Assembly (NCBI RefSeq): GCF_000018545.1
Contig: NC_012586.1
Coordinates: 1,674,001-1,738,000, forward strand
DNA length: 64,000 nucleotides
Direction of reading: 5' to 3'
Origin: Sinorhizobium fredii NGR234
Lineage (GTDB): Bacteria; Pseudomonadota; Alphaproteobacteria; Rhizobiales; Rhizobiaceae
A program made the position numbers and the translations under genes. The notes beneath the pieces were generated by a model. That model saw nothing but the letters and a program-made list of their open reading frames with translations, was not told the DNA's origin and did no database searches. Shown one piece after another: positions 1 to 64,000 of this stretch. The stretch's first letter is position 1. Each line of letters starts with the position of its first letter.

Positions 1-14
1 TGGCGGGGAACGAG

Positions 15-42
15 GATTGAGGGGACATGGCTCCCCTCAATC
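15..42. terminator. Perfect inverted repeat downstream of the demethylation operon
   Basis: Ten-base arms (15-24 and 33-42) are perfectly complementary around an 8-base loop. The hairpin lies about 150 bases after the last gene of the minus-strand operon, so it could end that transcript. No clear U-tract follows on the minus strand, so a Rho-independent terminator is only likely. A second short hairpin (about 55-72) lies beside it. Confidence 0.4.
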
Positions 43-189
43 ATATCAGTCCGCGGCGGGTCGATCCGCCGAGGCCGGGGCAAACAAATGTCGGTTGCCC
101 CCTGACTCGACCAATCCTCGGTTGAAGCGCTACTGATGTCGCCGAATTGGCACCTCAGCAGAAGTCCTGACCATACAACCAGCACCCGA

Positions 190-408
190 TCAAATCTTCA
201 AAGCGATGGAGACTCGCTTCACCCGTGCCGGGTCAGTGTCCTCACCCTGCTCGATCTGGACGATTTCACCCACGGTGAGACCGCAGGTGACCGCAAGATC
301 CTCGAGGCTGTATCGGGCCGCCTCGCGCGCGGATTTGACGGCGGATCCAATATTCACAACAATCGGCGCGACGTCTGATGTTTCTGCACTGGACTGGAAA
401 CCCTTCAT
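190..408 (-). CDS. Small XRE-family helix-turn-helix protein (72 aa)
   Basis: The 72-residue product is little more than one XRE/Cro-type helix-turn-helix. The segment from about residue 24 to 58 (AREAARYSLEDLAVTCGL then VGEIVQIEQGED) has the usual spacing of helices 2 and 3. A strong ribosome site (GGAGGGATCAA before the ATG) supports the start and a real gene. It lies 93 bases after the class III aminotransferase on the same strand and is probably the last gene of the demethylation operon. It has no effector domain, so it may be a DNA-binding modulator of the operon or part of a larger complex. The DNA-binding fold is fairly clear; the regulatory role is inferred from position. Confidence 0.7.
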   Translation of the reverse strand: MKGFQSSAETSDVAPIVVNIGSAVKSAREAARYSLEDLAVTCGLTVGEIVQIEQGEDTDPARVKRVSIALKI

Positions 409-501
409 TTGATCCCTCCGTGTTCAACAAACGATTGTTGATATCGAGTGAATGCGGGCTGCGGGCAGGCGCACCACAGTGTGCAACCGCCCCGCCATTC
501 T

Positions 502-1833
502 CTAGTCTGCCCGATCGAGCGCGTCGGCGAGAATCGACATAAGCTCGTCGACCTGCTCCCTCTCGATGGTCAGCGGCGGAGACAGTGCGATGATGTCTCC
601 GGTCACTCGGATGAGAAGGCCGCGCTTGAAACAGTCAACGAAGACGTCGTATGCCCGTGCTCCTGCGGCCTCCGACCGTGAGGCGAGTTCGATCCCCGCC
701 ACCAGGCCGATTGTCCGGATATCGATGACGTTCTTCCGGGACCTCAGGCCGTGAACCGCGTCTTCCCAATAGGTTGCCAGTTCCGACGCGCGGGTGAGCA
801 GAGCTTCCTTCTCATAGATCTCCATCGCCGCCAGTCCGGCGGCACATGCCACCGGATGGCCCGAATAGGTATACCCATGGAACAGCTCGATCTGTGCTTC
901 CGGTCCATGCATCAGGGCGTCATGCACCTTGCTGCTGGTAAAGACCGCACCCATCGGCACGACGCCATTGGTAAGGCCCTTTGCCGTGGTGATGATGTCC
1001 GGTGTCACGCCAAAATAGTCGACAGCGAACGGAGCGCCGAGACGCCCGAACCCGCTGATGACCTCATCGAATATCAGCAAGATGCCGTGCTTGTCGGCTG
1101 TCGCGCGGAGCCGCTCCAGGTATCCCTTCGGCGGCAGCAGGACGCCCGTCGAACCGGCGACTGGTTCGACGATAACCGCCGCAATTGTCTCCGCGCCGTG
1201 CAGCGCGACAAGACGCTCCAGGTCGTCGGCCAATTCCGCGCCATGTTCCGGGAGCCCGCCCTTGGTGAACGGGTTCCTCGCAAGATCGTGAGTGTGACGA
1301 AGGTGGTCCGCTCCCGGAACCTGCGGAAAGACACGGCGGTTATTGACCAGTCCACCGACCGAGATTCCACCGAATCCTACGCCATGGTAGCCGCGTTCGC
1401 GGCCAATAAGGCGAGTACGGGTGCCCTGCCCGATCGCGCGCTGGTAGGCGATCGCGATCTTTAAAGCTGTGTCTACTGATTCCGATCCCGAGCCCGTGTA
1501 GAAGATTCGATCCAGCTTCTTGCCAGGTTCTCCTGGCGCGATCTCGGCCAACTTCTCCGCGAATTGGAACGCGATCGGGTGCCCCATCTGGAACGACGGC
1601 GCGAAGTCCAGTGTGTTCAACTGGCGCTCGACGGCTTGCGAGATCTCCTTGCGTGCATGTCCGGCGTTAACGCACCAGAGGCCTGCGGTTCCATCGAGCA
1701 CCTGATTGCCGTCGATGTCCCGATAATAGACGCCTTCCGCGGAAGCCAGTAGCCGGGGAGCCGCCTTGAACTGGCGGTTCGCCGTAAACGGCATCCAGTA
1801 ATTCTCGAGATTAGGAGTGTTGGTGCGGTACAT
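502..1833 (-). CDS. Class III aminotransferase, omega-amino acid:pyruvate type
   Basis: This is a full-length (443 aa) PLP-dependent fold-type I aminotransferase of class III. The N-terminal block NLENYWMPFTANRQFKA, the segment LDGTAGLWCVNAGH, the IFDEVISGFGR motif that holds the PLP-contacting Asp, and TTAKGLTNG with the Schiff-base Lys are typical of beta-alanine/omega-amino acid:pyruvate aminotransferases. The ATG at 1833 is preferred because AAGGAAAC lies just upstream; an in-frame ATG at 1860 overlaps the stop of the preceding dehydrogenase gene. It is the last enzyme of the operon. By inference it deaminates the primary amine left after two demethylations, for instance a beta- or gamma-amino acid. 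Substrate cannot be read from sequence. Confidence 0.88.
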   Translation of the reverse strand: MYRTNTPNLENYWMPFTANRQFKAAPRLLASAEGVYYRDIDGNQVLDGTAGLWCVNAGHARKEISQAVERQLNTLDFAPSFQMGHPIAFQFAEKLAEIAPGEPGKKLDRIFYTGSGSESVDTALKIAIAYQRAIGQGTRTRLIGRERGYHGVGFGGISVGGLVNNRRVFPQVPGADHLRHTHDLARNPFTKGGLPEHGAELADDLERLVALHGAETIAAVIVEPVAGSTGVLLPPKGYLERLRATADKHGILLIFDEVISGFGRLGAPFAVDYFGVTPDIITTAKGLTNGVVPMGAVFTSSKVHDALMHGPEAQIELFHGYTYSGHPVACAAGLAAMEIYEKEALLTRASELATYWEDAVHGLRSRKNVIDIRTIGLVAGIELASRSEAAGARAYDVFVDCFKRGLLIRVTGDIIALSPPLTIEREQVDELMSILADALDRAD

Positions 1834-1859
1834 GTTGTTTCCTTGTCCGTTTGCCAGCA

Positions 1860-4307
1860 TTACATCTTGGTGCGTTCAGCCTTGGGGTCGTACATCGGCC
1901 TCAGCGAAGCCTCGGCCGGGAACCGTTCACCGGCGATCTCGATCTCGTAGCTGGACGACAGCACGTCGGCTTCGCTCTCGCCGTCGCAGGGCACGTAGCC
2001 AAGCCCGATTGCGCCGCCGAGGTGATGGCCGTAGTTGCCGGAGGTGACGATCGAGACGATCTTGCCATCGCGCACCAGGGCCTCGTTGTGGAACAGCAAC
2101 GGTTCCGGGTCCTTGAGACGGAACTGAACGAGTCGACGCTTCAGCCCCTCTTCGCGTTTACGCAGGACCGCGTCCCGGCCGATGAACTCGCCTTTCGCCG
2201 TCTTCACGGCGAAGCCCAATCCTGCCTCAAGGACGTGATCCTCGTCGGTGATGTCGTGTCCGAAATGCCTGAACGCCTTCTCGATACGGCAGGAATCAAG
2301 GGCATGAAGACCGCACAATTTGAGTCCGGAAGACTTGCCGGCTTCCTCAATCGCCTCGAACACGTGGGCGGTCTGGTCGGAGGAGACGTAGAGCTCCCAG
2401 CCCAGTTCGCCGACATAGGTGACACGATGGGCGCGGGCGAGTCCCATTCCGATTTCGATCTCCTGTGCCGTGCCGAACGGGAACGATTCGTTCGAGAAGT
2501 CGTTGGGGCTCACTCGGGTGATCACATTGCGCGCCTTCGGCCCCATAAGCACCAGAACGGATTCGGACGCCGTGACGTCGGTAATAACCACGAACTCTTC
2601 GGGGCGAAGCTGCTTCCTGAGCCATGCGAGGTCGCGCTGAAGGGTTGCGCCGGGAACGACGGCGAAGAAGGCGGTCTGGGAGAGACGGGTCACGGTCAGG
2701 TCGCTCTCGATGCCGCCGCGCTGATTGAGCATCTGGGTGTAGACGATCCGGCCCGGCTCGACGTCCATCTGATTGGCGCACACCCTCTGCAGGAATGCCG
2801 TCGCATCCCTACCCTCAATCCGGATTTTGCCGAACGAGGTCATATCAAACAGGCCGGCCCCGTTCCGGACAGCGAGATGTTCTTCCTTCTGGTTTTCGAA
2901 CCAGTTCTGCCGCTTCCAGCTATAGCGGTACTCGCGCTCCTGGCCCTCCCTGGCGAACCAGTTCGCACGCTCCCAGCCCGCGACCTCGCCGAAGACTGCG
3001 CCGCGGGCCTTGAGGTGTTCATGCAGCGGGGTGCGGCGGATGCCACGAGAGGTTGCCACTTGGCGGTACGGGAAGTGGTCGGCGTAGAGCAGTCCGAGGG
3101 TCTCCGTGACCCGCTCCTTCAGATACTGCCGGTTGCGCTGGAACGGCTGGGCGCGACGGATGTCGACCTCCCAGAGGTCGAACGGGGGCTCGCCGTCGTT
3201 CATCCACTGCGCCAGCGCAAAGCCAGCGCCACCGGACGAGGCGATGCCGATCGAATTGTAACCGGCTGCGACCCAGTACCCTTTCAGTTCGGGTGCCTCG
3301 CCGAGATAGTAGCGATCGTCCGGCGTGAAGCTCTCCGGGCCGTTGAAGAAGGTGTGGATGCCGGCAGTCTCGAGCATCGGCATGCGGCTCACTGCCTTTT
3401 CGAGGATTGGTTCGAAGTGGTCGAAATCATCCGGTAACTGGTCGAAGCAGAAATCCTCGCTGATGCCTCCCATACCCCAGGGCTTCGCCTTAGGCTCGAA
3501 CGCGCCGAGAAGCATCTTCCCGGCATCTTCCTTGTAGTAGGCGCATTCGTCGGGAACGCGCAGGACCGGCAGACGGGAGAGGCCCTCGATCGCTTCCGTG
3601 ACGATGTAGAAGTGCTCGCATGCATGCAGAGGAAGCGTTACGCCGGAGCTTGCCGCCAGGTCCCTACCCCACATGCCGCCGCAGTTGACGACGAGGTCCG
3701 TCTCGATGGTGCCGCTCTCCTCACCCCGTGCCCAGGCGACACCGGTGACGCGTCCGTCGCGATCGTGAACGGCGGTCACCTTCACGTTCTCGACGACTTT
3801 CGCACCTAGCTGGCGTGCTCCCTTCGCGAGCGCCATCGCGATGTTGGCCGGATCGCATTGGCCGTCACGCGGCAGATGCACGGCGCCGACGACGTCCTCG
3901 ATGTTGAGATGCGGATACATCTCCTTCACCTGCCGGGGCGAGATTTCCTGGACGTCCACGTCGAATGCGCGGGCGAGCGTCGCCTGGCGGTAGATCTCCT
4001 CCTTGCGTTCCTCAGTCAGCGCGACCGTGATGGATCCGTTCTGGCGCATCCCGGTCGCGATGCCTGTCTCCTCTTCCAGTTTGACGTAGAGGTCGGCCGA
4101 ATACTTCGCCAGACGCGTCATGTTCTCGGAGGCGCGCAACTGCCCGACAAGCCCGGCCGCGTGCCAAGTGGTGCCTGACGTCAGTTGCTTTCGCTCGAGG
4201 AGAATAATGTCCTTCCAGCCGAGCTTCGCCAGGTGATATGCGACCGAGCATCCGGAGATGCCGCCACCGATGATGACGACGCGTGCTTTGTTGGGGAGGT
4301 TGGTCAT
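1860..4307 (-). CDS. FAD-dependent dimethylglycine/sarcosine dehydrogenase-like protein (second paralogue)
   Basis: The 815-residue product has the two-part layout of the dimethylglycine/sarcosine dehydrogenase family. An N-terminal DAO-type FAD domain carries the dinucleotide motif VVIIGGGISGCSVAYHLAK and the SGTTWHAAGL segment; the equivalent His binds FAD covalently in the mammalian enzymes. A C-terminal GcvT-like folate-binding domain (from about residue 430) includes GELGWELYV and CGLHALDSCRIEKAFRH. Family members oxidise an N-methyl group, transfer it to tetrahydrofolate as 5,10-methylene-THF and pass electrons to ETF. The ATG at 4307 overlaps the TGA of the upstream paralogue (ATGA), implying translational coupling; an upstream in-frame start at 4337 is less likely. 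The substrate is unknown. Confidence 0.88.
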   Translation of the reverse strand: MTNLPNKARVVIIGGGISGCSVAYHLAKLGWKDIILLERKQLTSGTTWHAAGLVGQLRASENMTRLAKYSADLYVKLEEETGIATGMRQNGSITVALTEERKEEIYRQATLARAFDVDVQEISPRQVKEMYPHLNIEDVVGAVHLPRDGQCDPANIAMALAKGARQLGAKVVENVKVTAVHDRDGRVTGVAWARGEESGTIETDLVVNCGGMWGRDLAASSGVTLPLHACEHFYIVTEAIEGLSRLPVLRVPDECAYYKEDAGKMLLGAFEPKAKPWGMGGISEDFCFDQLPDDFDHFEPILEKAVSRMPMLETAGIHTFFNGPESFTPDDRYYLGEAPELKGYWVAAGYNSIGIASSGGAGFALAQWMNDGEPPFDLWEVDIRRAQPFQRNRQYLKERVTETLGLLYADHFPYRQVATSRGIRRTPLHEHLKARGAVFGEVAGWERANWFAREGQEREYRYSWKRQNWFENQKEEHLAVRNGAGLFDMTSFGKIRIEGRDATAFLQRVCANQMDVEPGRIVYTQMLNQRGGIESDLTVTRLSQTAFFAVVPGATLQRDLAWLRKQLRPEEFVVITDVTASESVLVLMGPKARNVITRVSPNDFSNESFPFGTAQEIEIGMGLARAHRVTYVGELGWELYVSSDQTAHVFEAIEEAGKSSGLKLCGLHALDSCRIEKAFRHFGHDITDEDHVLEAGLGFAVKTAKGEFIGRDAVLRKREEGLKRRLVQFRLKDPEPLLFHNEALVRDGKIVSIVTSGNYGHHLGGAIGLGYVPCDGESEADVLSSSYEIEIAGERFPAEASLRPMYDPKAERTKM

Positions 4308-6751
4308 GCGCGTATTCTTTCGTTTTGCGGGTCCCAAAGTGGGAGGTCAGGCTGGACCGTTGCCCTGTGGCGTTTTCCAAAAATTTCGATTTCAAGCGAT
4401 GTTCCGGGTTCAGCGAGATCAGTGCGAACAACGCCGAGCGCGATCGACCTGTCGATGCGGTGCCCGTAGCCCCCGGAAGTCGTTTCTCCGACGATCTGGT
4501 CGCCGTGCCAGATGATGGACATGTACGGTGCGTCGTATTCGCCAGCGTCGACGGTCATGGTGGCGAAGCGCTTGCGAACGCCCTGCTGTTTCTCGCTCTC
4601 AAGCGCGGACTTGCCGACGAAAGCGGGCTTCTCCCACCGGACAAACCGCTCAAGGCCGCCCTCGAGGATCGAGTAGTCGGTCGAAAGATCGACCTTCCAG
4701 GCACGGTATCCCTTCTCAAGTCGAAGGGAATCCAGGGCGAACATGCCGAAGGGCCTCAGCCCGTGTTCTGTGCCCGACTGCCAGACCGCATCGAAGATCG
4801 CGGCAGTGTCCTCGACCTTGGAATGGATCTCCCAGCCGAGCTCGCCAGCGAACGAGACGCGCACCAGGCGGCAGTCGCGTCCGACGATCCGGGCGGGCTG
4901 GTGTGTAAGCCACCCTTTTGAAAGATCGGCGTCGGCGACCTTCGCCAGAATAGCTCGTGATTCCGGCCCGGTCAGAATCTGGCAGGAGAAGCGGTCGGTA
5001 ACATCGGTGATCCTGATCGTGCTGTCTTTCGGCAGTTGCTTCTCGAGCCACTCGCGGTCGTGCCACTGCGCGACGGCGGCTGTGATCAGGACGAACGCTT
5101 CCTCCTCGATCGCCATCACCGACATCTCGGTGACGATCCTGCCGGCGTCATCGGCGAAGTAAGCGAGCCCGATCCGACCAGGCTTGGGGATCGGCCCAGT
5201 CGTTATGCTGAGAAGCCAGTTGCGGGCTCCCTCGCCCTCAACCCTGAAACGAGAGAATCCAGGCAGATCCAGGATTCCGGCATGGTCGCGGACGGCGTGG
5301 CATTCCTCGCGAACGCGTCTCAGCCAGGGCCCCTCGCGTCGGAAAGTTTCGGTGCTGTGTTCGGATGTGTCGTCCCCCGGATGTGCATACCAGTTCGCGC
5401 GTTCCCAGCCGTTGTAGGGACCGAACTGCCCACCGAGCTCCTTCATTCGATTATGCAACGGCGAGAGTTTGCGGTCGCGTCCGGCGGGCCACACATGGCG
5501 AGGGAAGTGGATCGCGTACTCGTTTCCGTAGATCTCCATGCCCTTGTCGAGACAGTACTGCGGATCCGTGTAGTTGGTGAACCGGCGCGGATCGCAGGAC
5601 CACATGTCCCATTCCGTCTTGCCTTCCGTGACCCATTCGGCGAGCACCTTGCCGGCACCGCCAGACTGGGCAATGCCGAACGTGAACACGCATGCTTCGA
5701 ATGCGTTGGGCACTCCCGGCATCGGGCCGATCAGCGGATTGCCGTCCGGCGTGTATGGGATTGGGCCGTTGATCACTCGCGAAAGACCGGCCGTGCCAAG
5801 GATCGGGACGCGCTCCACGGCGTCGTTCAAGTACCATTCCAGCCGATCCAGGTCGTCCGGATAGAGCTGGAAGGAGAAGTCGTCCGGCATCGGGTCATCC
5901 GGTGTGGCCCAGTGCGCGCGGCAGTTCCGCTCGTAGGGCCCGAGGTTCATCCCCGTCTTCTCCTGCCGCAGATAGTACGAGCTGTCGACGTCTCTCAGGA
6001 GCGGCAGCTTGCGACCGTGTTCCGTGGACCAGGCCGCGAGTTCGGGGATTTCCTCGAACAGAATGTACTGATGGCTCATCACCATCATCGGCACTTCCCG
6101 GCCGAACATACGGCCGACTTCCTCGGCCCGATAACCAGCCGCGTTCACCACGTACTGGCAACGGACATCGCCCTTCTCCGTGCTGATGACCCACTCGTCG
6201 CCATCGCGTCGCACGCCGGTCACAGCGCAAAAACGGACGATCTTCGCGCCCATTTCCCTTGCTCCCTTGGCGAGGGCCTGGGTGAGCTGCGCGGGATCGA
6301 TATCGCCATCGTTGGGATCGTAAAGTGCGCCCTTGAGATCGTGGGTTTCCAGGAAGGGATAACGTTGCTTGATATCGTCGAAGCCGACGATCTCGATGTC
6401 CATTCCCTGGTAGCGGCCCATTGCCTTGACGCGCTGGAATTCGCGCATCCTTTCGTCGGTATGCGCCACGCGCAAGGATCCGGTGACGTGATAGTTCATC
6501 GGGTAATCGACTTCAGCCCCGACACGCTTGTACAGCTCCGTCGAGTAGCGCTGCATGTGCATGATCGACCAGGAGGCTGAGAACGTCGGTACGTTTCCGG
6601 CCGCATGCCATGTCGAACCGGATGTCAGCTCGTTCTTCTCGAGAAGAACGCAGTCCGTCCATCCGGCTTTCGCGAGATGATAGAGGCAGGAGACCCCGAC
6701 GGCCCCGCCTCCAATGATCACTACCCGGGAAGTTGATGGAATTTCAGACAT
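4304..6751 (-). CDS. FAD-dependent dimethylglycine/sarcosine dehydrogenase-like protein (first paralogue)
   Basis: This 815-residue flavoprotein has the same layout as its downstream neighbour. It begins with the FAD-binding motif VVIIGGGAVGVSCLYHLAK, then SGSTWHAAGN containing the likely FAD-linked His. The C-terminal half is GcvT-like, with AGELGWEIHS and the GYRAWKVDLSTDYS block. The two paralogues are clearly related but diverged throughout, so they probably act on different substrates or on successive methyl groups. Translation is coupled to the next gene by a 4-base overlap, and the ETF genes lie directly upstream. Dedicated ETF genes, folD and purU in the same locus fit a tetrahydrofolate-dependent N-demethylase. 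The exact substrate is inferred only as an N-methylated amine. Confidence 0.88.
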   Translation of the reverse strand: MSEIPSTSRVVIIGGGAVGVSCLYHLAKAGWTDCVLLEKNELTSGSTWHAAGNVPTFSASWSIMHMQRYSTELYKRVGAEVDYPMNYHVTGSLRVAHTDERMREFQRVKAMGRYQGMDIEIVGFDDIKQRYPFLETHDLKGALYDPNDGDIDPAQLTQALAKGAREMGAKIVRFCAVTGVRRDGDEWVISTEKGDVRCQYVVNAAGYRAEEVGRMFGREVPMMVMSHQYILFEEIPELAAWSTEHGRKLPLLRDVDSSYYLRQEKTGMNLGPYERNCRAHWATPDDPMPDDFSFQLYPDDLDRLEWYLNDAVERVPILGTAGLSRVINGPIPYTPDGNPLIGPMPGVPNAFEACVFTFGIAQSGGAGKVLAEWVTEGKTEWDMWSCDPRRFTNYTDPQYCLDKGMEIYGNEYAIHFPRHVWPAGRDRKLSPLHNRMKELGGQFGPYNGWERANWYAHPGDDTSEHSTETFRREGPWLRRVREECHAVRDHAGILDLPGFSRFRVEGEGARNWLLSITTGPIPKPGRIGLAYFADDAGRIVTEMSVMAIEEEAFVLITAAVAQWHDREWLEKQLPKDSTIRITDVTDRFSCQILTGPESRAILAKVADADLSKGWLTHQPARIVGRDCRLVRVSFAGELGWEIHSKVEDTAAIFDAVWQSGTEHGLRPFGMFALDSLRLEKGYRAWKVDLSTDYSILEGGLERFVRWEKPAFVGKSALESEKQQGVRKRFATMTVDAGEYDAPYMSIIWHGDQIVGETTSGGYGHRIDRSIALGVVRTDLAEPGTSLEIEIFGKRHRATVQPDLPLWDPQNERIRA

Positions 6752-6816
6752 CTATGTGTCTCCGTTTCAGTGCAAACTGAGATAGGATCCGGCCGATGTT
6801 GTCCAAGCCTTGGAGG

Positions 6817-7764
6817 TTAGAGCGCCCTTTCGAGCTCCGGCAGCACCTCGAAGAGGTCGGCGACCAGGCCGTAGTCGGCGACCTGGAAGATCGGCGCTTC
6901 CTCGTCCTTGTTAATCGCGATGATCACCTTCGAATCCTTCATGCCGGCCAGGTGCTGGATCGCCCCGGAGATGCCGCAGGCGATGTAGAGATCGGGCGCG
7001 ACCACCTTGCCGGTCTGGCCGACCTGCCAGTCGTTCGGCGCGTAGCCGGCGTCGACGGCGGCTCTGGACGCACCGACGCCGGCACCGAGCTTGTCGGCAA
7101 CCGGCAGGATGACTTCCTTGAACTTGTCCGCCGAGCCGAGCGCCCGGCCGCCGGAGATGATGATCTTCGCCGAGGTCAGCTCCGGCCGGTCGGAGGACGA
7201 CAGTGCGTCGGAGACAAACCTGGAGAGATCGGAGAAATTGGCTGTCGTCGAGATTTCCTCGACGACAGCCGAGTTGCCTCCTTGGGAGGCAGACGGGAAG
7301 GCTGCGGTCCGCACCGTGATGACTTTCTTCGGCTCACTCGTCTGCACCGTCTGAATGGCGTTGCCGGCATAGATCGGCCGCTTGAAGGTGTCGGCTGAAA
7401 TCACGTCGATGATCTCGGAGACCTGCGCGACGTCGAGGAGCGCCGCCACCCGCGGCATGACATTCTTGCCGACCGAGGTGGCGGCGGCCACAAGCGTGTC
7501 GTAGGAGCCGGCCAGCGAGAGGATCAGCGCCGCCAGCGGCTCGGCGAGATTGTTGGCAAGGCTTGCGTCGTCGGCGACCAGCACCTTGGATACGCCGGCA
7601 AGCTTCGCCGCCTGTTCGGCGACGGCCTTGGCGCCAGCGCCGGCGACCAGCACATGCACGTCGGCTCCAGCCCCGCTGGCAATCTTCGTCGCTGCCGTCA
7701 GCGCCTTGGCGGTCTGGTCGGAAAGGTTCGTATTGTCGTGGTCAGCCAGCAGCAGAATGGCCAT
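6817..7764 (-). CDS. etfA: Electron transfer flavoprotein alpha subunit
   Basis: The 315-residue protein is a complete ETF alpha subunit (FixB/EtfA). The C-terminal FAD-binding domain is textbook: [55 protein letters not shown] and [18 protein letters not shown]. With EtfB it forms the soluble heterodimer that takes electrons from flavin dehydrogenases and gives them to ETF-ubiquinone oxidoreductase. It is 26 bases downstream of etfB and 65 bases upstream of the first dimethylglycine-dehydrogenase-like gene, so it is probably the dedicated acceptor for those enzymes. This pair is more likely locus-specific than the housekeeping ETF, but that needs a genome-wide comparison. Confidence 0.96.
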
Positions 7765-7790
7765 GATTTAAGTCTCCCGTTCCTAAAACT

Positions 7791-8540
7791 TTAGAGAATG
7801 CCGGCTTCGCTCTTGAGCTTCTCGACGAGCTCGGCGACCGACTTGACCTTGATACCCGCCTTGCGGCCGGACGGCTCCTCGGTCTTCAAGACCTTCAGCC
7901 GCGGCGCCGTATCGACCCCGAAGTCGGCCGGGCTCTTCTTGTCGAGCGGCTTCTTCTTCGCCTTCATGATGTTCGGCAGCGAGGCATAGCGCGGTTCGTT
8001 CAGGCGCAGATCGGTGGTGACCACCGCCGGCAGCTTCAATTCGACGGTCTGCAGACCGCCGTCGACCTCGCGGGTGACGTTGACCTTGCCGTCACCGAGC
8101 TCGACCTTCGAGGCGAAGGTGCCCTGGGCCCAGCCCAAGAGCGCGGAGAGCATCTGGCCGGTCTGGTTCGAATCGTCGTCGATCGCCTGCTTGCCGACGA
8201 TGATCAGCCCCGGCTGTTCGGCCTCGGCCACACCCTTGACGATCTTGGCGACAGTGAGCGGCTCGACCTGGTCGTCGGTCTCGACGAGGATCGCCCGGTC
8301 GGCGCCCATGGCGAGCGCGGTCCTCAGCGTTTCCTCGGCCTTGGCCGGGCCGATCGAGACGACCACCACTTCGGAAGCCTTGCCGGCTTCCTTCAGCCTG
8401 AGCGCCTCTTCGACGGAGATCTCGTCGAACGGGTTCATCGACATCTTGACATTGGCGAGCTCGACGCCGGTGCCGTCCGCCTTCACCCGGATCTTGACGT
8501 TGAAGTCGACCACTCGCTTGACTGGCACTAGTATTTTCAT
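7791..8540 (-). CDS. etfB: Electron transfer flavoprotein beta subunit
   Basis: The product is a full-length ETF beta subunit (249 aa from the chosen start). It opens with [19 protein letters not shown], has [18 protein letters not shown] and the AMP-binding [16 protein letters not shown] segment, and ends in the usual Lys-rich tail. An in-frame ATG 12 bases upstream (8552) is possible, but MKILVPVKR is the conserved family start and a GGAG lies before it. The gene is 25 bases after the last permease gene and 26 bases before etfA, so it belongs to the same transcript. It forms the ETF heterodimer with EtfA. Confidence 0.96.
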
Positions 8541-8565
8541 GACTGGCTCCATGGTTGTCCGGCGT

Positions 8566-9384
8566 TTAGTGGGCAGAGTTTGGGTTATTGATGCGCTGCT
8601 GGCGGGCTTGCAGTGCGTTCGCGGTCAGCATGAGAGCGGCAGCGACGATGATGAGCAGCGTGGCGACTGCTGTGATCGCCGGACTTATCTGCTCTCTCAG
8701 TCCGCTCCACATCTGTCGGGGCAAGGTCTTCTGCTCGGCTCCGGTTATGAACAGCGCGACCACGACGTCGTCAAACGAAGTGACGAACGCGAAGATTGCG
8801 CCGGAGACGACACCCGGCATGATGATTGGCAGCATCACCCGCCGGAATGCGGTCACCGGCGGTGCTCCAAGACTGGCCGCGGCGCGCATCAGGCGGTGAT
8901 CGAAACCCGCCAAAGTCGCGGCCACGGTGATCATCACGAACGGCGCTCCGAGTGCAGTATGGGAGAGCACGAGACCTGTCAGCGTATTCAGCAGCCCGAT
9001 GTCCGCGTAGAAATAGAAGATGCCTACCGCGGCAACGACGAGCGGAATGACGATCGGCGAGATGATGATCGCCGAGAGCGCCATCCTCCACGGACAGTCC
9101 GGGCGGTTCAGCCCGATCGCAGCCAGGGTGCCAAGCGCGGTTGCCAAAACCGTCGCGAGCGCAGCCACGATGAAGCTGTTGCGCGCCGAGAGCTGCCAGT
9201 CGACCGAGGCGAACACGGCTTCGTACCAGCGTAGCGAGAAGCCGGGCATGGGATATGTGAAGAACGGCTCCGAATTGAAGGACAACGGTATGATTGCCAG
9301 GATGGGAGCCATCAGGAAGACAAGCACCACGCCCGCGAATATACGCAGCGTCCACCTTGCAGGCGTTGCTTTTCCGACGCTCAT
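8566..9384 (-). CDS. ABC transporter permease, PotC-like
   Basis: This is an inner-membrane permease of the spermidine/putrescine (PotC) class, 272 residues with about six transmembrane segments. The first helix is at residues 13-33 ([20 protein letters not shown]), and the EAA loop for contact with the ATPase is [20 protein letters not shown]. The ATG at 9384 overlaps the stop of the other permease by 4 bases. The open frame continues upstream to about 10002, but that part is only a shadow of the other permease gene. With its neighbours it forms a complete importer for the compound processed by the operon, presumably a polyamine-like or methylated amine. Confidence 0.9.
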
Positions 9385-10643
9385 GGCTTGGCTCCTGCAC
9401 GGCTGCGCCCGTAGGCAAGGACGAGGGCGAGATATAACCCGACGACAAGGGTCAGGAGCACCACTGCGAGAGCGGCGGCCATGCCCCAGTTCGACGACTG
9501 GTTTACGAAATACGCAATGAAGTAGCTGAGCATCTGGTCCTTGGGTCCGCCGACCAGTGCGGGCGTGATGTAGTATCCGAGCGCCAGGATGAAGACCAGC
9601 AGTGCCCCTGCACCGACCCCGGGCATCGTTAGCGGCAGGTACACTCTCAGAAAGGCCTTGTGCGCGGGCGCGCCGAGAGAAGACGCGGCCCTCCAGTAGA
9701 CATCCGGGATGCCCTTCATGACTGCATGCACAGGCAGAACGACGAACGGGAGCAGGATGTGGGTCATCGCGATCAGAACGCCGACGCGGTTGTGAACGAG
9801 TTCCAGTGGCTGCGAGATCAAACCGAGCCACGAAAGGAGCGAATTGACGACACCGTTGCTCTGCAGCAGGACAAGCCAGGCCGTCGTTCGGACCAGCAAG
9901 GAGGTCCAGAAGGGCAACAGCACGAGCATCAGAAGCCAACGGGAGTAGACCGGATCGGTGGTGGCCAGCAGGTATGCCAGCGGGTAGCCAATCAATACGC
10001 ACAAAACAGTCACGCAGAGACTAATGACGACTGTCCGGACGATGACATCGGTGTAGATCGCGTCGTCTTTTGCCGTGACGATGTCACCGTCAGGCATTTT
10101 CGCCAGGTCAACGGCTTTCAGCAGATAGTAATCCGTTAGCGCGGGAGACGCCTGCTTGATGATCTGCCAGGTCTCGACCTCGCCCCATTTGTCATTGATC
10201 GCAAGGAGCTCAGCGCGAGCGTTCTCAGAAGTGAGATTGCCTGCTTCGCGGACCGTACGGTTCATGAGAGTCCGAAAGCCCGGAGAGTGGTAGTTGAGCC
10301 GTTTGCTCACCTCTGCGACGCGGTCTCGAGAGGCAGACTGCAAGTCGCGGACCAGGGCCTCGTAGACATCGTCCGAGGGAGTAGCCCGCATGTCCCACCC
10401 TGCGAGCTGTTCTGTTGTGTGGGAGAGTACCTGGGCGACTTCGCGGTTGTCGACCGCTCTCGCCAGGAGCAAACCGATCGGCAGCAGGAATGTCACTGAA
10501 AGGAAAAGGAGAAGCGGCGCAACGAGGGCCAAGGCCTTGAAACTGCCCGCCCGGTTCGCCCGTTTCAGCCTGATCCGGAGCGCCGATGCCGCCTGTACGT
10601 GACCTGCCGTCCCGATTGCCGTGTTTTCATAGGAATGCGTCAT
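9381..10643 (-). CDS. ABC transporter permease, PotB-like, with long N-terminal insert
   Basis: The 420-residue product is the PotB-type partner permease. A first membrane segment (ALVAPLLLFLSVTFLLPIGL, about residues 38-57) is followed by a hydrophilic, presumably periplasmic stretch of roughly 140 residues before the helical core. The EAA loop is AASSLGAPAHKAFLRVYLPL. At 420 residues it is longer than the usual 280-320 because of that insert, a pattern known in some PotB-like permeases of putative spermidine/putrescine systems. It follows the binding-protein gene after a strong hairpin and is translationally coupled to the next permease. Ligand unknown. Confidence 0.9.
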   Translation of the reverse strand: MTHSYENTAIGTAGHVQAASALRIRLKRANRAGSFKALALVAPLLLFLSVTFLLPIGLLLARAVDNREVAQVLSHTTEQLAGWDMRATPSDDVYEALVRDLQSASRDRVAEVSKRLNYHSPGFRTLMNRTVREAGNLTSENARAELLAINDKWGEVETWQIIKQASPALTDYYLLKAVDLAKMPDGDIVTAKDDAIYTDVIVRTVVISLCVTVLCVLIGYPLAYLLATTDPVYSRWLLMLVLLPFWTSLLVRTTAWLVLLQSNGVVNSLLSWLGLISQPLELVHNRVGVLIAMTHILLPFVVLPVHAVMKGIPDVYWRAASSLGAPAHKAFLRVYLPLTMPGVGAGALLVFILALGYYITPALVGGPKDQMLSYFIAYFVNQSSNWGMAAALAVVLLTLVVGLYLALVLAYGRSRAGAKP

Positions 10644-10674
10644 CGCCCTGCCGTCGAAACCCTGTTTCGTTGTT

Positions 10675-10701
10675 AGGGCGGAAGAGAGACCCCTCCGCCC
10701 T
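10675..10701 (-). terminator. Intercistronic hairpin between binding-protein and permease genes
   Basis: Arms 10675-10682 and 10694-10701 form a perfect 8-bp GC-rich stem with an 11-base loop. It lies just after the binding-protein gene and before the permease genes. Such hairpins usually stabilise the upstream message or partly attenuate transcription, giving more binding protein than permease. A similar structure occupies the same place in the second ABC operon (57658-57689). Confidence 0.55.
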
Positions 10702-10708
10702 GTCTCAG

Positions 10709-11776
10709 TTACTGTGCGAGCCAGGTGTTGAAGCGCTCGGTCAGCTCCTCGTCATGATCCGCCCAGAACTGCGCGGAGATCGAGAACGAGGTCTTCGAGT
10801 TCTCCGGCGAGGTAGGCAGATTCGGGAGGACGGAAGCATCGACAAATCCCGCGGCCTCGATGTTGGACGGACCGTAAGGGATATACTTCGTCTGCTGGGC
10901 CAGGTTCTCGGGCCTGCTGGCGAAGGCGACGAACTTCTTGGCGAGCTCTACCCTCGGGCTACCCTTGGGAATCGCCCACATGTCCCAGTCAAGGGCCGCA
11001 CCGTCCCAGACGATCTTGAAGTCTTTCCCGCTGTTCTTGACGGCGTCGTAAATCCGGCCGTTGTAAGCCGTGGTTACGGCGACTTCCCCATCCGCCAGGA
11101 GCTGCGGCGGTTGTGCACCAGCGCCCCACCAGACCTTCACGTGCGGCTTGATCTCATCGAGCTTCTTGAACGCCCGGTCGACGCCTTCGCTCGTCTCGAG
11201 CACCTTGTAGATGTCGTCCGGAGCTACGCCGTCGGCCAGAAGTGCAAGCTCGAGGGTCGATTTGGGAGACTTCCTCAACGACCGTGGGCCGGGGAATTTC
11301 TTGACGTCCCAGATATCGGCAACCTTGGTCGGGCCGCCGTTCGGAAACTTGGCGTTGTCATAGGCAAGAATGTAGGCGAACGCGACGTTGCCGATCGCAC
11401 ATTCCAGGGCGGCCCCCGGAAGAAACTTGTCCTTTCCGCCAAGCGACTCATAGTCGATCGGTTCAAGCCATCCCTCGTCGCAACCCTGCAGGGCGTGGCC
11501 CGGTTCAACGTCGACGACATCCCAACTCACGTTGCCCGTCTCCACCATGCCCTTGAGCTTGGCAGTCTCACCGCTCCATTCATCGGTTACGATTTTCGTG
11601 CCCGTTTCCTGTGAAAACGGATCGAAATAGGCCTTCGCCTGGCTGTCCTGGTAGGCGCCTCCCCACGAGGCGATCGTCAGCTTGTCCTCGGCCCGGACGT
11701 TCGTGGCGATGGCGGTCGTTGCGACAAGCGCAAGCATCGACACCGCGCCGATTGCCCTGTTTTTAACTTTCTGCAT
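10709..11776 (-). CDS. Periplasmic substrate-binding protein of ABC transporter, PotD-like
   Basis: The 355-residue protein begins with a Sec signal peptide (basic start MQKVKNRAIG, a hydrophobic stretch, then likely cleavage after NVRA). The mature part starts EDKLTIASWGGAYQDSQAKAY, the usual opening of PotD-like (SBP_bac_8) proteins. WDVVDVEPG and LLADGVAPDDIY are shared with the binding protein at 57699-58709, so the two are paralogous systems. It lies between the ATPase and permease genes. PotD-like proteins bind polyamines, but in rhizobia many family members take other amines or organic acids, so the ligand should not be assumed. Confidence 0.92.
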   Translation of the reverse strand: MQKVKNRAIGAVSMLALVATTAIATNVRAEDKLTIASWGGAYQDSQAKAYFDPFSQETGTKIVTDEWSGETAKLKGMVETGNVSWDVVDVEPGHALQGCDEGWLEPIDYESLGGKDKFLPGAALECAIGNVAFAYILAYDNAKFPNGGPTKVADIWDVKKFPGPRSLRKSPKSTLELALLADGVAPDDIYKVLETSEGVDRAFKKLDEIKPHVKVWWGAGAQPPQLLADGEVAVTTAYNGRIYDAVKNSGKDFKIVWDGAALDWDMWAIPKGSPRVELAKKFVAFASRPENLAQQTKYIPYGPSNIEAAGFVDASVLPNLPTSPENSKTSFSISAQFWADHDEELTERFNTWLAQ

Positions 11777-11807
11777 CGTTATTCCCCTTCGTTTTGGTGA
11801 TGGTCAC

Positions 11808-12935
11808 TCATGCTTTCGCCGTCGCCGCGTGCTCGCGAGTGAGCGCGGGGCAGTCGTCGAAATTCCAGCCGATGAGCACGTTTGCGCCGGGCGACACGTC
11901 TGCCGGGACACCGTGGCCATTCGGGATCTTGATGATGATTTCTTCGGAACCGAGCGCCGCCACCCTCACCCGGACATGGTCGCCGAGATAGATGAGCTCT
12001 CTGACACTGGCTTTGATGTTGTTCGCCCTGTCGGAGGTGTGGCCGATCCTTATCCTTTCCGGACGGATTGACAGGGTCGTTTTCTCGCCGGCTGCAAGCG
12101 GTGCGCCCACTGCCGCCTTTATCGTCTGGCGATCACCGTCGATCTGGACCGTGCAATGCGGACCCGAGACGTCGAGGATGGTGCCGTGAAGCGCGTTGTT
12201 GTCGCCAATGAACTGGGCCACGAATGGGTTGGCAGGACGTTCGTAGACGTCGGCGGGCTTGCCCAACTGCTGGATCCGTCCCTTGTCGAACACCGCGATG
12301 CGGTCGGACATCGTCAACGCCTCGCTTTGATCGTGAGTGACGTAGACGATCGTGATCCCGAGCCGCTCGTGGAGGTGCTTGATCTCGATCTGCATGTGCT
12401 CGCGGAGCTGCTTGTCCAAGGCTCCGAGCGGCTCGTCCATGAGCACGAGGGACGGCTCGAAGACGAGCGCGCGAGCCAGCGCGATGCGCTGCTGTTGGCC
12501 TCCGGAAAGCTGCGCCGGCCTGCGGCCGGCGAACTTGGCCATCTGAACCATGTCGAGCGCGGCCTCGACCCTCGCCTTCTGGTCGGCTTTTTCGACCTTC
12601 CTCATCTGAAGCGGAAACGCGACGTTCTCCGCGACTGTCATATTGGGAAACAGGGCGTAGTTCTGAAAAACGACGCCGATGTTGCGTTGGTGAGGCGGCA
12701 GCCGTTCGATCGGCTTGCCGTCTAGAATGATCCTGCCCGCGGTAGGCATTTCGAAGCCAGCCAGCATCATAAGGGACGTAGTTTTCCCTGAACCGGAAGG
12801 TCCCAGCATCGTCAAGAACTCCCCGCGGCGGATCGCCAAGTCCAATCGCTCGACGACGATGGTCACACCGTCATATGTTTTCTCCACGCCTTCGAAGCGT
12901 ACGAGATCGCCGTTGATGCGCGGCTCGGGGTTCAT
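11808..12935 (-). CDS. ABC transporter ATP-binding protein, PotA-like
   Basis: This is a 375-residue importer ATPase. Walker A is GPSGSGKTT (about residues 45-53), the signature motif is [15 protein letters not shown], Walker B is [11 protein letters not shown] and the switch His is in YVTHDQSEA. The C-terminal third is a TOBE-type regulatory domain. The frame is open upstream to 13046, but the ATG at 12935 gives the conventional N-terminus for this class, and the extra residues are unlike the family. It is the first gene of the long minus-strand operon, opposite a divergent XRE-cupin regulator, so its upstream region is the likely promoter. Confidence 0.93.
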
Positions 12936-13350
12936 GGCCGCGCCCCCCGAATGTCCATGCTGGACTGACGGAGCCGGGGAGCCATCAGCCCAAGAAAATT
13001 GGTACGCAGCTTCCCGTTCGGGAAAACGCCAAGATCGGCGTCCCAATCAAAGTTTCGCATTTTTCCACTCCGAGGTTGTCTCGGCCCGTCTTTTTTCCCT
13101 TCAAATGGGGCGGTGCCGTCGCGTCCATAAACCGGACGTGGAAAAACCTTGTCATAAAAAAATTGGTTTTACAAGCGTGAAAAAAAGCACTTGATTTTTC
13201 ATGATTATGAAGACAACATCATGGAGACAGCAAAATCGTTCGAAAAAATATAGGCGACAATTTCATGAACGACGATTCTTGCACGATGAGTGATTGTCTG
13301 TGCCCCCTGCGCGGATGTAACTATTCATCATGTTTTCATGAGGAATAGCC
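12936..13350. promoter_or_regulatory. Divergent control region between the transport/demethylation operon and the XRE-cupin gene
   Basis: This 415-base gap contains an AT-rich core (about 13130-13270) unlike the surrounding GC-rich genes. The octamer TTTCATGA occurs three times (13197-13204, 13261-13268, 13334-13341), the middle one extending into the palindrome TTCATGAA. The last copy is just before the ribosome site of the regulator gene. These are candidate operators for the XRE-cupin protein. No confident -35/-10 pair could be assigned on either strand. Confidence 0.5.
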
Positions 13351-13956
13351 ATGCCCCCCAGGACAATGCGCAGAGCGGATGAGTGGAACGTCGCTGAAGC
13401 AGTAGAAGAGATGGCCATTGGAGGACAGATCAGGGAGTTGCGCAAGGTCAAGGGTCTGACCCTCCAGCAGGTCGCAGACGCCGCTGACGTATCAGTTGGC
13501 TATCTCAGCCAGATTGAGCGCAATCAGACGAAACTCCCGATCGGCGTGCTGAAAAAGATCAGCGATACGCTTGGGGTGCACATGAACTGGTTCTTCCACG
13601 GCAGTGATGTTCCGGCACAGGAAAAGGACGTTGTCGTTCGCTCACACAATCGCCGGAAGTTCACTTTTACGGGCCTGGGAATCGAAGAGGAACTGCTGTC
13701 GCCGAATCTGAGCGGCCCCTTGGAAATGCTGTTGAGTACGATCGAACCGGGCGCGGATAGCGGCGATTACAGCCATGACGGTGTCGAAGCCGGGTTGGTC
13801 ATATCGGGGAGACTGGACTTGTGGGTCGCAGGACAGTTCTTCCAACTCGAGGAAGGCGACAGCTTTTCGTTCAAGAGCACGGAAATACATCGCTGCCGCA
13901 ATTCGGGCGACAAGCCGACGAAGGTCGTCTGGGTGATCACTCCCCCGCATTACTGA
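13351..13956 (+). CDS. XRE-cupin transcriptional regulator
   Basis: The 201-residue protein has an N-terminal XRE helix-turn-helix (about residues 26-80: IRELRKVKGLTLQQVADAAD, then VGYLSQIERNQTKLPIGVL) and a C-terminal cupin_2 domain (about residues 125-196: GLVISGRLDLWVAGQFFQLE, then EGDSFSFKSTEIHRCRN). This layout is that of ligand-responsive repressors such as PuuR, which control amine or amino acid catabolism. The start at 13351 has a GAGGA ribosome site; an internal ATG at 13411 is an alternative. It is divergent from the operon and upstream of purU, so it is probably the pathway regulator, sensing the imported compound or a breakdown product. Confidence 0.92.
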   Translation: MPPRTMRRADEWNVAEAVEEMAIGGQIRELRKVKGLTLQQVADAADVSVGYLSQIERNQTKLPIGVLKKISDTLGVHMNWFFHGSDVPAQEKDVVVRSHNRRKFTFTGLGIEEELLSPNLSGPLEMLLSTIEPGADSGDYSHDGVEAGLVISGRLDLWVAGQFFQLEEGDSFSFKSTEIHRCRNSGDKPTKVVWVITPPHY

Positions 13957-14088
13957 TGCGGGCGACTAGTTAAGGGGACCGCAACCACACGGTCATCGCA
14001 AAATCGGCAAGAAACGGCCACCGCTTCGCATGGCGAAAGCGGCGAAGGCGTAGCTATGCCTTCGTCTGGCAACCAAGGGAACCAAAGC

Positions 14089-14940
14089 ATGCCATCGAAT
14101 TTTACACTCACTTTGTCCTGCGAGGACCGCCCCGGAATCGTCGCGGCAGTGACAACCGAACTCGCCGCGTGTGGCGCCAACATCGCCGAGAGCAACCAAT
14201 TTTGGGACCGGCAATCGAATCGCCTGTTCATGCGGATTGCATTCACCGCGCCAGAGAAGATCAGCAGGGATGACGTCGAACGCTCCTTGAAGCCTGTCAC
14301 CGACCGTTTCGATATGAAGACGAAGCTGGTTGATAGCGATCGCAAGCCGAAGATCATCATAATGGTCTCGAAGTTCGACCATGCGATGCTCCACCTTCTG
14401 TATCAGATCCGGGTCGGCTGGCTGAACGCAGAAGTGGCGGCCATCGTTTCCAATCACGAAGACAGCGCCGCGACTGCAAAGCTGGAGGGCATTCCCTATT
14501 ACCATTGGAAGGTGACCAAGGAGAACAAGGCCGAACAGGAGGAGCGGCTTATCGAGCTGGTTCGCGACACCGGTGCCGACCTCATGATCCTCGCGCGCTA
14601 TATGCAAGTTCTATCGGACAACCTGTCGACGCGGCTTTTCGGCAAGGTCATCAACATACACCACTCGTTCCTGCCGTCTTTCAAGGGCGCCAAGCCTTAC
14701 CACCAAGCGTTCGACCGCGGCGTTAAGCTCATCGGCGCGACTTCGCACTATGTGACGCCCGATTTGGACGAGGGTCCGATCATCGAACAGGAGACCGAAC
14801 GCGTCACCCATGCCATGACCGCGGATGACTTCGTCGCCACGGGCAGAGACATCGAGAGCCGTGTCCTTGCGCGCGCCGTCAAGATGCACCTCGAGTGCCG
14901 GGTCATGCTCAATGGGCATAAGACGATCGTGTTTTCGTGA
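14089..14940 (+). CDS. purU: Formyltetrahydrofolate deformylase
   Basis: PurU hydrolyses 10-formyl-THF to formate and THF. The 283-residue product has an N-terminal ACT domain ([20 protein letters not shown], then [10 protein letters not shown]) and a C-terminal formyltransferase fold with [20 protein letters not shown] and [12 protein letters not shown], which contain the conserved Asn, His and Asp of the family. The ATG at 14089 is preferred over 14056 because AAGGGA precedes it at good spacing. Next to folD and THF-dependent demethylases, its likely job is to release C1 units as formate and regenerate free THF, rather than purine supply. Confidence 0.95.
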
Positions 14941-14947
14941 GGCGGCG

Positions 14948-15871
14948 ATGAGCATCGGGTGCAAGTTGATCTCCGGACGGGAGGTCGCGGAATCAATCAT
15001 CGATCAGGTCAAGGCTCATACCGTAGCGCTCTCTGCCAATGGCATCACGCCTGGACTCGCGGTGATAATTGTCGGCAGCGATCCCGCGAGCCAGGTCTAT
15101 GTCGCTTCCAAAGGCAGGAAGGCCGAAGAATGCGGTTTTCTGTCCATTAAACACGAGCTGCCACACGATGTCCCGGAACGTCGATTGCTCGAACTGATCG
15201 ACTCCCTGAATGCGGATCCCTCGATACACGGCATTCTCGTCCAGTTGCCGCTTCCCCGACATGTCGATTCCGGAAAGGTCATCCAGGCGATCTCTCCCCA
15301 AAAGGACATCGACGGCTTCCATTTCATAAATGTGGGCAAGCTGGGTACGGGTGCTCTCGAAACGGCGTTCGTTCCCTGCACTCCGGCAGGCTGCATGATC
15401 CTTGTCGAAAGGATTCACGGGAAGGACTTGTCGGGGCTGTCGGCTGTCGTTGTCGGCCGCTCCAACATCGTGGGCAAGCCGATGGCCAATCTGCTTCTCG
15501 CCGCTAACGCCACTGTCACCATCGCTCATAGCAGGACCGCGAATCTGGAAGTGCTCTGCCGTCAGGCCGACATCCTTATTGCGGCGGTAGGACGGCCTGA
15601 GATGATCCGGTCCGATTGGATAAAGCCTGGCGCGACCGTGATCGACGTGGGGATCAATCGCATCGCGTCGAGGGACGACGGCGGAAAAACGCGCCTTGTT
15701 GGGGACGTCGATTTCGACGGCGCGGTAGAGCGCGCCGGAGCGGTCACGCCGGTGCCCGGCGGTGTCGGACCGATGACCATCGCGATGTTGATGGCGAACA
15801 CGCTGCGTGCTGCCTGCCACGCCAACGATGAACCAGCCCCTCACTTCGGATCCGGTGGAGTCCTTAGATGA
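14948..15871 (+). CDS. folD: Bifunctional methylene-THF dehydrogenase/methenyl-THF cyclohydrolase
   Basis: FolD oxidises 5,10-methylene-THF to methenyl-THF and hydrolyses it to 10-formyl-THF. The 307-residue protein shows [14 protein letters not shown] with the catalytic Lys, [49 protein letters not shown] and the final [19 protein letters not shown], all family hallmarks. It starts 7 bases after purU and its TGA overlaps the ATG of the ETF-quinone oxidoreductase gene. An upstream extension of the frame to 14825 is a shadow of purU. It joins the demethylases (which make methylene-THF) to PurU. Confidence 0.96.
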
Positions 15872-17529
15872 GCGACCAACGCCTCCCCGAGCGCGAGAGC
15901 ATGGAATTCGACGTGGTGATCGTCGGCGCCGGTCCGGCGGGCTTGGCCGCAGCGATCCGGCTGAAGCAGGTCAATCCGGAGCTCTCGGTCGTCGTGCTCG
16001 AGAAGGGCGCCGAGGTCGGCGCCCATATCCTCTCCGGCGCCGTCGTCGATCCAATCGGTATCGACCGGCTGCTGCCGGACTGGCGCAACGACGCCGACCA
16101 TCCGTTCAAGACCGAGGTTACCGACGACCACTTCCTGTTCCTCGGCCCGGCCGGCTCGATCCGCCTGCCGAATTTCCTGATGCCGCCGCTGATGAACAAT
16201 CACGGCAACTACATCGTCTCGCTCGGCAATGTCTGTCGCTGGCTGGCGACGAAGGCGGAGGAACTCGGCGTCGAGATCTATCCGGGCTTTGCCGCGACCG
16301 AAGTGCTCCACAACGACGAGGGCGCGGTGATCGGCGTTGCCACCGGCGACTTGGGGCTGGAGCGTTCCGGCGAACCGGGGCCGAACTTCGCCCGCGGCAT
16401 GGCGCTCTTGGGCAAATACACGCTGATCGGCGAGGGGGTGCGCGGCTCGCTCGCCAAGCAGCTGATCGCGAAATTCGATCTTTCGAAGGATCGCGACGTC
16501 CAGAAATTCGGCATCGGCCTCAAGGAACTCTGGGAGGTCAAGCCGGAGAACCACAGGCCGGGCCTGGTGCAGCACTCGTTCGGCTGGCCGCTCGGCATGA
16601 AGACCGGCGGCGGCTCGTTCCTCTACCATCTCGAGGACAACCTCGTCGCCGTCGGCTTCGTCGTGCATCTGAACTACAAGAACCCCTGGCTCTACCCGTT
16701 CGAGGAGTTCCAGCGCTTCAAGACGCATCCGGCGATCCGCGGCACCTTCGAGGGCGGCAAGCGGCTTTCTTACGGCGCCCGGGCGATCACCGAGGGCGGC
16801 TACCAGTCGGTGCCGAAGCTGTCCTTCCCGGGTGGGGCGCTGATCGGCTGCTCGGCCGGCTTCGTCAACGTGCCGCGCATCAAGGGCAGCCACAATGCCG
16901 TCTTGTCGGGCATTCTCGCCGCCGAGAAGCTGGCGGCGGCGATCGCTTCCGGCCGCGCCAATGACGAGCCGATCGAGATCGAGCGCGGCTGGCGCGACAG
17001 CGCCATCGGCCAGGACCTGAAGAAGGTGAGGAACGTCAAGCCGCTGTGGTCGAAGTTCGGCGCGGCGATCGGCGTGGCGCTCGGCGGCCTCGACATGTGG
17101 ACCAACACGCTGTTCGGCCTCTCCCTGTTCGGCACGCTGAAGCACGGCAAGACCGATGCCCAGTCGCTGGAGCCGGCCGCCAAGCACCAGAAGATCGACT
17201 ATCCGAAGCCGGACGGGGTGCTGACCTTCGACCGGCTGTCGTCGGTGTTCCTGTCGAACACCAACCATGAGGAAGACCAGCCGATCCACCTCAAGGTCAA
17301 GGATCCGGAGCTGCAGAAGCGCTCGGAATTGGAGGTCTATGCCGGTCCGTCGACGCGCTACTGTCCGGCCGGCGTCTACGAATGGGTCGAGAAGGACGGT
17401 CAGCCGGTCTTCGTCATCAACGCCCAGAACTGCGTGCACTGCAAGACCTGCGACATCAAGGACCCCAACCAGAACATCAACTGGGTGCCGCCGCAGGGCG
17501 GCGAAGGCCCGGTCTATCCGAACATGTGA
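15868..17529 (+). CDS. Electron transfer flavoprotein-ubiquinone oxidoreductase
   Basis: This 553-residue membrane-associated enzyme takes electrons from reduced ETF to ubiquinone. It begins with an FAD-binding motif ([20 protein letters not shown], about residues 13-32). The quinone-facing central region includes [22 protein letters not shown]-terminal 4Fe-4S domain has the cysteines CPAGVYEW and [13 protein letters not shown], ending in [18 protein letters not shown]. All cofactor motifs are present. Translation is coupled to folD by ATGA. It closes the electron path from the two dehydrogenases through EtfAB. Rhizobia normally carry another chromosomal copy, so this may be a pathway-specific paralogue. 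Confidence 0.97.
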
Positions 17530-17615
17530 CGTCCGGTAGGCAATTGTCAGGTGCCGTCCAGGCGGACCCTCCTGATGGGAGCAAATTGTGAGCATTCGAC
17601 GAGAGGAGCGTGGAA

Positions 17616-18674
17616 ATGCGAAACATGAGAACAGCGGAAAGGCTATTTAGTCTGTATTTGCTCCCGGACTTTTCGCTACTGGCCCTCTCCTCCGCGATCG
17701 AGGTGTTGCGTTTAGCGAATGAAGTAGTCGGTTCGACAAGATACAAGTGGCGTATCATATCCGGTAACGGCGAACCCGTTTCCTCGAGTTGTGGCATGCG
17801 CGTCACCGTTGACGCTTCCCTGCCCTACGAAAGGGAGCAACTAGGAAAGTCCGCGGGGCCGTCGATGGCTGTTGTATGCGGCGGTGGGACCACTCCCGAT
17901 GCTTTCAAACCTCTCGATACCTGGCTGCGCGAGTGCCGCAACCACCGCGTTGCACTCGCCGGACTTGCGAGCGGCACGTTTATTCTGGCGCGGGCCGGAC
18001 TAGCCGACGGCCGACGATGTGCGATCCACTGGGAGCATTTCCCAAGCTTCTCGGAGGAATTTCCGGATATCGAGGCCCAACAAACCACATTTGAAGTCGA
18101 TGGGGACTTGCACACTTCTCCTGGTGGCGATGCCAGCTTTGATATGTTCCTCAACTATGTTGAGGAAGACAGCGCCCGGATTGTTGCTAACCGGGTGTGT
18201 GAGAAGGCGATGGTCGACCGGGTGCGCGACCCGGGTGAACGACAGCGATTGCCCCTTCAGGCTCGGGTCGGCATCAATCATCGAGCCCTGATCAGAGTTA
18301 TCGAGCTGATGGAGGCCAATGTCGCTGAGCCTCTTACGCTTGCGCAAATGGCTCCCTCGAGCGGCCTCTCACGCCGGCAGATCGAGCGAATATTCCACCA
18401 GGAGATGGGACGCTCCCCGGCAAGGTACTATCTGGAGTTGCGTCTGGAACGAGCGCACCTGCTCCTTCTAAGCTCGCCGCTTCCGGTCATTGATATTGCG
18501 ATGGCATGCGGCTTCATCTCTGCATCCCACTTCTCGAAGACTTATCGCGAGACATATGGATGCTCGCCGCAGCAGGCACGCATTGCCGCGGCCGAGCGGC
18601 GAAGAGTTCAGCATGCTTCATCTCACGCTCACTCGCGACCCGCCGTCCAGGCCTTGTCCGCATGGGCGGGGTAG
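17616..18674 (+). CDS. GlxA-type AraC-family transcriptional regulator
   Basis: The 352-residue protein joins an N-terminal DJ-1/PfpI-like (class I amidotransferase-like) domain to a C-terminal AraC/XylS DNA-binding domain. The first begins LFSLYLLPDFSLLALSSAIE and includes LAGLASGTFILARAGLADG. The second (about residues 225-330) contains LTLAQMAPSSGLSRRQIERI and VIDIAMACGFISASHFSKTY. This is the GlxA layout used by regulators of glycine betaine, carnitine and dimethylglycine catabolism (GbdR, CdhR, SouR types). A GAGAGGAG site favours the ATG at 17616. Its place among C1 and ETF genes fits control of a methylated-amine pathway; effector and target are unknown. Confidence 0.92.
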   Translation: MRNMRTAERLFSLYLLPDFSLLALSSAIEVLRLANEVVGSTRYKWRIISGNGEPVSSSCGMRVTVDASLPYEREQLGKSAGPSMAVVCGGGTTPDAFKPLDTWLRECRNHRVALAGLASGTFILARAGLADGRRCAIHWEHFPSFSEEFPDIEAQQTTFEVDGDLHTSPGGDASFDMFLNYVEEDSARIVANRVCEKAMVDRVRDPGERQRLPLQARVGINHRALIRVIELMEANVAEPLTLAQMAPSSGLSRRQIERIFHQEMGRSPARYYLELRLERAHLLLLSSPLPVIDIAMACGFISASHFSKTYRETYGCSPQQARIAAAERRRVQHASSHAHSRPAVQALSAWAG

Positions 18675-18716
18675 CAGAACCCCGCACCATACCTCTTTGC
18701 GTGGAAAGGTTTGCCG

Positions 18717-19991
18717 ATGGAATTGCTGGCCCAATCTGCTCAGATGGCCTTGAAGATGCGATCCGATGCCAGGGACATTTTCCTTGCAGGGGTCGAAGCT
18801 GTGGACCCTGCCCGCGCCGTAGATGTCGCCCTAAGGCAGAAGCAGGCGGCGCTCGCCAAGGCACATCAGGTCATGATCGTTGCCTTCGGACGCGCGGCCT
18901 GCGCGATGGCCGAAGCGGCGATGAGTGCCATCGGAGACAAGATCGGCAAGGCCGTGGTTGTTACCGACCACGAGAACCTGCGACCTGTCGAAGGCGCCCG
19001 AACATTATGTGCCGGCTATCCGGCCATCGATCCCGGTGGGATGCTTGCAGCTTCGGAGGTGGAACTGGCGGTTTCGGCCGCGACCCCGAAGGACATGGTT
19101 CTGGTTCTCGTCAGCGCCGGCGGACCTGCAATGCTGTGCGCACCGCCATTTGGCATCAGTCTCGGCGCAAAAATCAGGCTTCAGGACATGCTTGTCCGCG
19201 AAGGCGCAGACATGAAGGAAATCCTCGCCGTACGCCACGCGGTTTCGAGGATCAACGACGGCCGACTGGCGGAGAAGGCTGGCGGTGCTCAGGTCTTGTC
19301 CATGATCTACTCTGATGTCTCAGGCGACGAGATCATCGCGGTAACGCAGGGACCGACGGCTAGGCTTTTTCAGCGAAACGCGACGGCGATTGGAGTGCTA
19401 GAAAAATACGGGCTGGTTGGTCGCACAGACCGAGCTATCCTCGACTATATCAGATGTGCCCATGAAGGGAGGGCACACGCTGGTGGCAGCATTGAAAACC
19501 TGATCATTGGCGGCAATGGCGTGAGCCTGAACGCGGCTGCTGCGCATGCCGCGAAGTGTCATGGCCCGGCCCTGATGGGACAGCATCGGGTGGATGAAGA
19601 CGCCGCCGTTGCCGCAGAGCAGCTTCTGGTCCTCGCTCGTGAAGTTGGCTCAGGTGACGGCCCCCTGGCCTTGGTTTCCGGACGCGTGGCGCGCGGCGGG
19701 CGTAATCACGAGATCGCACTTCGGTTCGCCCTTCTGGCCGAACGTGAGCCTCTAGCTCGTCCCTGGGTTTTTCTTAGTGGCAATACGGACGGGCGGCACG
19801 GCCCGCACAGGTCCGTCGGGGCGATCGTCGATCGGGGCTCCTGTTCCTGGATGCGTCAACTCGGGATCGATCCACGCCGGCAGTTGACGGCGGGCGATGC
19901 GTCGTCCGTGCTCGCAACTTCGGGTGACCTGCTGCTGATCGGCGATACGGCCTCCAACGTCACGGACATAGAACTGATCCTGCTGGGATAG
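18717..19991 (+). CDS. Glycerate 2-kinase, type II (MOFRL family)
   Basis: The 424-residue product resembles the GckA/TtuD family, long annotated as hydroxypyruvate reductase but largely glycerate 2-kinases (glycerate + ATP to 2-phosphoglycerate). Visible markers are KAHQVMIVAFGRAACAMAEA, LVLVSAGGPAMLCAPPFGIS, VRHAVSRINDGRLAEKAGG, and in the C-terminal MOFRL domain GRVARGGRNHEIALRFALL and LSGNTDGRHGPHRSVGAIVD. The start at ATG 18717 has GGAAAGG upstream; TTG 18711 is an alternative. The usual GETTV-like motif before the RGGRN block is replaced by LVSGRVA, a mild departure. In a C1 locus it could receive glycerate made from serine through hydroxypyruvate; this link is inferred. Confidence 0.85.
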   Translation: MELLAQSAQMALKMRSDARDIFLAGVEAVDPARAVDVALRQKQAALAKAHQVMIVAFGRAACAMAEAAMSAIGDKIGKAVVVTDHENLRPVEGARTLCAGYPAIDPGGMLAASEVELAVSAATPKDMVLVLVSAGGPAMLCAPPFGISLGAKIRLQDMLVREGADMKEILAVRHAVSRINDGRLAEKAGGAQVLSMIYSDVSGDEIIAVTQGPTARLFQRNATAIGVLEKYGLVGRTDRAILDYIRCAHEGRAHAGGSIENLIIGGNGVSLNAAAAHAAKCHGPALMGQHRVDEDAAVAAEQLLVLAREVGSGDGPLALVSGRVARGGRNHEIALRFALLAEREPLARPWVFLSGNTDGRHGPHRSVGAIVDRGSCSWMRQLGIDPRRQLTAGDASSVLATSGDLLLIGDTASNVTDIELILLG

Positions 19992-20081
19992 GCCGCTTCA
20001 TTGGCGGGATGATCGTTCGGCAGGCAAGCAAGCAGGCTTCCGAACACGAGACTGGGCATTGCGGAGATAGAGGAACCAAGC

Positions 20082-20501
20082 ATGACTGGATACACGGAAA
20101 CAATCTGCATTTCTCATGCAGCAGCACTGAAAGCACTTGAAGCAGGAACTGCCCACGCTTCGGGTATTCGCGTGCCGCAGTGCATCGTGATCGTAGATCC
20201 GAGCGGCGAGACGGTCGCCAGCGTCAGGATGGATGGTGCCAAGTACCTGAGCATGCATACTGCCCGTGCGAAAGCGAGGACGGCGGCATCCATCAACGGC
20301 GCGACTGGCGACATGCCTGTAGAGTTCGGAGTAGCTGCCGGGATCGCATCTCAAGGTGGGGTGACCCACCTCCCTGGCGGTCTGCCGATCCGCTTTAACG
20401 GTCGCATTGCGGGGGCGGTCGGCGTCGGCTCAGGCACAGGGGAACAGGATTTCGCCGTGGCGAGGGCGGCGCTAGCGGCTATCGGCGCAGACGAAGTGTG
20501 A
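20082..20501 (+). CDS. GlcG/HbpS family protein (DUF336)
   Basis: The 139-residue protein matches the GlcG/HbpS family in size and motifs: RVPQCIVIVDPSGETVASVR, MDGAKYLSMHTARAKARTAA, and FNGRIAGAVGVGSGTGEQDF with a closing VARAALAAI. The family adopts a PAS-like fold and has been linked to haem or small-ligand binding in HbpS, but no general enzymatic function is known. Family genes often sit in operons for hydroxyacid or glycolate metabolism, which fits the glycerate kinase 90 bases upstream. It is the last clear gene of the plus-strand unit. Confidence 0.85.
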   Translation: MTGYTETICISHAAALKALEAGTAHASGIRVPQCIVIVDPSGETVASVRMDGAKYLSMHTARAKARTAASINGATGDMPVEFGVAAGIASQGGVTHLPGGLPIRFNGRIAGAVGVGSGTGEQDFAVARAALAAIGADEV

Positions 20502-21425
20502 GCGCCGAGCGCGCAAACGGGATTTGCGAATCCTACGAGTGCCGTTCTGCTGACTGCTCGAGTACACCCGGCAGGACGGAAAGGAGTATCGTTGTAAATC
20601 CTTCAAAAAATCCGGGAGTGCTTCCTGATGACTGGCGGATCGAACTACCCGGCAGCATAGGCGACCTTAGCCTTGACCGGACCAAAATGCGCCTGGAATG
20701 CCGCCGCCCTTCCACCCGTCGCGGCCGCCAACGACAGGCGAGATGAACGGCTCGATTGAGATCAATGCGGGCATTGTGAGTTCCAGTCTCGGGATTCCGC
20801 TTTCCACCCACCCGCGACACTGATGAAGGTGAATTCTCGACCCATTGTTGTTGTTAGCGTCTTGCGCCGATTGAGCCCCAAAAGCAGGCTCCCCACTCCC
20901 AGCCCCTAATTCTGATCCAGCGGGCGAGACGACGAGACGACGGTAGGTATTAAGATAACAGAAGTGAGCCACGGTCGATCTTGCGCGAGGTTGGTCTCAC
21001 GCCTATCTCAGCGGAGACGGCCACATAGTTAGAGCGCGATATGTCTGCCCTCTGGTTTGCAATTGACGTCGCGCAGGGACTGGTCGCAGCCACGGCCATG
21101 ACTGTCTTTCTCATTCAACTCGTTCGGGGGAAAGTCACTATGAAATGGCTGCAGGAAAGACTTTGGTGGTTTTGATTGAGCTTCCTGGTAACAAGGCTAA
21201 GAGTGTCTCCCGAACGATGCGCATAAGCAGGCACTTTAACAAGCTGATTGCAGTAAGTCTGAAACCAGGTAATCCTGTAGCTCGAATTTAGTTCGGTTCG
21301 CTTGCCGACCGACAAAGCAAGTCCTTAGATCACATCCCCACCACAGCGGCAGCTTTGCCATCATGACCTTGGCGACCAGCTTGCATTCTGCTTCCGATCC
21401 ATTGGAGCCATCCGAAATTTTTTGA
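20502..21425. other. Long intergenic stretch, mostly without recognisable genes
   Basis: About 900 bases separate the GlcG-like gene from the next convincing gene. Fragments near 20700-20720 and 20806-20825 resemble part of the dispersed CCACCC-type repeat found elsewhere in the window, but are degraded. One short membrane-protein-like frame (21041-21175) is listed separately. The remainder shows no conserved coding pattern, RNA gene or terminator I can support. Confidence 0.45.
21041..21175 (+). CDS. Possible small single-span membrane protein (44 aa)
   Basis: The frame encodes 44 residues with one hydrophobic segment (LVAATAMTVFLIQLV, about residues 14-28) followed by a basic, Trp-rich tail (KWLQERLWWF). 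That layout suits a small inner-membrane protein. There is no strong ribosome site, no neighbour to support it and no family I recognise, so it may be a chance frame. Confidence 0.25.
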   Translation: MSALWFAIDVAQGLVAATAMTVFLIQLVRGKVTMKWLQERLWWF

Positions 21426-22133
21426 CTATTTGCAAACTTTCACATTATCAATTCCTTTAGATAAACATGTGATTTTCAAAGAAAGTAGACGGAATAAAGC
21501 CTCCATCTTCTTAGAAAACGGATATATACTTGCTATTTTCCGCACATTTATTCCTAGTATGTTGGACATAGCTTCTGCAACACATGAATTCAATTGTTCA
21601 ATGCCTATATTGTTGTTCGCAATGATGAGTGCCTTGTTAAAGTTTCCGTCGTCACTCAAGAGCACGCCCGATACGCATTGCCGTCCCGGACTAAAGGCGG
21701 ACAAAATCAACCTGCGAAAGGATTCTTCGACATGGATACCCTCGAGTGCGTCGAAGCGCACTCCGGCTGGCGTTACAATTTCATCGCCAAAAGTCACGCC
21801 GATAAAATTCCGCGTGACACGTTTCTGCCTTTCGACCCTCACGCCGGCAGCAGCTGCAAGGGTCGTGGACAGCGCAAAGACGGCATCTCTGCGAGGACGA
21901 TCGCCGCCTTTCATGCCTATCCCTAGCTGTGCTGGGATTGATGTGAAGCCATTTTTGCCGTTGCGCGACACCCCAATGAAGTCGGTAGTGAAGTCGAAGG
22001 GCTCGGCTGCCGAACTCTGGCATGCCAACGAGCCCGCAAGCAGAACGACGGAGACGCGCGCAGGAAGATCTTTGATAAGTGAGAACAATTGGAAGTACCT
22101 TTCTTCCGGTATGCCGAGAAGTGGCAGGACCAC
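21426..22133 (-). CDS. Secreted protein, possibly DUF2927 family
   Basis: The 235-residue frame has a hydrophobic export segment ([20 protein letters not shown], about residues 26-45) and a polar mature part. The C-terminal stretch with [32 protein letters not shown] and [11 protein letters not shown] recalls the cysteine and helix pattern of DUF2927 proteins, where an acidic motif is usual before a Leu-Gly pair; the acidic residues are mostly missing here. The start is uncertain: GTG 22133 gives a long leader, TTG 22088 a more ordinary signal peptide. A LAC motif could also be a lipobox. The region is AT-richer than its surroundings, suggesting acquired DNA. A small secreted protein is encoded just upstream. 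Confidence 0.5.
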
Positions 22134-22181
22134 AGATCCCGACGCACGGCCATCCGGATCTCTCCACCTGCTTTCGGTGGC

Positions 22182-22433
22182 CTATGCGATGTCGCTCAGC
22201 ACATCCAAATACCCGATGCATCGAGGCTCGAAGCTTTCTCCCACGCTTAGGCGAAGTTGGCGTTCAAGACTGATGGCATTGAGTGTCGATTCCTCGTCTG
22301 TCAGCTTTTCGAAATCCACAATTCCTTGCCTGATGCGACTTGCCGCCGAGAGGCAGTCACGATCATTCGCATTCGACGCCGTGAACCCAAGCGCAAGTAC
22401 CATCACCATGGTCTTCGTCGTCGAGAACGCCAT
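22182..22433 (-). CDS. Small secreted protein of unknown function (83 aa)
   Basis: The product begins with a good signal peptide (MAFSTTKTMVMVLALGFTA, with likely cleavage after SNA) followed by about 61 polar residues with two cysteines (DRDCLSAAS and EPRCIGYL). These could form a disulfide in the periplasm. An in-frame ATG 15 bases upstream (22448) is possible. It is 48 bases before the DUF2927-like gene on the same strand, so the two may be cotranscribed. I do not recognise a family. Confidence 0.5.
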   Translation of the reverse strand: MAFSTTKTMVMVLALGFTASNANDRDCLSAASRIRQGIVDFEKLTDEESTLNAISLERQLRLSVGESFEPRCIGYLDVLSDIA

Positions 22434-22481
22434 TTTTTGGTGCCCCACCAGTGCGTTGCGTCAACATACCGTGCTGCATCT

Positions 22482-22586
22482 GAAGTGCAATGTCGGCGGT
22501 TGGCGCAACTTATTCGTTCAGATGAGCAAGACAAAGGGCGTTCTTCCACCCACCCACGACGGATGGGAACCGGAAAGATCGACCCA
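22482..22586 (+). repeat. Dispersed intergenic repeat, modules A and B together
   Basis: Module A (22482-22541) matches 49930-49984 closely, sharing GGCGCAACTT and TCGTTCAGATGA. Module B (22546-22586) contains CCACCCACC and GAACCGGAAAGATCGACCC, also found at 27510-27554, 48504-48540 and 50766-50806. This is the only place in the window where A and B are joined. The remaining bases up to 22828 hold a weak frame (about 22605-22799) with no recognised family, then the ribosome site of the cyclase/STAND gene. Confidence 0.7.
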
Positions 22587-22828
22587 CCTGAGACGTTCGA
22601 CGGAGTGACGTTTGACGACCGGCCTGTGCCCTCTACCTCAACCTCAGGCGCGCCCTCCCGCGCAGCGGGTTCGTTCCCCGGCCGCAAATCTTTGGTTGCG
22701 GACATTGAGGTCGGCGAGGGCATCGTCGAAACCTTCACCATTCCGGACTTTGTTGTCCTCGAAGTGAAGGACCTCCCAGTCCGCGTGTTTGTAGCGTAAA
22801 ATTGATGGTGACGTTCCAGGAGGTGGGC

Positions 22829-25800
22829 ATGAGCGTGGATCGCGTTCAGCGCCGAATAGCCGCCATCCTTGCGGCCGACGTGGTCGGCTACAGCCGACTG
22901 ATGGGCAAGGACGAGGAGGCGACGCTCGCAATACTGAAAGCCCATCGCGAGATCGTCGACACGCTTATCGCCGAGCACAGCGGCCGCATCTTCGGAAGTG
23001 CCGGGGACAGCGTCGTCGCCGAGTTCGCAAGCCCGGTGGAAGCTGTCCGGTGCGCGACAGAAATTCAACTTGCGCTCGATCGGCAAAACAAAGAGATGCC
23101 CGAGCAGAGCCGCATGCGCCTGCGCATCGGCATCAATCTCGGCGACGTCGTCATCGACGGGGACAATCTGATGGGCGATGGCGTGAACGTCGCCGCACGC
23201 CTGGAGACACTCGCACCGCCAGGAGGAATCTGCATCTCCGAAGCGATCCATACACAGGTGCGTGACCGGCTCTCGCTCGATTTCCTGGATATGGGCGAGT
23301 ACAAGGTGAAAAACATCGTCCGCCCGGTGCGGGTCTACCGTGTGCCGCTCGCCTCCGAAGAGCGGATCAGGTCACCCTTCCGGGGTCTCGATGCCTTCGA
23401 TTTCGAGCATGCGGAGCTGTTCTTCGGTCGCGCGCGTGCCATCGCCACCTGCACCGAGAGGTTGGAGCAGCTTGCGGCAAGCGGCAGGGCGTTCCTGCTG
23501 ATTTACGGCATGAGCGGCTCGGGCAAATCGTCATTGCTGCGGGCCGGTCTGCTGCCCGCCATCACCAAAGCGGGCGCCACGCCTGGAATTGCACTGTGGC
23601 GGCGCTGCGTTATCCGTCCTTCGCAAGGACCGAGCGCGGTCGCATCCTTGGCAGCAGGGTTGCTGCGTAAAGAAGCCCTTCCCGAGCTTGCCGAGGAGAA
23701 ATCAGCCGCCGAGCTAGCGGATCTGCTGCGCAGCGCTCCCGAACGAGCCGTTGCACTGGTCCGCGCGGCGCTGGGCAGAGCAGCCAACGCTGCGGGCATA
23801 GCCCCCTCGCAATGCCGGCTAGCGCTTGCCGTCGATCAGTTGGAGGAGCTGTTTACGACCGAGGCTGAGCCGGCGTCGCGCGCCCTGCTCGTACGGCTGC
23901 TCATGGCCTTTGCCGGCAGCGGTCTTGTATGGGTGATCGGCACGATCCGCTCGGACTTCTATCATCGATGTAGCGACGTGCCGGGTTTCTCGGTGCTGAA
24001 GGACGGACTCGGCAGTTACGAGTTGCTGCCTCCCACCAGCGCGGAAATCGCGCAAATGATTCGCGAGCCGGCGCGCTCGGCCGGCCTGCGATTCGAGGAG
24101 AGCGCCGATCACGGCCGGCTGGACGATGTTCTGCAGGGGGCTGCAACTGCCGATCCCGGATCCTTGCCGCTTCTCCAATTCATGCTCGATGCCCTCTACG
24201 AGGCTGGCCGGGACCGTCGCCTGCTTACCTTTGCAGCGTATCGTGCGCTGGGTGGACTGGAAGGTGCGATCGCGCGGCGCGCCGACGAGGTGATCGATGG
24301 GCTTCCGCTAGAGATCGAGGAAGCATTGCCCGTGGTTCTTCGGGGTTTGTCGACGGTGCGGCTGGGAGACGAGACTGTCGCAGCACGACCGGCCCCGCTT
24401 GCCGACCTTGCTTCGTCGCCTGCGCAGGCAACCCTTGCGGAAGCCCTGATCGCGGCCCGCCTCCTCGTGAGCGACGAGGACGCCGAAGGGCATGCCATCA
24501 TTCGTGTGGCACATGAGGCGCTGTTGAGCCGCTGGCCGCGCGCTCGGGACATCGTGAACGCGAACCGAACTTTCTTGGAGACCCGCGCGCGGGTCCAGGC
24601 GGACGCCCACCGGTGGCTCCTAGACAATAGGAACCCGGACCTGTTGCTGCCCGCCGGCAAGCGGCTGGCCGAGGCCGAGGAGCTGCTTCAGTCGAGGCGA
24701 GAGGAGGTCGATGGTCAGGTCATCTCCTATGTCGATGCCTCGATGCTTGCGCACGAGGTGCGGCTGGAGAAAGAGCGGCAAGCGGAGCGAGCGCGCATAG
24801 AGACGGAAGAAGCTACCAAGCGCGAGCGCCTGGAGCACGAGGCCGCCCGGCAGCGCCTGGAGGCAGAGGCGGCGACGCGGCTCGCGCGGCGCACACGGAT
24901 CGGTGCGGCCGTCGCACTAGTGTTGGCGGTTGGGGCTGCAGCCGGTGCCGTCGTGGGATTGCGAGGTCAGAGCGAAGCGATCCGCCAAGCCGAACGGGCG
25001 GAGGGGAACGCCAGGGAGGCGAAGGCTGCAGAGATGCAAGCGCGGGCCGCGGAAGCGCAAGCGCGCGAGGCTAAGGATCAGGCACTGCGCAATCAGTCCC
25101 TCTCGCTTGCGTTCCTCTCACATACGACCGAAACCGCCGGCGACACTGAGGCGGCCATCCTGCTGGCATTGGAAGCATTGCCGAAAGACATGGCCGCGCC
25201 CAGTCGACCATACCTGCCGGAAGCTGAGGCGGCCCTTTACCAGGCTCTGCTGCAGCACCGTCAAACCGCGGTCTTCCGCCACGACGATGGCGTAACAGAT
25301 GCCGCCTTCAGCCCGACCGGGGACCGTATCGTCACCTCCTCATATGACAAGACCACCCGTATCTGGAACGTTGAGGATAGCTTTCAGATCGCGATCTTGA
25401 AGGGCCATGAAGGCCCGGTAGAGAGGGCTTCTTTCAGTCCGGATGGGAGCCGCGTCGCCACCGCCGGGCGAGACGGCACGGCGCGCATCTGGGATGCTGC
25501 TTCGGGGGGGCAGCTTTACCTGCTTCCTCAGCCGGGCAACGTCAACACCGCGATGTTCAACGCTGCCGGAACGCGTCTGCTCACCGGATCGGATATGAGA
25601 GCACCGGCCGTCTGGGATACGCAGACGGGAAAGAAAGTAGCTGCCGCAGAAGGCGATTGGACGACGTCAGCGATGTTCAGCCCCGATGGACTGAGCTTTG
25701 CGGCCGGCTATGGAGAAGAGCGGTTAGTGCGTATCTGGAGCGCGGAGGATGGCCGCCCTATAAGAGAAATATACAACCGATCGTGGCCTGATGAAGTCAT

Positions 25801-27445
25801 CTTCAGTCCGGACGGAAGCAAGCTGGTGGCAAATGCATGGCGCACTCTCACATGGAACGCTGTGCCCCGGCTTTGGGATGTGCCGAGCGGCTCCGAGGTT
25901 GCCACGTTTGGCGATCATGCGAGCGACACGCAGGGGACCACTTTCAGTCACGACGGCCGCCTCATTGCGACGGTCTCTCTCGACGGCACGGCGCGACTTT
26001 GGGACGGTGTCTCCGGCAAGGAGCGTGGCGTGCTCGGCCGCGAAACTGCAGGGCTGAAACGAGACCAGGCCGGCGTCCCGGGACCGGAGATTGACAAGGA
26101 GATGAATTGCGCTTTCAGCCCTGACGACAAGCTCCTGGCGACCGCTTCCCTGGGGAATCTGGTCCGCCTCTGGGACGTCGAGAGCGATTCCGAATTCGCG
26201 GTCATCGCGGGACATCGGGGCTTGGTTGAGCACGTGGCTTTCAGTCCCGATGGAACTCGGCTTCTTACGGCGTCTCATGACGAAACGGCGCGGTTGTGGG
26301 ACATCGATGGCGTGCTGACCACGAGCATGCGGCATCGGCGCCCTCCGACATTTGCAGCCTTCAGCCCAGACGGCACCCGCGTCATTACCGGCGGAGGCGA
26401 TGACACAGCCAACATTTGGGATGTGGCAAGCGGTCGCGAGGTCGTCCGACTTGAGCCGAATAGCGGCTTCATCGGGGATGCCACGTTCAGCCCGGATGGA
26501 CATCTCGTTGCGACCGCCTCTTCGTATGGCCGCATCGTCTTGTGGGACGCGAAGAGTGGGCACGAGGCACTTCGGCTAAACAGCGGCAAGGCGGCTGTCG
26601 TCAATCTCCAGTTCAGCCCAGGTAGCGACCTCATAGCCTCAGCGTCGGATGACGGAGCGGCGCGCCTGTGGAATACATCGACAGGCGTCCAGATTGCTGT
26701 TCTGACGACCGGCGGGAACCTGCGGAAGGTTCTGTTCAGCCCGGATGGCGAGCTCGTCCTCACTGCACTGAAGGACTACACCGCTCGGCTCTGGAAGCGG
26801 GACGGCACCGAAGTCAGGGTTCTAGCCGGACACGAGAAACGGATCACGGCAGCAGCCTTCAGCCCCAATGGCCGTCTGGTTGCCACTAGCTCGCTGGACG
26901 GGACGGCGCGGGTGTGGTCGATCGAGGACGGCAGTGTCGTCGCCACGATGCGGCGTCCCGGCGAGGCGCTGACGGACGTAGCCTTTAGCCCAGATAGCAA
27001 GTCGGTGGTGACCGCTTCGCGCGACGGGTCGGCGCGTATCTGGGACGTTGCCGACGGCGCCGAACAAGCTGCTTTGAGAGGACACAAAGGCTTCGTGAGA
27101 GAGGCCACGTTCAGCCCCAGCGGACTGTATGTTGTCACCGCATCGCCGCAAGATGGCACCGTAAGGCTGTGGTCGGCCAGCTCTGGTCGAGAGATTGCGA
27201 TCCTTACCGGTCTGGAGACAGTGGGAAACGTCGAACCGGCGAGCACGCTCGCCGTCTTCAATTCGGAAGGAACTCGAATGGCAGGCGTGTTCGGTGACAA
27301 GGTTGCCCGGATCATTCGCGTTTTCCCGACACCTCAGGACATGATCGACTACGCCAGGACCGTCGTGCCGCGCGAACTGACACCATGCGAGCGGCAGCGC
27401 TTCTTCCTGCCGGTCGAGGGCGACATCGGGGAATGCCCCAACTGA
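22829..27445 (+). CDS. Nucleotide cyclase-STAND NTPase-WD40 fusion protein
   Basis: This 1,538-residue protein (1,539 codons with stop) has three parts. Residues about 8-170 are a class III nucleotide cyclase domain: AAILAADVVGYSRLM and FGSAGDSVVAEF carry the metal-binding aspartates, and GDGVNVAARLE carries the Asn and Arg of the transition-state site, so it may be active. Residues about 190-640 are a STAND-type NTPase with P-loop GMSGSGKSS (about 227-235). A charged coiled coil and one probable membrane span (GAAVALVLAVGAAAGAVVGL, about 690-710) lead to some 15 WD40 repeats plus a degenerate last one (about 814-1500), enough for two propellers. The ATG at 22829 has a perfect AGGAGG site. 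Likely a sensor making a cyclic nucleotide; a defence role is speculative. Confidence 0.9.
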   Translation: MSVDRVQRRIAAILAADVVGYSRLMGKDEEATLAILKAHREIVDTLIAEHSGRIFGSAGDSVVAEFASPVEAVRCATEIQLALDRQNKEMPEQSRMRLRIGINLGDVVIDGDNLMGDGVNVAARLETLAPPGGICISEAIHTQVRDRLSLDFLDMGEYKVKNIVRPVRVYRVPLASEERIRSPFRGLDAFDFEHAELFFGRARAIATCTERLEQLAASGRAFLLIYGMSGSGKSSLLRAGLLPAITKAGATPGIALWRRCVIRPSQGPSAVASLAAGLLRKEALPELAEEKSAAELADLLRSAPERAVALVRAALGRAANAAGIAPSQCRLALAVDQLEELFTTEAEPASRALLVRLLMAFAGSGLVWVIGTIRSDFYHRCSDVPGFSVLKDGLGSYELLPPTSAEIAQMIREPARSAGLRFEESADHGRLDDVLQGAATADPGSLPLLQFMLDALYEAGRDRRLLTFAAYRALGGLEGAIARRADEVIDGLPLEIEEALPVVLRGLSTVRLGDETVAARPAPLADLASSPAQATLAEALIAARLLVSDEDAEGHAIIRVAHEALLSRWPRARDIVNANRTFLETRARVQADAHRWLLDNRNPDLLLPAGKRLAEAEELLQSRREEVDGQVISYVDASMLAHEVRLEKERQAERARIETEEATKRERLEHEAARQRLEAEAATRLARRTRIGAAVALVLAVGAAAGAVVGLRGQSEAIRQAERAEGNAREAKAAEMQARAAEAQAREAKDQALRNQSLSLAFLSHTTETAGDTEAAILLALEALPKDMAAPSRPYLPEAEAALYQALLQHRQTAVFRHDDGVTDAAFSPTGDRIVTSSYDKTTRIWNVEDSFQIAILKGHEGPVERASFSPDGSRVATAGRDGTARIWDAASGGQLYLLPQPGNVNTAMFNAAGTRLLTGSDMRAPAVWDTQTGKKVAAAEGDWTTSAMFSPDGLSFAAGYGEERLVRIWSAEDGRPIREIYNRSWPDEVIFSPDGSKLVANAWRTLTWNAVPRLWDVPSGSEVATFGDHASDTQGTTFSHDGRLIATVSLDGTARLWDGVSGKERGVLGRETAGLKRDQAGVPGPEIDKEMNCAFSPDDKLLATASLGNLVRLWDVESDSEFAVIAGHRGLVEHVAFSPDGTRLLTASHDETARLWDIDGVLTTSMRHRRPPTFAAFSPDGTRVITGGGDDTANIWDVASGREVVRLEPNSGFIGDATFSPDGHLVATASSYGRIVLWDAKSGHEALRLNSGKAAVVNLQFSPGSDLIASASDDGAARLWNTSTGVQIAVLTTGGNLRKVLFSPDGELVLTALKDYTARLWKRDGTEVRVLAGHEKRITAAAFSPNGRLVATSSLDGTARVWSIEDGSVVATMRRPGEALTDVAFSPDSKSVVTASRDGSARIWDVADGAEQAALRGHKGFVREATFSPSGLYVVTASPQDGTVRLWSASSGREIAILTGLETVGNVEPASTLAVFNSEGTRMAGVFGDKVARIIRVFPTPQDMIDYARTVVPRELTPCERQRFFLPVEGDIGECPN

Positions 27446-27509
27446 GGACACGGGCAATGTCCGAAACTGGCGCATCATGCCCATTCAGCTTCCGCAGTCG
27501 GACTTCCGC

Positions 27510-27554
27510 TGTCCACCCATCCACGACGGATGTGAACCGGAAAGATCGACCCGT
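27510..27554 (+). repeat. Dispersed intergenic repeat, module B
   Basis: This copy keeps CCACCCATCCACGACGGATG and GAACCGGAAAGATCGACCC, followed by TTGCGGAC. It lies just after the cyclase/STAND gene, between that gene and the GC-rich cassette. The flanking 27446-27675 region contains further imperfect echoes (GGACTTCCGC occurs near 27500 and 27558) but no gene. Confidence 0.65.
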
Positions 27555-27675
27555 TGCGGACTTCCGCCGACAGCGGCGGAATGTCCGGTGCTCGCGCTTC
27601 CGTGACGGTGGTGAGTGCTTCTCGGACATGCGAGAGGCGCCACGGCAATTCTCAAACCTGCCGTTCGCTCAAGTC

Positions 27676-28749
27676 TTAGGTGCGTAGTAGCGGTCGGTCT
27701 CCGCCGGATTTACAACTGCCCATGCAGTAGAAGGATTTCGGCGCAGCGTCGGTTTCCGCGCCTTTGCGTTCAGCCGTGCAAGGAAACCCGGAAGCTTTCA
27801 GCGTCAGCGTCGCTTTTTCTCCTTCCGAGGATTTTTGTCGTAAGTCGCGCCGGATGATCTCGATCACGGTCTCCGTGGTGCGGTCGAGATAGCTGCGTCC
27901 GTCGGCGAGCCGCGCCGTCGGGCTCATGTAGCTTTGCGGGCCGACGTGGGCTGCCGGGTCGAGCGAGTGCACCGTGATCTTCCCGGCGTCCAGGGCCTGG
28001 TTCCAGGCGCTGCGCCGCCACAGGCGCCAGCGCTGCGGGAAAAGTCCGACGCCAACCCGCTCGATCCAGTCGTTTGGGCTGGTGAGCCTGTACAGGTGGA
28101 GCGCATGCGTGAGGTCGTTGGCGCCGTTGTGGAAACCGCCGAGCGTGATCAGCCACAGCGGAGCGCCGAGCTGGAGGAAGAGCTCCTCGACTGCGCCGGT
28201 GGCCGATTGGGCGCCACCGCTGTAGCAGAGCAGGACGACCGGTATACCGCTGGCGGGCTCGTAGCCCGCCAGCCGGAGCTGGTCGGCGATCTGGGCGCCC
28301 ACAGCCCGGTTGTATAGCGGGCGGTACCGGCGGTCGGCGGCCACAAAGGTCTGCATGACGTTGTGCAGGAACAGAGTGATGCCGACGTGCCGCCGGAGCC
28401 AGTCCCATGCAGGGCGCCCTACGAGCGGCTCTGCCATAGGCGAGTAGGGCTGGACCTGGCCGAGCACGCGCAGTTCCGGTGCTCCGGCTATGATGGCCTT
28501 GACGAGTTGGCCGCCGTCGCGCGTGTCGGTGAAGCGGCGCTTGCCGATCCCGTCCAGGTAGACCACGTAGGCATCCGGCGGTCGCCCTGGATCGGCACCC
28601 CTGGCGTAGGGCACCTCCGGTGGTAGCGTGGCGGCCGGCGCGCGCCGGCCGATGGTGTAGACCATCAGCTCGTAGCGGGCGAGCAAGCCTTCGACGAGCA
28701 GGAACGGACCGAGCGCCAGAAGGGCGATGAGCAGGAGGAACTCGCTCAT
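27676..28749 (-). CDS. Membrane-anchored alpha/beta-hydrolase-like protein with foreign C-terminal tail
   Basis: The 357-residue product begins with an N-terminal membrane segment (FLLLIALLALGPFLLVEGLL) and continues with a hydrolase-like domain. IPVVLLCYSGGAQSATG has a candidate nucleophile Ser in CYSGG, and WLITLGGFHNGANDLTHA follows. I cannot name a substrate. Translation is coupled to the upstream membrane-protein gene by an ATGA overlap. The last 40-50 residues (from about 27830 down) change to a Lys/Ser/Cys-rich composition unlike the rest and coincide with the end of the GC-rich segment. The original stop was probably lost when the cassette was inserted, giving a read-through tail. Confidence 0.65.
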   Translation of the reverse strand: MSEFLLLIALLALGPFLLVEGLLARYELMVYTIGRRAPAATLPPEVPYARGADPGRPPDAYVVYLDGIGKRRFTDTRDGGQLVKAIIAGAPELRVLGQVQPYSPMAEPLVGRPAWDWLRRHVGITLFLHNVMQTFVAADRRYRPLYNRAVGAQIADQLRLAGYEPASGIPVVLLCYSGGAQSATGAVEELFLQLGAPLWLITLGGFHNGANDLTHALHLYRLTSPNDWIERVGVGLFPQRWRLWRRSAWNQALDAGKITVHSLDPAAHVGPQSYMSPTARLADGRSYLDRTTETVIEIIRRDLRQKSSEGEKATLTLKASGFPCTAERKGAETDAAPKSFYCMGSCKSGGDRPLLRT

Positions 28750-29258
28750 ACGATCGCCTCGGGCTGCCGTGAGCCGGCGATGATCCTCGCGATCAGCCGT
28801 CGGACCACCTCGACCGTGGCGGTGAGCCCGACCCCCGCGATGGCGATGCACCCGGCCGCAGGCCACCAGCCCAGTCCAGACACCCCGGCGAGCGGGCTGG
28901 CCAGCCCTGCCCCGACACCGGTCACAAGCAGGATGTGCAGGAACGGCCCGAGGAGCGGGAACGCTAGGACGGCGGCCAGAAGCAGCGGGGCGACCAGGAC
29001 GGGTGTCCAGGCCAGCCCGTTCGTTGCGGGCAGCGGGGCCGCGTCAGGCGCCACGACCGGCTGCACCAGGTCGGCGAATGTCCACGCGGCGTGCGGCCAC
29101 AGCGCGATCACCGTGCCCTCGACAACGGTGCCTGTCACCATCAACCCGGCCACAAGCCGCGGGGACAGCTTGGGCCTGCGCGCCACCAGGGGCAGCACCC
29201 GCCCGGCACTTTCGGAAAGCCCGGCGAGGACCAGCAGGGCGACGACGGTCGTCGACAT
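28746..29258 (-). CDS. Integral membrane protein of unknown function (170 aa)
   Basis: The product has about four hydrophobic segments (VVALLVLAGLSESAGRVLPL, LVAGLMVTGTVVEGTVIALW, PLLLAAVLAFPLLGPFLHIL and AAGCIAIAGVGLTATVEVVR), separated by short polar loops, and ends in a basic tail. No family is recognised. It lies 3 bases after the glycosyltransferase gene and overlaps the hydrolase-like gene by 4 bases, so the three are clearly one transcription unit. The very GC-rich, Ala/Gly/Val-rich coding differs from flanking genes, pointing to acquisition from a high-GC donor. Confidence 0.7.
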   Translation of the reverse strand: MSTTVVALLVLAGLSESAGRVLPLVARRPKLSPRLVAGLMVTGTVVEGTVIALWPHAAWTFADLVQPVVAPDAAPLPATNGLAWTPVLVAPLLLAAVLAFPLLGPFLHILLVTGVGAGLASPLAGVSGLGWWPAAGCIAIAGVGLTATVEVVRRLIARIIAGSRQPEAIV

Positions 29259-29261
29259 GGT

Positions 29262-30476
29262 TCAGAGCCCCCGTGCTCGATCGGTCGCTGTGCCTCCGCG
29301 TGCGTCGTCGAGGTACTGCTCGAGCTCGTCGGCGGCGCGCCGGGCCCCGCCGGCTTTCTGCTGTGCGGCGCGCTGTGCGGCTGCCGCCTCGCGGAAGCGC
29401 GGCTCGTTTAGCAGACTCCGGGCGAGCGCGTGCACCGTCTCCGCTGTCGCGTCTTCCGTGCGGAGCGAGAGGCCAGCACCAAGTTCGACGACCCGCCGGG
29501 CCACCAGCGGCTGGTCCGCGCCCTGTGGCACGACGAGCGTCGGCACCCCGGCCCGCATCGCTTCGTTGACACTGTTCATGCCGCCATGCGTCACGAAGAG
29601 CGCCGCCCGGTCCAGTACCTGGAGTTGCGGCACGGATCGGCGGACCAGCACGTTGGCCGGCAGCGGATCGAGGTCTGCCGGTTCCGTATGCCCGGTCGAG
29701 ACGACAACGGTGCCGCCCATCGGCGCCAGCGCGGTCGCGAAGGTCCGCAGCAGGGCAGGCCCCGCATCGAACACCGTGCCCAGCGACGCATAGAGCACGG
29801 GATCCTCCAGCCGAACGGCGTCGAACCCCGGATCAGTCAGGCGGGAACCGACGCTCGCCCCGACGAACCGGTACGAGGAGTCGAATGCGTCGGCTCCGGG
29901 CTGAAACGCGCTGGAAGTGAAGACCAGGTTCAGCGGCTCGCCCGCATTCATCAGGTCGGTCAGGGGCAGCGCGCGGGTGTCGTAGCCGCGGTGGAGCGCC
30001 CAGCGGGCGCGAACGAAGCCCCAGCCGAGACGAGGACGGGCCGCCGCGGCGGCCACCAACTCGCGGGAGATGCCGGTGGGGCTGGGCACCTGCCTATTGA
30101 ACGCGAACGTGGTGAACGTGGCCGCCGCCGGGACATCGAGTTCACGCGCGGCTACCGCGCCCCATGGACAGGCCGCCCCGTGCACGATCAGGTCGGGCCG
30201 GGTGCTGCGGAGGTCCGAGAGCACACCGGGCAGCAGCCCCAGAGCGGCCCGCGCGAGCTCTTCCAGCATCGCGAGCGGGATCGGCGGATCCGGCAGGGGC
30301 AGGTTGCCCCCGGAGTAGAGGTGGACCTTCGCACCAGCGGCCTCAATCTGAACCGCGAACGCGGGGGAGGTGTGATAGGTCACTGTGTGACCACGCCGGA
30401 CGAGCTCTGCCACGACCGGGAGCGTCGGGTTGATGTACCCGTGCATGCCGATGTTGAGGAACGAGACGGTACTCAT
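29262..30476 (-). CDS. Macrolide-type glycosyltransferase (MGT/YjiC-like, GT1)
   Basis: The 404-residue protein is a GT-B fold, GT1-type glycosyltransferase related to macrolide-inactivating MGT/OleD/YjiC enzymes. The N-terminal acceptor domain opens with SFLNIGMHGYINPTLPVVAE, with the catalytic-type His in MHGYINP, then LVRRGHTVTYHTSPAFA. The donor-binding C-terminal half contains PVLYASLGTVFDAG and the signature FVTHGGMNSVNEAMRAGVPT followed by VVPQGADQPLVARRV. It would move a sugar from a UDP-sugar onto a small hydrophobic acceptor. Homologues are common in Actinobacteria and the codon use is strongly GC-biased, so transfer is likely. Its ATG overlaps the stop of a truncated upstream frame. 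Confidence 0.85.
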   Translation of the reverse strand: MSTVSFLNIGMHGYINPTLPVVAELVRRGHTVTYHTSPAFAVQIEAAGAKVHLYSGGNLPLPDPPIPLAMLEELARAALGLLPGVLSDLRSTRPDLIVHGAACPWGAVAARELDVPAAATFTTFAFNRQVPSPTGISRELVAAAAARPRLGWGFVRARWALHRGYDTRALPLTDLMNAGEPLNLVFTSSAFQPGADAFDSSYRFVGASVGSRLTDPGFDAVRLEDPVLYASLGTVFDAGPALLRTFATALAPMGGTVVVSTGHTEPADLDPLPANVLVRRSVPQLQVLDRAALFVTHGGMNSVNEAMRAGVPTLVVPQGADQPLVARRVVELGAGLSLRTEDATAETVHALARSLLNEPRFREAAAAQRAAQQKAGGARRAADELEQYLDDARGGTATDRARGL

Positions 30477-30700
30477 CGACGGCCTCCGCGTCCCCCCGCC
30501 ACGGGATCGCGCGGGTATAGTCTGGGGCCGATAATGACCAGTTCGTCGAGGGCCGGGTTCGCCGAGAGCACCGCAGCGTGTGTCAGTCGGCCGGAGTGGC
30601 TGAAGTCCCAGAACGCGGGCCAGGCCACCACCAGCGCGATCGTTCCGCCGACACCGGCGTCTGGATCCGTGTTAACGAACCGACTGGAAAGCATCAGCAT
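30473..30700 (-). pseudogene. Probable 5'-truncated gene at the edge of the GC-rich cassette
   Basis: This 75-residue frame overlaps the glycosyltransferase start by 4 bases in the ATGA arrangement used throughout the cassette. Its C-terminal part (ALVVAWPAFWDFSHSGRLTH through DELVIIGPRLYPRDPVAGG) reads like the end of a larger protein. Upstream of about 30690 the base composition returns to that of the host and no frame continues. It is probably the remnant of a gene cut when the cassette was acquired. A genuine small protein cannot be excluded. Confidence 0.45.
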
Positions 30701-30980
30701 TGCCCCCCTCTACCTCAATCGGTCATTCTTGACGCTTCATCTATCAGGAAAGCGGCTCGGAGGCATCCTGTGCCAAGGTTCAGGATATTCTGTCCGGAGG
30801 AGGGGCGCGACTACGCCCTCAAGCGGCTGGCACGCGAGCTAACTATGCACTTCGCGTAGAGACAAGAACATTGCCCGCCAGGAGCCCTCTTTGCGCACGG
30901 AGCGATCAAGTGCGATCACCGGAGCGCGCCGGAACGGATTTACGCACGCTGCTAAACACGGTACAAAAATCTGGAGGGGG
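30701..30980 (+). promoter_or_regulatory. Displaced upstream region of the lipoprotein hydrolase gene
   Basis: This stretch has no convincing gene. It ends with a GGAGG ribosome-binding sequence (30973-30977) directly before the 10-bp repeat that borders the IS21 element. When the element is removed in silico, this site falls 10 bases before a GTG codon that opens the lipoprotein hydrolase frame (36914-38287). It is therefore probably the original promoter and leader of that gene. No -35/-10 pair is assigned. Confidence 0.45.
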
Positions 30981-30990
30981 AAACCGTGTG
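30981..30990 (+). repeat. Direct repeat flanking IS21 element, left copy
   Basis: AAACCGTGTG occurs here and identically at 36907-36916, just outside the terminal repeats of the IS21-family element. It is the likely target-site duplication, although 10 bp is long for the family and the exact ends could be shifted a few bases. Confidence 0.65.
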
Positions 30991-31066
30991 CCGATTCCGA
31001 TGAAGCCGCCCCTTTGTTCCGAGATGATTGCGCCCCCGGTTTCCGGGATGATCTCGCCCCCTGTTT
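30991..31066 (-). repeat. IS21 left terminal repeats
   Basis: Three related units, each of the form ATTCCGA or TTCCGA, a short spacer, then CGCCCC, follow one another about every 25 bases. They are inverted relative to the right-end set. In IS21 elements such repeats are IstA binding sites. Confidence 0.7.
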
Positions 31067-31114
31067 AGTGGGGTCTGCAGGCGATGATTGTTGTCAGTTC
31101 ATTCAGGCGAGGTG

Positions 31115-31852
31115 TCAAGCTTTGCGCGGCAGATTTCGGCGTAGGCTTTCGCCGCTCAGTTCAATGCGGTGAGCATTGTGGACCAACCTGTCGAGTATGG
31201 CATCGGCATAGGTTGGGTCGCCGATGACGCCGTGCCATGCGGATACGGGAAGTTGGCTGGTAATGATCGTCGATCGACGGCCGTAGCGATCTTCGAGGAT
31301 TTCGAGCAGATCGTGACGGGCCTGTTCGTTGAGCGGCTCGAGTCCCCAATCATCGAGGATCAGGAGCTGAACATGGCCCAAGGTCCGTTGCAGCCGGGCA
31401 TACCTGCCGTCACCACGAGCGAGCGCAAGCTGAGCAAACAGCCTCGGGACACGCTGATAGAGCACTGAGCGATCGTCGCGGCAAGCCTTGTGGCCAAGAG
31501 CGCAAGCCAACCAACTCTTTCCGACACCTGAGGGTCCGCAGATGGCCAGATTGTCATGCGCGTTGATCCAGTCGCCAGCGAGCAGTTTCATGAAGAGGGC
31601 GCGGTCAAGGCCGCGTTCGGCGCGATAATCGACATCTTCCGGGGTAGCCTGGTGGCGAAGCTTGGCAAACCGGAGGCGTGCCGCAAGCTTGCGATCGTAA
31701 CGGGAGCTCCATTCCCGTTCGAGCAGTAATCCGAGCCATTCGGCGTGCGAGAGATGTTCGGCTTCGCCGTTGCCAACGAGTTCACTGAAGGCCTTTGCCA
31801 TGCCGGCCAGGCCCATGGCATTCAATTTATCCAGTGTTGGATGAGCAAGCAT
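31115..31852 (-). CDS. istB: IS21 helper ATPase IstB
   Basis: The 245-residue product is a complete IstB. It begins MLAHPTLDKLNAMGLAGMAK, has the N-terminal IstB domain and a AAA+ domain with Walker A CGPSGVGKSWLA (about residues 105-116), Walker B LLILDDWGLEPL and a sensor region STIITSQLPVSAWHGVIGDP. IstB forms an ATP-dependent oligomer on DNA that recruits and stimulates the IstA transposase at target sites. It lies 12 bases after the istA stop. The gene looks intact even though its partner is disrupted. Confidence 0.93.
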   Translation of the reverse strand: MLAHPTLDKLNAMGLAGMAKAFSELVGNGEAEHLSHAEWLGLLLEREWSSRYDRKLAARLRFAKLRHQATPEDVDYRAERGLDRALFMKLLAGDWINAHDNLAICGPSGVGKSWLACALGHKACRDDRSVLYQRVPRLFAQLALARGDGRYARLQRTLGHVQLLILDDWGLEPLNEQARHDLLEILEDRYGRRSTIITSQLPVSAWHGVIGDPTYADAILDRLVHNAHRIELSGESLRRNLPRKA

Positions 31853-31864
31853 CTTTCGTTCTCC

Positions 31865-32643
31865 TTAGTGATAATAGCGGGGTCCGCGGATGTTGGCGTG
31901 ATGGATCGGTTCATGCGACGCCGCTCCATTTGAGGCAGCTGTTCGGTCAAGGTGATTGTCGAGGATGGAGCGCACCGAGCCATAGGTCCGGGCCCCGATC
32001 TCCAACGCACGGCTACAAGCGGCATTGACCCTGTCGCGGCCAAAGCTCTTGTTAAGGCGGATGATCCCGAGACAAGCGCGGAAGCCCTGCTCGGGATGCG
32101 GCCTGTCGGCAAGGATGCGCTCGCACAACAGCGCAACATCCGGCCCCATGGCAGAGGCTTCGCGTTGAATCCGTTCGATCGTCCAATCGGCAAAGCGGCG
32201 ATGCGCCGAGGGCATATGATCAGGGATCGTCGTGTGCTTGCCATTGCCGCTGGAGCGGCGATGGGCGGCAATACGCTCGCCCTTGTGGAAGATCTCGATC
32301 GTATTGGCGGTGATACGAGCCTCGACCTGCTCACGGGCGAAGCGATAGGGAACGGAATAATAGTGCCGCTCGATCTCGACGTGATAATCCAGCCCGGCAC
32401 GCCGGATACGCCATTCGGCAAAGACATAGCGTTCGACAGGCAGTGGTCGCAAAGCTGGGCGATCAAGCTCTTCGAACAGTTGGCGGCGGGTGGCACCGAC
32501 GCGGCGCAGGACCCGCTTATCGTTGAGATCATGGAGCAATTCGCCGATCGCCGCATTGACCTCGGCCAGGCTGTAGAAGATGCGATGGCGCAGGCGGCCC
32601 AGTAGCCAGCGTTCGACAATGCGAACCGCAGCTTCCACTTTCG
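31865..32643 (-). pseudogene. istA: istA, C-terminal part (split by nested element)
   Basis: This is the 3' part of the IS21 transposase gene. The conserved start of this part, [20 protein letters not shown], contains the catalytic Glu of the DDE triad, and the part runs through [20 protein letters not shown] to the normal C-terminus. The 5' part, with both catalytic Asp residues, lies 3.3 kb away at 35968-36735. The join is at [12 protein letters not shown], the normal reading of IstA proteins. Separated, neither piece can be an active transposase. Confidence 0.85.
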
Positions 32644-32685
32644 CCTTCTTTCAAGTCCAGGACTGCAGTTCGTACTGACACTCAA

Positions 32686-32955
32686 GTGCGTATAGAGTTC
32701 GAGGTCACGCACCCGTTCCATCCGTGGCGCGGCCAGCGCTTCGTGTTGTCGACACGCAAGCAGAACTGGGGCGAGGATCGCGTCATGTTCTACGACGCGG
32801 ATGGGCGGCTTCGCTCGCTGCTTGCGTCATGGACGGACGTCGCTGCACCCGATGTTTTCATTCAGATCGCGGCCGGTAGGTCGTTCGTGCGTCCAGATGA
32901 TCTGGCAACCCTAGCCGCATTGATCGAGCAAATCGAGCGCAGCCATGGCGGCTGA
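32686..32955 (+). CDS. DUF5372-like protein
   Basis: The 89-residue product (GTG start) contains FEVTHPFHPWRGQRFVLSTR, KQNWGEDRVMFYDADGRLRS, LLASWTDVAAPDVFIQIAAG and RSFVRPDDLATLAALIEQI. I recognise this pattern as the DUF5372 family, small proteins of unknown function that accompany serine recombinases and transposases in mobile elements. It is the first gene of the nested element, beginning only about 40 bases inside the left junction. A role in transposition or its control is inferred from this association only. Confidence 0.7.
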   Translation: MRIEFEVTHPFHPWRGQRFVLSTRKQNWGEDRVMFYDADGRLRSLLASWTDVAAPDVFIQIAAGRSFVRPDDLATLAALIEQIERSHGG

Positions 32956-33145
32956 ATGCGTGTCAGGCAATTTATGCCGATTATGTAAATCTAATTATGC
33001 CGAATCATACGGGCGCTCACAGCGATAATTGCCTCTACATTGTAGTTATATGCAGCATAAACAGCCATATCGCCCGGCGTCGTTAGGTTGACACGTTCTC
33101 TATCGAGGCGTAATTTGATTTACACCACTAGGAAGAGGTTATGCC

Positions 33146-33595
33146 ATGCCCAACGAGACCAAACGTGAGCGACTGCGCGAGCTCGGAGCACTCAATGCGC
33201 GGCCCGAAGCCGTCCGTGCACCCTGGTTTCGTGAGTCCACCTTCTTCGATCCTCTCGATCTCGTGCAGGTGAAGTACGAGATGCTGCGTCACGTCCAGGA
33301 GGATGGCGTCAACAAGGCCGATGCCGCCGCGCTTTTCGGTCTGTCGCGGCCAACCTACTATCAGGCCGAGGCCGCGTTCGAACGCGACGGCATTGCCGGC
33401 CTGCTGCCGCGCACCCGAGGGCCAAAGTCGGCCCACAAACTCACCGACGAGGTCATGCAGCTCATCGAGCAGAACCAGCATGCGGGCGCCCCGCTGCAGG
33501 CGCGCTCCCTGGCAGAACTGCTGCATTCGACGCTCGGCATCAGTGTCCATCCCCGCAGCATCGAACGCGCGATCGCCCGTAAAAAAAAACGGTGA
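33146..33595 (+). CDS. Helix-turn-helix protein of the serine-recombinase element
   Basis: The 149-residue protein has a transposase-like helix-turn-helix (DGVNKADAAALFGLSRPTYY, about residues 53-72, then AEAAFERDGIAGLLPRTRGP) and a second helical region (ARSLAELLHSTLGISVHPRS) reminiscent of the N-terminal domains of IS481/IS630-type transposases, but no DDE catalytic core. It ends in a run of nine A residues encoding Lys-Lys-Lys. A GGAAGAGGTT sequence precedes the ATG. Loss of one A would join this frame to the following small frame (33615-33881). It probably binds element DNA or regulates the recombinase. Confidence 0.75.
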   Translation: MPNETKRERLRELGALNARPEAVRAPWFRESTFFDPLDLVQVKYEMLRHVQEDGVNKADAAALFGLSRPTYYQAEAAFERDGIAGLLPRTRGPKSAHKLTDEVMQLIEQNQHAGAPLQARSLAELLHSTLGISVHPRSIERAIARKKKR

Positions 33596-33614
33596 GCCCC
33601 ATGCACGCACCCCG

Positions 33615-33881
33615 GTGCTACCGCGCAGCTGCAAGGATTTCTACGAGACGCTGCGCACCGCCGTCCTTTGCGGTCAGGCCTGCGCCAAGGACATGGGCGC
33701 CATCGTTTTCCACGGCCTTTGGCAAGGGCTGGCGGTGCTGATCGCGCAGCCTCCCCCGCCGACGCATCGGCGGCTGGAATCACGGCCTACGGCTTCGGTC
33801 GCAGTGCACGATCGCCAGCTCGTGCACATGCTCGCCAACATGGTGCTGGCAGCAGAGACCCGAGGGAACCATGTCTACTGA
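33615..33881 (+). CDS. Small ORF between HTH and recombinase genes (88 aa)
   Basis: From a GTG at 33615 the frame encodes 88 residues including DFYETLRTAVLCGQACAKD and QLVHMLANMVLAAETRGNHVY. Its composition is protein-like, and its TGA overlaps the ATG of the recombinase gene, which argues for translational coupling. It is in the +1 frame relative to the HTH gene and is reached from it by a one-base slip at the A9 tract just upstream. It is either a separate small protein or the C-terminal half of a longer HTH protein made by frameshifting. No family recognised. Confidence 0.5.
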   Translation: MLPRSCKDFYETLRTAVLCGQACAKDMGAIVFHGLWQGLAVLIAQPPPPTHRRLESRPTASVAVHDRQLVHMLANMVLAAETRGNHVY

Positions 33882-35955
33882 CATCGCCATAAAGGTTGAC
33901 GCCGACCATCTGCGGCGTGATGCATTCCTCTACGTGCGTCAGTCCTCGCTTCGTCAGGTGTTCGAGAACACCGAGAGCACCAAGCGGCAATACGCCCTGC
34001 GCGATCGCGCCGTGGCGCTGGGCTGGCCGATCGAACGTGTCCACGTCATCGATAGCGACCTCGGCCTCTCCGGCGCGCAGTCGCAGGACCGCGACGGCTT
34101 CCAGCACCTGGTGAGCGAAGTGGCGATGGGACATGCAGGGATCGTGCTGGGGCTGGAAGTGTCGCGCCTGGCACGCAACAATGCCGACTGGCACCGTCTC
34201 CTTGAGCTGGCCGCCTTGTCGCGCACGCTCATCATGGACGAGGACGGCGTCTATGATCCGGCCTATTTCAACGACCGCATGCTGCTCGGCCTGAAGGGCA
34301 CGATGAGCGAGGCCGAACTGCACATCCTGAAGTCGCGGCTGCAAGGCGGCATTCTCAACAAGGCGCGCCGCGGCGAACTCGAGATGCCGCTGCCGATCGG
34401 GTTGGTCTACACCCCTGACGCGCGGGTCGTGCTCGATCCCGACCGACAGATCCAGGACACGGTGCGGCTCCTGTTCGATACTTTCCGCCAGACCGGCTCG
34501 GCCTGCGCCGTCGTGCGCCGCCTGCGGGGCGAGAAGATCCTCTTTCCGCGGCGTATCCGTCGCGGCATCGGCAAGGGCGACGTCCTGTGGAACGAGATCG
34601 ACCATTCCCGCGTGCTCCAGATCTTGCACAACCCGCGCTATGCCGGCGCCTTCGCCTATGGACGCACGCGCACCGCCTACAATGCCAAGCTGAAGCCCGT
34701 GCAACTGCGCGTGGCGAGATCCGACTGGCAGGTACTGATTCCCGACGCCCACGACGGCTACATTTCCTGGGCCGAATACGAACGCAATCAGGCAGCCCTG
34801 GAACAGAACGCCACCGGTTTTTCACCCGGCCTGCGTGGACGCATGCCCCGCCAGGGCAGCGGCCTGTTGCAGGGACGGCTGCTGTGCGGCCGCTGCGGTG
34901 CACGCATGCGGGTCCATTACGAGCCGTTCGAGGGGCGGCTGCGCCCATATTACGTCTGCAACGAAGCCGTCGTGCGACACGCCGGCAAACACTGCCAATG
35001 GGTGCGCGGTGCTCCGGTCGACGAGGCGGTGAGCGCGCTACTGCTGGAGGTAATGGCGCCGGCAGCGATCGATGTCGCGCTTGCCGTGCAGCAGGAGATC
35101 ACCCAGCGCGTGGAGCAGGCCGCGGCGCTGCGCGGCACGCAGCTGCAACGCGCCCGCTATGAGGCTGAACTGGCCCGCCGGCGCTACCTGAAGGTCGATC
35201 CGGACAACCGCCTGGTCGCCGACGCGCTGGAAGCCGACTGGAACGCACGGCTGCGCGACCTCGACGCACTCCAGCGCGAGCACGAGCGCCAGAACGAGGC
35301 CGACCACTCGCTGCTGGACGAGCCAGCGCAGCAGCGCATCAGGGCGCTGACCGCCGATTTCCCGCGCATCTGGAACGACGAGCGCACCGGTGCCGTCGAA
35401 CGCAAGCGCATGCTCGGCCTTCTCATCGAAGACGTGACGCTGCTCGTCGACGATGAGGTCAACATCAACATCCGTTGGCGCGGCGGGCGCACGCAGAGCC
35501 TGTCGGTGGCCAGACCTCGGCCTATGTCGGTGATACGCAAGACGCCGGCACAGGTCGTGGCGTTGATCAACGAGCTGCTGGAGGCCACCAACGACCGGCA
35601 GATCGCCGCTCGTCTCAACGAACTCGGGCATCGCAACTGGCGCGGCGAACCCTTCACGCCGAAGAAGGTCATGCTCGTGCGCCGCACCTATGGTTTGAAG
35701 AGCCGGTACGAACGGCTGCGCGAGGGCGGCATGCTCACCGGCGAGGAAGTAGCCCAGCAGCTCGGCGTATGCGAATCGACCGTTCACCAACTCGGGCGCA
35801 AAGGCACTCTCAAGCGTCATCGATACGCCAGCAACCATCGATACTTGTACGAACCGCCGGGCAACGTCAGACTCGAAAAAGGCGCCGGCAGTCGATATGG
35901 TGGCCGTCAACCCAGATTAATTGTCGCTCAACCACTCCAACAAGGTGCATCGTGA
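33871..35955 (+). CDS. Large serine recombinase
   Basis: The 694-residue protein is a large serine recombinase. The N-terminal resolvase domain opens with RRDAFLYVRQSSLRQVFENT (catalytic Ser about residue 25), followed by DLGLSGAQSQDRDGFQHLV and GLEVSRLARNNADWHRLLEL, which holds the conserved Arg residues. A recombinase domain (about 160-300) includes LHNPRYAGAFAYGR. A zinc-ribbon (LCGRCGARMRVHY, then YYVCNEAV and CQWVRGAP) and a coiled-coil region follow, with a C-terminal helix-turn-helix-like segment (LTGEEVAQQLGVCESTVHQL). GAGGGAACC precedes the ATG. It should cut and exchange DNA at short core sites and probably moves the element. Confidence 0.92.
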   Translation: MSTDIAIKVDADHLRRDAFLYVRQSSLRQVFENTESTKRQYALRDRAVALGWPIERVHVIDSDLGLSGAQSQDRDGFQHLVSEVAMGHAGIVLGLEVSRLARNNADWHRLLELAALSRTLIMDEDGVYDPAYFNDRMLLGLKGTMSEAELHILKSRLQGGILNKARRGELEMPLPIGLVYTPDARVVLDPDRQIQDTVRLLFDTFRQTGSACAVVRRLRGEKILFPRRIRRGIGKGDVLWNEIDHSRVLQILHNPRYAGAFAYGRTRTAYNAKLKPVQLRVARSDWQVLIPDAHDGYISWAEYERNQAALEQNATGFSPGLRGRMPRQGSGLLQGRLLCGRCGARMRVHYEPFEGRLRPYYVCNEAVVRHAGKHCQWVRGAPVDEAVSALLLEVMAPAAIDVALAVQQEITQRVEQAAALRGTQLQRARYEAELARRRYLKVDPDNRLVADALEADWNARLRDLDALQREHERQNEADHSLLDEPAQQRIRALTADFPRIWNDERTGAVERKRMLGLLIEDVTLLVDDEVNINIRWRGGRTQSLSVARPRPMSVIRKTPAQVVALINELLEATNDRQIAARLNELGHRNWRGEPFTPKKVMLVRRTYGLKSRYERLREGGMLTGEEVAQQLGVCESTVHQLGRKGTLKRHRYASNHRYLYEPPGNVRLEKGAGSRYGGRQPRLIVAQPLQQGAS

Positions 35956-35967
35956 TGTCCGCTCCTT

Positions 35968-36735
35968 GTCGCGCGGGCGTCGCGGCCGCGTCGGCAGGAC
36001 CGCGCTCCCATAGTGAGCAGCCATCCCGCAATACGTGCGGTTGACCTGGGGATCGAAGTGGCAGGCCTTGATGATCGCCACCTTGGCATTGTCGGGAACC
36101 AGCAAGGCTGGCGCACCGCCAAAAAACTCCAGCGCCAGGATATGGCATTCGATCCAGTCGGGAAGCGTCTCGCTCCAGCGCGCCTGCGCATAGGAAAGGC
36201 TCGATGCCCCCAGAACCGCCACGAACAGATGCGCCTGCCGTGTCTTGCCCGACCGCCTATCAACGACAACCGTGACCGTGTCGCCGGCGTAGTCGACGAA
36301 CAGCTTGTCGCCGGCAGCGTGATCCTGCCGCATCGTCACAGGCAGCTTCATCGCCCAGCCGCGGTAAAGGTCACAGTACCGGCTGTAGCGATAGCCGTCC
36401 GGATAACGGCTGATGTATTCGTCCCAGAGGATCTGCAGCGTCATGTGCTTGCGCTTCAGCTCGCGATGGACATGTGCCCAGTCCGGCTCAGGGCTCCGAC
36501 GATGACCCGTCTTCGTCCCGGCCGCCTTGTAAAGCGCCGCCTCCAGGACTGCATCGCTGACACCGTCGCTCAACGGCCACGATAGCTCCGCAATGGCCGC
36601 ACGCCGCAGCGTCTCGCGCACCGTCGATGGCGCAGCTCCAACCCGCACCGCAATCGACTTGTGCCCAAGCCCTTGCTCAAAGCGATATCTCAATATCTCG
36701 CGGACACGCCGCATCTCCAGTCTCTCCGCAGGCAT
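35968..36735 (-). pseudogene. istA: istA, N-terminal part (split by nested element)
   Basis: This is the 5' part of the IS21 transposase gene. It starts with a helix-turn-helix DNA-binding region (MRRVREILRYRFEQGLGHKS, then GAAPSTVRETLRRA) and includes two catalytic aspartates in KLFVDYAGDTVTVVVD and LLVPDNAKVAIIKACH. It stops being IstA-like at RPRDK, where the nested element begins; the frame then runs about 17 foreign residues to a stop at 35917. The third catalytic residue (Glu) is in the other piece at 31865-32643. Confidence 0.87.
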
Positions 36736-36805
36736 CCCGTTCCTTCCTCGTCACAATCGAAGGAAGAAACTTCACACCAGCAGAACACCCATGCCAGACG
36801 CCTTC

Positions 36806-36906
36806 CGAAGGGGGCGGCATCATCTCGGAATCAGGGGGCGACTATTTCTCGGAATTGAGGGGCGAGATCATTTCGGAATCAAGGGGCGGATTGCTTCGGA
36901 ATTTGC
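36806..36906 (-). repeat. IS21 right terminal repeats
   Basis: Four units with TCGGAAT (or CTTCCGAAG at the inner edge) and GGGGCG follow about every 24 bases. They are inverted relative to the left-end set and probably bind IstA. The outermost unit ends next to the direct repeat at 36907. Confidence 0.7.
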
Positions 36907-36916
36907 AAACCGTGTG
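36907..36916 (+). repeat. Direct repeat flanking IS21 element, right copy
   Basis: AAACCGTGTG, identical to 30981-30990. Its last three bases are the GTG that probably starts the lipoprotein hydrolase gene, so each copy of the repeat would carry this codon. Confidence 0.65.
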
Positions 36917-38287
36917 GCACATAGCTATTGCGTTGCTGGACTTGGTCTTGGCCGCAAATTCACCAGCTATATTGGACGGGTCCGATTAATCAACTTTTGC
37001 CTGGCGTGGGCAGCGGTCCTCTTGCTTGTCTGCCTTGCTGGCTGTGCCACGGAGCGCGCGGAGGTTGCAACGCAACCCATTACTGAGTCGCCGGCGTTGC
37101 CAAGCACCCAGACCATTCAGTCCCACTCGACTCCCGGAGCCTTCGACCTCCTCTACATCACCGACCGGGCTCCTGTAACTGCTGCAAACGGCACGTTGTC
37201 CTACGGTGCCGAAAGAGCCATATCCTTGAGTTTCGGATCGGTGTCGCTCACCCCAACACGCAACTCTCCCACCAGCAAAAGTCAGATGCGCGTCGGCGCG
37301 GTTTCCGAGATCGGCCGGTTTCCGGCGACACCTTACGGCGTCGTGGCGACCGCGAACGGGCTAAGCCGCACGCCGACGGCAGTCGCGGCCCACGAGCGGG
37401 CTGCCGTATCGCTGCAGGCCGAAGTCAATCGTCGGCTCGCAATAGCCGATCGCAAGGAAGTCGTGGTCTTTATTCACGGATACAACAACAGCTTCGACGA
37501 CGCCGCCCGCACCACAGGCGAGATTTGCAGGTCGCTGCAGAACCAGTTTGTCTGCATTGCCCTGACTTGGCCTGCTGGGGGCTCCGGCGGCTTGTTCTTT
37601 GGCTACAACATAGACCGAGAGTCGAGCGAGTTTTCAGTCGCGGATCTTAAGAAAGCCATTCGCATCATCGCCGAAGCTAAGGGTGTCGAGCGGCTTCACC
37701 TCCTGGCGCATAGCCGCGGGACCGATGTGCTCGCGAGTGTGGTCCAGCAACTCAGCATCGAAGCGTATGTTAGCCGATCGTCAATGTGGCAGCGCTACAA
37801 GATGGCGAACGTGGTGTTTTTCGCTCCCGATATTGATCTCGATGTGGCCTCTTCCAAGTTGTTCGCGTGGGTATCGGACCCAGATCTTGCCTTCGGCAGC
37901 CAATCAAGGCCAAGTGTGGTCCCGCCTCAAGGCCCTCTGCATCTCACGGTTTATTCGTCTCCCGGGGACAAAGCGTTGGGGGCATCAAGCCTGCTCTTCG
38001 GCAGCGCCTTGCGGCTGGGGCAGCTCGCTGTAAACAGGCTTCCCAAGGACAGGAGCGAGGCGGCGTCCAAATGGGCCGGGTCTCGCATGGGAGGGCTGGT
38101 CGATTTCATCGAGTTTTCTGGTGGCGGCTTCATCGGCCATAGCTATTTCTCGTCCAATCCGGCTGTCAAGGCTGACTTGGTTGCGCTCATCCGCGATAGA
38201 GTGAAAGCTGGCGATCCGGGTCGCCAAATCGTCGAAATCAAACGCCCCTTCTGGCGGGTATCGGATGTACAGCAGGCCTTGAGATGA
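36914..38287 (+). CDS. Alpha/beta hydrolase lipoprotein (DUF900 family), separated from its leader by IS21
   Basis: The protein (457 aa from GTG 36914) has a lipoprotein signal with the lipobox LAGC (in AAVLLLVCLAGCATER) and a DUF900-type alpha/beta hydrolase domain. EVVVFIHGYNNSFDDAARTT forms the oxyanion region, LHLLAHSRGTDVLASVV the nucleophile elbow with Ser in HSRG, and NVVFFAPDIDLDVASS carries the likely Asp; GHSYFSSNP may supply the His. There is no in-frame ATG before the signal sequence. The native ribosome site seems to lie 5.9 kb upstream (30973) beyond the IS21 element, so expression now depends on sequence within the element. Substrate unknown. Confidence 0.75.
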   Translation: MAHSYCVAGLGLGRKFTSYIGRVRLINFCLAWAAVLLLVCLAGCATERAEVATQPITESPALPSTQTIQSHSTPGAFDLLYITDRAPVTAANGTLSYGAERAISLSFGSVSLTPTRNSPTSKSQMRVGAVSEIGRFPATPYGVVATANGLSRTPTAVAAHERAAVSLQAEVNRRLAIADRKEVVVFIHGYNNSFDDAARTTGEICRSLQNQFVCIALTWPAGGSGGLFFGYNIDRESSEFSVADLKKAIRIIAEAKGVERLHLLAHSRGTDVLASVVQQLSIEAYVSRSSMWQRYKMANVVFFAPDIDLDVASSKLFAWVSDPDLAFGSQSRPSVVPPQGPLHLTVYSSPGDKALGASSLLFGSALRLGQLAVNRLPKDRSEAASKWAGSRMGGLVDFIEFSGGGFIGHSYFSSNPAVKADLVALIRDRVKAGDPGRQIVEIKRPFWRVSDVQQALR

Positions 38288-38812
38288 TCGCTTTCGAGGC
38301 TTCGGAGCGATCCTGCGGAAGCGCGGGTCCGGGCCAAAAGCCGACCCATCGATACTTTGCGGAACTGCGGACCGCCCGGTGGTGAGAAGCTTTATCACTG
38401 CCCCAGATTTTCGTGACACCTGGCGCCCGCGGTTCCCTTCAATACATCATGCGATCTTTTCAGCATAAACGAGGACATCATCCTGGCAACGCGCCGGGCA
38501 CGAGGTTCTTGAAGACAGCTGTCCTCAACCCTGAGCGGTCATCAATCGTGAACGCGATGAACCCTCCAAAGACGTTCCATCGGGAATTCTCCCAATTTCT
38601 GAAGCCTCAGCACGGCTCAACGAAAGCTTCCCTCTGATTCGAGCGCCTCGATAACCTCCGATATCCAAGTGCCGAGCCGCTCCCGCCTTTCGCATCACCC
38701 GACAGATGCCTGCGTAGAATAGATGAGCGCACGACACTTCCCCATTCTCCTAAACCGACCACATGGTCCCTGAAGTGCTACGGCACAAACTGAATGAGCA
38801 AGGAGATGAGAG
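38288..38812. other. Intergenic stretch with no supported gene
   Basis: About 520 bases between the hydrolase gene and the SPW-repeat gene. A few short frames occur on both strands (for example 38413-38637) but none has a ribosome site, a protein-like composition or a family. The stretch just before 38813 carries the AAGGAGATGAGAG ribosome site of the next gene. No terminator-like hairpin was found. Confidence 0.4.
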
Positions 38813-39166
38813 ATGAAAAGCGAAGTGCCAAGTAAGTCGTTGGAGTGGAGCAATCTGGTTCTGGGCGCAGCGTTCGTCTGCGCTGCCTACATGTTTGGCG
38901 GACAACCCGTCGCGGCATGGAATGCGGCGATCACGGGCACCTTGATGGTCTGCTGCTCTGCCGTGGCCCTCACTCGCTATGGGGCTTGGGTCGAATGGTC
39001 CAATCTCCTCTTGGGGAGCTGGGCGGTGGTCGCCCCGTTCCTGCTCGGCTTCGGATCACAGCCCGTCGCGATGTGGACACATGTCCTGCTTGGGCTTTGC
39101 GTCGCGACGATCGCTGCAATCCAGCTGGCGGCCGCCAGGCGCCCAAGCCCTCGAGCGTCAAGCTAA
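38813..39166 (+). CDS. SPW-repeat integral membrane protein
   Basis: The 117-residue protein has two copies of the SPW-type repeat: LEWSNLVLGAAFVCAAYMFG and VEWSNLLLGSWAVVAPFLLG, each followed by a second hydrophobic helix, giving four membrane spans. Position-equivalent Trp and Asn residues and the QPVAAWN/QPVAMWT pairs show the internal duplication. The family is known only as small inner-membrane proteins of unknown function. A strong AAGGAG site supports the ATG. It stands alone, 400 bases before the PAS-kinase gene. Confidence 0.85.
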   Translation: MKSEVPSKSLEWSNLVLGAAFVCAAYMFGGQPVAAWNAAITGTLMVCCSAVALTRYGAWVEWSNLLLGSWAVVAPFLLGFGSQPVAMWTHVLLGLCVATIAAIQLAAARRPSPRASS

Positions 39167-39566
39167 AGGCCGGGGAGTGAGGCAGCGGCCGGTTTACGAA
39201 GTGTAATCGATCGCAAACACCGTCGCCGAGACGTCATGAAGCAGCTCAAGAAAAAGAATGTCGTTGGCTTGCTGCCTTGTCTCACGCCAGGGCGGCAAGC
39301 AGCGGCTCGTCGCCGACCTTGGTCGCCGAAGTCTCGGCGTTGCCGACCGTCAGCGGAAAAGGCAGAGTAATTTCCGGCTCACTCGCTTTGATCCAGCTTT
39401 CCACGAATGCGGCGTAGCGGCGACGCCGCCGCGCAATACATGGATTTCCATGAATTGCGGCTGTGGTGCGGCGGGTTTACGGTGTCGAGACGCGTTCGCC
39501 AGCCCAATTTCGAGAATAACTGCTGTACGCGCTGACGATCCCTGAGTTGTCCGGCAGGAGCAGCTG
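39167..39566 (+). promoter_or_regulatory. Upstream region of the PAS-kinase operon
   Basis: This 400-base region has no convincing gene. It contains a strong hairpin (arms 39409-39415 and 39423-39429, 7-base loop) and a short palindromic stretch around 39440-39455. The ribosome site CAGGAG (39555-39560) serves the kinase gene. The promoter presumably lies here, but no clear -35/-10 pair is visible. Confidence 0.35.
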
Positions 39567-42500
39567 ATGATGAGCGTTTGGTCGCACCGCCCCAAATTCC
39601 TTCACCTGGGGCTATTCTTCGCGGCCTATGTTCTGGGCTGCGGTTTCGCTCAGTCGCTCGCAATCGTGCCCGGGACAGGTGTTTCCATTTGGCCCCCGGG
39701 CGGGCTTTTCATGGCCACGCTTGTTCTCACGCCGCCGTACAGCTGGCCCTGGTGGATGGTCAGTGGCTGTCTGGCTGAGTTGTTCAGCAATGCGGTATGG
39801 TTCCACAGCCCGCTGCCCGCCGCCTTGCTCATCTATATTGCCAACGCGCTCGAAGCAGCGGTTGGGGCATGGCTGGTGAACCGGGTGCTAAGGCGGCCGG
39901 TCCGGCTGGAAACGCTGCAGGAAGTTCTCGCATTCGTCGTGCTGGGGGCTGGAATTGCACCTGTTGTGGGCGCGACTATCGGTAGTGCGACACTGGCGTT
40001 GTTTGCCATACAATCGCAATCCTTCACAACAGCCTGGCCTCTTTGGTGGATCGGAGATGCTACCGGAGTCCTGATCGTGGCGCCGCTGGTGCTGGTCATG
40101 TTCAATAGCTGGCATGGCAGGCCGTGGCTGTCGACCTCGCAATGGATGGAGGCCTGCGCCCTGGGACTGATCCTTCTCTGTGTCGCAGCCCTGTCACTCA
40201 GCGGCTACCTGCCCTTCGCCTATATCGTCATGCCGCCTCTTCTTTGGGCGGCGGTGCGGTTCGATTTCAAAGGCGCCGCCGTCAGCCTGACCCTCCTTGC
40301 TCTGATCACGCTGATGTTCACGATTTCCGGCTCTAGCCAATTTGCCGGAGATCCCGAGTCCCAGAGGCAAAAGCACATCATGCTGCAGCTTTTTCTGGCC
40401 ATCTCGGCATTATCGGCGCTGATCGTGGCCGCCATATCCCGGCAGCATCAGCTGGCGCTGCTCACCGTGCGCCGGAGTGAGCGGCAACTTCAGCAGCTGA
40501 TCGACGCCGTTCCCGCTCTCATTTGGTGTACGACGCCAGAAGGAATACCGTGTTACCTCAACAAGCGCGTTACCGATGTCACCGGCGTCACGCTCGAGGA
40601 CTTGATCGCGCCTGACGGCTCGCGATCTCTGAGCGTCGTCCATCCGGATGATCGGATCGCGATGGATGAAGCCTTCGCACGCTCATTCGAGACGGGTGAA
40701 CCCTTCCTGTGGAGATATCGCCAGCGCCGGGCAAACGGTCCTCATCGGTGGGTGGAGAGCCGCGCGGAGCCTTTGCGCGACGAGTCCGGCGCGATCGTCC
40801 AGTGGTACGGTGTGTCCGTCGACATCGAAGACATGATGAAGGCGCAGGAGGCCTTGCGAGACCGCGAGCGGGAGCTCTCGCAACTCGTCGACATGGTCCC
40901 GATCCCCATCTGGCGTCTGGCATCCGACGGCGAGCCGACATTCTTCAACAAGCGCCTCATCGACTTTCTCGGCTCGGACGTAGCGGACTATGACACGGCG
41001 ACCATGACTCCGCTGGCGGCCGCCATTGCGGCCGTCGTTCATCCCGACGATGCAGCCAGAATGGGGAATGCGCTCAACCACAGCCTCGTCACCGGCGAGC
41101 GCTTCTTCATGAGGTATCGCCTGCGTCGCGCGGATGGCGTGTATCGCTGGGTGGAGGGCCGCGCGGAGCCGATGCGGGATGAGAGCGGACGCATCGTCCA
41201 GTGGTACGGCCTCTCGCACGACATAGACGATCAGCTGCGCGCCGAGGAGGCGCTGCGGAAAAGCGAGCGGCAGCTTGCGCTCCTTGTCGACGTGGTTCCG
41301 GTCGCCATCGCGTGTCTGACGCCCGGCGGAGAGCCGAACTTCTTCAATAAGCGCTTGAGCGACTTTCTCGGCCTGGACGTAGCGGATGTGGACAAGCCGG
41401 GAGTGACCCGGCTGGCGGCCGCAATAGCGGCGGCCGTCCATCCGGACGACGCAACAGAGTTCGGGGACGAGCTCAGCCGCTGCCTCGTCACTGGCGAGAG
41501 CTTCTCCAGGAAGTATCGTCTGCGTCGTGCGGACGGCGTGTACCGCTGGATGGAGGGCCGCGCCGAGCCGCTGCGCGATCATGGCGGAGCGATTTTTCAA
41601 TGGTACGCGGTTGCTATCGACATAGACGATGAAGTGCGTGCGCAGGAGGCACTGCGCGATCGGGAGCGCGAGCTCTCGCAGCTCGTGGACATGGTGCCGG
41701 TTCATATCAGACGACTTACGCCCGAGGGCGAGCCGATCTTCTTCAACAAGCGCCTGATTGATTTCTTCGGTCTGGACGTAGGTGATATGGACAAGCCGGG
41801 CACGAGCCGTCTCACCGCTGTCATACAGACCCTTATCCATCCCAACGACGCAACAGGTCTGCTCGAGACGGTCCGACGCTCGCTCGTTACCGGGGATCCC
41901 TTCTCGATGAAATATCGCATGCGCCGTGCAGACGGCGTGTATCGCTGGGTCGATGGTCGCGCGGAACCGCTGCGGGATCAAAGCGGCGCGATTGCGCAAT
42001 GGTACGTCATTTCCGTCGACGTAGACGACGAGATGCGGGCACAGGAGGCTTTGCGGGATCGTGAGCGGGAGCTCTCCCAACTCGTAGACATGGTCCCAAG
42101 TCTCCTGTGGAGGCTCAGTCCCGAGGGTGAACCGACCTTCCTCAACAGACGCGTGATAAATTTTCTTGGTCTGGATCTTGCGGATCTGGAGAAACCGGGC
42201 GTGAGCCGGCTGGAAGCCTTCATGGAAGCCGCCGTTCACCCCGACGATGCGGCCGATCTCTGGGGGGCGCTCAACCATTCCTTCGTCACGGGCGAGCGCT
42301 TCTCCAAGCAGTGTCGCCTTCGGCGTGCCGATGGTGTCTATCGCTGGGTGCAAGCCAGTGCAGATCCGCTCAGGGATGAGAGCGGACGCATCGTCCAGTG
42401 GTACGGCCTTTCGCATGACATCGACGACCAGCTGCGCGTTGAGGAGGCGCTGCGCGAAAGAGAACGCTCCCTCTGGCAGATCGTCGAGACACTGCCTGCA

Positions 42501-43568
42501 ATGATCGATTGCGCCGCTCCTGATGGGGAGCCGGTATACCGCAATCCGCAGCTCCGCGACTTTCTTGGCTATAAGCTTGAAGAGCTCGACGGAACGGGCA
42601 AGTCCCGGTTGGAGGGCACGCTTGATGCCGGCGTCCATCCTGACGAGGTCGATGGAGTCAAGGAGAACTATGCCCATTCGCTGACCACCGGGGAGCCCTA
42701 TGCACGAAGGCACCGCCTACGGCGCTTCGACGGCGAATATCGCTGGGTCGAAACGCGTGCTGCGCCGATGCGCAATACCGAGGGCACCATCGTTCAATGG
42801 AATGTCATATGCCTGGATATCGACGGCGAAGTTCGGGCAGAGGAAAAACTGCGCCTGGCGCAAGAGAGTCTGGCTCGCGCAAGTCAGGCGGCCAGCCTTT
42901 CCGAGCTTTCCGCTTCTATCGCGCACGAGGTGAACCAGCCCCTGGCAGCCGTCGTGGCGAACTCGCACGCCTGCCAACGCTGGCTGACCGCAGAGCCGCC
43001 GAATCTGCAACGCGCGCAGCGGACGGTAGAGCGCATCGTCCGGGATGCCAATTCGGCCGCCGACGTCGTCAGCCGCATTCGCGCCTTGTTCAAGCAATCC
43101 ATAGGGACGAGGATCAATGCGGCTCTTGCCAGCGTGATTAGCGAAGTTCGCAACCTTCTCGCCGATGAGGCAGCGCGGCGGCGCGTTCGGATCGACTTGA
43201 AGATCGATGGCGACCTTCCGCCGATCGCAATCGATCATATCCAGATCCAGCAGGTTCTGATCAATCTCATTCGCAACGGCATGGAGGCGATGGGCTCACT
43301 TGCGGGCGACAGGGTGCTTGGCATGCGCGCAAGCTATATCGGAGATGTGGTTCAGACCGAGATCAGCGATTTGGGCCCGGGCATCGAATTTCCCGACAGG
43401 GTATTCGAGCCGTTCTTCACGACAAAAAAAGACGGCATGGGCATGGGATTGGCGATCTGCCGCTCGATCGTCGAGTTGCACGGCGGACGATTGTGGGCCG
43501 AGAAGAACGAACCGCATGGAGCAAAGTTCATCTTCACCTTGCCGGTTGAAGCGAAGGCAGCGCCATGA
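39567..43568 (+). CDS. MASE1 sensor histidine kinase with six PAS domains
   Basis: This 1,333-residue kinase starts with an eight-helix MASE1 membrane sensor (about residues 8-290; FAQSLAIVPGTGVSIWPPGG is typical). Six PAS/PAC modules follow at about residues 300, 430, 564, 696, 829 and 963, with a period of about 133 residues; three begin with the same RDRERELSQLVDMVP. The HisKA domain has SELSASIAHEVNQPLAAVV, with phospho-acceptor His about 1120. The ATPase domain has NLIRNGMEAM, DLGPGIEF and EPFFTTKKDGMGMGLAICRS. A response regulator gene overlaps by 4 bases. It should autophosphorylate in response to a membrane or cytoplasmic cue and phosphorylate the downstream regulators. Confidence 0.94.
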   Translation: MMSVWSHRPKFLHLGLFFAAYVLGCGFAQSLAIVPGTGVSIWPPGGLFMATLVLTPPYSWPWWMVSGCLAELFSNAVWFHSPLPAALLIYIANALEAAVGAWLVNRVLRRPVRLETLQEVLAFVVLGAGIAPVVGATIGSATLALFAIQSQSFTTAWPLWWIGDATGVLIVAPLVLVMFNSWHGRPWLSTSQWMEACALGLILLCVAALSLSGYLPFAYIVMPPLLWAAVRFDFKGAAVSLTLLALITLMFTISGSSQFAGDPESQRQKHIMLQLFLAISALSALIVAAISRQHQLALLTVRRSERQLQQLIDAVPALIWCTTPEGIPCYLNKRVTDVTGVTLEDLIAPDGSRSLSVVHPDDRIAMDEAFARSFETGEPFLWRYRQRRANGPHRWVESRAEPLRDESGAIVQWYGVSVDIEDMMKAQEALRDRERELSQLVDMVPIPIWRLASDGEPTFFNKRLIDFLGSDVADYDTATMTPLAAAIAAVVHPDDAARMGNALNHSLVTGERFFMRYRLRRADGVYRWVEGRAEPMRDESGRIVQWYGLSHDIDDQLRAEEALRKSERQLALLVDVVPVAIACLTPGGEPNFFNKRLSDFLGLDVADVDKPGVTRLAAAIAAAVHPDDATEFGDELSRCLVTGESFSRKYRLRRADGVYRWMEGRAEPLRDHGGAIFQWYAVAIDIDDEVRAQEALRDRERELSQLVDMVPVHIRRLTPEGEPIFFNKRLIDFFGLDVGDMDKPGTSRLTAVIQTLIHPNDATGLLETVRRSLVTGDPFSMKYRMRRADGVYRWVDGRAEPLRDQSGAIAQWYVISVDVDDEMRAQEALRDRERELSQLVDMVPSLLWRLSPEGEPTFLNRRVINFLGLDLADLEKPGVSRLEAFMEAAVHPDDAADLWGALNHSFVTGERFSKQCRLRRADGVYRWVQASADPLRDESGRIVQWYGLSHDIDDQLRVEEALRERERSLWQIVETLPAMIDCAAPDGEPVYRNPQLRDFLGYKLEELDGTGKSRLEGTLDAGVHPDEVDGVKENYAHSLTTGEPYARRHRLRRFDGEYRWVETRAAPMRNTEGTIVQWNVICLDIDGEVRAEEKLRLAQESLARASQAASLSELSASIAHEVNQPLAAVVANSHACQRWLTAEPPNLQRAQRTVERIVRDANSAADVVSRIRALFKQSIGTRINAALASVISEVRNLLADEAARRRVRIDLKIDGDLPPIAIDHIQIQQVLINLIRNGMEAMGSLAGDRVLGMRASYIGDVVQTEISDLGPGIEFPDRVFEPFFTTKKDGMGMGLAICRSIVELHGGRLWAEKNEPHGAKFIFTLPVEAKAAP

Positions 43569-44215
43569 CGAGCGATGATCATGTTGTCTTCATCGTCGAC
43601 GACGATGAACGCATCCGCGAGGCGCTCAGCGACCTGCTGGACTCGCACGGCATACGCGCCATCGCCTTCGGATCAGCCGGCGAATATGTGAGCGCGGATA
43701 AGCCGGATGTCCCCGCCTGCCTAATTCTCGATGTCGAATTGCCGGATATCAACGGCCTCGATCTGCAGAGGCAGATCGCCGACGTCGATCACCCGCCGAT
43801 CGTGTTCATCACGGGGCACGGCGACATTCCATCTTCAGTGCGTGCGATCAAGCACGGCGCCGTGGATTTCCTGACGAAGCCGTTCAGCGATGCTGACCTC
43901 ATGGCAGCAATCGGCGCGGCGATCGCTGAAGATCGGGTGAAGAGAGCGGCACGCGCCGAACTCAGCATGCTGGGACAACGTTATCGCGAACTGACACCGC
44001 GAGAGCGCGAGGTACTGCCGCTGGTCGTGAGCGGTCTTCTCAACAAGCAGGCGGCCGCTGAGTTGGGCATCAGCGAGGTCACGCTGCAGATACACAGAAG
44101 AAACGTGATGCACAAAATGGCCGCAGACTCGCTCGCCGATCTCGTGCGCATCGCGGAGAGGCTGGAAATACCGATCACCCACTCCCGGCGAGTGGGAGGG
44201 AATGACCATGAATAA
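43565..44215 (+). CDS. FixJ-family response regulator
   Basis: The 216-residue protein has a receiver domain (FIVDDDERIREALSDLLDSH; phospho-acceptor Asp in LILDVELPDINGLDLQ; switch Lys in DFLTKPFSD) and a C-terminal LuxR-type helix-turn-helix (LTPREREVLPLVVSGLLNKQ, then GISEVTLQIHRRNVMHKMAA). This is the NarL/FixJ layout. Its start overlaps the kinase stop (ATGA), so it is the most direct partner of the PAS kinase. It would bind DNA when phosphorylated; the target genes are unknown. Confidence 0.94.
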   Translation: MTSDDHVVFIVDDDERIREALSDLLDSHGIRAIAFGSAGEYVSADKPDVPACLILDVELPDINGLDLQRQIADVDHPPIVFITGHGDIPSSVRAIKHGAVDFLTKPFSDADLMAAIGAAIAEDRVKRAARAELSMLGQRYRELTPREREVLPLVVSGLLNKQAAAELGISEVTLQIHRRNVMHKMAADSLADLVRIAERLEIPITHSRRVGGNDHE

Positions 44216-44570
44216 GACAAGACATGTCGTCGCGATTGTTGATGATGATGCAAGACTACTTGAATCGGTGAGCGACCTTCTCGAATCCGCGGGCTACGTG
44301 GCCCGCAGCTTCCCGTCGGCGGGATCGTTGCTCGCCAGTGGGCTGTCGGACCTGGACGTCCTCATCACCGATATCGGAATGCCTGGGATGGACGGTCTCG
44401 AGCTTCGAGATCGTGTAAAGAAGTCTCGCCCCGAGCTGCCAGTATTTCTGATCACGGGCCGCCACGAGATAGCGGATCAGGGCCGCGCCCAGGGCAATAG
44501 CGGGTTTTTCCGCAAGCCCTTCGACGCCCAGGCCCTGCTCGCGGCCATCGCCAATGCTCTAGACAAATAG
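44202..44570 (+). CDS. Single-domain receiver protein
   Basis: The 122-residue protein is only a receiver domain: VAIVDDDARLLESVSDLLES, phospho-Asp in VLITDIGMPGMDGLELRDRV, and the Lys of GFFRKPFDAQALLAAI. No DNA-binding domain follows. It overlaps the preceding regulator gene by 14 bases in another frame. Such single-domain receivers often act as phosphate sinks or tune the flow from kinase to output regulators, here probably of the PAS-kinase system. Confidence 0.9.
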   Translation: MTMNKTRHVVAIVDDDARLLESVSDLLESAGYVARSFPSAGSLLASGLSDLDVLITDIGMPGMDGLELRDRVKKSRPELPVFLITGRHEIADQGRAQGNSGFFRKPFDAQALLAAIANALDK

Positions 44571-44582
44571 AAGGAGGGTGTC

Positions 44583-45269
44583 ATGGGAGTAGGCCAGCCT
44601 TTCCTGCGGAGGTCATTGTCCCCGCAGCTTGGGAGTGAAGAGGATGAGCCGCTCGTCATCATTGTCGACGACGACGCCTCGGTTCGCGCGGCACTGTCGG
44701 AGTTAATTCTATCGGCGGGTTTCCGGCCGGTGAGCTTTGCCTCCACTCGCGAATTGCTTGACGCCGATACGCTGGACGCCCCCGGCTGTTTGATCCTCGA
44801 TGTGCGCATGCCGGGAGAGAGCGGTCTCCATCTGCAGCGCCATCTGGCCGATAATGGCAACCCCAAGCCGATCATCTTCCTGACAGGGCATGGCGACATC
44901 CCTATGACCGTCGAGGCGATGAAGGCGGGAGCGGTGGATTTTCTCACCAAACCGGTGCGGGACCAAACGCTGCTTGACGCGGTCACTGCCGGCATTGCGA
45001 TGGACGCCGAGCGACGCGCAGAAGCAGCGATTTCCCGGCTCAATATCGAACGCCTCGAGACGCTGACGCAGCGCGAGCGCGAGGTTCTCTACGAAGTGGC
45101 GCGCGGACGCCTCAACAAGCAGATCGCCTTCGATCTCGGCATCAGCGAAGTGACGGTGAAAGCGCATCGCAGCAGCGTCATGCACAAGATGGGGGCTGCC
45201 TCCGTCGGCGAACTGATCCGGGCCTTTGAGACACTGCCCGCGCAAATGCGTCAGGCCGGCGCTCGCTAA
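44583..45269 (+). CDS. FixJ-family response regulator (second copy)
   Basis: The 228-residue protein has a receiver domain (VIIVDDDASVRAALSELILS; Asp in CLILDVRMPGESGLHLQRHL; Lys in VDFLTKPVRDQTLLDA) and a LuxR-type helix-turn-helix (LTQREREVLYEVARGRLNKQ, GISEVTVKAHRSSVMHKMGA). It is close to the regulator at 43565-44215 and probably arose by duplication. It has about 20 extra N-terminal residues before the domain. It is the last gene of the kinase operon, 12 bases after the single receiver and just before a strong hairpin. Confidence 0.93.
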   Translation: MGVGQPFLRRSLSPQLGSEEDEPLVIIVDDDASVRAALSELILSAGFRPVSFASTRELLDADTLDAPGCLILDVRMPGESGLHLQRHLADNGNPKPIIFLTGHGDIPMTVEAMKAGAVDFLTKPVRDQTLLDAVTAGIAMDAERRAEAAISRLNIERLETLTQREREVLYEVARGRLNKQIAFDLGISEVTVKAHRSSVMHKMGAASVGELIRAFETLPAQMRQAGAR

Positions 45270-45272
45270 GCT

Positions 45273-45312
45273 GAAACCGCTCTGCCGAGGATCATCCCGG
45301 CAGAACGGTTTC
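45273..45312 (+). terminator. Strong hairpin ending the PAS-kinase operon
   Basis: GAAACCG and TCTGCCG on the left pair with CGGCAGA and CGGTTTC on the right, interrupted by one C/A mismatch, around a 10-base loop. It lies 4 bases after the last response-regulator gene. No T-run follows on the plus strand, so it may act partly through Rho or RNA stability. Confidence 0.6.
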
Positions 45313-45406
45313 AAAATGAAGGACTTGTGCTCCACCTTGGCTAAGGTCGAATGCCGCAATTTGGCGGCTAAGCAACCAGTCCTTCGCGTGGCCGGTTGGA
45401 CTGCCG

Positions 45407-46321
45407 TCATGAGTCCCAGACGACCGGGACCCAACGAAAGACGTCGCCGTCGGCCGCGACATGGCAGACGGACGGGAACGGCAGGTGAGTGGCCACCAGC
45501 GGCTCGCGGGTCGCCGCCAGTTCACGCAAAAGACGGACGCGGACGCGGGCCGCCTCCTCGGGGTCGTGTTCGAAGCCGTTGTGCCAGTCGGGATGGTCGA
45601 AGCCGACCTGGAACACGGCGTCGCCTGCGAATGTCAGCCGGTCGCCCCCCGACGCCAGGCGGACCACGCTGTGCCCGGGGGTGTGGCCGCCGGTGCGGGT
45701 GACGACCACCCCCGGCGCCACCTCGTAGTCTTCGTCGAACTGCCGCAGCTGGCTCTGGTACTCGGCCATGAACCGCTTGGCCGTCCGCCGAAGCACGGGC
45801 GGCACTGTCGATGGCATGGAGGCGTGGGAAAAATCGGGCGCTTCCCAGAACTTGACTTCCGCCGCCGCCACGTGGATCCGCAGATCCGGACGCAATCGGT
45901 CCTTCACGCCATCCGCGAGCAGCCCGCCAATGTGGTCCATGTGCATGTGGGTAAGCACCACGTCGGTCACGGAGGCGAGATCGACTCCGGCGGCCTCCAG
46001 TCGCGAGACCGTCTGCCCGGCCCGCGGGAAGTCCGGAAACTCCACCCCTAGCCCAGCGTCGACGAGTATCGCCTGGCCGCCGCTCCGCACCAAGACCACG
46101 TTCAGCGGCCAATGGAGCACGTCCGTCGGCAGGAACATGTCGTCCAGCCAGGCCGTCCGGACGGCCGGGTCGGCGTTGGTCGCCAAAACCGGGGTTGGTA
46201 TTGGTAGCACGCCGTCACTGATCACCAAGACGTCAATCTCGCCGACCTTAACCGCGTAGCGTGACGGAACGAGCTCGTCCCGCCCCGATCTACTAGGGCG
46301 TGAGGCGTTGTCCAGGCTCAT
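45407..46321 (-). CDS. Metallo-beta-lactamase-fold hydrolase
   Basis: The 304-residue protein has the metallo-beta-lactamase fold. The zinc motif VVLTHMHMDHIGGLLADGVK gives HxHxDH, TRTGGHTPGHSVVRLASG supplies another His, FAGDAVFQVGFDHPDW the bridging Asp, and ATHLPFPSVCHVAADGDVF the last His. The family includes lactonases and AttM/AiiB-like enzymes; no substrate can be assigned. The ATG at 46321 has an AGGAGA site, while an in-frame start 48 bases upstream (46369) is less likely. It stands alone, tail-to-tail with the PAS-kinase operon. Confidence 0.9.
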   Translation of the reverse strand: MSLDNASRPSRSGRDELVPSRYAVKVGEIDVLVISDGVLPIPTPVLATNADPAVRTAWLDDMFLPTDVLHWPLNVVLVRSGGQAILVDAGLGVEFPDFPRAGQTVSRLEAAGVDLASVTDVVLTHMHMDHIGGLLADGVKDRLRPDLRIHVAAAEVKFWEAPDFSHASMPSTVPPVLRRTAKRFMAEYQSQLRQFDEDYEVAPGVVVTRTGGHTPGHSVVRLASGGDRLTFAGDAVFQVGFDHPDWHNGFEHDPEEAARVRVRLLRELAATREPLVATHLPFPSVCHVAADGDVFRWVPVVWDS

Positions 46322-46931
46322 GGTTGTCTCCTGCTGACCGGTCCTACGGTTTGTTTCTGCATGCGGCATGATGCGCTCCTCTCTCTGTCAATCACGGACG
46401 AAAGTAGCGGGGGAGCATTTCGGCTTGCAGTACCAGGAGGTATTGAGGCGGTCAGGCTATGGTATCGGAGCAATAGGCACTCGGGTGTCTGGATGTGCTA
46501 CTCATCGCAAATTGACCGGGTGGGAACAGCTTTTCAGCTCTACTTAGACAACGGATCGGCCATCCTCTTCGGTCCCGGTAGCTATCTGGGGCCGAGCTGA
46601 ATTCGTCCGATGCCGAATGGCGCGGATTTCCTCCACTTCATCGGGGCTTTTTGATCGAAACGAGTACTACCCCAATGCTTTTGCATCGTATGGCAACGAC
46701 TTCCGTAGAGTAGTTTGACATCACGATCCGCCGCATTCTCCCTGCCATCGGCCACGCCGACCGGCCTGGAGAGAACACATGCTGAATCATCAGACTGTTG
46801 ATCCTGGAAACCGGTTTCGCGGTGCCGGCTTGGACGCGCTACCCGCTCCGCCGGCCGACACCTTCGAGGCTGCGCGCTGCGCGGTGTGCCCATCGGCGAA
46901 CACTTTGCAATGCCCATTCGTAAGGAGAACA
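46322..46931. other. Intergenic stretch between divergent genes
   Basis: About 600 bases separate the divergent metallo-hydrolase and NmrA-like genes. A plus-strand frame at 46361-46600 has no ribosome site and no known family. A TTGACA sequence at 46715-46720 could be a -35 box for the NmrA-like gene, but no good -10 follows at the right distance. The frame of the NmrA-like gene is open back to 46779, but only the part from 46932 is protein-like. Confidence 0.4.
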
Positions 46932-47699
46932 ATGATGAAAATCGTCGTAATTGGCGGTACCGGTCTCATCGGTTCGAAAACCGTGGAGCGGTTGCGCAAA
47001 AAAGGCCATGACGTGTTGGCGGCATCGCCGAATTCAGGCGTCGACACGATCACCGGAACGGGTCTTGCCGAAGCACTCGCAGGAGCGCGCGTGGTGCTGG
47101 ACCTCGCAAACTCGCCATCATTCGAGGACAATGCCGTCTTGGAATTCTTCCGGACGGCGGGTCGCAATCTGCTGAGCGCGGGCGCTGCCGCCGGCGTGGA
47201 GCATCACGTCGCGCTCTCGATCGTCGGCACGGAGCGGCTGCAGGGCAGCGGCTACATGCGTGCCAAGATGGCTCAGGAAGAGCTGATCAAGAGCTCCGGC
47301 ATACCCTACACGATCGTACACTCGACGCAGTTCTTCGAGTTCATGGACGGCATCGCCCAGGCGGGAACGATCGGTCAGTCCGTCCATCTGTCGCCTGCCT
47401 ATGTGCAGCCGATCGCATCGGATGACGTCGCCGACGTGATGGCGGAAGTCGCGCTCGCCGCCCCGGCGAACGGCATCATCGAGATTGGCGGCCCCGAGAA
47501 GGTCCGCCTCAACGAAATCGTGGCGTGTTTGCTGTCGGCCAAAAGCGATCCCCGCCAGGTCGTGGCCGACCCTCACGCCCCCTATTTCGGCGTGGAGCTG
47601 AAAGACGAGTCGCTCGTGCCCGGCAGCAACGCCAGGCTTGGCCGAATCCGCTTCAACGACTGGCTAGGCCAGCAGCCGCCTCAGAAAATGACGGCGTAG
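46932..47699 (+). CDS. NmrA-like NAD(P)-binding protein
   Basis: The 255-residue protein starts with a Rossmann dinucleotide motif (KIVVIGGTGLIGSKTVERLR) and continues with LSAGAAAGVEHHVALSIVGT and YMRAKMAQEELIKSSGIPYT, typical of atypical short-chain dehydrogenases (NmrA/SDR a5 types). A TAAGGAGAAC ribosome site supports 46932. Members are either NAD(P)H quinone oxidoreductases, epimerase-like enzymes or redox-sensing regulators; no assignment is possible here. It is followed by a rhizobial-type palindrome and a secreted cupin gene, with which it may be cotranscribed. Confidence 0.85.
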   Translation: MMKIVVIGGTGLIGSKTVERLRKKGHDVLAASPNSGVDTITGTGLAEALAGARVVLDLANSPSFEDNAVLEFFRTAGRNLLSAGAAAGVEHHVALSIVGTERLQGSGYMRAKMAQEELIKSSGIPYTIVHSTQFFEFMDGIAQAGTIGQSVHLSPAYVQPIASDDVADVMAEVALAAPANGIIEIGGPEKVRLNEIVACLLSAKSDPRQVVADPHAPYFGVELKDESLVPGSNARLGRIRFNDWLGQQPPQKMTA

Positions 47700-47700
47700 T

Positions 47701-47752
47701 TTCAAAGCGCTGCAGCGACCCTTGTGCGTCCTGGAGGACGCACGGCGCTGTA
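47701..47752. repeat. Rhizobial-type palindromic intergenic element
   Basis: The core is a perfect hairpin (arms 47724-47731 and 47736-47743, 4-base loop) within a larger imperfect palindrome that begins AAAGCGCTGCAGCG and ends GGCGCTGTAG. This shape and the GCGCTGTAG edge resemble the short palindromic repeats scattered between genes in Sinorhizobium and related genomes. It lies between the NmrA-like and cupin genes and may stabilise or end the upstream transcript. Confidence 0.55.
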
Positions 47753-47824
47753 GCAAACCGGCCACGGCCGCGGCGAGTACCCGGCGGTTCACTCCAGCCA
47801 TTTGGATCAGACAGGAGACCAGAC

Positions 47825-48232
47825 ATGCTCAGACACATCCTCCCGACGGCAGCACTCGCCGTCATTCTAGCCAGCGGTGCGCAGGCTGACGACGGCAGAG
47901 CGAAGTTGACCATCGTTTACGATCAGCAACTGCCCAACGTAGAGGGCAAGAGCATCAAGGCGGTACTCGTCGAATATGGACCCGGCGGCGCCTCGCCCGC
48001 GCACACCCACCCCAAGTCGGCGTTCATCTATGCCACCGTTCTTGAAGGGGCGATCCGCAGCCAGGTCAATAGCGGGCCGGCGAAGGTCTACCATGCCGGA
48101 GAAAGCTTCGCGGAATTTCCGGGTGACTTTCATCGTGTCAGCGCAAACGCCAGGAGCACCGAGCCGGCGCGTCTGCTGGCTGTCTTCGTGGTGGGCACCA
48201 ACGAGACCAACCTGACCAACTTCGAAGATTGA
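47825..48232 (+). CDS. Secreted cupin-domain protein
   Basis: The 135-residue protein has a signal peptide (MLRHILPTAALAVILASGA, cleavage likely after GAQA) followed by a single cupin_2 barrel. GPGGASPAHTHPKSAFIYAT has the metal-binding His pair, LEGAIRSQVNSGPAKVYHAG follows, and GESFAEFPGDFHRVSANA carries the second motif. The frame is open upstream to 47525, but only the ATG at 47825 gives a sensible signal peptide. Periplasmic cupins of this type are widespread and of unknown function. It may share a transcript with the NmrA-like gene. Confidence 0.85.
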   Translation: MLRHILPTAALAVILASGAQADDGRAKLTIVYDQQLPNVEGKSIKAVLVEYGPGGASPAHTHPKSAFIYATVLEGAIRSQVNSGPAKVYHAGESFAEFPGDFHRVSANARSTEPARLLAVFVVGTNETNLTNFED

Positions 48233-48626
48233 CGTCTTTAGCCACCGGTGTCCGGCGCCCCGTCGAGTTGTGATCGCCGCCCCCGTGCTGGTCGCAATCA
48301 AGATCGGGCCCTCCCGGTACGCGAAACTGCGCGGCGCGCAGTCGCCCAAAATGAGGCGCCTGCGCGCCATCATTCTGCAACCCTCAGCAGTTCGATGCGA
48401 AACGGCAGCAAGCCGCCGGACTACGCGCAGCCTTACGCGAGATTAAACGGCCGCTTTTGGACGCAAAGGCGGCTGTTCCACACGTCCAGCTTGGACTTCT
48501 TGTTTCCACCCACCTGAGACGGAACCGGAAAGATCGACCCAGAGCGGGCGGCGGCATCCGCACCAGGAATGGCACGGTTCGGCCGACACTGAAAGTGGTC
48601 TCCCACGCATATACGCGTCGAACCGC
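48233..48626. other. Intergenic stretch with dispersed repeat
   Basis: This gap of about 390 bases lies between the convergent cupin and LysE genes. It contains one module-B repeat (48504-48540), listed separately. The rest shows no ribosome-site-supported frame, RNA gene or terminator. Confidence 0.45.
48504..48540 (+). repeat. Dispersed intergenic repeat, module B
   Basis: This copy reads CCACCCACCTGAGACGG then AACCGGAAAGATCGACCC, slightly shorter than the copies at 22546-22586 and 27510-27554 because bases before AACCGG are missing. It lies in the gap between two convergent genes. Confidence 0.65.
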
Positions 48627-49253
48627 TTACCGATGGGCCGTCGCCAGCTTCGCGGCCAAGCCGACGAAAACAACACCTGCACTACGGTTGAGGACGAGCT
48701 GTCGTTTGTCGGAGCCTTTGAGCCATGTGCTGATCGAACCGGAGAGAAGGGCGATGGTCACGAACGAGCAGAAAGCACAGGTGATGAAAATCGCGCCCAA
48801 CGCCAAGATCTGGAGCACCACATTGCCGCTGGCCGGAGAGGTGAACTGTGGCAGAAACGCAAGGAAGAATATGGCCACCTTAGGGTTCGTGACGTTCATC
48901 ACCATGCCCCGGAGGATCATGCCGCGTCCAGAAACGGAGCCGCTTTCGCCCTCGATGAGCTTTTCAGGGGCTGCCCTGAATGCCTTCCATGCGAGGTAGA
49001 CTAGATAACACGCGCCGACAAACTTCAATCCGTTGAAGGCTAGTTCGGAAGTCTGAAAGATCGCAGCGACGCCCAACGCGACCGCGAGGGTGTGAAGTAC
49101 GAGCCCTGCGCACAGCCCTAATGTGACGAAAATGCCGACGGCGCGGCCGTGGATCGCGGACTGGATCAACACGAACATATTGTCCGGGCCGGGCGCACAG
49201 CACAAGACTGCAGCGGCGGCTGCGAACGAGAGCGCGACATCGAGTGGAAGCAT
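48627..49253 (-). CDS. LysE/RhtB-family exporter
   Basis: The 208-residue protein has about six membrane spans and the LysE/RhtB signature near the N-terminus (AVLCCAPGPDNMFVLIQSA), followed by LGLCAGLVLHTLAVALGVAA and MNVTNPKVAIFFLAFLPQF. The family exports amino acids and related metabolites by proton antiport. The ATG at 49253 is chosen because an AGGAGATAAG site precedes it; an upstream in-frame ATG at 49271 is less likely. A divergent Lrp/AsnC regulator gene starts 173 bases away, the usual arrangement for control of such exporters. Confidence 0.92.
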   Translation of the reverse strand: MLPLDVALSFAAAAAVLCCAPGPDNMFVLIQSAIHGRAVGIFVTLGLCAGLVLHTLAVALGVAAIFQTSELAFNGLKFVGACYLVYLAWKAFRAAPEKLIEGESGSVSGRGMILRGMVMNVTNPKVAIFFLAFLPQFTSPASGNVVLQILALGAIFITCAFCSFVTIALLSGSISTWLKGSDKRQLVLNRSAGVVFVGLAAKLATAHR

Positions 49254-49426
49254 TCTTATCTCCTGGGTCATCGGCGTGTTAAGCGCATTGGTCGATAAAG
49301 TGGATTGAAAATAGCGCGATCAAACTGCGGACGGGCCGCATTCCCACGCGCTTAACTTGTTTTGTGTGCGAATTTTTTGCACTATCAAGGCAATTACGCG
49401 AATTATGCGCAGGAAGTGTCCTCGTC
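49254..49426. promoter_or_regulatory. Divergent promoter region of exporter and Lrp-type regulator
   Basis: This 173-base gap must contain both promoters. It has an AT-rich part around 49350-49395 with TTTTTTGCAC and repeated AATTATGCG/AATTACGCG sequences, which could include Lrp-type binding sites. No exact promoter elements are assigned. Confidence 0.45.
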
Positions 49427-49891
49427 ATGCTCGATCAGTTCGACATTCGCCTCCTTTCAGCGATCCAAGATAACGCTGATCTCACCAACGCCGAATTATC
49501 CGAGCTCGTCGCGCTCTCGGGATCGCAATGCGCTCGGCGTCTCGAGCGGTTGCGGCAGGAGGGGTTCATCGAGAAGTCGGTATGCGTTCTAAGCGCCAAA
49601 AAGCTCGGTCTAGCCGTGACCGCTTACACCACGATCAGTCTGAGCTCTCATACGGAAGAGGGAAATCGAAGGCTGCATAGTTTCATCGAAGACGCGCCCG
49701 AAATCCTTGAATGCTATTCCCAGACTGGTGACGCCGATTTTCTGATCAAGATCACGGTGAAGGACCTCGATCACCTCAGCGCGTTCCTTGAGCGGATGAT
49801 CCATAAGGCGGGAGGGTTGCTCTCGGTAAAGTCCAGTATCATGTTGAAGACCATCAAGAAGACAAATTCTCTACCACTGAAATTCGAGTAG
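49427..49891 (+). CDS. Lrp/AsnC-family transcriptional regulator
   Basis: From the ATG at 49427 the product is 154 residues, the family size. The N-terminal helix-turn-helix is LDQFDIRLLSAIQDNADLTN then LSELVALSGSQCARRLERLR, and the C-terminal RAM (effector-binding) domain includes ILECYSQTGDADFLIKITVK. The frame is open back to 49364 but the extra residues are atypical. It is divergent from the LysE-type exporter gene, so it probably senses an amino acid and activates its export. Confidence 0.92.
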   Translation: MLDQFDIRLLSAIQDNADLTNAELSELVALSGSQCARRLERLRQEGFIEKSVCVLSAKKLGLAVTAYTTISLSSHTEEGNRRLHSFIEDAPEILECYSQTGDADFLIKITVKDLDHLSAFLERMIHKAGGLLSVKSSIMLKTIKKTNSLPLKFE

Positions 49892-49929
49892 GGCGGACGG
49901 GACACGTGGCCGGGCATGGGGTGGGTTGC

Positions 49930-49984
49930 CGCAATGACCGCTGTTGGCGCAACTTGCTCGTTCAGATGAACAAGACGAAGGGCC
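49930..49984 (+). repeat. Dispersed intergenic repeat, module A
   Basis: GCAATGACCGCTGTTGGCGC, AACTTGCTCGTTCAGATGAA and the following CAAGACGAAGGGC match 22482-22541 with a handful of differences. It lies directly upstream of the glyoxalase-like gene and could have supplied or replaced part of its leader. Confidence 0.65.
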
Positions 49985-50062
49985 TACCGCCAAGAGCCGC
50001 CCTTGCTTTTCGTGGTAGGTTGGATCGTATGGAAAACTCGACAGCTTTGGAGTTCGTCGTAC

Positions 50063-50701
50063 TTGCTGAAACTTGACCACCTCACCGTGATCGCCCCGAC
50101 GCTGATCGAGGGGGTTTCGCATGTTCGAAACTGCCTCGACCTCGACGTGCCGTTCGGGTCTCGTCACGATTACATGGGCACCCACAATCACCGGCTTCAG
50201 CTCGGCAACTCTGTCTATCTGGAAATCGTGGCCCTCGACCCGGAGGGAACACAGCCGCGGCGACCCCGTTGGTTTGGTCTCGACAATCACGAGAAAGTCA
50301 GATCGGATTGGAATGAAGGTCGTCGCCTGCGAGGATGGGTTGCCAGTACGGAAACCATTGACTCCGTTCTTTCAATCCACGGCGCGATCTTCGGCGACAA
50401 GGTTTCTCTTCCAGCTTCGGAGCCGACTTTCGCCTTTACCATTCCAAAGGATGGCTCGCTTCCCTTAGACGGTGCGGCCCCCTCGATCATCGACCACCGG
50501 GGCGACTCTAGTTATGTGGCCTCAATTCCTGATCCGGGTGCGCGCCTTCGTTCTCTCACCCTTGAACATCCAGACCCGACTGGCATCGAGGCGCTCTACC
50601 GCGACCTTACCATCGACTATCCACCTGTGATCGTCCAGGCCCTCAAAATCCGATATCGGGCGCTCATTGAGACCGCGACGGGATTGAAAGAGCTAACCTG
50701 A
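50063..50701 (+). CDS. Glyoxalase-like (VOC fold) protein
   Basis: The conserved opening LLKLDHLTVIAPTLIEGVSH and the middle part HDYMGTHNHRLQLGNSVYLE are typical of the glyoxalase-like (Glyoxalase_3, VOC superfamily) group, where His, His and Glu form a metal site. A later stretch, IDHRGDSSYVASIPDPGARL, also fits. No in-frame ATG precedes the conserved part; a TTG at 50063 yields the expected M-L-K-L-D-H start (212 aa), while an upstream TTG at 50003 gives a less typical extension. The start may have been altered by the module A repeat just upstream. Substrate unknown. Confidence 0.75.
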   Translation: MLKLDHLTVIAPTLIEGVSHVRNCLDLDVPFGSRHDYMGTHNHRLQLGNSVYLEIVALDPEGTQPRRPRWFGLDNHEKVRSDWNEGRRLRGWVASTETIDSVLSIHGAIFGDKVSLPASEPTFAFTIPKDGSLPLDGAAPSIIDHRGDSSYVASIPDPGARLRSLTLEHPDPTGIEALYRDLTIDYPPVIVQALKIRYRALIETATGLKELT

Positions 50702-50765
50702 TCCAGCAGGAAGGTCTGCGCCGTCCACTTCTTGCCCGTTCTGGCCCAGGAGCATCAACGGGAAC

Positions 50766-50806
50766 TTCCCACCCGACTGAGACGGATTCTGAACCGGAAG
50801 ATCGAC
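50766..50806 (+). repeat. Dispersed intergenic repeat, module B
   Basis: This copy reads CCCACCCGACTGAGACGGAT, then GAACCGGAAGATCGACCC (one A shorter than the others), then TTGCGG. It lies in the 244-base gap between the glyoxalase-like gene and the convergent secreted-protein gene. Confidence 0.65.
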
Positions 50807-50945
50807 CCCTTGCGGCCGTAGCGGACGAGGACCGGGAATGGCTCGATTGAGCCCTATGCAGTCCTTCCAGGTGTCGAGTTCAGCAGCACAGATGCGCCAT
50901 GAGCAGCCATCGCAAACTCATACTTCGCCGTCGGCGGCTAATCCG

Positions 50946-51512
50946 CTATTCAGGGCGGAGGTCAGCAAAGTCCGGAAATTTCCAGTAGCCGCAGCTTCCC
51001 AGCGAAAACATCGTAACGCCAAAATCGCCAAATTCTTTACGAGATAACTCCACCTCGAACGAATCCTCGTCACCCAACCCGTAAACCGACGCCATCACGG
51101 CCAACGGCCTGAGCGGTCCAAGCACGCTATCATAGGCGGCCTCGTATACCGTGGCCTCCTTTCCAGCGAACTTGCCCTTGATAACTCTTTTAATCTCCAA
51201 ATCTGCTCTCACCATTCTCGTCGGCGTTCCGTTTTCATCTAACAAGCCAGACTCGCCGATTAGCAGCGACTTCACACGCGCCTCGACTACAATCTCCGCC
51301 TTCGACAACCGTTCGTTCTCGGTGGGGCATGGCTGCATTCCCACAGCGGGACGCAAACAACCAACAAAAAGCAAGAGGACCGCAAATATTTTCCTCACCA
51401 GGGCGCAGGACTTTTTAAACAGCCCCTTAGTCGCTGTGGCGGCTGGTCGTAGGTGCAATGTGACCGCTTCCTGCATCGGAGCCATTTTTGTAATCCAATC
51501 GTGCCAGTTCAA
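50946..51512 (-). CDS. Exported protein of unknown function
   Basis: The 188-residue frame has a hydrophobic export segment at about residues 39-57 (VRKIFAVLLLFVGCLRPAVG) and a polar mature part with three cysteines. The leader before it is unusually long, so translation may instead start at GTG 51398, which would give a normal signal peptide; no strong ribosome site separates the options. VGC before LRPAVG could be a lipobox. ADLEIKRVIKGKFAGKEATV and SCGYWKFPDFADL suggest a folded beta-rich domain, but no family is recognised. Confidence 0.6.
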   Translation of the reverse strand: MNWHDWITKMAPMQEAVTLHLRPAATATKGLFKKSCALVRKIFAVLLLFVGCLRPAVGMQPCPTENERLSKAEIVVEARVKSLLIGESGLLDENGTPTRMVRADLEIKRVIKGKFAGKEATVYEAAYDSVLGPLRPLAVMASVYGLGDEDSFEVELSRKEFGDFGVTMFSLGSCGYWKFPDFADLRPE

Positions 51513-51886
51513 AAGTCAGACGGTTTATGTGTTTGAAGAAGTGCCCGAGAGCGCACTGTCCTTCAAGGTCATGTAATCGAACCATGTCTCCTTTGGGCCG
51601 ATCTTTGCCGTTCTCCGCCGTGTTCGCCTCGAAGCTGTCAAAGCCCGGGAGCTAAGCTGGATCGCCCTGACCGGGCTTGGCAGATGCAGCCCTTCGGTAG
51701 GTGATCAAGGCAAAATGAGTCGCTGATCGATACAGAAAGAGCCCGCGGCGGGGGGGGGACCATTTTGGCGGGCTCGAGTTTGAGGCCATATGTTCTTGGC
51801 TGCCCTGATCGTGACAGAATGGCTGACGTTGTCCAGTAAGTCCTTCTGTGTAGCCCCCGGAACCGGCACGGGTAGCCGTCAGGATT
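51513..51886. other. Intergenic stretch with G-rich hairpin
   Basis: About 370 bases without a supported gene. A GC-rich hairpin (arms around 51738-51745 and 51768-51775, GAGCCCGC with GCGGGCTC) encloses an uninterrupted run of G residues (about 51749-51757). The hairpin could end transcripts from either side; the G-run may be prone to sequencing or replication slippage. Confidence 0.4.
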
Positions 51887-52345
51887 TCAATCTTTGGAAA
51901 CGGGCGCTTTGAAATTCCTGATCAGAGAGGCAAGCTCCGGTTCGTCGACGAGGAGCGCCGCGTCCTCGGCGGATAACCAGGCCATTCTTCGCTCACCCTT
52001 TTCGGGCCAGCTTGCCCGATGCTTTTTCACCGCGAGCGGATAGACGAGCACTTGAAGCCGTTCAAAATTCCCGTCGCCCCGCTTCCAATATGTGTAGCTT
52101 CCAACCGGCTTCTTGGCGACCTTGCCGACAGCGCCAGCCTCTTCATAGGCTTCCATTGCCGCAGCGTCCGTTGGCTTCTGGCCCTTCTTTCGCCATCCCT
52201 TCGGAATGATGAATCTACCGGTATCGCGTGAGGTAACCAGAAGGATTTCCACGCATTTGGATTCTGAGATCCGAAACGGCAGGGCTGCCACCTGCTGTCG
52301 CAGTGGGGGCTCGCCCGCCGAGTGCTTGTTTTCCTTCTTTATCAT
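51887..52345 (-). CDS. Nudix hydrolase-like protein
   Basis: The 152-residue protein has a Nudix fold of the DIPP/Aps type: VAALPFRISESKCVEILLVT, then RFIIPKGWRKKGQKPTDAAA and MEAYEEAGAVGKV, which form a Nudix box. The box departs from the consensus: the usual early Glu is replaced in the KKGQKPT segment and the Arg before the EEAG core is missing (AMEAYEEAG). Two of the acidic metal ligands (EEAG) remain. It may hydrolyse diphosphoinositol or dinucleotide polyphosphates, or have changed function. It is a single gene between two non-coding stretches. Confidence 0.82.
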   Translation of the reverse strand: MIKKENKHSAGEPPLRQQVAALPFRISESKCVEILLVTSRDTGRFIIPKGWRKKGQKPTDAAAMEAYEEAGAVGKVAKKPVGSYTYWKRGDGNFERLQVLVYPLAVKKHRASWPEKGERRMAWLSAEDAALLVDEPELASLIRNFKAPVSKD

Positions 52346-52555
52346 CCAGAGGATGATTTAGCGCACCAGAAGGGCGAGGCAAACCGTTCCCTCATTCCCC
52401 TGTTCTGGCGTCGCGTCCGTCCTTCGGTGGGGAAATAGGAACGCCCGCTGATTAGGCGGGCGCGAGTCGTGAGACTCTTCGCTGTCCGCCTAAGGGGACC
52501 CAGAGAGGGTAGCGGAAGCGATCAGGCACAACGCGCCAAAGTTGCGGAAGGTTCC
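52346..52555. other. Short intergenic stretch with hairpin
   Basis: It holds a perfect 7-bp hairpin (CGCCCGC and GCGGGCG, 52442-52462, 7-base loop) between the Nudix gene and the small ORF at 52556. A plus-strand frame at 52469-52675 is antisense to that small ORF and not supported. Confidence 0.4.
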
Positions 52556-52723
52556 TTAAAGCCTGACGATGTCATCGACCAAGAATTCGACCTGATGCCG
52601 GACGGAGTCGGCTTGCTCGCTCACCGCTCGCCAGACCGCGAGGCTGTACGTCCCCTCGGTGGCGGTCCAATCTAACGCCACGAGGCAACCCAGCACAACA
52701 ATATAGAGTAGCAAGTCGCGCAT
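52556..52723 (-). CDS. Small membrane protein candidate (55 aa)
   Basis: The frame begins MRDLLLYIVVLGCLVALDWT, one hydrophobic span, followed by a polar tail that ends VEFLVDDIVRL. The charge pattern suits a small inner-membrane protein with its C-terminus outside. The remainder of the gap (52724-52926) shows no gene. No strong ribosome site precedes the ATG. I do not recognise a family with certainty. Confidence 0.35.
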   Translation of the reverse strand: MRDLLLYIVVLGCLVALDWTATEGTYSLAVWRAVSEQADSVRHQVEFLVDDIVRL

Positions 52724-52926
52724 GTCGGAAGTGTACCACAGATAGATTTAGATATCGCTAATATTGTCACACTCGTCACGCCGCCGGTAGGAAGCGACAA
52801 AATGGGATTCTCGCTGCGGGATGACCGCAGAGGGCCGACCCGGCGGTGGCGAAGCGCCAATTGCGGTCATGCCTGGGCGTTGCTATTGGGTTGCTTATTC
52901 GCCCAGGGACATGAACATGTGCGGAG

Positions 52927-53340
52927 ATGAAAATGATACCCCATCAACAACCTCCTTCGACCCTGCTTCCAGCGCAAAAATTCGATGAGCCTTGGCCGCG
53001 GTACATGCATCCTTATGCATGTTTTGAATGCCGAAAAAGCTTCAAGCGGCTGAACGTTTCTGAACCGGTCCTGCCCTGTCCACACTGCCGTGGACCTAGC
53101 GTAGGGTTAACCCGGAGTTTCAAACCGCCGAAACAATCCGATATCAAGCAATGGCGGAAGGTCGAGGCTCTGGTCAGGCATGGTTTCCTGTTTTGGAACC
53201 TTGGTACGAAGTTGACGGCTTCGCCGCGAGGCACGCAGACCAACTCCGACAACAACGGGATCGCTTTCCAGACGCCTTCGAAAAGATTGATGCGGCAATG
53301 GCAAGTCTCCACCGAATGGGGTGACCGCTCCGGGCCGTAA
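52927..53340 (+). CDS. Zinc-ribbon-type protein of unknown function
   Basis: The 137-residue protein has a four-cysteine metal-binding pattern: YACFECRKSFKRLN supplies CxxC and VLPCPHCRGPSVGL supplies CxxC, about 20 residues apart. The following RSFKPPKQSDIKQWRKVEAL with VRHGFLFWNLG matches a set of small rhizobial hypothetical proteins I have seen, with no known function. The C-terminal 40 residues are low in conservation. It stands alone on the plus strand. Confidence 0.65.
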   Translation: MKMIPHQQPPSTLLPAQKFDEPWPRYMHPYACFECRKSFKRLNVSEPVLPCPHCRGPSVGLTRSFKPPKQSDIKQWRKVEALVRHGFLFWNLGTKLTASPRGTQTNSDNNGIAFQTPSKRLMRQWQVSTEWGDRSGP

Positions 53341-53490
53341 GCCGCCGAGGTGTCGCGGCCGGTTCGCGCCAATAGGGGTCATTGCCGTCTTCGCTGAATT
53401 CCGTATTCTGCGACACTGGCCAACGTCAGGAAAGAAGAGATGCTCCAATTCAATTCAGGACTGAGTTGTGGCGCAATGTCGGGTCTCTGA

Positions 53491-54081
53491 ATGGTAGAAA
53501 ACGCTAAATTCACCACGATACTCCGCGGAGAGAATAGCGGGATCGATAAATATTACTTCGGGGTAGAGAACATAATATTTTCTCTGTTCGTCATCATCGG
53601 GCTCGTCTGCGCCTACATCCCTATAACTTCCGAGACACTCGCCTTCTGCGCAGGTGTTAATAGAAGAGTTTCTTTTTTGAGCTTTAGAATCAATGCGTTG
53701 AACGAATCCGTAGAGTTCTTGGGGTGCAGGTTTGCCATAGTGAGTACCGCAAGTTTCGCAGTCCACGCTTTCTTGCTAATTTATTTTTTTGTAATTTTTC
53801 TAAAGTTTATGAGAAGCATAGATGGGCTGTCCTTCACAAAGCTGGCTGGGTCCGCTGTTGTTAACTCAATAATCTTCCTTTGTATCGTTTATTTTCTTTA
53901 CTTGATGGATATAAGCATACGCGATCCGCGATTCCCTGGCGGAATGGGGCTGATGAACTCGCGCTTTATTCTTTTTCTTTCGGCAGGAGCAAACCTGGTT
54001 ATTGCGGTCGCCTTGGCGAATTACGTGGCTCTCCTTGTGAGATTGTGGAGGCAGAGAGGGGAAAATCGCAAAGCGGAATGA
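53491..54081 (+). CDS. Integral membrane protein of unknown function, AT-rich
   Basis: The 196-residue frame has four hydrophobic segments: IIFSLFVIIGLVCAYIPITS, FAVHAFLLIYFFVIFLKFM, VVNSIIFLCIVYFLYLMDI and LFLSAGANLVIAVALANYVA, ending in a basic tail. The coding region is clearly more AT-rich than the neighbours, consistent with transfer from another source. There is no recognised family, and no strong ribosome site (an ATG at 53491 follows TCTCTGA). A minus-strand frame at 53455-53766 competes but is less membrane-like. Confidence 0.55.
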   Translation: MVENAKFTTILRGENSGIDKYYFGVENIIFSLFVIIGLVCAYIPITSETLAFCAGVNRRVSFLSFRINALNESVEFLGCRFAIVSTASFAVHAFLLIYFFVIFLKFMRSIDGLSFTKLAGSAVVNSIIFLCIVYFLYLMDISIRDPRFPGGMGLMNSRFILFLSAGANLVIAVALANYVALLVRLWRQRGENRKAE

Positions 54082-54617
54082 CGGAACCCTGGGCTCTCCA
54101 AATGAGAGAGCTAAAGACGGCGCGTTCGCAGGCAAGCGCGCGCGCAAGAACGCATGCCGGCGCAGGGTGACGGCTGCACTTCTTCGCCCGCATGATCGAG
54201 GTTCTCTCCGGAAGCAAAGTTCAATGCCTCGCAGGCTCGCCTGTGGCGAGGTACCGAAGTTTCGCGACACTCCCATGACCGCTAAGGGCCGAACTCGTCC
54301 CTACGAGCCGCCGACCCGAACGTCTTGAAATCCGCATCTCGGCCATTCGGGCTAACCGCAGCAGACGACCGGTCACCACCCTGAGCGGGCTTACGACTCC
54401 GGTACAAAGCGTCAGGCTTTGACCACTAGCATCTCCGGCGCCTTTCCGATTCAAGATGATGCTCGCGATAGGACGGTCCCGCCAGCGCTTATCCCATTGA
54501 GATAAGTGCCCTCGCGTACGAACCTCTCTTCAGACAATATTCACCATGATTGACATCGGTGAAACTCCTGGTCGCCTCCGCCCCGCTTTGCTCGCATTCC
54601 CCCGATCATGATGGGCG
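54082..54617. other. Intergenic stretch with no supported gene
   Basis: About 535 bases. Short frames on both strands (for example 54221-54454 minus) lack ribosome sites and protein-like composition. No repeat copy or terminator hairpin was recognised. Confidence 0.4.
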
Positions 54618-54755
54618 ATGGATAAGGCAGGCATCGCATTCATGGCGCTGGTACTCGTCCTCATCTCCCTCGTGATGAGCACCCTTGCTGTCGACCGAAC
54701 GGTGGTGGAGGCGCCGCCGAACCGGGCTGCACTGGTTCCCACCAATTACCGGTGA
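54618..54755 (+). CDS. Small single-span membrane protein candidate (45 aa)
   Basis: The frame encodes MDKAGIAFMALVLVLISLVM then STLAVDRTVVEAPPNRAALV and a short end, a single membrane span with a polar tail. This is a common form for small inner-membrane proteins. A weak GATGGG sequence lies before the ATG. It points toward the second catabolic operon, whose last gene ends at 54847. No family is recognised. Confidence 0.35.
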   Translation: MDKAGIAFMALVLVLISLVMSTLAVDRTVVEAPPNRAALVPTNYR

Positions 54756-54846
54756 GGCATCGTTCGCGCTGGAACAACGAGGTGTCCGGGTGAGTTCATC
54801 TCGGACCCACCGCTTTGTTCCCGCAATCCAACACCCGCTTTGCGGA

Positions 54847-55929
54847 TCAGCAGAAGACGTGTGCCGAGGCCGGGTCGAAGCCGAGCCAGACGCTGTCGCC
54901 GCGGTTGAGGCTGGAAATCGCCTCATGGCCGAAGGGAAGGCGGACCGCCAGCGCGTCGCCCTTTGCGGTCTCAGTCGCGACATGGATGTTGTTGCCGAGG
55001 AAGGTGATGTCGCTGACCGTGACGGGAAGCGCTGTCGCGCCCCCCGGCGCCGATCGCATCAGCCGCAAGCGTTCCGGCCGCAGCATCAGCGCCGCCTTGC
55101 CGCCTGCGACCGCCTTGCCGTGCATCGGAACGTTCGGGATGACCGTCGTGCCGGCGAGCGCGATGTCCGCCCTGCCGTTTGCCGCCGTCACCAGGTCGCA
55201 GGGCAGGAAATCGCTGTCGCCGATGAACTCGGCGACGAAACGGGTCGCCGGGTTGGCATAGAGTTCCGGCCCCGTGCCGATCTGGTCGATCACCCCCTTC
55301 GAAAAGACGGCAATCCGGTCGGAAAGCCGCAGCGCCTCCTCCTGGTCATGGGTGACATAGAGGATCGTCACCTCGGTCTGCTGGTGGATGCGGCGGATCT
55401 CGTGCTGGATTTCCTCTCTGAGCTTCTTGTCGAGCGCCGAAAGCGGCTCGTCCATCAGCAGGACCGGCGGGTCGTAGGCGAGCGCGCGGGCCAGCGCAAC
55501 GCGCTGCTGCTGGCCACCGGACATCTGCGCCGGCTTGCGGTCCTCGAAGCCTTCGAGCCGCACGAGCTTCAGCATGTCGCGCACCTTGGCATCGATCTCG
55601 GCCTTCGGAAGCCGCCTGACCTTCAGCGGGAAGGCGATGTTCTCGCCGACGGAGAGATGCGGGAAAAGCGTATAGCGCTGGAACACCATGCCGATATTGC
55701 GCTTGTGCGACGGCGTCGACAGCAGCGACTGGCCGTTCAGCATGATGTCGCCGCGGGTCGGATCCTCGAAGCCGGCGAGAATATAGAGCGTCGTGCTCTT
55801 TCCCGAGCCGGAGGGCCCGAGGAAGGTCAGGAACTCCCCCTGCGCCACGTCGAGATTGACGTCGTGAACGGCGGTGACAGGCCCGTATTCCTTGCGGATG
55901 CCGCGGATTTGCAGGAAGGGTTTGCTCAT
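54847..55929 (-). CDS. ABC transporter ATP-binding protein, PotA-like (second system)
   Basis: The 360-residue importer ATPase has Walker A GPSGSGKST (about residues 38-46), signature MSGGQQQRVALARALAYDPP, Walker B VLLMDEPLSALD and switch His in YVTHDQEEA, plus a C-terminal TOBE-type domain (LRPERLRLM region). The start at 55929 overlaps the permease stop by 4 bases; the open frame beyond it is a shadow of the permease gene. In this operon the ATPase is last, unlike the first system (12935-8566), where it is first. Confidence 0.93.
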   Translation of the reverse strand: MSKPFLQIRGIRKEYGPVTAVHDVNLDVAQGEFLTFLGPSGSGKSTTLYILAGFEDPTRGDIMLNGQSLLSTPSHKRNIGMVFQRYTLFPHLSVGENIAFPLKVRRLPKAEIDAKVRDMLKLVRLEGFEDRKPAQMSGGQQQRVALARALAYDPPVLLMDEPLSALDKKLREEIQHEIRRIHQQTEVTILYVTHDQEEALRLSDRIAVFSKGVIDQIGTGPELYANPATRFVAEFIGDSDFLPCDLVTAANGRADIALAGTTVIPNVPMHGKAVAGGKAALMLRPERLRLMRSAPGGATALPVTVSDITFLGNNIHVATETAKGDALAVRLPFGHEAISSLNRGDSVWLGFDPASAHVFC

Positions 55930-56726
55930 GATTTCAGTCCTTTGCGAACGACGGCGACAAGCACCATCAAAAGCACGGTCAGCAGGATGAGAAGCGTGGA
56001 GGCGGCGGCGACGACCGGCGTCAGATCCTGCCGCAACGTCGCCCAGACCTTGACGGGAAGCGTCTGCAAGGTCGGGCTCGCCATGAAGATCGCGACGACG
56101 ACTTCGTCCCATGAGGTCAGGAACGAGAAGATCGCCGCCGAAAAGATGCCGTGGCTGATCGCCGGCAGCGTCACGCGGATCTTCGCCTCGAACGGCGAGG
56201 CGCCGCACAGCACCGCGGCATCCTCGATCGATTTGTCGAATCCCTCGAGCGCACTGGTGATCGACAGGATCGAGAAGGGCAGCGCAAGCACCAGATGGGA
56301 AATCACGAAGCCGGTCAGCGTTCCGTTGAGGCCGATCTGCAGGAAGAACGCGTAGAGCGCCACGGCGAGAACGACGACGGGCAGGATCATCGGCGTCAGG
56401 AACAGGGCTTTCAGCGTCTCGCGGAACAGGAAGCGCCCGCGCGTCAGCCCGAATGAGGTGACCAGACCGAGCAGAACCGAAAGCACCGTGACGATGATCG
56501 CGATCTGGAAGCTCGTCCAGGCGGATTCCAGCCAGCGCGGGTCGGCGAAAAGCTCCCGGTACCATTGGAGCGTCCAGCCGGGCGGCGGAAAGATCAGCCA
56601 TTGCGACGAGCCGAAGGAGAGCGCCGCGATGAACAGGATGGGCAGGAGCAGGAAAGCGGCTGTCAGCAACGTGATGCCGATCAGAACCAGCTTCCACCAG
56701 CCGAGACGGTCGAAATTCAGGAGCAT
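55926..56726 (-). CDS. ABC transporter permease, PotC-like (second system)
   Basis: The 266-residue inner-membrane protein starts at the ATG at 56726 with MLLNFDRLGWWKLVLIGITL and has about six spans. The EAA loop is DAAVLCGASPFEAKIRVTLP, and the end contains TLRQDLTPVVAAASTLLILL. The frame is open back to 56819 but that part overlaps the other permease gene in a different frame. It forms the channel with the PotB-like partner 2 bases upstream. Confidence 0.92.
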   Translation of the reverse strand: MLLNFDRLGWWKLVLIGITLLTAAFLLLPILFIAALSFGSSQWLIFPPPGWTLQWYRELFADPRWLESAWTSFQIAIIVTVLSVLLGLVTSFGLTRGRFLFRETLKALFLTPMILPVVVLAVALYAFFLQIGLNGTLTGFVISHLVLALPFSILSITSALEGFDKSIEDAAVLCGASPFEAKIRVTLPAISHGIFSAAIFSFLTSWDEVVVAIFMASPTLQTLPVKVWATLRQDLTPVVAAASTLLILLTVLLMVLVAVVRKGLKS

Positions 56727-56727
56727 G

Positions 56728-57603
56728 TCAGCGTCCTCCCATCCGGTCGGTGCCGAAGAAGCGCAGTTGCACCGCATAGAGCGCCAGGGTGACGACGAGG
56801 AGCACCAGGGCCGCCGCACCGCCCATGCCCCAATTGACGAGAGACTGGACGAATTGCGCGATCAGTTCGGCAAGCATCATGTTCGCCGTGCCGCCGAGCA
56901 GCGCGGGGGTGACGAAGTAGCCGAGCGACATGACGAAGACCATCAGCGCGCCGGCCGCCATGCCGGGCATTGCCAGCGGCAGGAGGACACGCACGAGCGA
57001 TTGCCAGCGGTTGGCGCCGCAGAGCGCCGCCGCCTGCAGGATGGCCGGATCGATCTTCCGGATGACGCCATAGAGCGGCAGGATGATGAAGGGCAGCATG
57101 ATATAGGTCATGCCGATCGTCACGCCGGTCAGGTTGTTGACGAGCGGCAGCGGCTTGTCGATGAGACCCAGCCCGATCAAGAGTTTGTTGACGACGCCGG
57201 TGCGCTGCAAGAGCACCATCCAGGCATAGGTGCGCGCCAAGAGATTGGTCCACATCGACAGGAGCAGGATGGCGAAGACCACCGAAGCGAAGCGGCTCGG
57301 CATCACCGCCAGCGCCCAGGCGACGGGAAAGCCGATGAGCAGCGACACGAAGGTGACCAGGCCTGACACCAGGAAGGTGTTCGCGAAAATCCTGAGATAG
57401 GTCGAGGAGCCCAGCAGTTCGGCATAGTTTCCGAGGCCCGGTACGGGCTCCGAGACGCTCCGCGCCAGCAGGATGGCGACCGGCACGACGAAGAACAGGA
57501 CCAGGAGGCCGAGCGCCGGCAAGGTCAGGTCGAAGTCGGTGAGCGTCAGGCGGCGCGCGGGGACGTTCGATCCTGCCGCCTTCGCGTCGGTGCGCGACAA
57601 CAT
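56728..57603 (-). CDS. ABC transporter permease, PotB-like (second system)
   Basis: The 291-residue permease has about six membrane spans beginning LTLPALGLLVLFFVVPVAIL; the EAA loop is AAALCGANRWQSLVRVLLPL. It has ordinary PotB length, without the N-terminal insert of the first system's partner (9381-10643). It lies after the binding-protein gene and its hairpin and directly before the PotC-like gene. The imported compound is unknown, but is presumably the substrate of the oxidoreductases encoded upstream. Confidence 0.93.
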   Translation of the reverse strand: MLSRTDAKAAGSNVPARRLTLTDFDLTLPALGLLVLFFVVPVAILLARSVSEPVPGLGNYAELLGSSTYLRIFANTFLVSGLVTFVSLLIGFPVAWALAVMPSRFASVVFAILLLSMWTNLLARTYAWMVLLQRTGVVNKLLIGLGLIDKPLPLVNNLTGVTIGMTYIMLPFIILPLYGVIRKIDPAILQAAALCGANRWQSLVRVLLPLAMPGMAAGALMVFVMSLGYFVTPALLGGTANMMLAELIAQFVQSLVNWGMGGAAALVLLVVTLALYAVQLRFFGTDRMGGR

Positions 57604-57657
57604 GGCTGTCTCTCCCTTAAAGGCATGCGAGGCACGCTCCTCGCCCTCAATCGGATC

Positions 57658-57689
57658 GGCGGGGAGAACGCCCAGGCGCCCTCCCCGCC
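57658..57689 (-). terminator. Intercistronic hairpin after second binding-protein gene
   Basis: Perfect 9-bp arms (57658-57666 and 57681-57689, GGCGGGGAG with CTCCCCGCC) enclose a 14-base loop. It lies between the binding-protein stop and the permease start, as in the first ABC operon, and probably raises the binding-protein share of the message. Confidence 0.6.
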
Positions 57690-57698
57690 CTCCTCTCC

Positions 57699-58709
57699 TT
57701 ATTCCGCCTGCCAGGCGTACCAGCGCTCACCAATGGCGTCGCGGTTTTCGGCCCAGTAGGTCATGTCGGCGTTGACCTGGCTCGCCGTCTGCGCGTCCGG
57801 CAGCGTCTTTGCCAGTTCCGCGTCCATCAGCTTCGGGGAATCGAGGTTGATGGGGGCGTAGCCGGTGGCCTTGGCGAGATCAGCTTGCGGCTGCGCAGAG
57901 GTGGCGAGCGCGATGAACTGCATCGCTGCCTCCTTGTTCTTCGCGCCCTTTGGCACGACCAGCGAGTCGGCGGCGGTAATATTCTGTTCCCAGGAGGTCT
58001 CGGCATTGATGCCGCTCTGCGCGAGCGCCGTCATACGGCCGTTCCACACACTGCCGAACGGCGCCTCGGCGGACGCGAGAAGCTGCTGCGACTGGGCGCC
58101 GCCGGACCACCAGATGATATCCGGCTTGATCGTGTCGAGCTTCTTGAAGGCGCGGTCGAGATCGAGCGGATAGAGCTTGTCGGCCGGCACGCCGTCGGCA
58201 AGCAGCGCCGCCTCGATGACACCCGGAGCCGACCACTTGTAGAAGGCGCGCTTGCCGGGGAACTTCTCGGTGTCGAAGAGGTCCGCCCAAGACTTCGGGC
58301 AGGCATCTACCGCATCCTTGTTGCAGCCGATGACGAAGGAATAATAGAAGCTGCCGACCGAGTAATCGGTGACGAAGCGCGGATCGAGCTTCGACTTATC
58401 GATGACAGAGAAATCCAGCTTCTCGAGCAGGCCGTTCTTGCCGGCCTGGGCGGCGTAGTCGCCCTCGACATCGACGACGTCCCAGGTGACGGCGGCCGCC
58501 TCGACCATGGCCTTCAGCTTGCCGTAGTCGGTCGGGCCGTCCTGAAGGACGTTTATGCCGGTCTTTTCGGTGAACTTCTCGGCCCAGGAGATCTTCTGGG
58601 CGTCCTGTGTCGTGCCTCCCCAGCTCGAAAAGACAAGATCCGCAGCCGTGGCCGGCATGGCTGTTGCAATTGTCGCGGCAGTGGCCGCCAGAACGAGTAT
58701 CTTCTTCAT
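57699..58709 (-). CDS. Periplasmic substrate-binding protein, PotD-like (second system)
   Basis: The 336-residue protein has a clear signal peptide (MKKILVLAATAATIATAMPA, cleavage likely after TAA) and a mature start DLVFSSWGGTTQDAQKISWA. VTWDVVDVEGDY, ALLADGVPADKLYPLDLDRA and IIWWSGGAQSQQLLASAEAP match the binding protein at 10709-11776 in order, so the two transporters are paralogous. The ligand is unknown. It is the most upstream of the transport genes and follows the NIPSNAP gene. Confidence 0.93.
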   Translation of the reverse strand: MKKILVLAATAATIATAMPATAADLVFSSWGGTTQDAQKISWAEKFTEKTGINVLQDGPTDYGKLKAMVEAAAVTWDVVDVEGDYAAQAGKNGLLEKLDFSVIDKSKLDPRFVTDYSVGSFYYSFVIGCNKDAVDACPKSWADLFDTEKFPGKRAFYKWSAPGVIEAALLADGVPADKLYPLDLDRAFKKLDTIKPDIIWWSGGAQSQQLLASAEAPFGSVWNGRMTALAQSGINAETSWEQNITAADSLVVPKGAKNKEAAMQFIALATSAQPQADLAKATGYAPINLDSPKLMDAELAKTLPDAQTASQVNADMTYWAENRDAIGERWYAWQAE

Positions 58710-58747
58710 GTTCCCTTTGCTCCGTGGTCCGGTTTTGCTTCGTTGTT

Positions 58748-59074
58748 CTATGACGCGCTGCCGCCTGTCGGCGAAAAGCGCGCCGCCTTCATGATCTTGT
58801 TCTCCGCGACTTCTATGAGGTCGCGTATTTTGGGGATGAAAGCCCGCCAGTCGGGGTCTTCCATGAGGGCCGCCCGGCGCAGTTCGCGGTCGTCGAGGCT
58901 CACGTAGGCCCAGATGTGGACGATCTCGTTGATCGGCCCGATCTCGGAGAAGAAATAGGCGACGAGTTCGCCGAGATGCTTCTTCTGGAGGGCAATCCCC
59001 TCTTCCTCGACCACCTTCAGGTAGGCTGGGATCGCGCCGTTCTTCAGCCGGTAGGTGCGGATCTCGTAGAACAT
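58748..59074 (-). CDS. NIPSNAP-family protein
   Basis: The 108-residue protein has the NIPSNAP pattern: MFYEIRTYRLKNGAIPAYLK, LGELVAYFFSEIGPINEIVH and IWAYVSLDDRELRRAALMED. The fold is a dimeric ferredoxin-like barrel, used by small monooxygenases and dehydratases as well as proteins of unknown role. The ATG at 59074 begins the conserved MFYEIRTY; the longer frame from GTG 59131 would overlap the aldehyde dehydrogenase end. In this operon it may be an accessory enzyme acting on the monooxygenase product. Confidence 0.88.
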   Translation of the reverse strand: MFYEIRTYRLKNGAIPAYLKVVEEEGIALQKKHLGELVAYFFSEIGPINEIVHIWAYVSLDDRELRRAALMEDPDWRAFIPKIRDLIEVAENKIMKAARFSPTGGSAS

Positions 59075-59079
59075 CGCCG

Positions 59080-60543
59080 TCACCGCATCACGAAGGGATC
59101 GGGGATGGGGTCGTCCGAGGTCCGGAGCCACACGGTCTTCGTGCGCGTGAAATCAAGCGCGGCCTCCATGCCGCCCTCGCGTCCGTGACCTGAGAGCCCG
59201 AAGCCACCGAAGGGCGCGATCGGTGAGACCGCCCGGTAGGTGTTGACCCAGACGATTCCGGTGCGGATGCCTTTCATCAGGCGATGTGCGCGCGTGAGAT
59301 CGCGGGTGAAAAGGCCGGCGGCGAGACCGTAGCGAGTGGCGTTGGCAAGCGCGAGCGCCTCGGCTTCGGTTTCGAAGGAAACCACGGAAAGCACGGGGCC
59401 GAAGAACTCCTCCTCGAGCGCGGGCGTCGAATTGCCGTCGCAATCGAGAATGGTCGGCTGGTAGAAGAACCCCGCTCCATCCGGGGCGGTACCACCCGTG
59501 ACCAGTCTCGCGCCGGCGGCAAGCGAGCGCCCGAGCAGCGCTTGAATGTGGGCGCGCTGGCGTTCGGTCGCGAGCGGTCCGACCTCGGTCGCCATGTCGA
59601 GTGGGCTGCCGATGCAGATGGCTTCGGCCTTCCTCTTCAGGATTTCCAGGAAGCGGTCCTTGACGCTCTTCTCGACGATCAGGCGCGAGCCGGCGACACA
59701 GCTCTGGCCGGTTGCGGCAAAGATGCCGGCGACCTGCGCATTCGCCGCACTCTCGAGATCGGCGTCGGCAAAGACGATGAAGGGCGACTTGCCGCCGAGC
59801 TCCAGCGAGGTCGAGGCGAGGTTCTCCGCGGAGTTGCGCACCACATGCCGCGCCGTCTCCGGCCCGCCGGTAAAGGCGATATGATCCACCTTCGGATGAC
59901 GGCTGAGCGCCGCGCCGCAGGCGGGTCCGAAGCCGGTGATGATGTTGACGACGCCGGCCGGAAAGCCTGCCTCATGGACGAGCCGGGCAAATTGGAGGAG
60001 CGGCGCCGGCCCGTCTTCCGAAGCCTTCACCACCATGGTGCAGCCGGCCGCCAGTGCCGGGCCGATCTTCACCGCCGAGAGAAAGAGTTGGCTGTTCCAG
60101 GGCACCACCATGGCGACAACGCCGATCGGCTCGCGACGCAGCCACACCTCCATGTCCGGCTTGTCGATCGGCAGATAGGAGCCTTCGATCTTGTCGGCGA
60201 TCCCGGCATAGTAACGATAATATTCCGCCACATAGGCGATCTGCGCCGAGGTCTCGCGGATGATCTTGCCGGTGTCTCGCGTCTCCAGTTCCGCAAGTCT
60301 CTGCGCGTTCTCGGCGACGAGGTCGGCAAGCCTATAGAGAAGCTTGCCGCGCAGCGTGGCGGTCAGCTTGGACCACGGTCCCGCGTCGAGAGCCTTGTGT
60401 GCGGCCTCGACGGCGCGATCGACATCGGCTTCCCGTGCCTCCGGCATCTCCGCCCAGGCGGCGCCAGTCGCCGGGTCGACGCTTTCGAACCGGCCTTCGC
60501 CATCTGCAAATTCGCCATCGATGTAACACTGGAAGCGTTGCAT
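59080..60543 (-). CDS. Aldehyde dehydrogenase
   Basis: The 487-residue NAD(P)-dependent aldehyde dehydrogenase is full-length. Catalytic Glu is in SLELGGKSPFIVF and catalytic Cys in ATGQSCVAGSRLIVEK; VVPWNSQLFLSAVKIGPALA and EEFFGPVLSVVSFETEAEAL are also family motifs. The C-terminal FGGFGLSGHGREGGMEAALD is like betaine- and hydroxymuconic-semialdehyde-type enzymes. It lies 5 bases after the LLM monooxygenase gene and probably oxidises an aldehyde produced in the pathway to an acid. Confidence 0.94.
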   Translation of the reverse strand: MQRFQCYIDGEFADGEGRFESVDPATGAAWAEMPEAREADVDRAVEAAHKALDAGPWSKLTATLRGKLLYRLADLVAENAQRLAELETRDTGKIIRETSAQIAYVAEYYRYYAGIADKIEGSYLPIDKPDMEVWLRREPIGVVAMVVPWNSQLFLSAVKIGPALAAGCTMVVKASEDGPAPLLQFARLVHEAGFPAGVVNIITGFGPACGAALSRHPKVDHIAFTGGPETARHVVRNSAENLASTSLELGGKSPFIVFADADLESAANAQVAGIFAATGQSCVAGSRLIVEKSVKDRFLEILKRKAEAICIGSPLDMATEVGPLATERQRAHIQALLGRSLAAGARLVTGGTAPDGAGFFYQPTILDCDGNSTPALEEEFFGPVLSVVSFETEAEALALANATRYGLAAGLFTRDLTRAHRLMKGIRTGIVWVNTYRAVSPIAPFGGFGLSGHGREGGMEAALDFTRTKTVWLRTSDDPIPDPFVMR

Positions 60544-60548
60544 GTGCC

Positions 60549-61589
60549 CTACTCCGCAAATGCCGGCATGACCTCGGCGATGAAGCGCTCGAGCGAGGCC
60601 TTCTTGCGCTCGAAGCTCATGCCCGTATCGATCCAGAAGGAATACTCGTCATAGCCCATCGCCTCGTAGGCCTTCAGCCGAGCGATCACCTGATCGGCAG
60701 TTCCGACGGCGAGGTTCTTGCGCATTATCTCCGGCGCGACGATGGCGTTTTCCGCCATCTCGTCTTCGGTGATGGTTTCGATGAGACCCTGCCGGATCGG
60801 CCTTTCGTTTTTGAACCAGGCAAAGAAGTAGTTGTAATAAACGCTCAGTTCCTTGGCCGCCTGCTCGAGATCGGCTTCGTCCGTGCCGACATAGGCGTGC
60901 TGCAGCAGCATGATCTTCGGGCGCTTGACTTCCGGGTTCTTGGTGCAAGCCGCCTCGAAGCGCTCCATCAGGCTGGCAATCTCGCCGTCGCCGTTCCAGA
61001 GCGGCGTGACCTGCACGTTGCAGCCATTGGCGACCGCGAATTCATGACTGTTCGGGTCGCGTGCCGCGACCCAGATCGGCGGATGCGGCTCCTGCACAGG
61101 CTTCGGCGCCGAGGTCGTCGACGGAAAGGTCCAGAACTCGCTCTCATGCGCGTAGTCGCCCTGCCACAGCCCCTTGATCGCCGGGATGAGCTCGCGCATC
61201 CGCTGGCCGGCGCCCCAGGCGTCGAGGCCGGGCGCGAGCCGCTCGTATTCGAAGCTGTAGGCGCCGCGGGCGATGCCGATGTCGAGCCTGCCGCCGGTGA
61301 TGATGTCGGTCATTGCCGCTTCACCGGCGAGCTTGATCGGGTGCCAGAACGGCGCGATCACCGTGCCGGTGCCGAGCCGGACATTCTTCGTGCGGCGGGC
61401 GAGATCGGCGATGCTCAGGAACGGATTGGGCGCGATGGTGAAGCTCATGCCGTGATGCTCACCGGTCCAGATCGCGTGCATGCCGCCTTTGTCGGCGATT
61501 TCGCAGAGCGCAATGAACTCGCGATAGAGGCTCTCGTCCGTTTGTCCGGGATTGAGCCGCTCGAGATGCACGAAAAGCGAGAATTTCAT
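60549..61589 (-). CDS. LLM-class flavin-dependent monooxygenase
   Basis: The 346-residue protein belongs to the bacterial luciferase-like (LLM) superfamily. It has FSLFVHLERLNPGQTDESLY, WTGEHHGMSFTIAPNPFLSI (the His-Gly region near the flavin), RTKNVRLGTGTVIAPFWHPI and GRLDIGIARGAYSFEYERLA. Such enzymes use reduced FMN from a partner reductase and O2 to oxidise their substrate. The partner is almost certainly the flavin reductase encoded 3 bases upstream. Substrate unknown; alkane sulfonates, amides, pyrimidines and related compounds are used by family members. Confidence 0.93.
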   Translation of the reverse strand: MKFSLFVHLERLNPGQTDESLYREFIALCEIADKGGMHAIWTGEHHGMSFTIAPNPFLSIADLARRTKNVRLGTGTVIAPFWHPIKLAGEAAMTDIITGGRLDIGIARGAYSFEYERLAPGLDAWGAGQRMRELIPAIKGLWQGDYAHESEFWTFPSTTSAPKPVQEPHPPIWVAARDPNSHEFAVANGCNVQVTPLWNGDGEIASLMERFEAACTKNPEVKRPKIMLLQHAYVGTDEADLEQAAKELSVYYNYFFAWFKNERPIRQGLIETITEDEMAENAIVAPEIMRKNLAVGTADQVIARLKAYEAMGYDEYSFWIDTGMSFERKKASLERFIAEVMPAFAE

Positions 61590-61592
61590 CGG

Positions 61593-62525
61593 TCAGGCCT
61601 TTCTGGCATAGGGGTGAACCTTGCCTTGTTTCTCATCGCCCACGTAGACGCCGAAGTTGCCAAGGGCGCTCTCGGCGGCAAAGCGCTTCAAGAGATCGGC
61701 GGTGGCGGAGTTGTCCATCCTGTCGAGCGGCAATTCCGCGAGAGGAATGAAGCGCCCGTCCTGGGTGTCGCCGGGGTCGGCGGCGGCGCGATAGACGATG
61801 TGCTGGTGCCCGGTCGTCTTATTGTCGTAGACCGAATAGAGGAAACCGACTTCGATCCCCAATCCTGTCGTTGCCGCCAGATGGTCCTGTAGCGCCGCCA
61901 GCGCCTCACCGCCCTTGAGAGCCATCTGCGGCAGGCGCCAGCGGCCGTCCGTCTCGGGGATCAAGAGGACCGCGCCGTCGCGCTCGACGACGGCGGCAAT
62001 CAGCGGCACGCCTTCGGCGGCGGCCGAGACTGCCTTGCCGGAGAGACCGGGCGTGATGTAGCTGCCGCGCGCGAAGCCGAGGCCGGCCATGGCGCCGTTC
62101 TCGAAGGCCTCGACGCGGCCGATCAGGATGGCGTGGTCACCGGCATCGACGATCTCGTTCATGGAGCAGTCGAACCAGGCACTGACCCCAGCCAGGATCG
62201 GCGCGCCATGAGGGCCGATCCTCCATTCGACCGATGCGAACCGATCCTCCACCGGCTTCGCGAAGGTGTTGGAAACGGCCATCTGCTTGTCGGAGAGGAC
62301 GTTGACGCCAAACCCCTTGGCCGCGGTCACCGTCGCGAAATTGCGCGACGTCTTGGCGATGCAGACCAGCAGCAGCGGCGGATCGATCGACACCGATGCA
62401 AAGGAGTTCGCGGTAAAGCCGATCGGGTTTCCGGACGCATCATTCGCCGTGACCACCGTCACGCCGGTCATGAATGAACCGAAGGCGTCGCGCAGCGCGC
62501 GTGGATCCAAAGAAGCTGTTGTCAT
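61593..62525 (-). CDS. Flavin reductase fused to Nudix-like domain
   Basis: The 310-residue protein has two domains. Residues about 8-165 are a flavin reductase of the RutF/HpaC type (ALRDAFGSFMTGVTVVTAND, IGFTANSFASVSIDPPLLLV, FGVNVLSDKQMAV, and the closing YITPGLSG), which would provide FMNH2 to the neighbouring LLM monooxygenase. Residues about 175-300 resemble a Nudix fold (LIAAVVERDGAVLLIPETDG, LPQMALKGGEALAALQDHLA and the IVYRAAADPGDTQDGRFIPL strand) but the catalytic REXXEE acids are absent, so the domain may bind a ligand rather than hydrolyse. The start at 62525 overlaps the hydrolase stop (ATGA). Confidence 0.9.
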   Translation of the reverse strand: MTTASLDPRALRDAFGSFMTGVTVVTANDASGNPIGFTANSFASVSIDPPLLLVCIAKTSRNFATVTAAKGFGVNVLSDKQMAVSNTFAKPVEDRFASVEWRIGPHGAPILAGVSAWFDCSMNEIVDAGDHAILIGRVEAFENGAMAGLGFARGSYITPGLSGKAVSAAAEGVPLIAAVVERDGAVLLIPETDGRWRLPQMALKGGEALAALQDHLAATTGLGIEVGFLYSVYDNKTTGHQHIVYRAAADPGDTQDGRFIPLAELPLDRMDNSATADLLKRFAAESALGNFGVYVGDEKQGKVHPYARKA

Positions 62526-63349
62526 GACCTCTCCCCTTCCCTTGAGAGCCAGTCCGCGAGGATCGCGTTGACCGCATCGGGCGCCGTCAGATTGACCATG
62601 TGGCGGTGCCCTTCGATGATCTGCGCCCAGCCGAACGGTGCCGCGGCGGCCATGGCACGCGCCATTTCGGGCGTCGAATTCGGGTCTTCCGAGCCGGTCA
62701 GGAACAGGGCCGGGCAACGCACCTCAGGCCAGCGCGCGGCATAGACATCGTCGCCATGTGCAAAGGCATTATAGGCCGTCGCATAGCCTTCGGGATCGAC
62801 GGCCTGCAGCCAGCTTCGCGTCAGCGCGTAGACCGGCGCGGTTTCACTGCCTTCGCCGAACCAGCGTTTCAGCGGCCCGTCGACATCGGCGGCACCCTTG
62901 CCGATCGTCCGGGCCCGGGCGACGACGGCTGCCTTCGCTTCAGCATCGCGCCGGTAGACGCCATTCAGGAGCGCGACGCGGCGGATGCGTTCACCAAAGG
63001 TCGCGGCCGCGCCGCCGGCAATCAATGCACCCATAGAATGGCCGGCGATATTGACGCGGTCGAGCTTCAGCTCGTCAATCAGGACGCCGAGCCAGGCGAC
63101 GAAATCCTCAAGCGTCGCGGCAGGATACAGCCTTTCGCTCTCGCCATGGCCCGGCATATCGACGGCGATGACGCGGCAGCGGGATGAAAGGGCGGCAATC
63201 TGCGGCGCCCAGGCCTCGAGCCGCATACCGACGCCGTGGATGAGCACAAGCGGCTCGCCTTGGCCGGTCTCGAAAAAGGCCGCGCCATGCGCCGTTCGCG
63301 CCCGCCTGGCGCCGAGGCCCGTCAATTCCATTCGCTCGGATTGAAGCAT
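62522..63349 (-). CDS. Alpha/beta hydrolase, RutD/MenH-like
   Basis: The 275-residue protein has an alpha/beta hydrolase fold: LVLIHGVGMRLEAWAPQIAA, nucleophile elbow NIAGHSMGALIAGGAAATFG (Ser in GHSMG), LFLTGSEDPNSTPEMARAMA with the Asp and IIEGHRHMVNLTAPDAVNAI with the His. All triad residues are present. It opens the conserved domain after about 30 residues; starts at 63349 or 63331 are equally plausible. Its stop overlaps the flavin reductase start. It likely hydrolyses an ester, amide or carbamate formed after the monooxygenase step. Confidence 0.92.
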   Translation of the reverse strand: MLQSERMELTGLGARRARTAHGAAFFETGQGEPLVLIHGVGMRLEAWAPQIAALSSRCRVIAVDMPGHGESERLYPAATLEDFVAWLGVLIDELKLDRVNIAGHSMGALIAGGAAATFGERIRRVALLNGVYRRDAEAKAAVVARARTIGKGAADVDGPLKRWFGEGSETAPVYALTRSWLQAVDPEGYATAYNAFAHGDDVYAARWPEVRCPALFLTGSEDPNSTPEMARAMAAAAPFGWAQIIEGHRHMVNLTAPDAVNAILADWLSREGERS

Positions 63350-63371
63350 CGTGGTCGCCCCGACTGCAGCG

Positions 63372-63974
63372 TCAAACGCCGGCCGGGTTGGCGACGTCCT
63401 GTCCGAGATCCCTCAAATCCTGGTAGCGGTCGCCAATGCGATGATGCGGACGCCCGCCCACCGAAGCGCCGAGCGCAACGACGATCTCGTTTGCCGCCGG
63501 CGCGTCCGGCACCGAGGTCTGGATGGTCAGATAATGCGAGCGACGCCCCTCGTCGTTCTTGTCCATCAGCGGGATCATCAAGGGCGCGTTTGCGGGGCCA
63601 CGCGTATTGCAGAAGGCCAGGTAGGACTTGGCGCCGACCGCTTGGCGATAATGGTTGCCGAAGCGCAGCGTGTGGATCAGCGCCGAGGCGTGCTCGATCT
63701 CGCCGTCAAGGCCGACGATCGCCGATTTGCCGTAGGCCTCGACCGCCTCGCCTGAGCCGACCGCGTCGATGATCATCTTCGTCAGCAACTCGCCAAGCAC
63801 CGGGGCGCCGGCGTGAATTTCCGGCTTCAGATTCTCGACATAGCCGGCGCCGGCCCAGGGGTTTTTCACGACGGCGATGGCGGAATAGAGCTTCAGGGGG
63901 GCCGGGGCAGCTTTCCCGCCCTCGATCAGCGTCGTCTCCACCTGCAGCAGCGTCTTACGGATTTCGATGGGCAT
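63372..63974 (-). CDS. Amino acid synthesis family protein (DUF1185)
   Basis: The 200-residue protein matches the AA_synth/DUF1185 family (RKTLLQVETTLIEGGKAAPA, YSAIAVVKNPWAGAGYVENL, GKSAIVGLDGEIEHASALIH, FGNHYRQAVGAKSYLAFCNT). Despite the family name its enzymatic role is not established; structures suggest a ring-shaped oligomer related to cyanuric acid or barbiturase folds. Its presence beside a Rut-like monooxygenase set suggests a hydrolytic or ring-modifying step. It is the first gene of the operon inside the window, 22 bases before the hydrolase; the operon may continue beyond 64000. Confidence 0.88.
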   Translation of the reverse strand: MPIEIRKTLLQVETTLIEGGKAAPAPLKLYSAIAVVKNPWAGAGYVENLKPEIHAGAPVLGELLTKMIIDAVGSGEAVEAYGKSAIVGLDGEIEHASALIHTLRFGNHYRQAVGAKSYLAFCNTRGPANAPLMIPLMDKNDEGRRSHYLTIQTSVPDAPAANEIVVALGASVGGRPHHRIGDRYQDLRDLGQDVANPAGV

Positions 63975-64000
63975 CGCCGTCTCCTCAATCTCTATTACAT

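Follow-up and report, generated by a model that had tools for sequence, protein, structure and literature searches.

N-demethylation systems and layout of the locus

The mitochondrial dimethylglycine dehydrogenase (DMGDH) family uses tetrahydrofolate (THF) and electron transfer flavoprotein (ETF). Among bacteria, the nicotine plasmid pAO1 of Paenarthrobacter nicotinovorans carries a mabO-folD-purU operon for 4-methylaminobutyrate, according to the available part of its description (PMC6214936). Glycine-betaine clusters composed of gbcAB, dgcAB-fixAB, soxBDAG, glyA, purU and glxA are described for Pseudomonas, Vibrio natriegens and Colwellia, and in V. natriegens the GABA-shunt homologues gabT and gabD lie between its two clusters (PMC12093977, PMC3691474; available portions of both).

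The locus described here occupies positions 502-19991 of the window, the whole 64,000-nucleotide stretch of Sinorhizobium fredii NGR234 DNA that was analysed. Its 15 genes form two divergent, tightly packed runs with all reading frames open, and every gene named in the preliminary description was found among them. The XRE-cupin and AraC regulators are members that had gone unmentioned there. The leftward run comprises nine genes and the rightward run six, as follows.

502..1860, minus strand: class III omega-aminotransferase, AptA / beta-alanine:pyruvate type (NF052567 AptA, 718.1 bits against a cut-off of 500)
1860..4307, minus strand: DH2, FAD- and folate-binding N-demethylase (Pfam DAO, FAO_M, GCV_T, GCV_T_C)
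4304..6751, minus strand: DH1, FAD- and folate-binding N-demethylase, dimethylglycine-dehydrogenase-like (Pfam DAO, FAO_M, GCV_T, GCV_T_C)
6817..7764, minus strand: EtfA, ETF alpha subunit (ETF and ETF_alpha domains)
7791..8540, minus strand: EtfB, ETF beta subunit (ETF domain; start picked by inspection)
8566..9384, minus strand: ABC permease, PotC-like (NF007047 PotC, 173 bits, below the cut-off of 326; scored on a longer ORF, start assigned at 9384)
9381..10643, minus strand: ABC permease, PotB/PotH-like (family matches)
10709..11776, minus strand: substrate-binding protein, GABA-receptor/opine-type branch of the PotD fold (sequence and fold matches)
11808..12935, minus strand: ABC ATPase, PotA subfamily (TIGR01187, 387.5 bits against a cut-off of 355.6; scored on the longer ORF 11808-13046)
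13177..13202, plus strand: candidate operator palindrome, GTGAAAAA-N10-TTTTTCAT, between the two divergent runs
13351..13956, plus strand: XRE-cupin regulator of PuuR-like architecture (HTH_3 and Cupin_2; NF007408 PuuR, 67.7 bits, below the cut-off of 211)
14056..14940, plus strand: PurU, formyl-THF deformylase (TIGR00655, 323.5 bits against a cut-off of 285.95)
14948..15871, plus strand: FolD, methylene-THF dehydrogenase/cyclohydrolase (NF010785, 474 bits against a cut-off of 396)
15868..17529, plus strand: ETF:ubiquinone oxidoreductase, ETF-QO (Fer4_ETF_QO and ETFQO_UQ-bd)
17610..18674, plus strand: GlxA-type AraC regulator, GbdR-like, accessory (NF052371 GbdR, 301 bits, failing the cut-off of 480)
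18711..19991, plus strand: DUF4147/MOFRL glycerate 2-kinase-like protein, accessory (Pfam)

Starts and stops overlap between the two permeases (9384/9381), between DH1 and DH2 (4307/4304) and between FolD and ETF-QO (15871/15868). The aminotransferase overlaps DH2 by one base at 1860; an alternative start at 1833, after AAGGA, is possible. GC content, taken in 4-kb steps, stays at 0.58-0.62 along the cluster, with no clear compositional island.

Like the MABO system of pAO1, the plasmid-borne cluster combines a FolD and PurU formate route with THF-linked N-demethylation of an omega-amino acid, the latter being predicted here (PMC6214936, available part). Unlike in pAO1, the genes for THF demethylase, FolD and PurU are distributed over two divergent runs rather than one operon. 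Compared by description, pAO1 has a single demethylase, an oxidase, whereas the cluster has two proteins with EtfAB and ETF-QO; a dedicated importer and an aminotransferase, both present in the cluster, are not mentioned in the available text on pAO1 (PMC6214936). Glycine-betaine clusters have serial N-demethylation, ETF subunits, PurU and a GlxA-type regulator in common with the locus. However, they employ DgcAB and SoxBDAG where the locus has a DMGDH-type tandem, and GlyA sends their glycine to serine; the available portions list neither FolD nor ETF-QO among the members (PMC12093977, PMC3691474). The scheme is a new version of a known type of pathway. A survey of open-licence literature, covering titles and abstract openings, returned no description of the locus, and the main text of a paper on NGR234 bacteroids does not name dimethylglycine, sarcosine, ETF or formyltetrahydrofolate.

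Demethylases, aminotransferase and importer

Both DH1 and DH2 carry their four domains in a single chain. They match mitochondrial DMGDH over the full length (PDB 5l46, 4pab, 4p9s), with mitochondrial 5l46 as the best PDB match of DH1 (582.6 bits) and dimethylglycine dehydrogenase 4p9s as that of DH2 (479.5 bits); compared with the mitochondrial enzyme, the cluster has two tandem operon-encoded proteins, and their substrate is predicted. The sequence TWHAAG, which we take to be the histidyl-FAD motif of dimethylglycine dehydrogenase-type demethylases, appears as GSTWHAAGN in DH1 and GTTWHAAGL in DH2. Alphaproteobacterial DH1-DH2 loci in which MttB, BHMT or Rieske genes occur contain the same family pair, with DH1 49-78% identical. 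Unlike the cluster, none of 111 DH1-DH2 loci has a match to any of EtfA, EtfB, FolD, PurU and ETF-QO, as judged by identity thresholds within fetched flanks, some of which are limited by contig ends.

The aminotransferase has as its best PDB relatives the full-length family members 4uhm, 4b98 and 3a8u (omega-amino acid / beta-alanine:pyruvate aminotransferases); the copy in the cluster lies within an N-demethylation operon. Contrasting four plasmid sequences with 30 others gave six substitutions and one insertion.

AlphaFold modelling and two fold searches covered the binding protein alone. The model, of mean pLDDT 91.0, has a predicted fold close to MotA, SAR11 PotD-GABA, Atu4243 and iGABASnFR, and MotA and AgtB, which belong to the same fold group, bind opines. 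The top fold match is 4i1d, which states no ligand. Polyamine import was rejected as the default reading: the protein scored 34.3 bits for PotD, far under the equivalog cut-off of 582, and 33.4 bits for PotF, whose cut-off is 636, and polyamine-titled entries scored under the GABA/opine group in the fold search. Relative to the GABA site of Pf622, mapped by eye from pairwise alignments, W9, R205, D228 and Y264 are kept, while T13, F100 and W202 are changed to Y42, V131 and Y238, respectively; position 102 is F, the state prior to the sensor mutation F102Y. R241, W267 and Y301 of the binding protein are kept in 117-118 of 118 homologues, and being near-universal they therefore mark an amino-acid-like ligand, not specifically an omega one. 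For PDB 8jv1, 8jv2, 7xjm and 7xjn, the open-licence literature searched yielded two unrelated papers.

Conservation on plasmids and the intergenic palindrome

A search for the same gene neighbourhood, proposed in the preliminary description, recovered 13 collinear genes on five plasmids of Rhizobium and Agrobacterium (L111-L115), a conservation of order that is not due to chance. The order is kept in L111, L113 and L114, and also in L115, which has many frameshifts, and in L112, where the aminotransferase is broken. The AraC regulator and the glycerate kinase are missing from both Agrobacterium copies and are thus not core; in the Rhizobium copies the kinase is 31-32% identical.

EtfA was rejected as a cassette marker, near ETF copies being frequent (341 of the 384 Rhizobiaceae genomes have one at E <= 1e-110). 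The XRE regulator is a better one, found at E <= 1e-60 in six of 394 genomes, that of NGR234 included. Four of the other five XRE-regulator loci, L204-L207, hold DH2 or DH1-DH2, with EtfAB, FolD and PurU matches all absent; the remaining one, L203, a contig of 3.7 kb, encodes a PurU at 49%.

Searching the window for GTGAAAAA-N10-TTTTTCAC with up to two mismatches gave a single site, at 13177-13202 with one mismatch, and 100 shuffles gave none. Neither the window nor the NGR234 genome contains the palindrome in its exact form. Close forms adjoin the regulator in L111-L115, L200 and L208. A looser exact form is missing in L202-L207, L210, L117, L118, L160 and L161, and among 80 loci from genome contigs it occurs in only three (L004, L038, L066). 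We suggest that the XRE-cupin protein may govern both runs through an operator at 13177.

The earlier characterization of the locus as self-contained is too strong, because the genome has two further ETF-QO copies (97% identical) and because formate and methylmalonate-semialdehyde dehydrogenases scoring above their family cut-offs map to another contig. Other EtfA copies are 88% and 83% identical. No semialdehyde-processing enzyme was found in the cluster.

Proposed pathway and alternative substrates

We propose that the cluster is catabolic and has spread horizontally. The binding protein, two permeases and ATPase would bring in a short zwitterionic N-methylated amino acid. DH1 would oxidatively remove the first methyl group and DH2, perhaps in that order, the second, both passing the carbon to THF as methylene-THF; electrons would flow through EtfAB and ETF-QO to ubiquinone, and FolD and PurU would convert methylene-THF to formate and free THF. 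This sequence of import, two demethylations, formate release and electron transfer to quinone, as outlined in the preliminary description, is supported by the gene families. The aminotransferase may then transfer the freed omega-amino group onto pyruvate, leaving a semialdehyde to be completed by dehydrogenases encoded elsewhere.

The substrate would be an N,N-dimethylated omega-amino acid such as N,N-dimethyl-beta-alanine or N,N-dimethyl-GABA, a proposal whose prospects we regard as evenly balanced. The omega-amino-acid character suggested earlier agrees with the GABA-receptor-like binding protein and the AptA-type aminotransferase, but DH1 and DH2 resemble a glycine-betaine-associated pair. 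Among the matches listed (the best 25 for each of 15 proteins), no trimethyl-to-dimethyl demethylase (GbcAB, BHMT, MttB) was seen, so that a dimethyl or monomethyl substrate fits better than a true betaine.

The evidence on the substrate conflicts, with dimethylglycine and sarcosine standing against an omega-amino acid. A second pair in the same genome, 77% (DH1) and 84% (DH2) identical, adjoins an MttB-family gene, and 81 of 111 DH1-type loci have MttB, BHMT or GbcA-like neighbours (58/80 and 23/31, raw counts); by tblastn, such neighbours were absent from seven loci centred on aminotransferase homologues (L152-L158). Diagnostic substitutions distinguishing the cluster from the other set are nearly nil, two in DH1 (89 of 89 loci usable: five plasmid sequences grouped with the window, 83 others, L159 and L160 kept separate) and one in DH2 (63 of 89 usable: four plasmid, 58 others; rows with stops, <50% identity or a span <700 residues were excluded, L111 and L118 thereby being missing); the divergence that had been sought as a signature of a new substrate was not found. 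The scarcity of such substitutions, together with the GbdR-like regulator, is in line with a second unit of the glycine-betaine route that takes dimethylglycine and sarcosine to glycine and both methyls to formate, the aminotransferase and glycerate kinase handling glycine- or serine-derived carbon or being incidental. L200 points the same way, having a DH2 of 89% and a regulator of 78% identity, the palindrome, glycine-betaine transporter genes, and GbcA/GbcB-like genes that both fall below their cut-offs. However, GlyA, serine dehydratase and glycine-cleavage genes are all missing from the cluster, its aminotransferase belongs to an omega-amino-acid family, its binding protein is of GABA/opine type, and the genome already possesses the other pair; we consider this glycine-betaine unit somewhat unlikely. 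It should be mentioned that the broken aminotransferase of L112, the altered T13, F100 and W202, the binding of opines by MotA and AgtB and the missing semialdehyde enzyme also speak against a dimethyl omega-amino acid.

Some other N-methylated amino acid, such as proline or hydroxyproline methylated on nitrogen or a comparably methylated opine-like conjugate, is suggested by DH2 relatives of ~86-91% near DapA-like and proline/betaine transporter genes (L200, L208), by the aldehyde dehydrogenase additionally encoded in L200 and by the opine binders in the fold group. Yet a ring-opening or opine-cleaving gene was not recognised among the cluster's family matches, and two demethylases with an omega-aminotransferase would be superfluous for N-methylproline, which makes such a substrate very improbable. 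Hardly better placed is a loose assembly, in which the aminotransferase belongs to a separate pathway and the demethylation, folate and ETF genes cooperate on an unspecified methylamine. Besides the break in L112, it draws on seven 20-kb loci (L152-L158) around 78-81% aminotransferase homologues, in which no DH1/DH2 match was found nearby. The aminotransferase nevertheless overlaps the DH2 stop, and occupies the same position in L111, L113, L114 and the frameshifted L115.

Returning to the dimethyl omega-amino acid proposal, we tentatively suggest, as a possible but rather doubtful extension, that the pathway is an undescribed one and represents one of the heads that a modular cassette on plasmids can carry. 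The cassette would consist of EtfBA, PurU and FolD, with or without ETF-QO and the XRE-cupin regulator, and its transporter, demethylase and end enzyme would be swapped according to the substrate, be it glycine betaine, a (hydroxy)proline-type betaine, methylated taurine or an omega-amino acid. The pathway would perhaps lie downstream of beta-alanine betaine or gamma-butyrobetaine.

If true, the proposal would identify genes by which methylated omega-amino acids are broken down, and THF/ETF-dependent N-demethylation would be a module that plant-associated bacteria exchange on plasmids. The transporter and end enzyme could then predict the substrates of many proteins annotated as 'dimethylglycine dehydrogenase', and the cluster offers a clear way to learn if the substrate range of a DMGDH-type pair extends beyond glycine derivatives.

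Layout of the cluster and proposed pathway

The genome comprises 6,891,900 bases in three contigs, with the window at G000:C2:1674001-1738000. The cluster consists of two divergent gene runs separated by a gap of 415 bases, and genes overlap by one or four bases at four junctions.

502-19991: whole cluster
Leftward run, in order: PotA-type ATPase, binding protein, two permeases, EtfB, EtfA, DH1 (4304-6751), DH2 (1860-4307), aminotransferase
13177-13202: palindrome in the divergent gap
Rightward run, in order: XRE-cupin regulator (13351-13956), PurU, FolD, ETF-QO, GlxA-type AraC regulator, DUF4147/MOFRL glycerate kinase

Both DH1 and DH2 contain DAO, FAO_M, GCV_T and GCV_T_C domains, and the first match among solved structures is mitochondrial dimethylglycine dehydrogenase for each. 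On family grounds it is quite probable that the substrate would pass from the importer to DH1 and then to DH2, with electrons transferred through EtfAB and ETF-QO to ubiquinone and the C1 units converted to formate by FolD and PurU. The preliminary description of the locus as apparently self-contained is not supported. The cluster products must be finished outside it, where methylmalonate-semialdehyde dehydrogenase (C3:386207-387643) and the formate dehydrogenase alpha subunit (C3:3242734-3244761) both exceed their family cut-offs. Since the genome holds four PurU over the cut-off and three ETF-QO including the cluster copy, the PurU and ETF-QO of the cluster are extra copies and not unique. 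Besides that of the cluster, a PurU over the family cut-off (G000:C2:1738180-1739010, in L211) lies 0.2 kb past the right window end.

Elsewhere in the window, a second catabolic locus (54847-63974) encodes a Pot-type ABC transporter, an aldehyde dehydrogenase, a luciferase-like monooxygenase, a flavin reductase and an alpha/beta hydrolase; Rhizobium indicum (L116) has a set with similar annotations in the vicinity of a binding-protein homologue (69%). A 1333-aa MASE1/multi-PAS histidine kinase is followed by two LuxR-type response regulators (39567-45269), and a UDP-glycosyltransferase-like protein has an EryCIII-type C-terminal domain (29262-30476).

Conservation on plasmids and a candidate operator

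In tblastn searches of plasmid records, DH1 and the binding protein retrieved the same five best records (L111-L115): Agrobacterium vitis CG957, A. tumefaciens H25/79, Rhizobium leguminosarum 31B, R. ruizarguesonis TP15 and R. leguminosarum RCAM0626. The thirteen-gene order from ETF-QO through the aminotransferase is present in all five, so the gene neighbourhood that had been proposed for searching does recur on Rhizobium/Agrobacterium plasmids. Protein identity to the window is 69-90% in L111-L114, the aminotransferase of H25/79 (L112) being broken and shortened; several genes of RCAM0626 (L115) contain frameshifts and align as separate fragments (50-89%). Among these records, the AraC regulator followed by the DUF4147 kinase (31-32% identity) is found only in the three from Rhizobium, with the regulator split in L114, and both genes are therefore accessory. 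The thirteen-gene unit is rare: of 394 Rhizobiaceae genomes sampled, 6, its own among them, contain the XRE regulator at E <= 1e-60, and of 970 plasmid records that match the binding protein, 5 do so at >=80%. An IstB-type transposition ATPase (31115-31852) and a large serine recombinase (33871-35955) lie to the right of the cluster and are a possible trace of mobility.

Alignment reveals a palindrome common to the divergent gap of the window and of five other loci (L111-L114 and the A. tumefaciens plasmid pAt1D1609a, L200). The site at 13177-13202, GTGAAAAA-N10-TTTTTCAT, is the only one in the window at <=2 mismatches, and 100 shuffles gave none of this type. The form GTGAAAA-N-TTTTCAC adjoins the regulator in L111-L115, L200 and L208, and also occurs in 3 of 80 DH1 genome-contig loci (the best 80 of at least 597 matches); L202-L207, L210, L117, L118, L160 and L161 gave no instance of it. 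We infer that the XRE-cupin protein binds this candidate operator.

Substrate of the dehydrogenase pair

We give about even chances to an N,N-dimethylated omega-amino acid as the substrate. The rival reading, that the cluster acts on dimethylglycine/sarcosine, is rather unlikely in our estimate, and it draws on the wider distribution of the pair. MttB, BHMT or GbcA-like genes lie within the flanks of 58 of 80 DH1 loci (again the best 80 of at least 597 genome-contig matches) and of 23 of 31 loci of more distant relationship, taken from a class sample of 385 genomes for which 33 DH1 loci were retrieved and L194 and L195 (DH1 at 43-45%) excluded. Because such neighbours are frequent, the usual role of the pair is most likely conversion of dimethylglycine through sarcosine to glycine. 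A second pair on contig C3 (77% and 84% identical) adjoins a gene of the MttB family; a glycine betaine methyltransferase is among the relatives of that gene with solved structures. The plasmid clade differs consistently at only two positions of DH1 (R75K, K666R) and one of DH2 (C596V); no other result speaks as strongly against a new substrate as this near-absence of clade-specific substitutions. At the identity thresholds used, and with some flanks ending at contig ends, EtfA, EtfB, FolD, PurU and ETF-QO matches accompany DH1 in 0 of 111 loci.

Individual loci show other neighbours. In L184, a 54% AptA-type aminotransferase match lies ~3 kb from DH1-DH2 at a contig end. L205 and L207 have a 355-aa frame between DH1 and DH2 (a zinc-type alcohol dehydrogenase in L205) and a 69% XRE regulator adjoining DH1.

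Related loci and known systems

The related loci have a common back end and a varying front end, as in a modular cassette. In Paracoccus seriniphilus (L160, p449297), a taurine/sulfonate-type transporter, DH1 (59%), DH2 (66%), EtfBA, FolD and PurU lie beside xsc, a candidate N-methyltaurine or N,N-dimethyltaurine cluster. Plasmid pAt1D1609a of A. tumefaciens 1D1609 (L200) has DH2 (89%) without DH1, EtfAB, the regulator (78%), PurU (53%), FolD (62%) and glycine-betaine transporter genes, with GbcA/GbcB-like genes below family cut-offs; S. meliloti AK57 pSymA carries a similar set with frameshifts. Another front end is that of S. fredii NXT3 (L202, pSfreNXT3a, 6684-26503), in which EtfBA-PurU-FolD-ETF-QO occurs with a DH2 relative (46%) and two other class III aminotransferases; the locus also encodes a phosphotransferase, an SDR and two other transporters. 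A. tumefaciens LN-1 (L210, 6932-16042) combines the same five genes with a DH2 relative (50%) and a regulator annotated as MerR; a DMGDH-like protein of this locus is close to DapA-like and amino-acid transporter genes. DH2 occurs without DH1 in L200, L201, L204 and L208, twice near betaine transporter genes (L200, L208), a pattern suggesting that the last methyl would be taken off by DH2 and the preceding one by DH1.

The cluster resembles pAO1 in encoding FolD and PurU with a THF-linked N-demethylase; on pAO1, as excerpts of PMC6214936 describe, the two lie beside an N-demethylase yielding GABA. For glycine betaine, clusters that unite ETF subunits and demethylases with purU and glxA are established, and V. 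natriegens has gabT and gabD between its glycine-betaine clusters (excerpts of PMC12093977, PMC3691474). What is new here is that a DMGDH-type tandem occurs together with an AptA-type aminotransferase and an importer of GABA/opine type; further new points are the plasmid unit, conserved along with its palindrome, and the exchangeable cassette.
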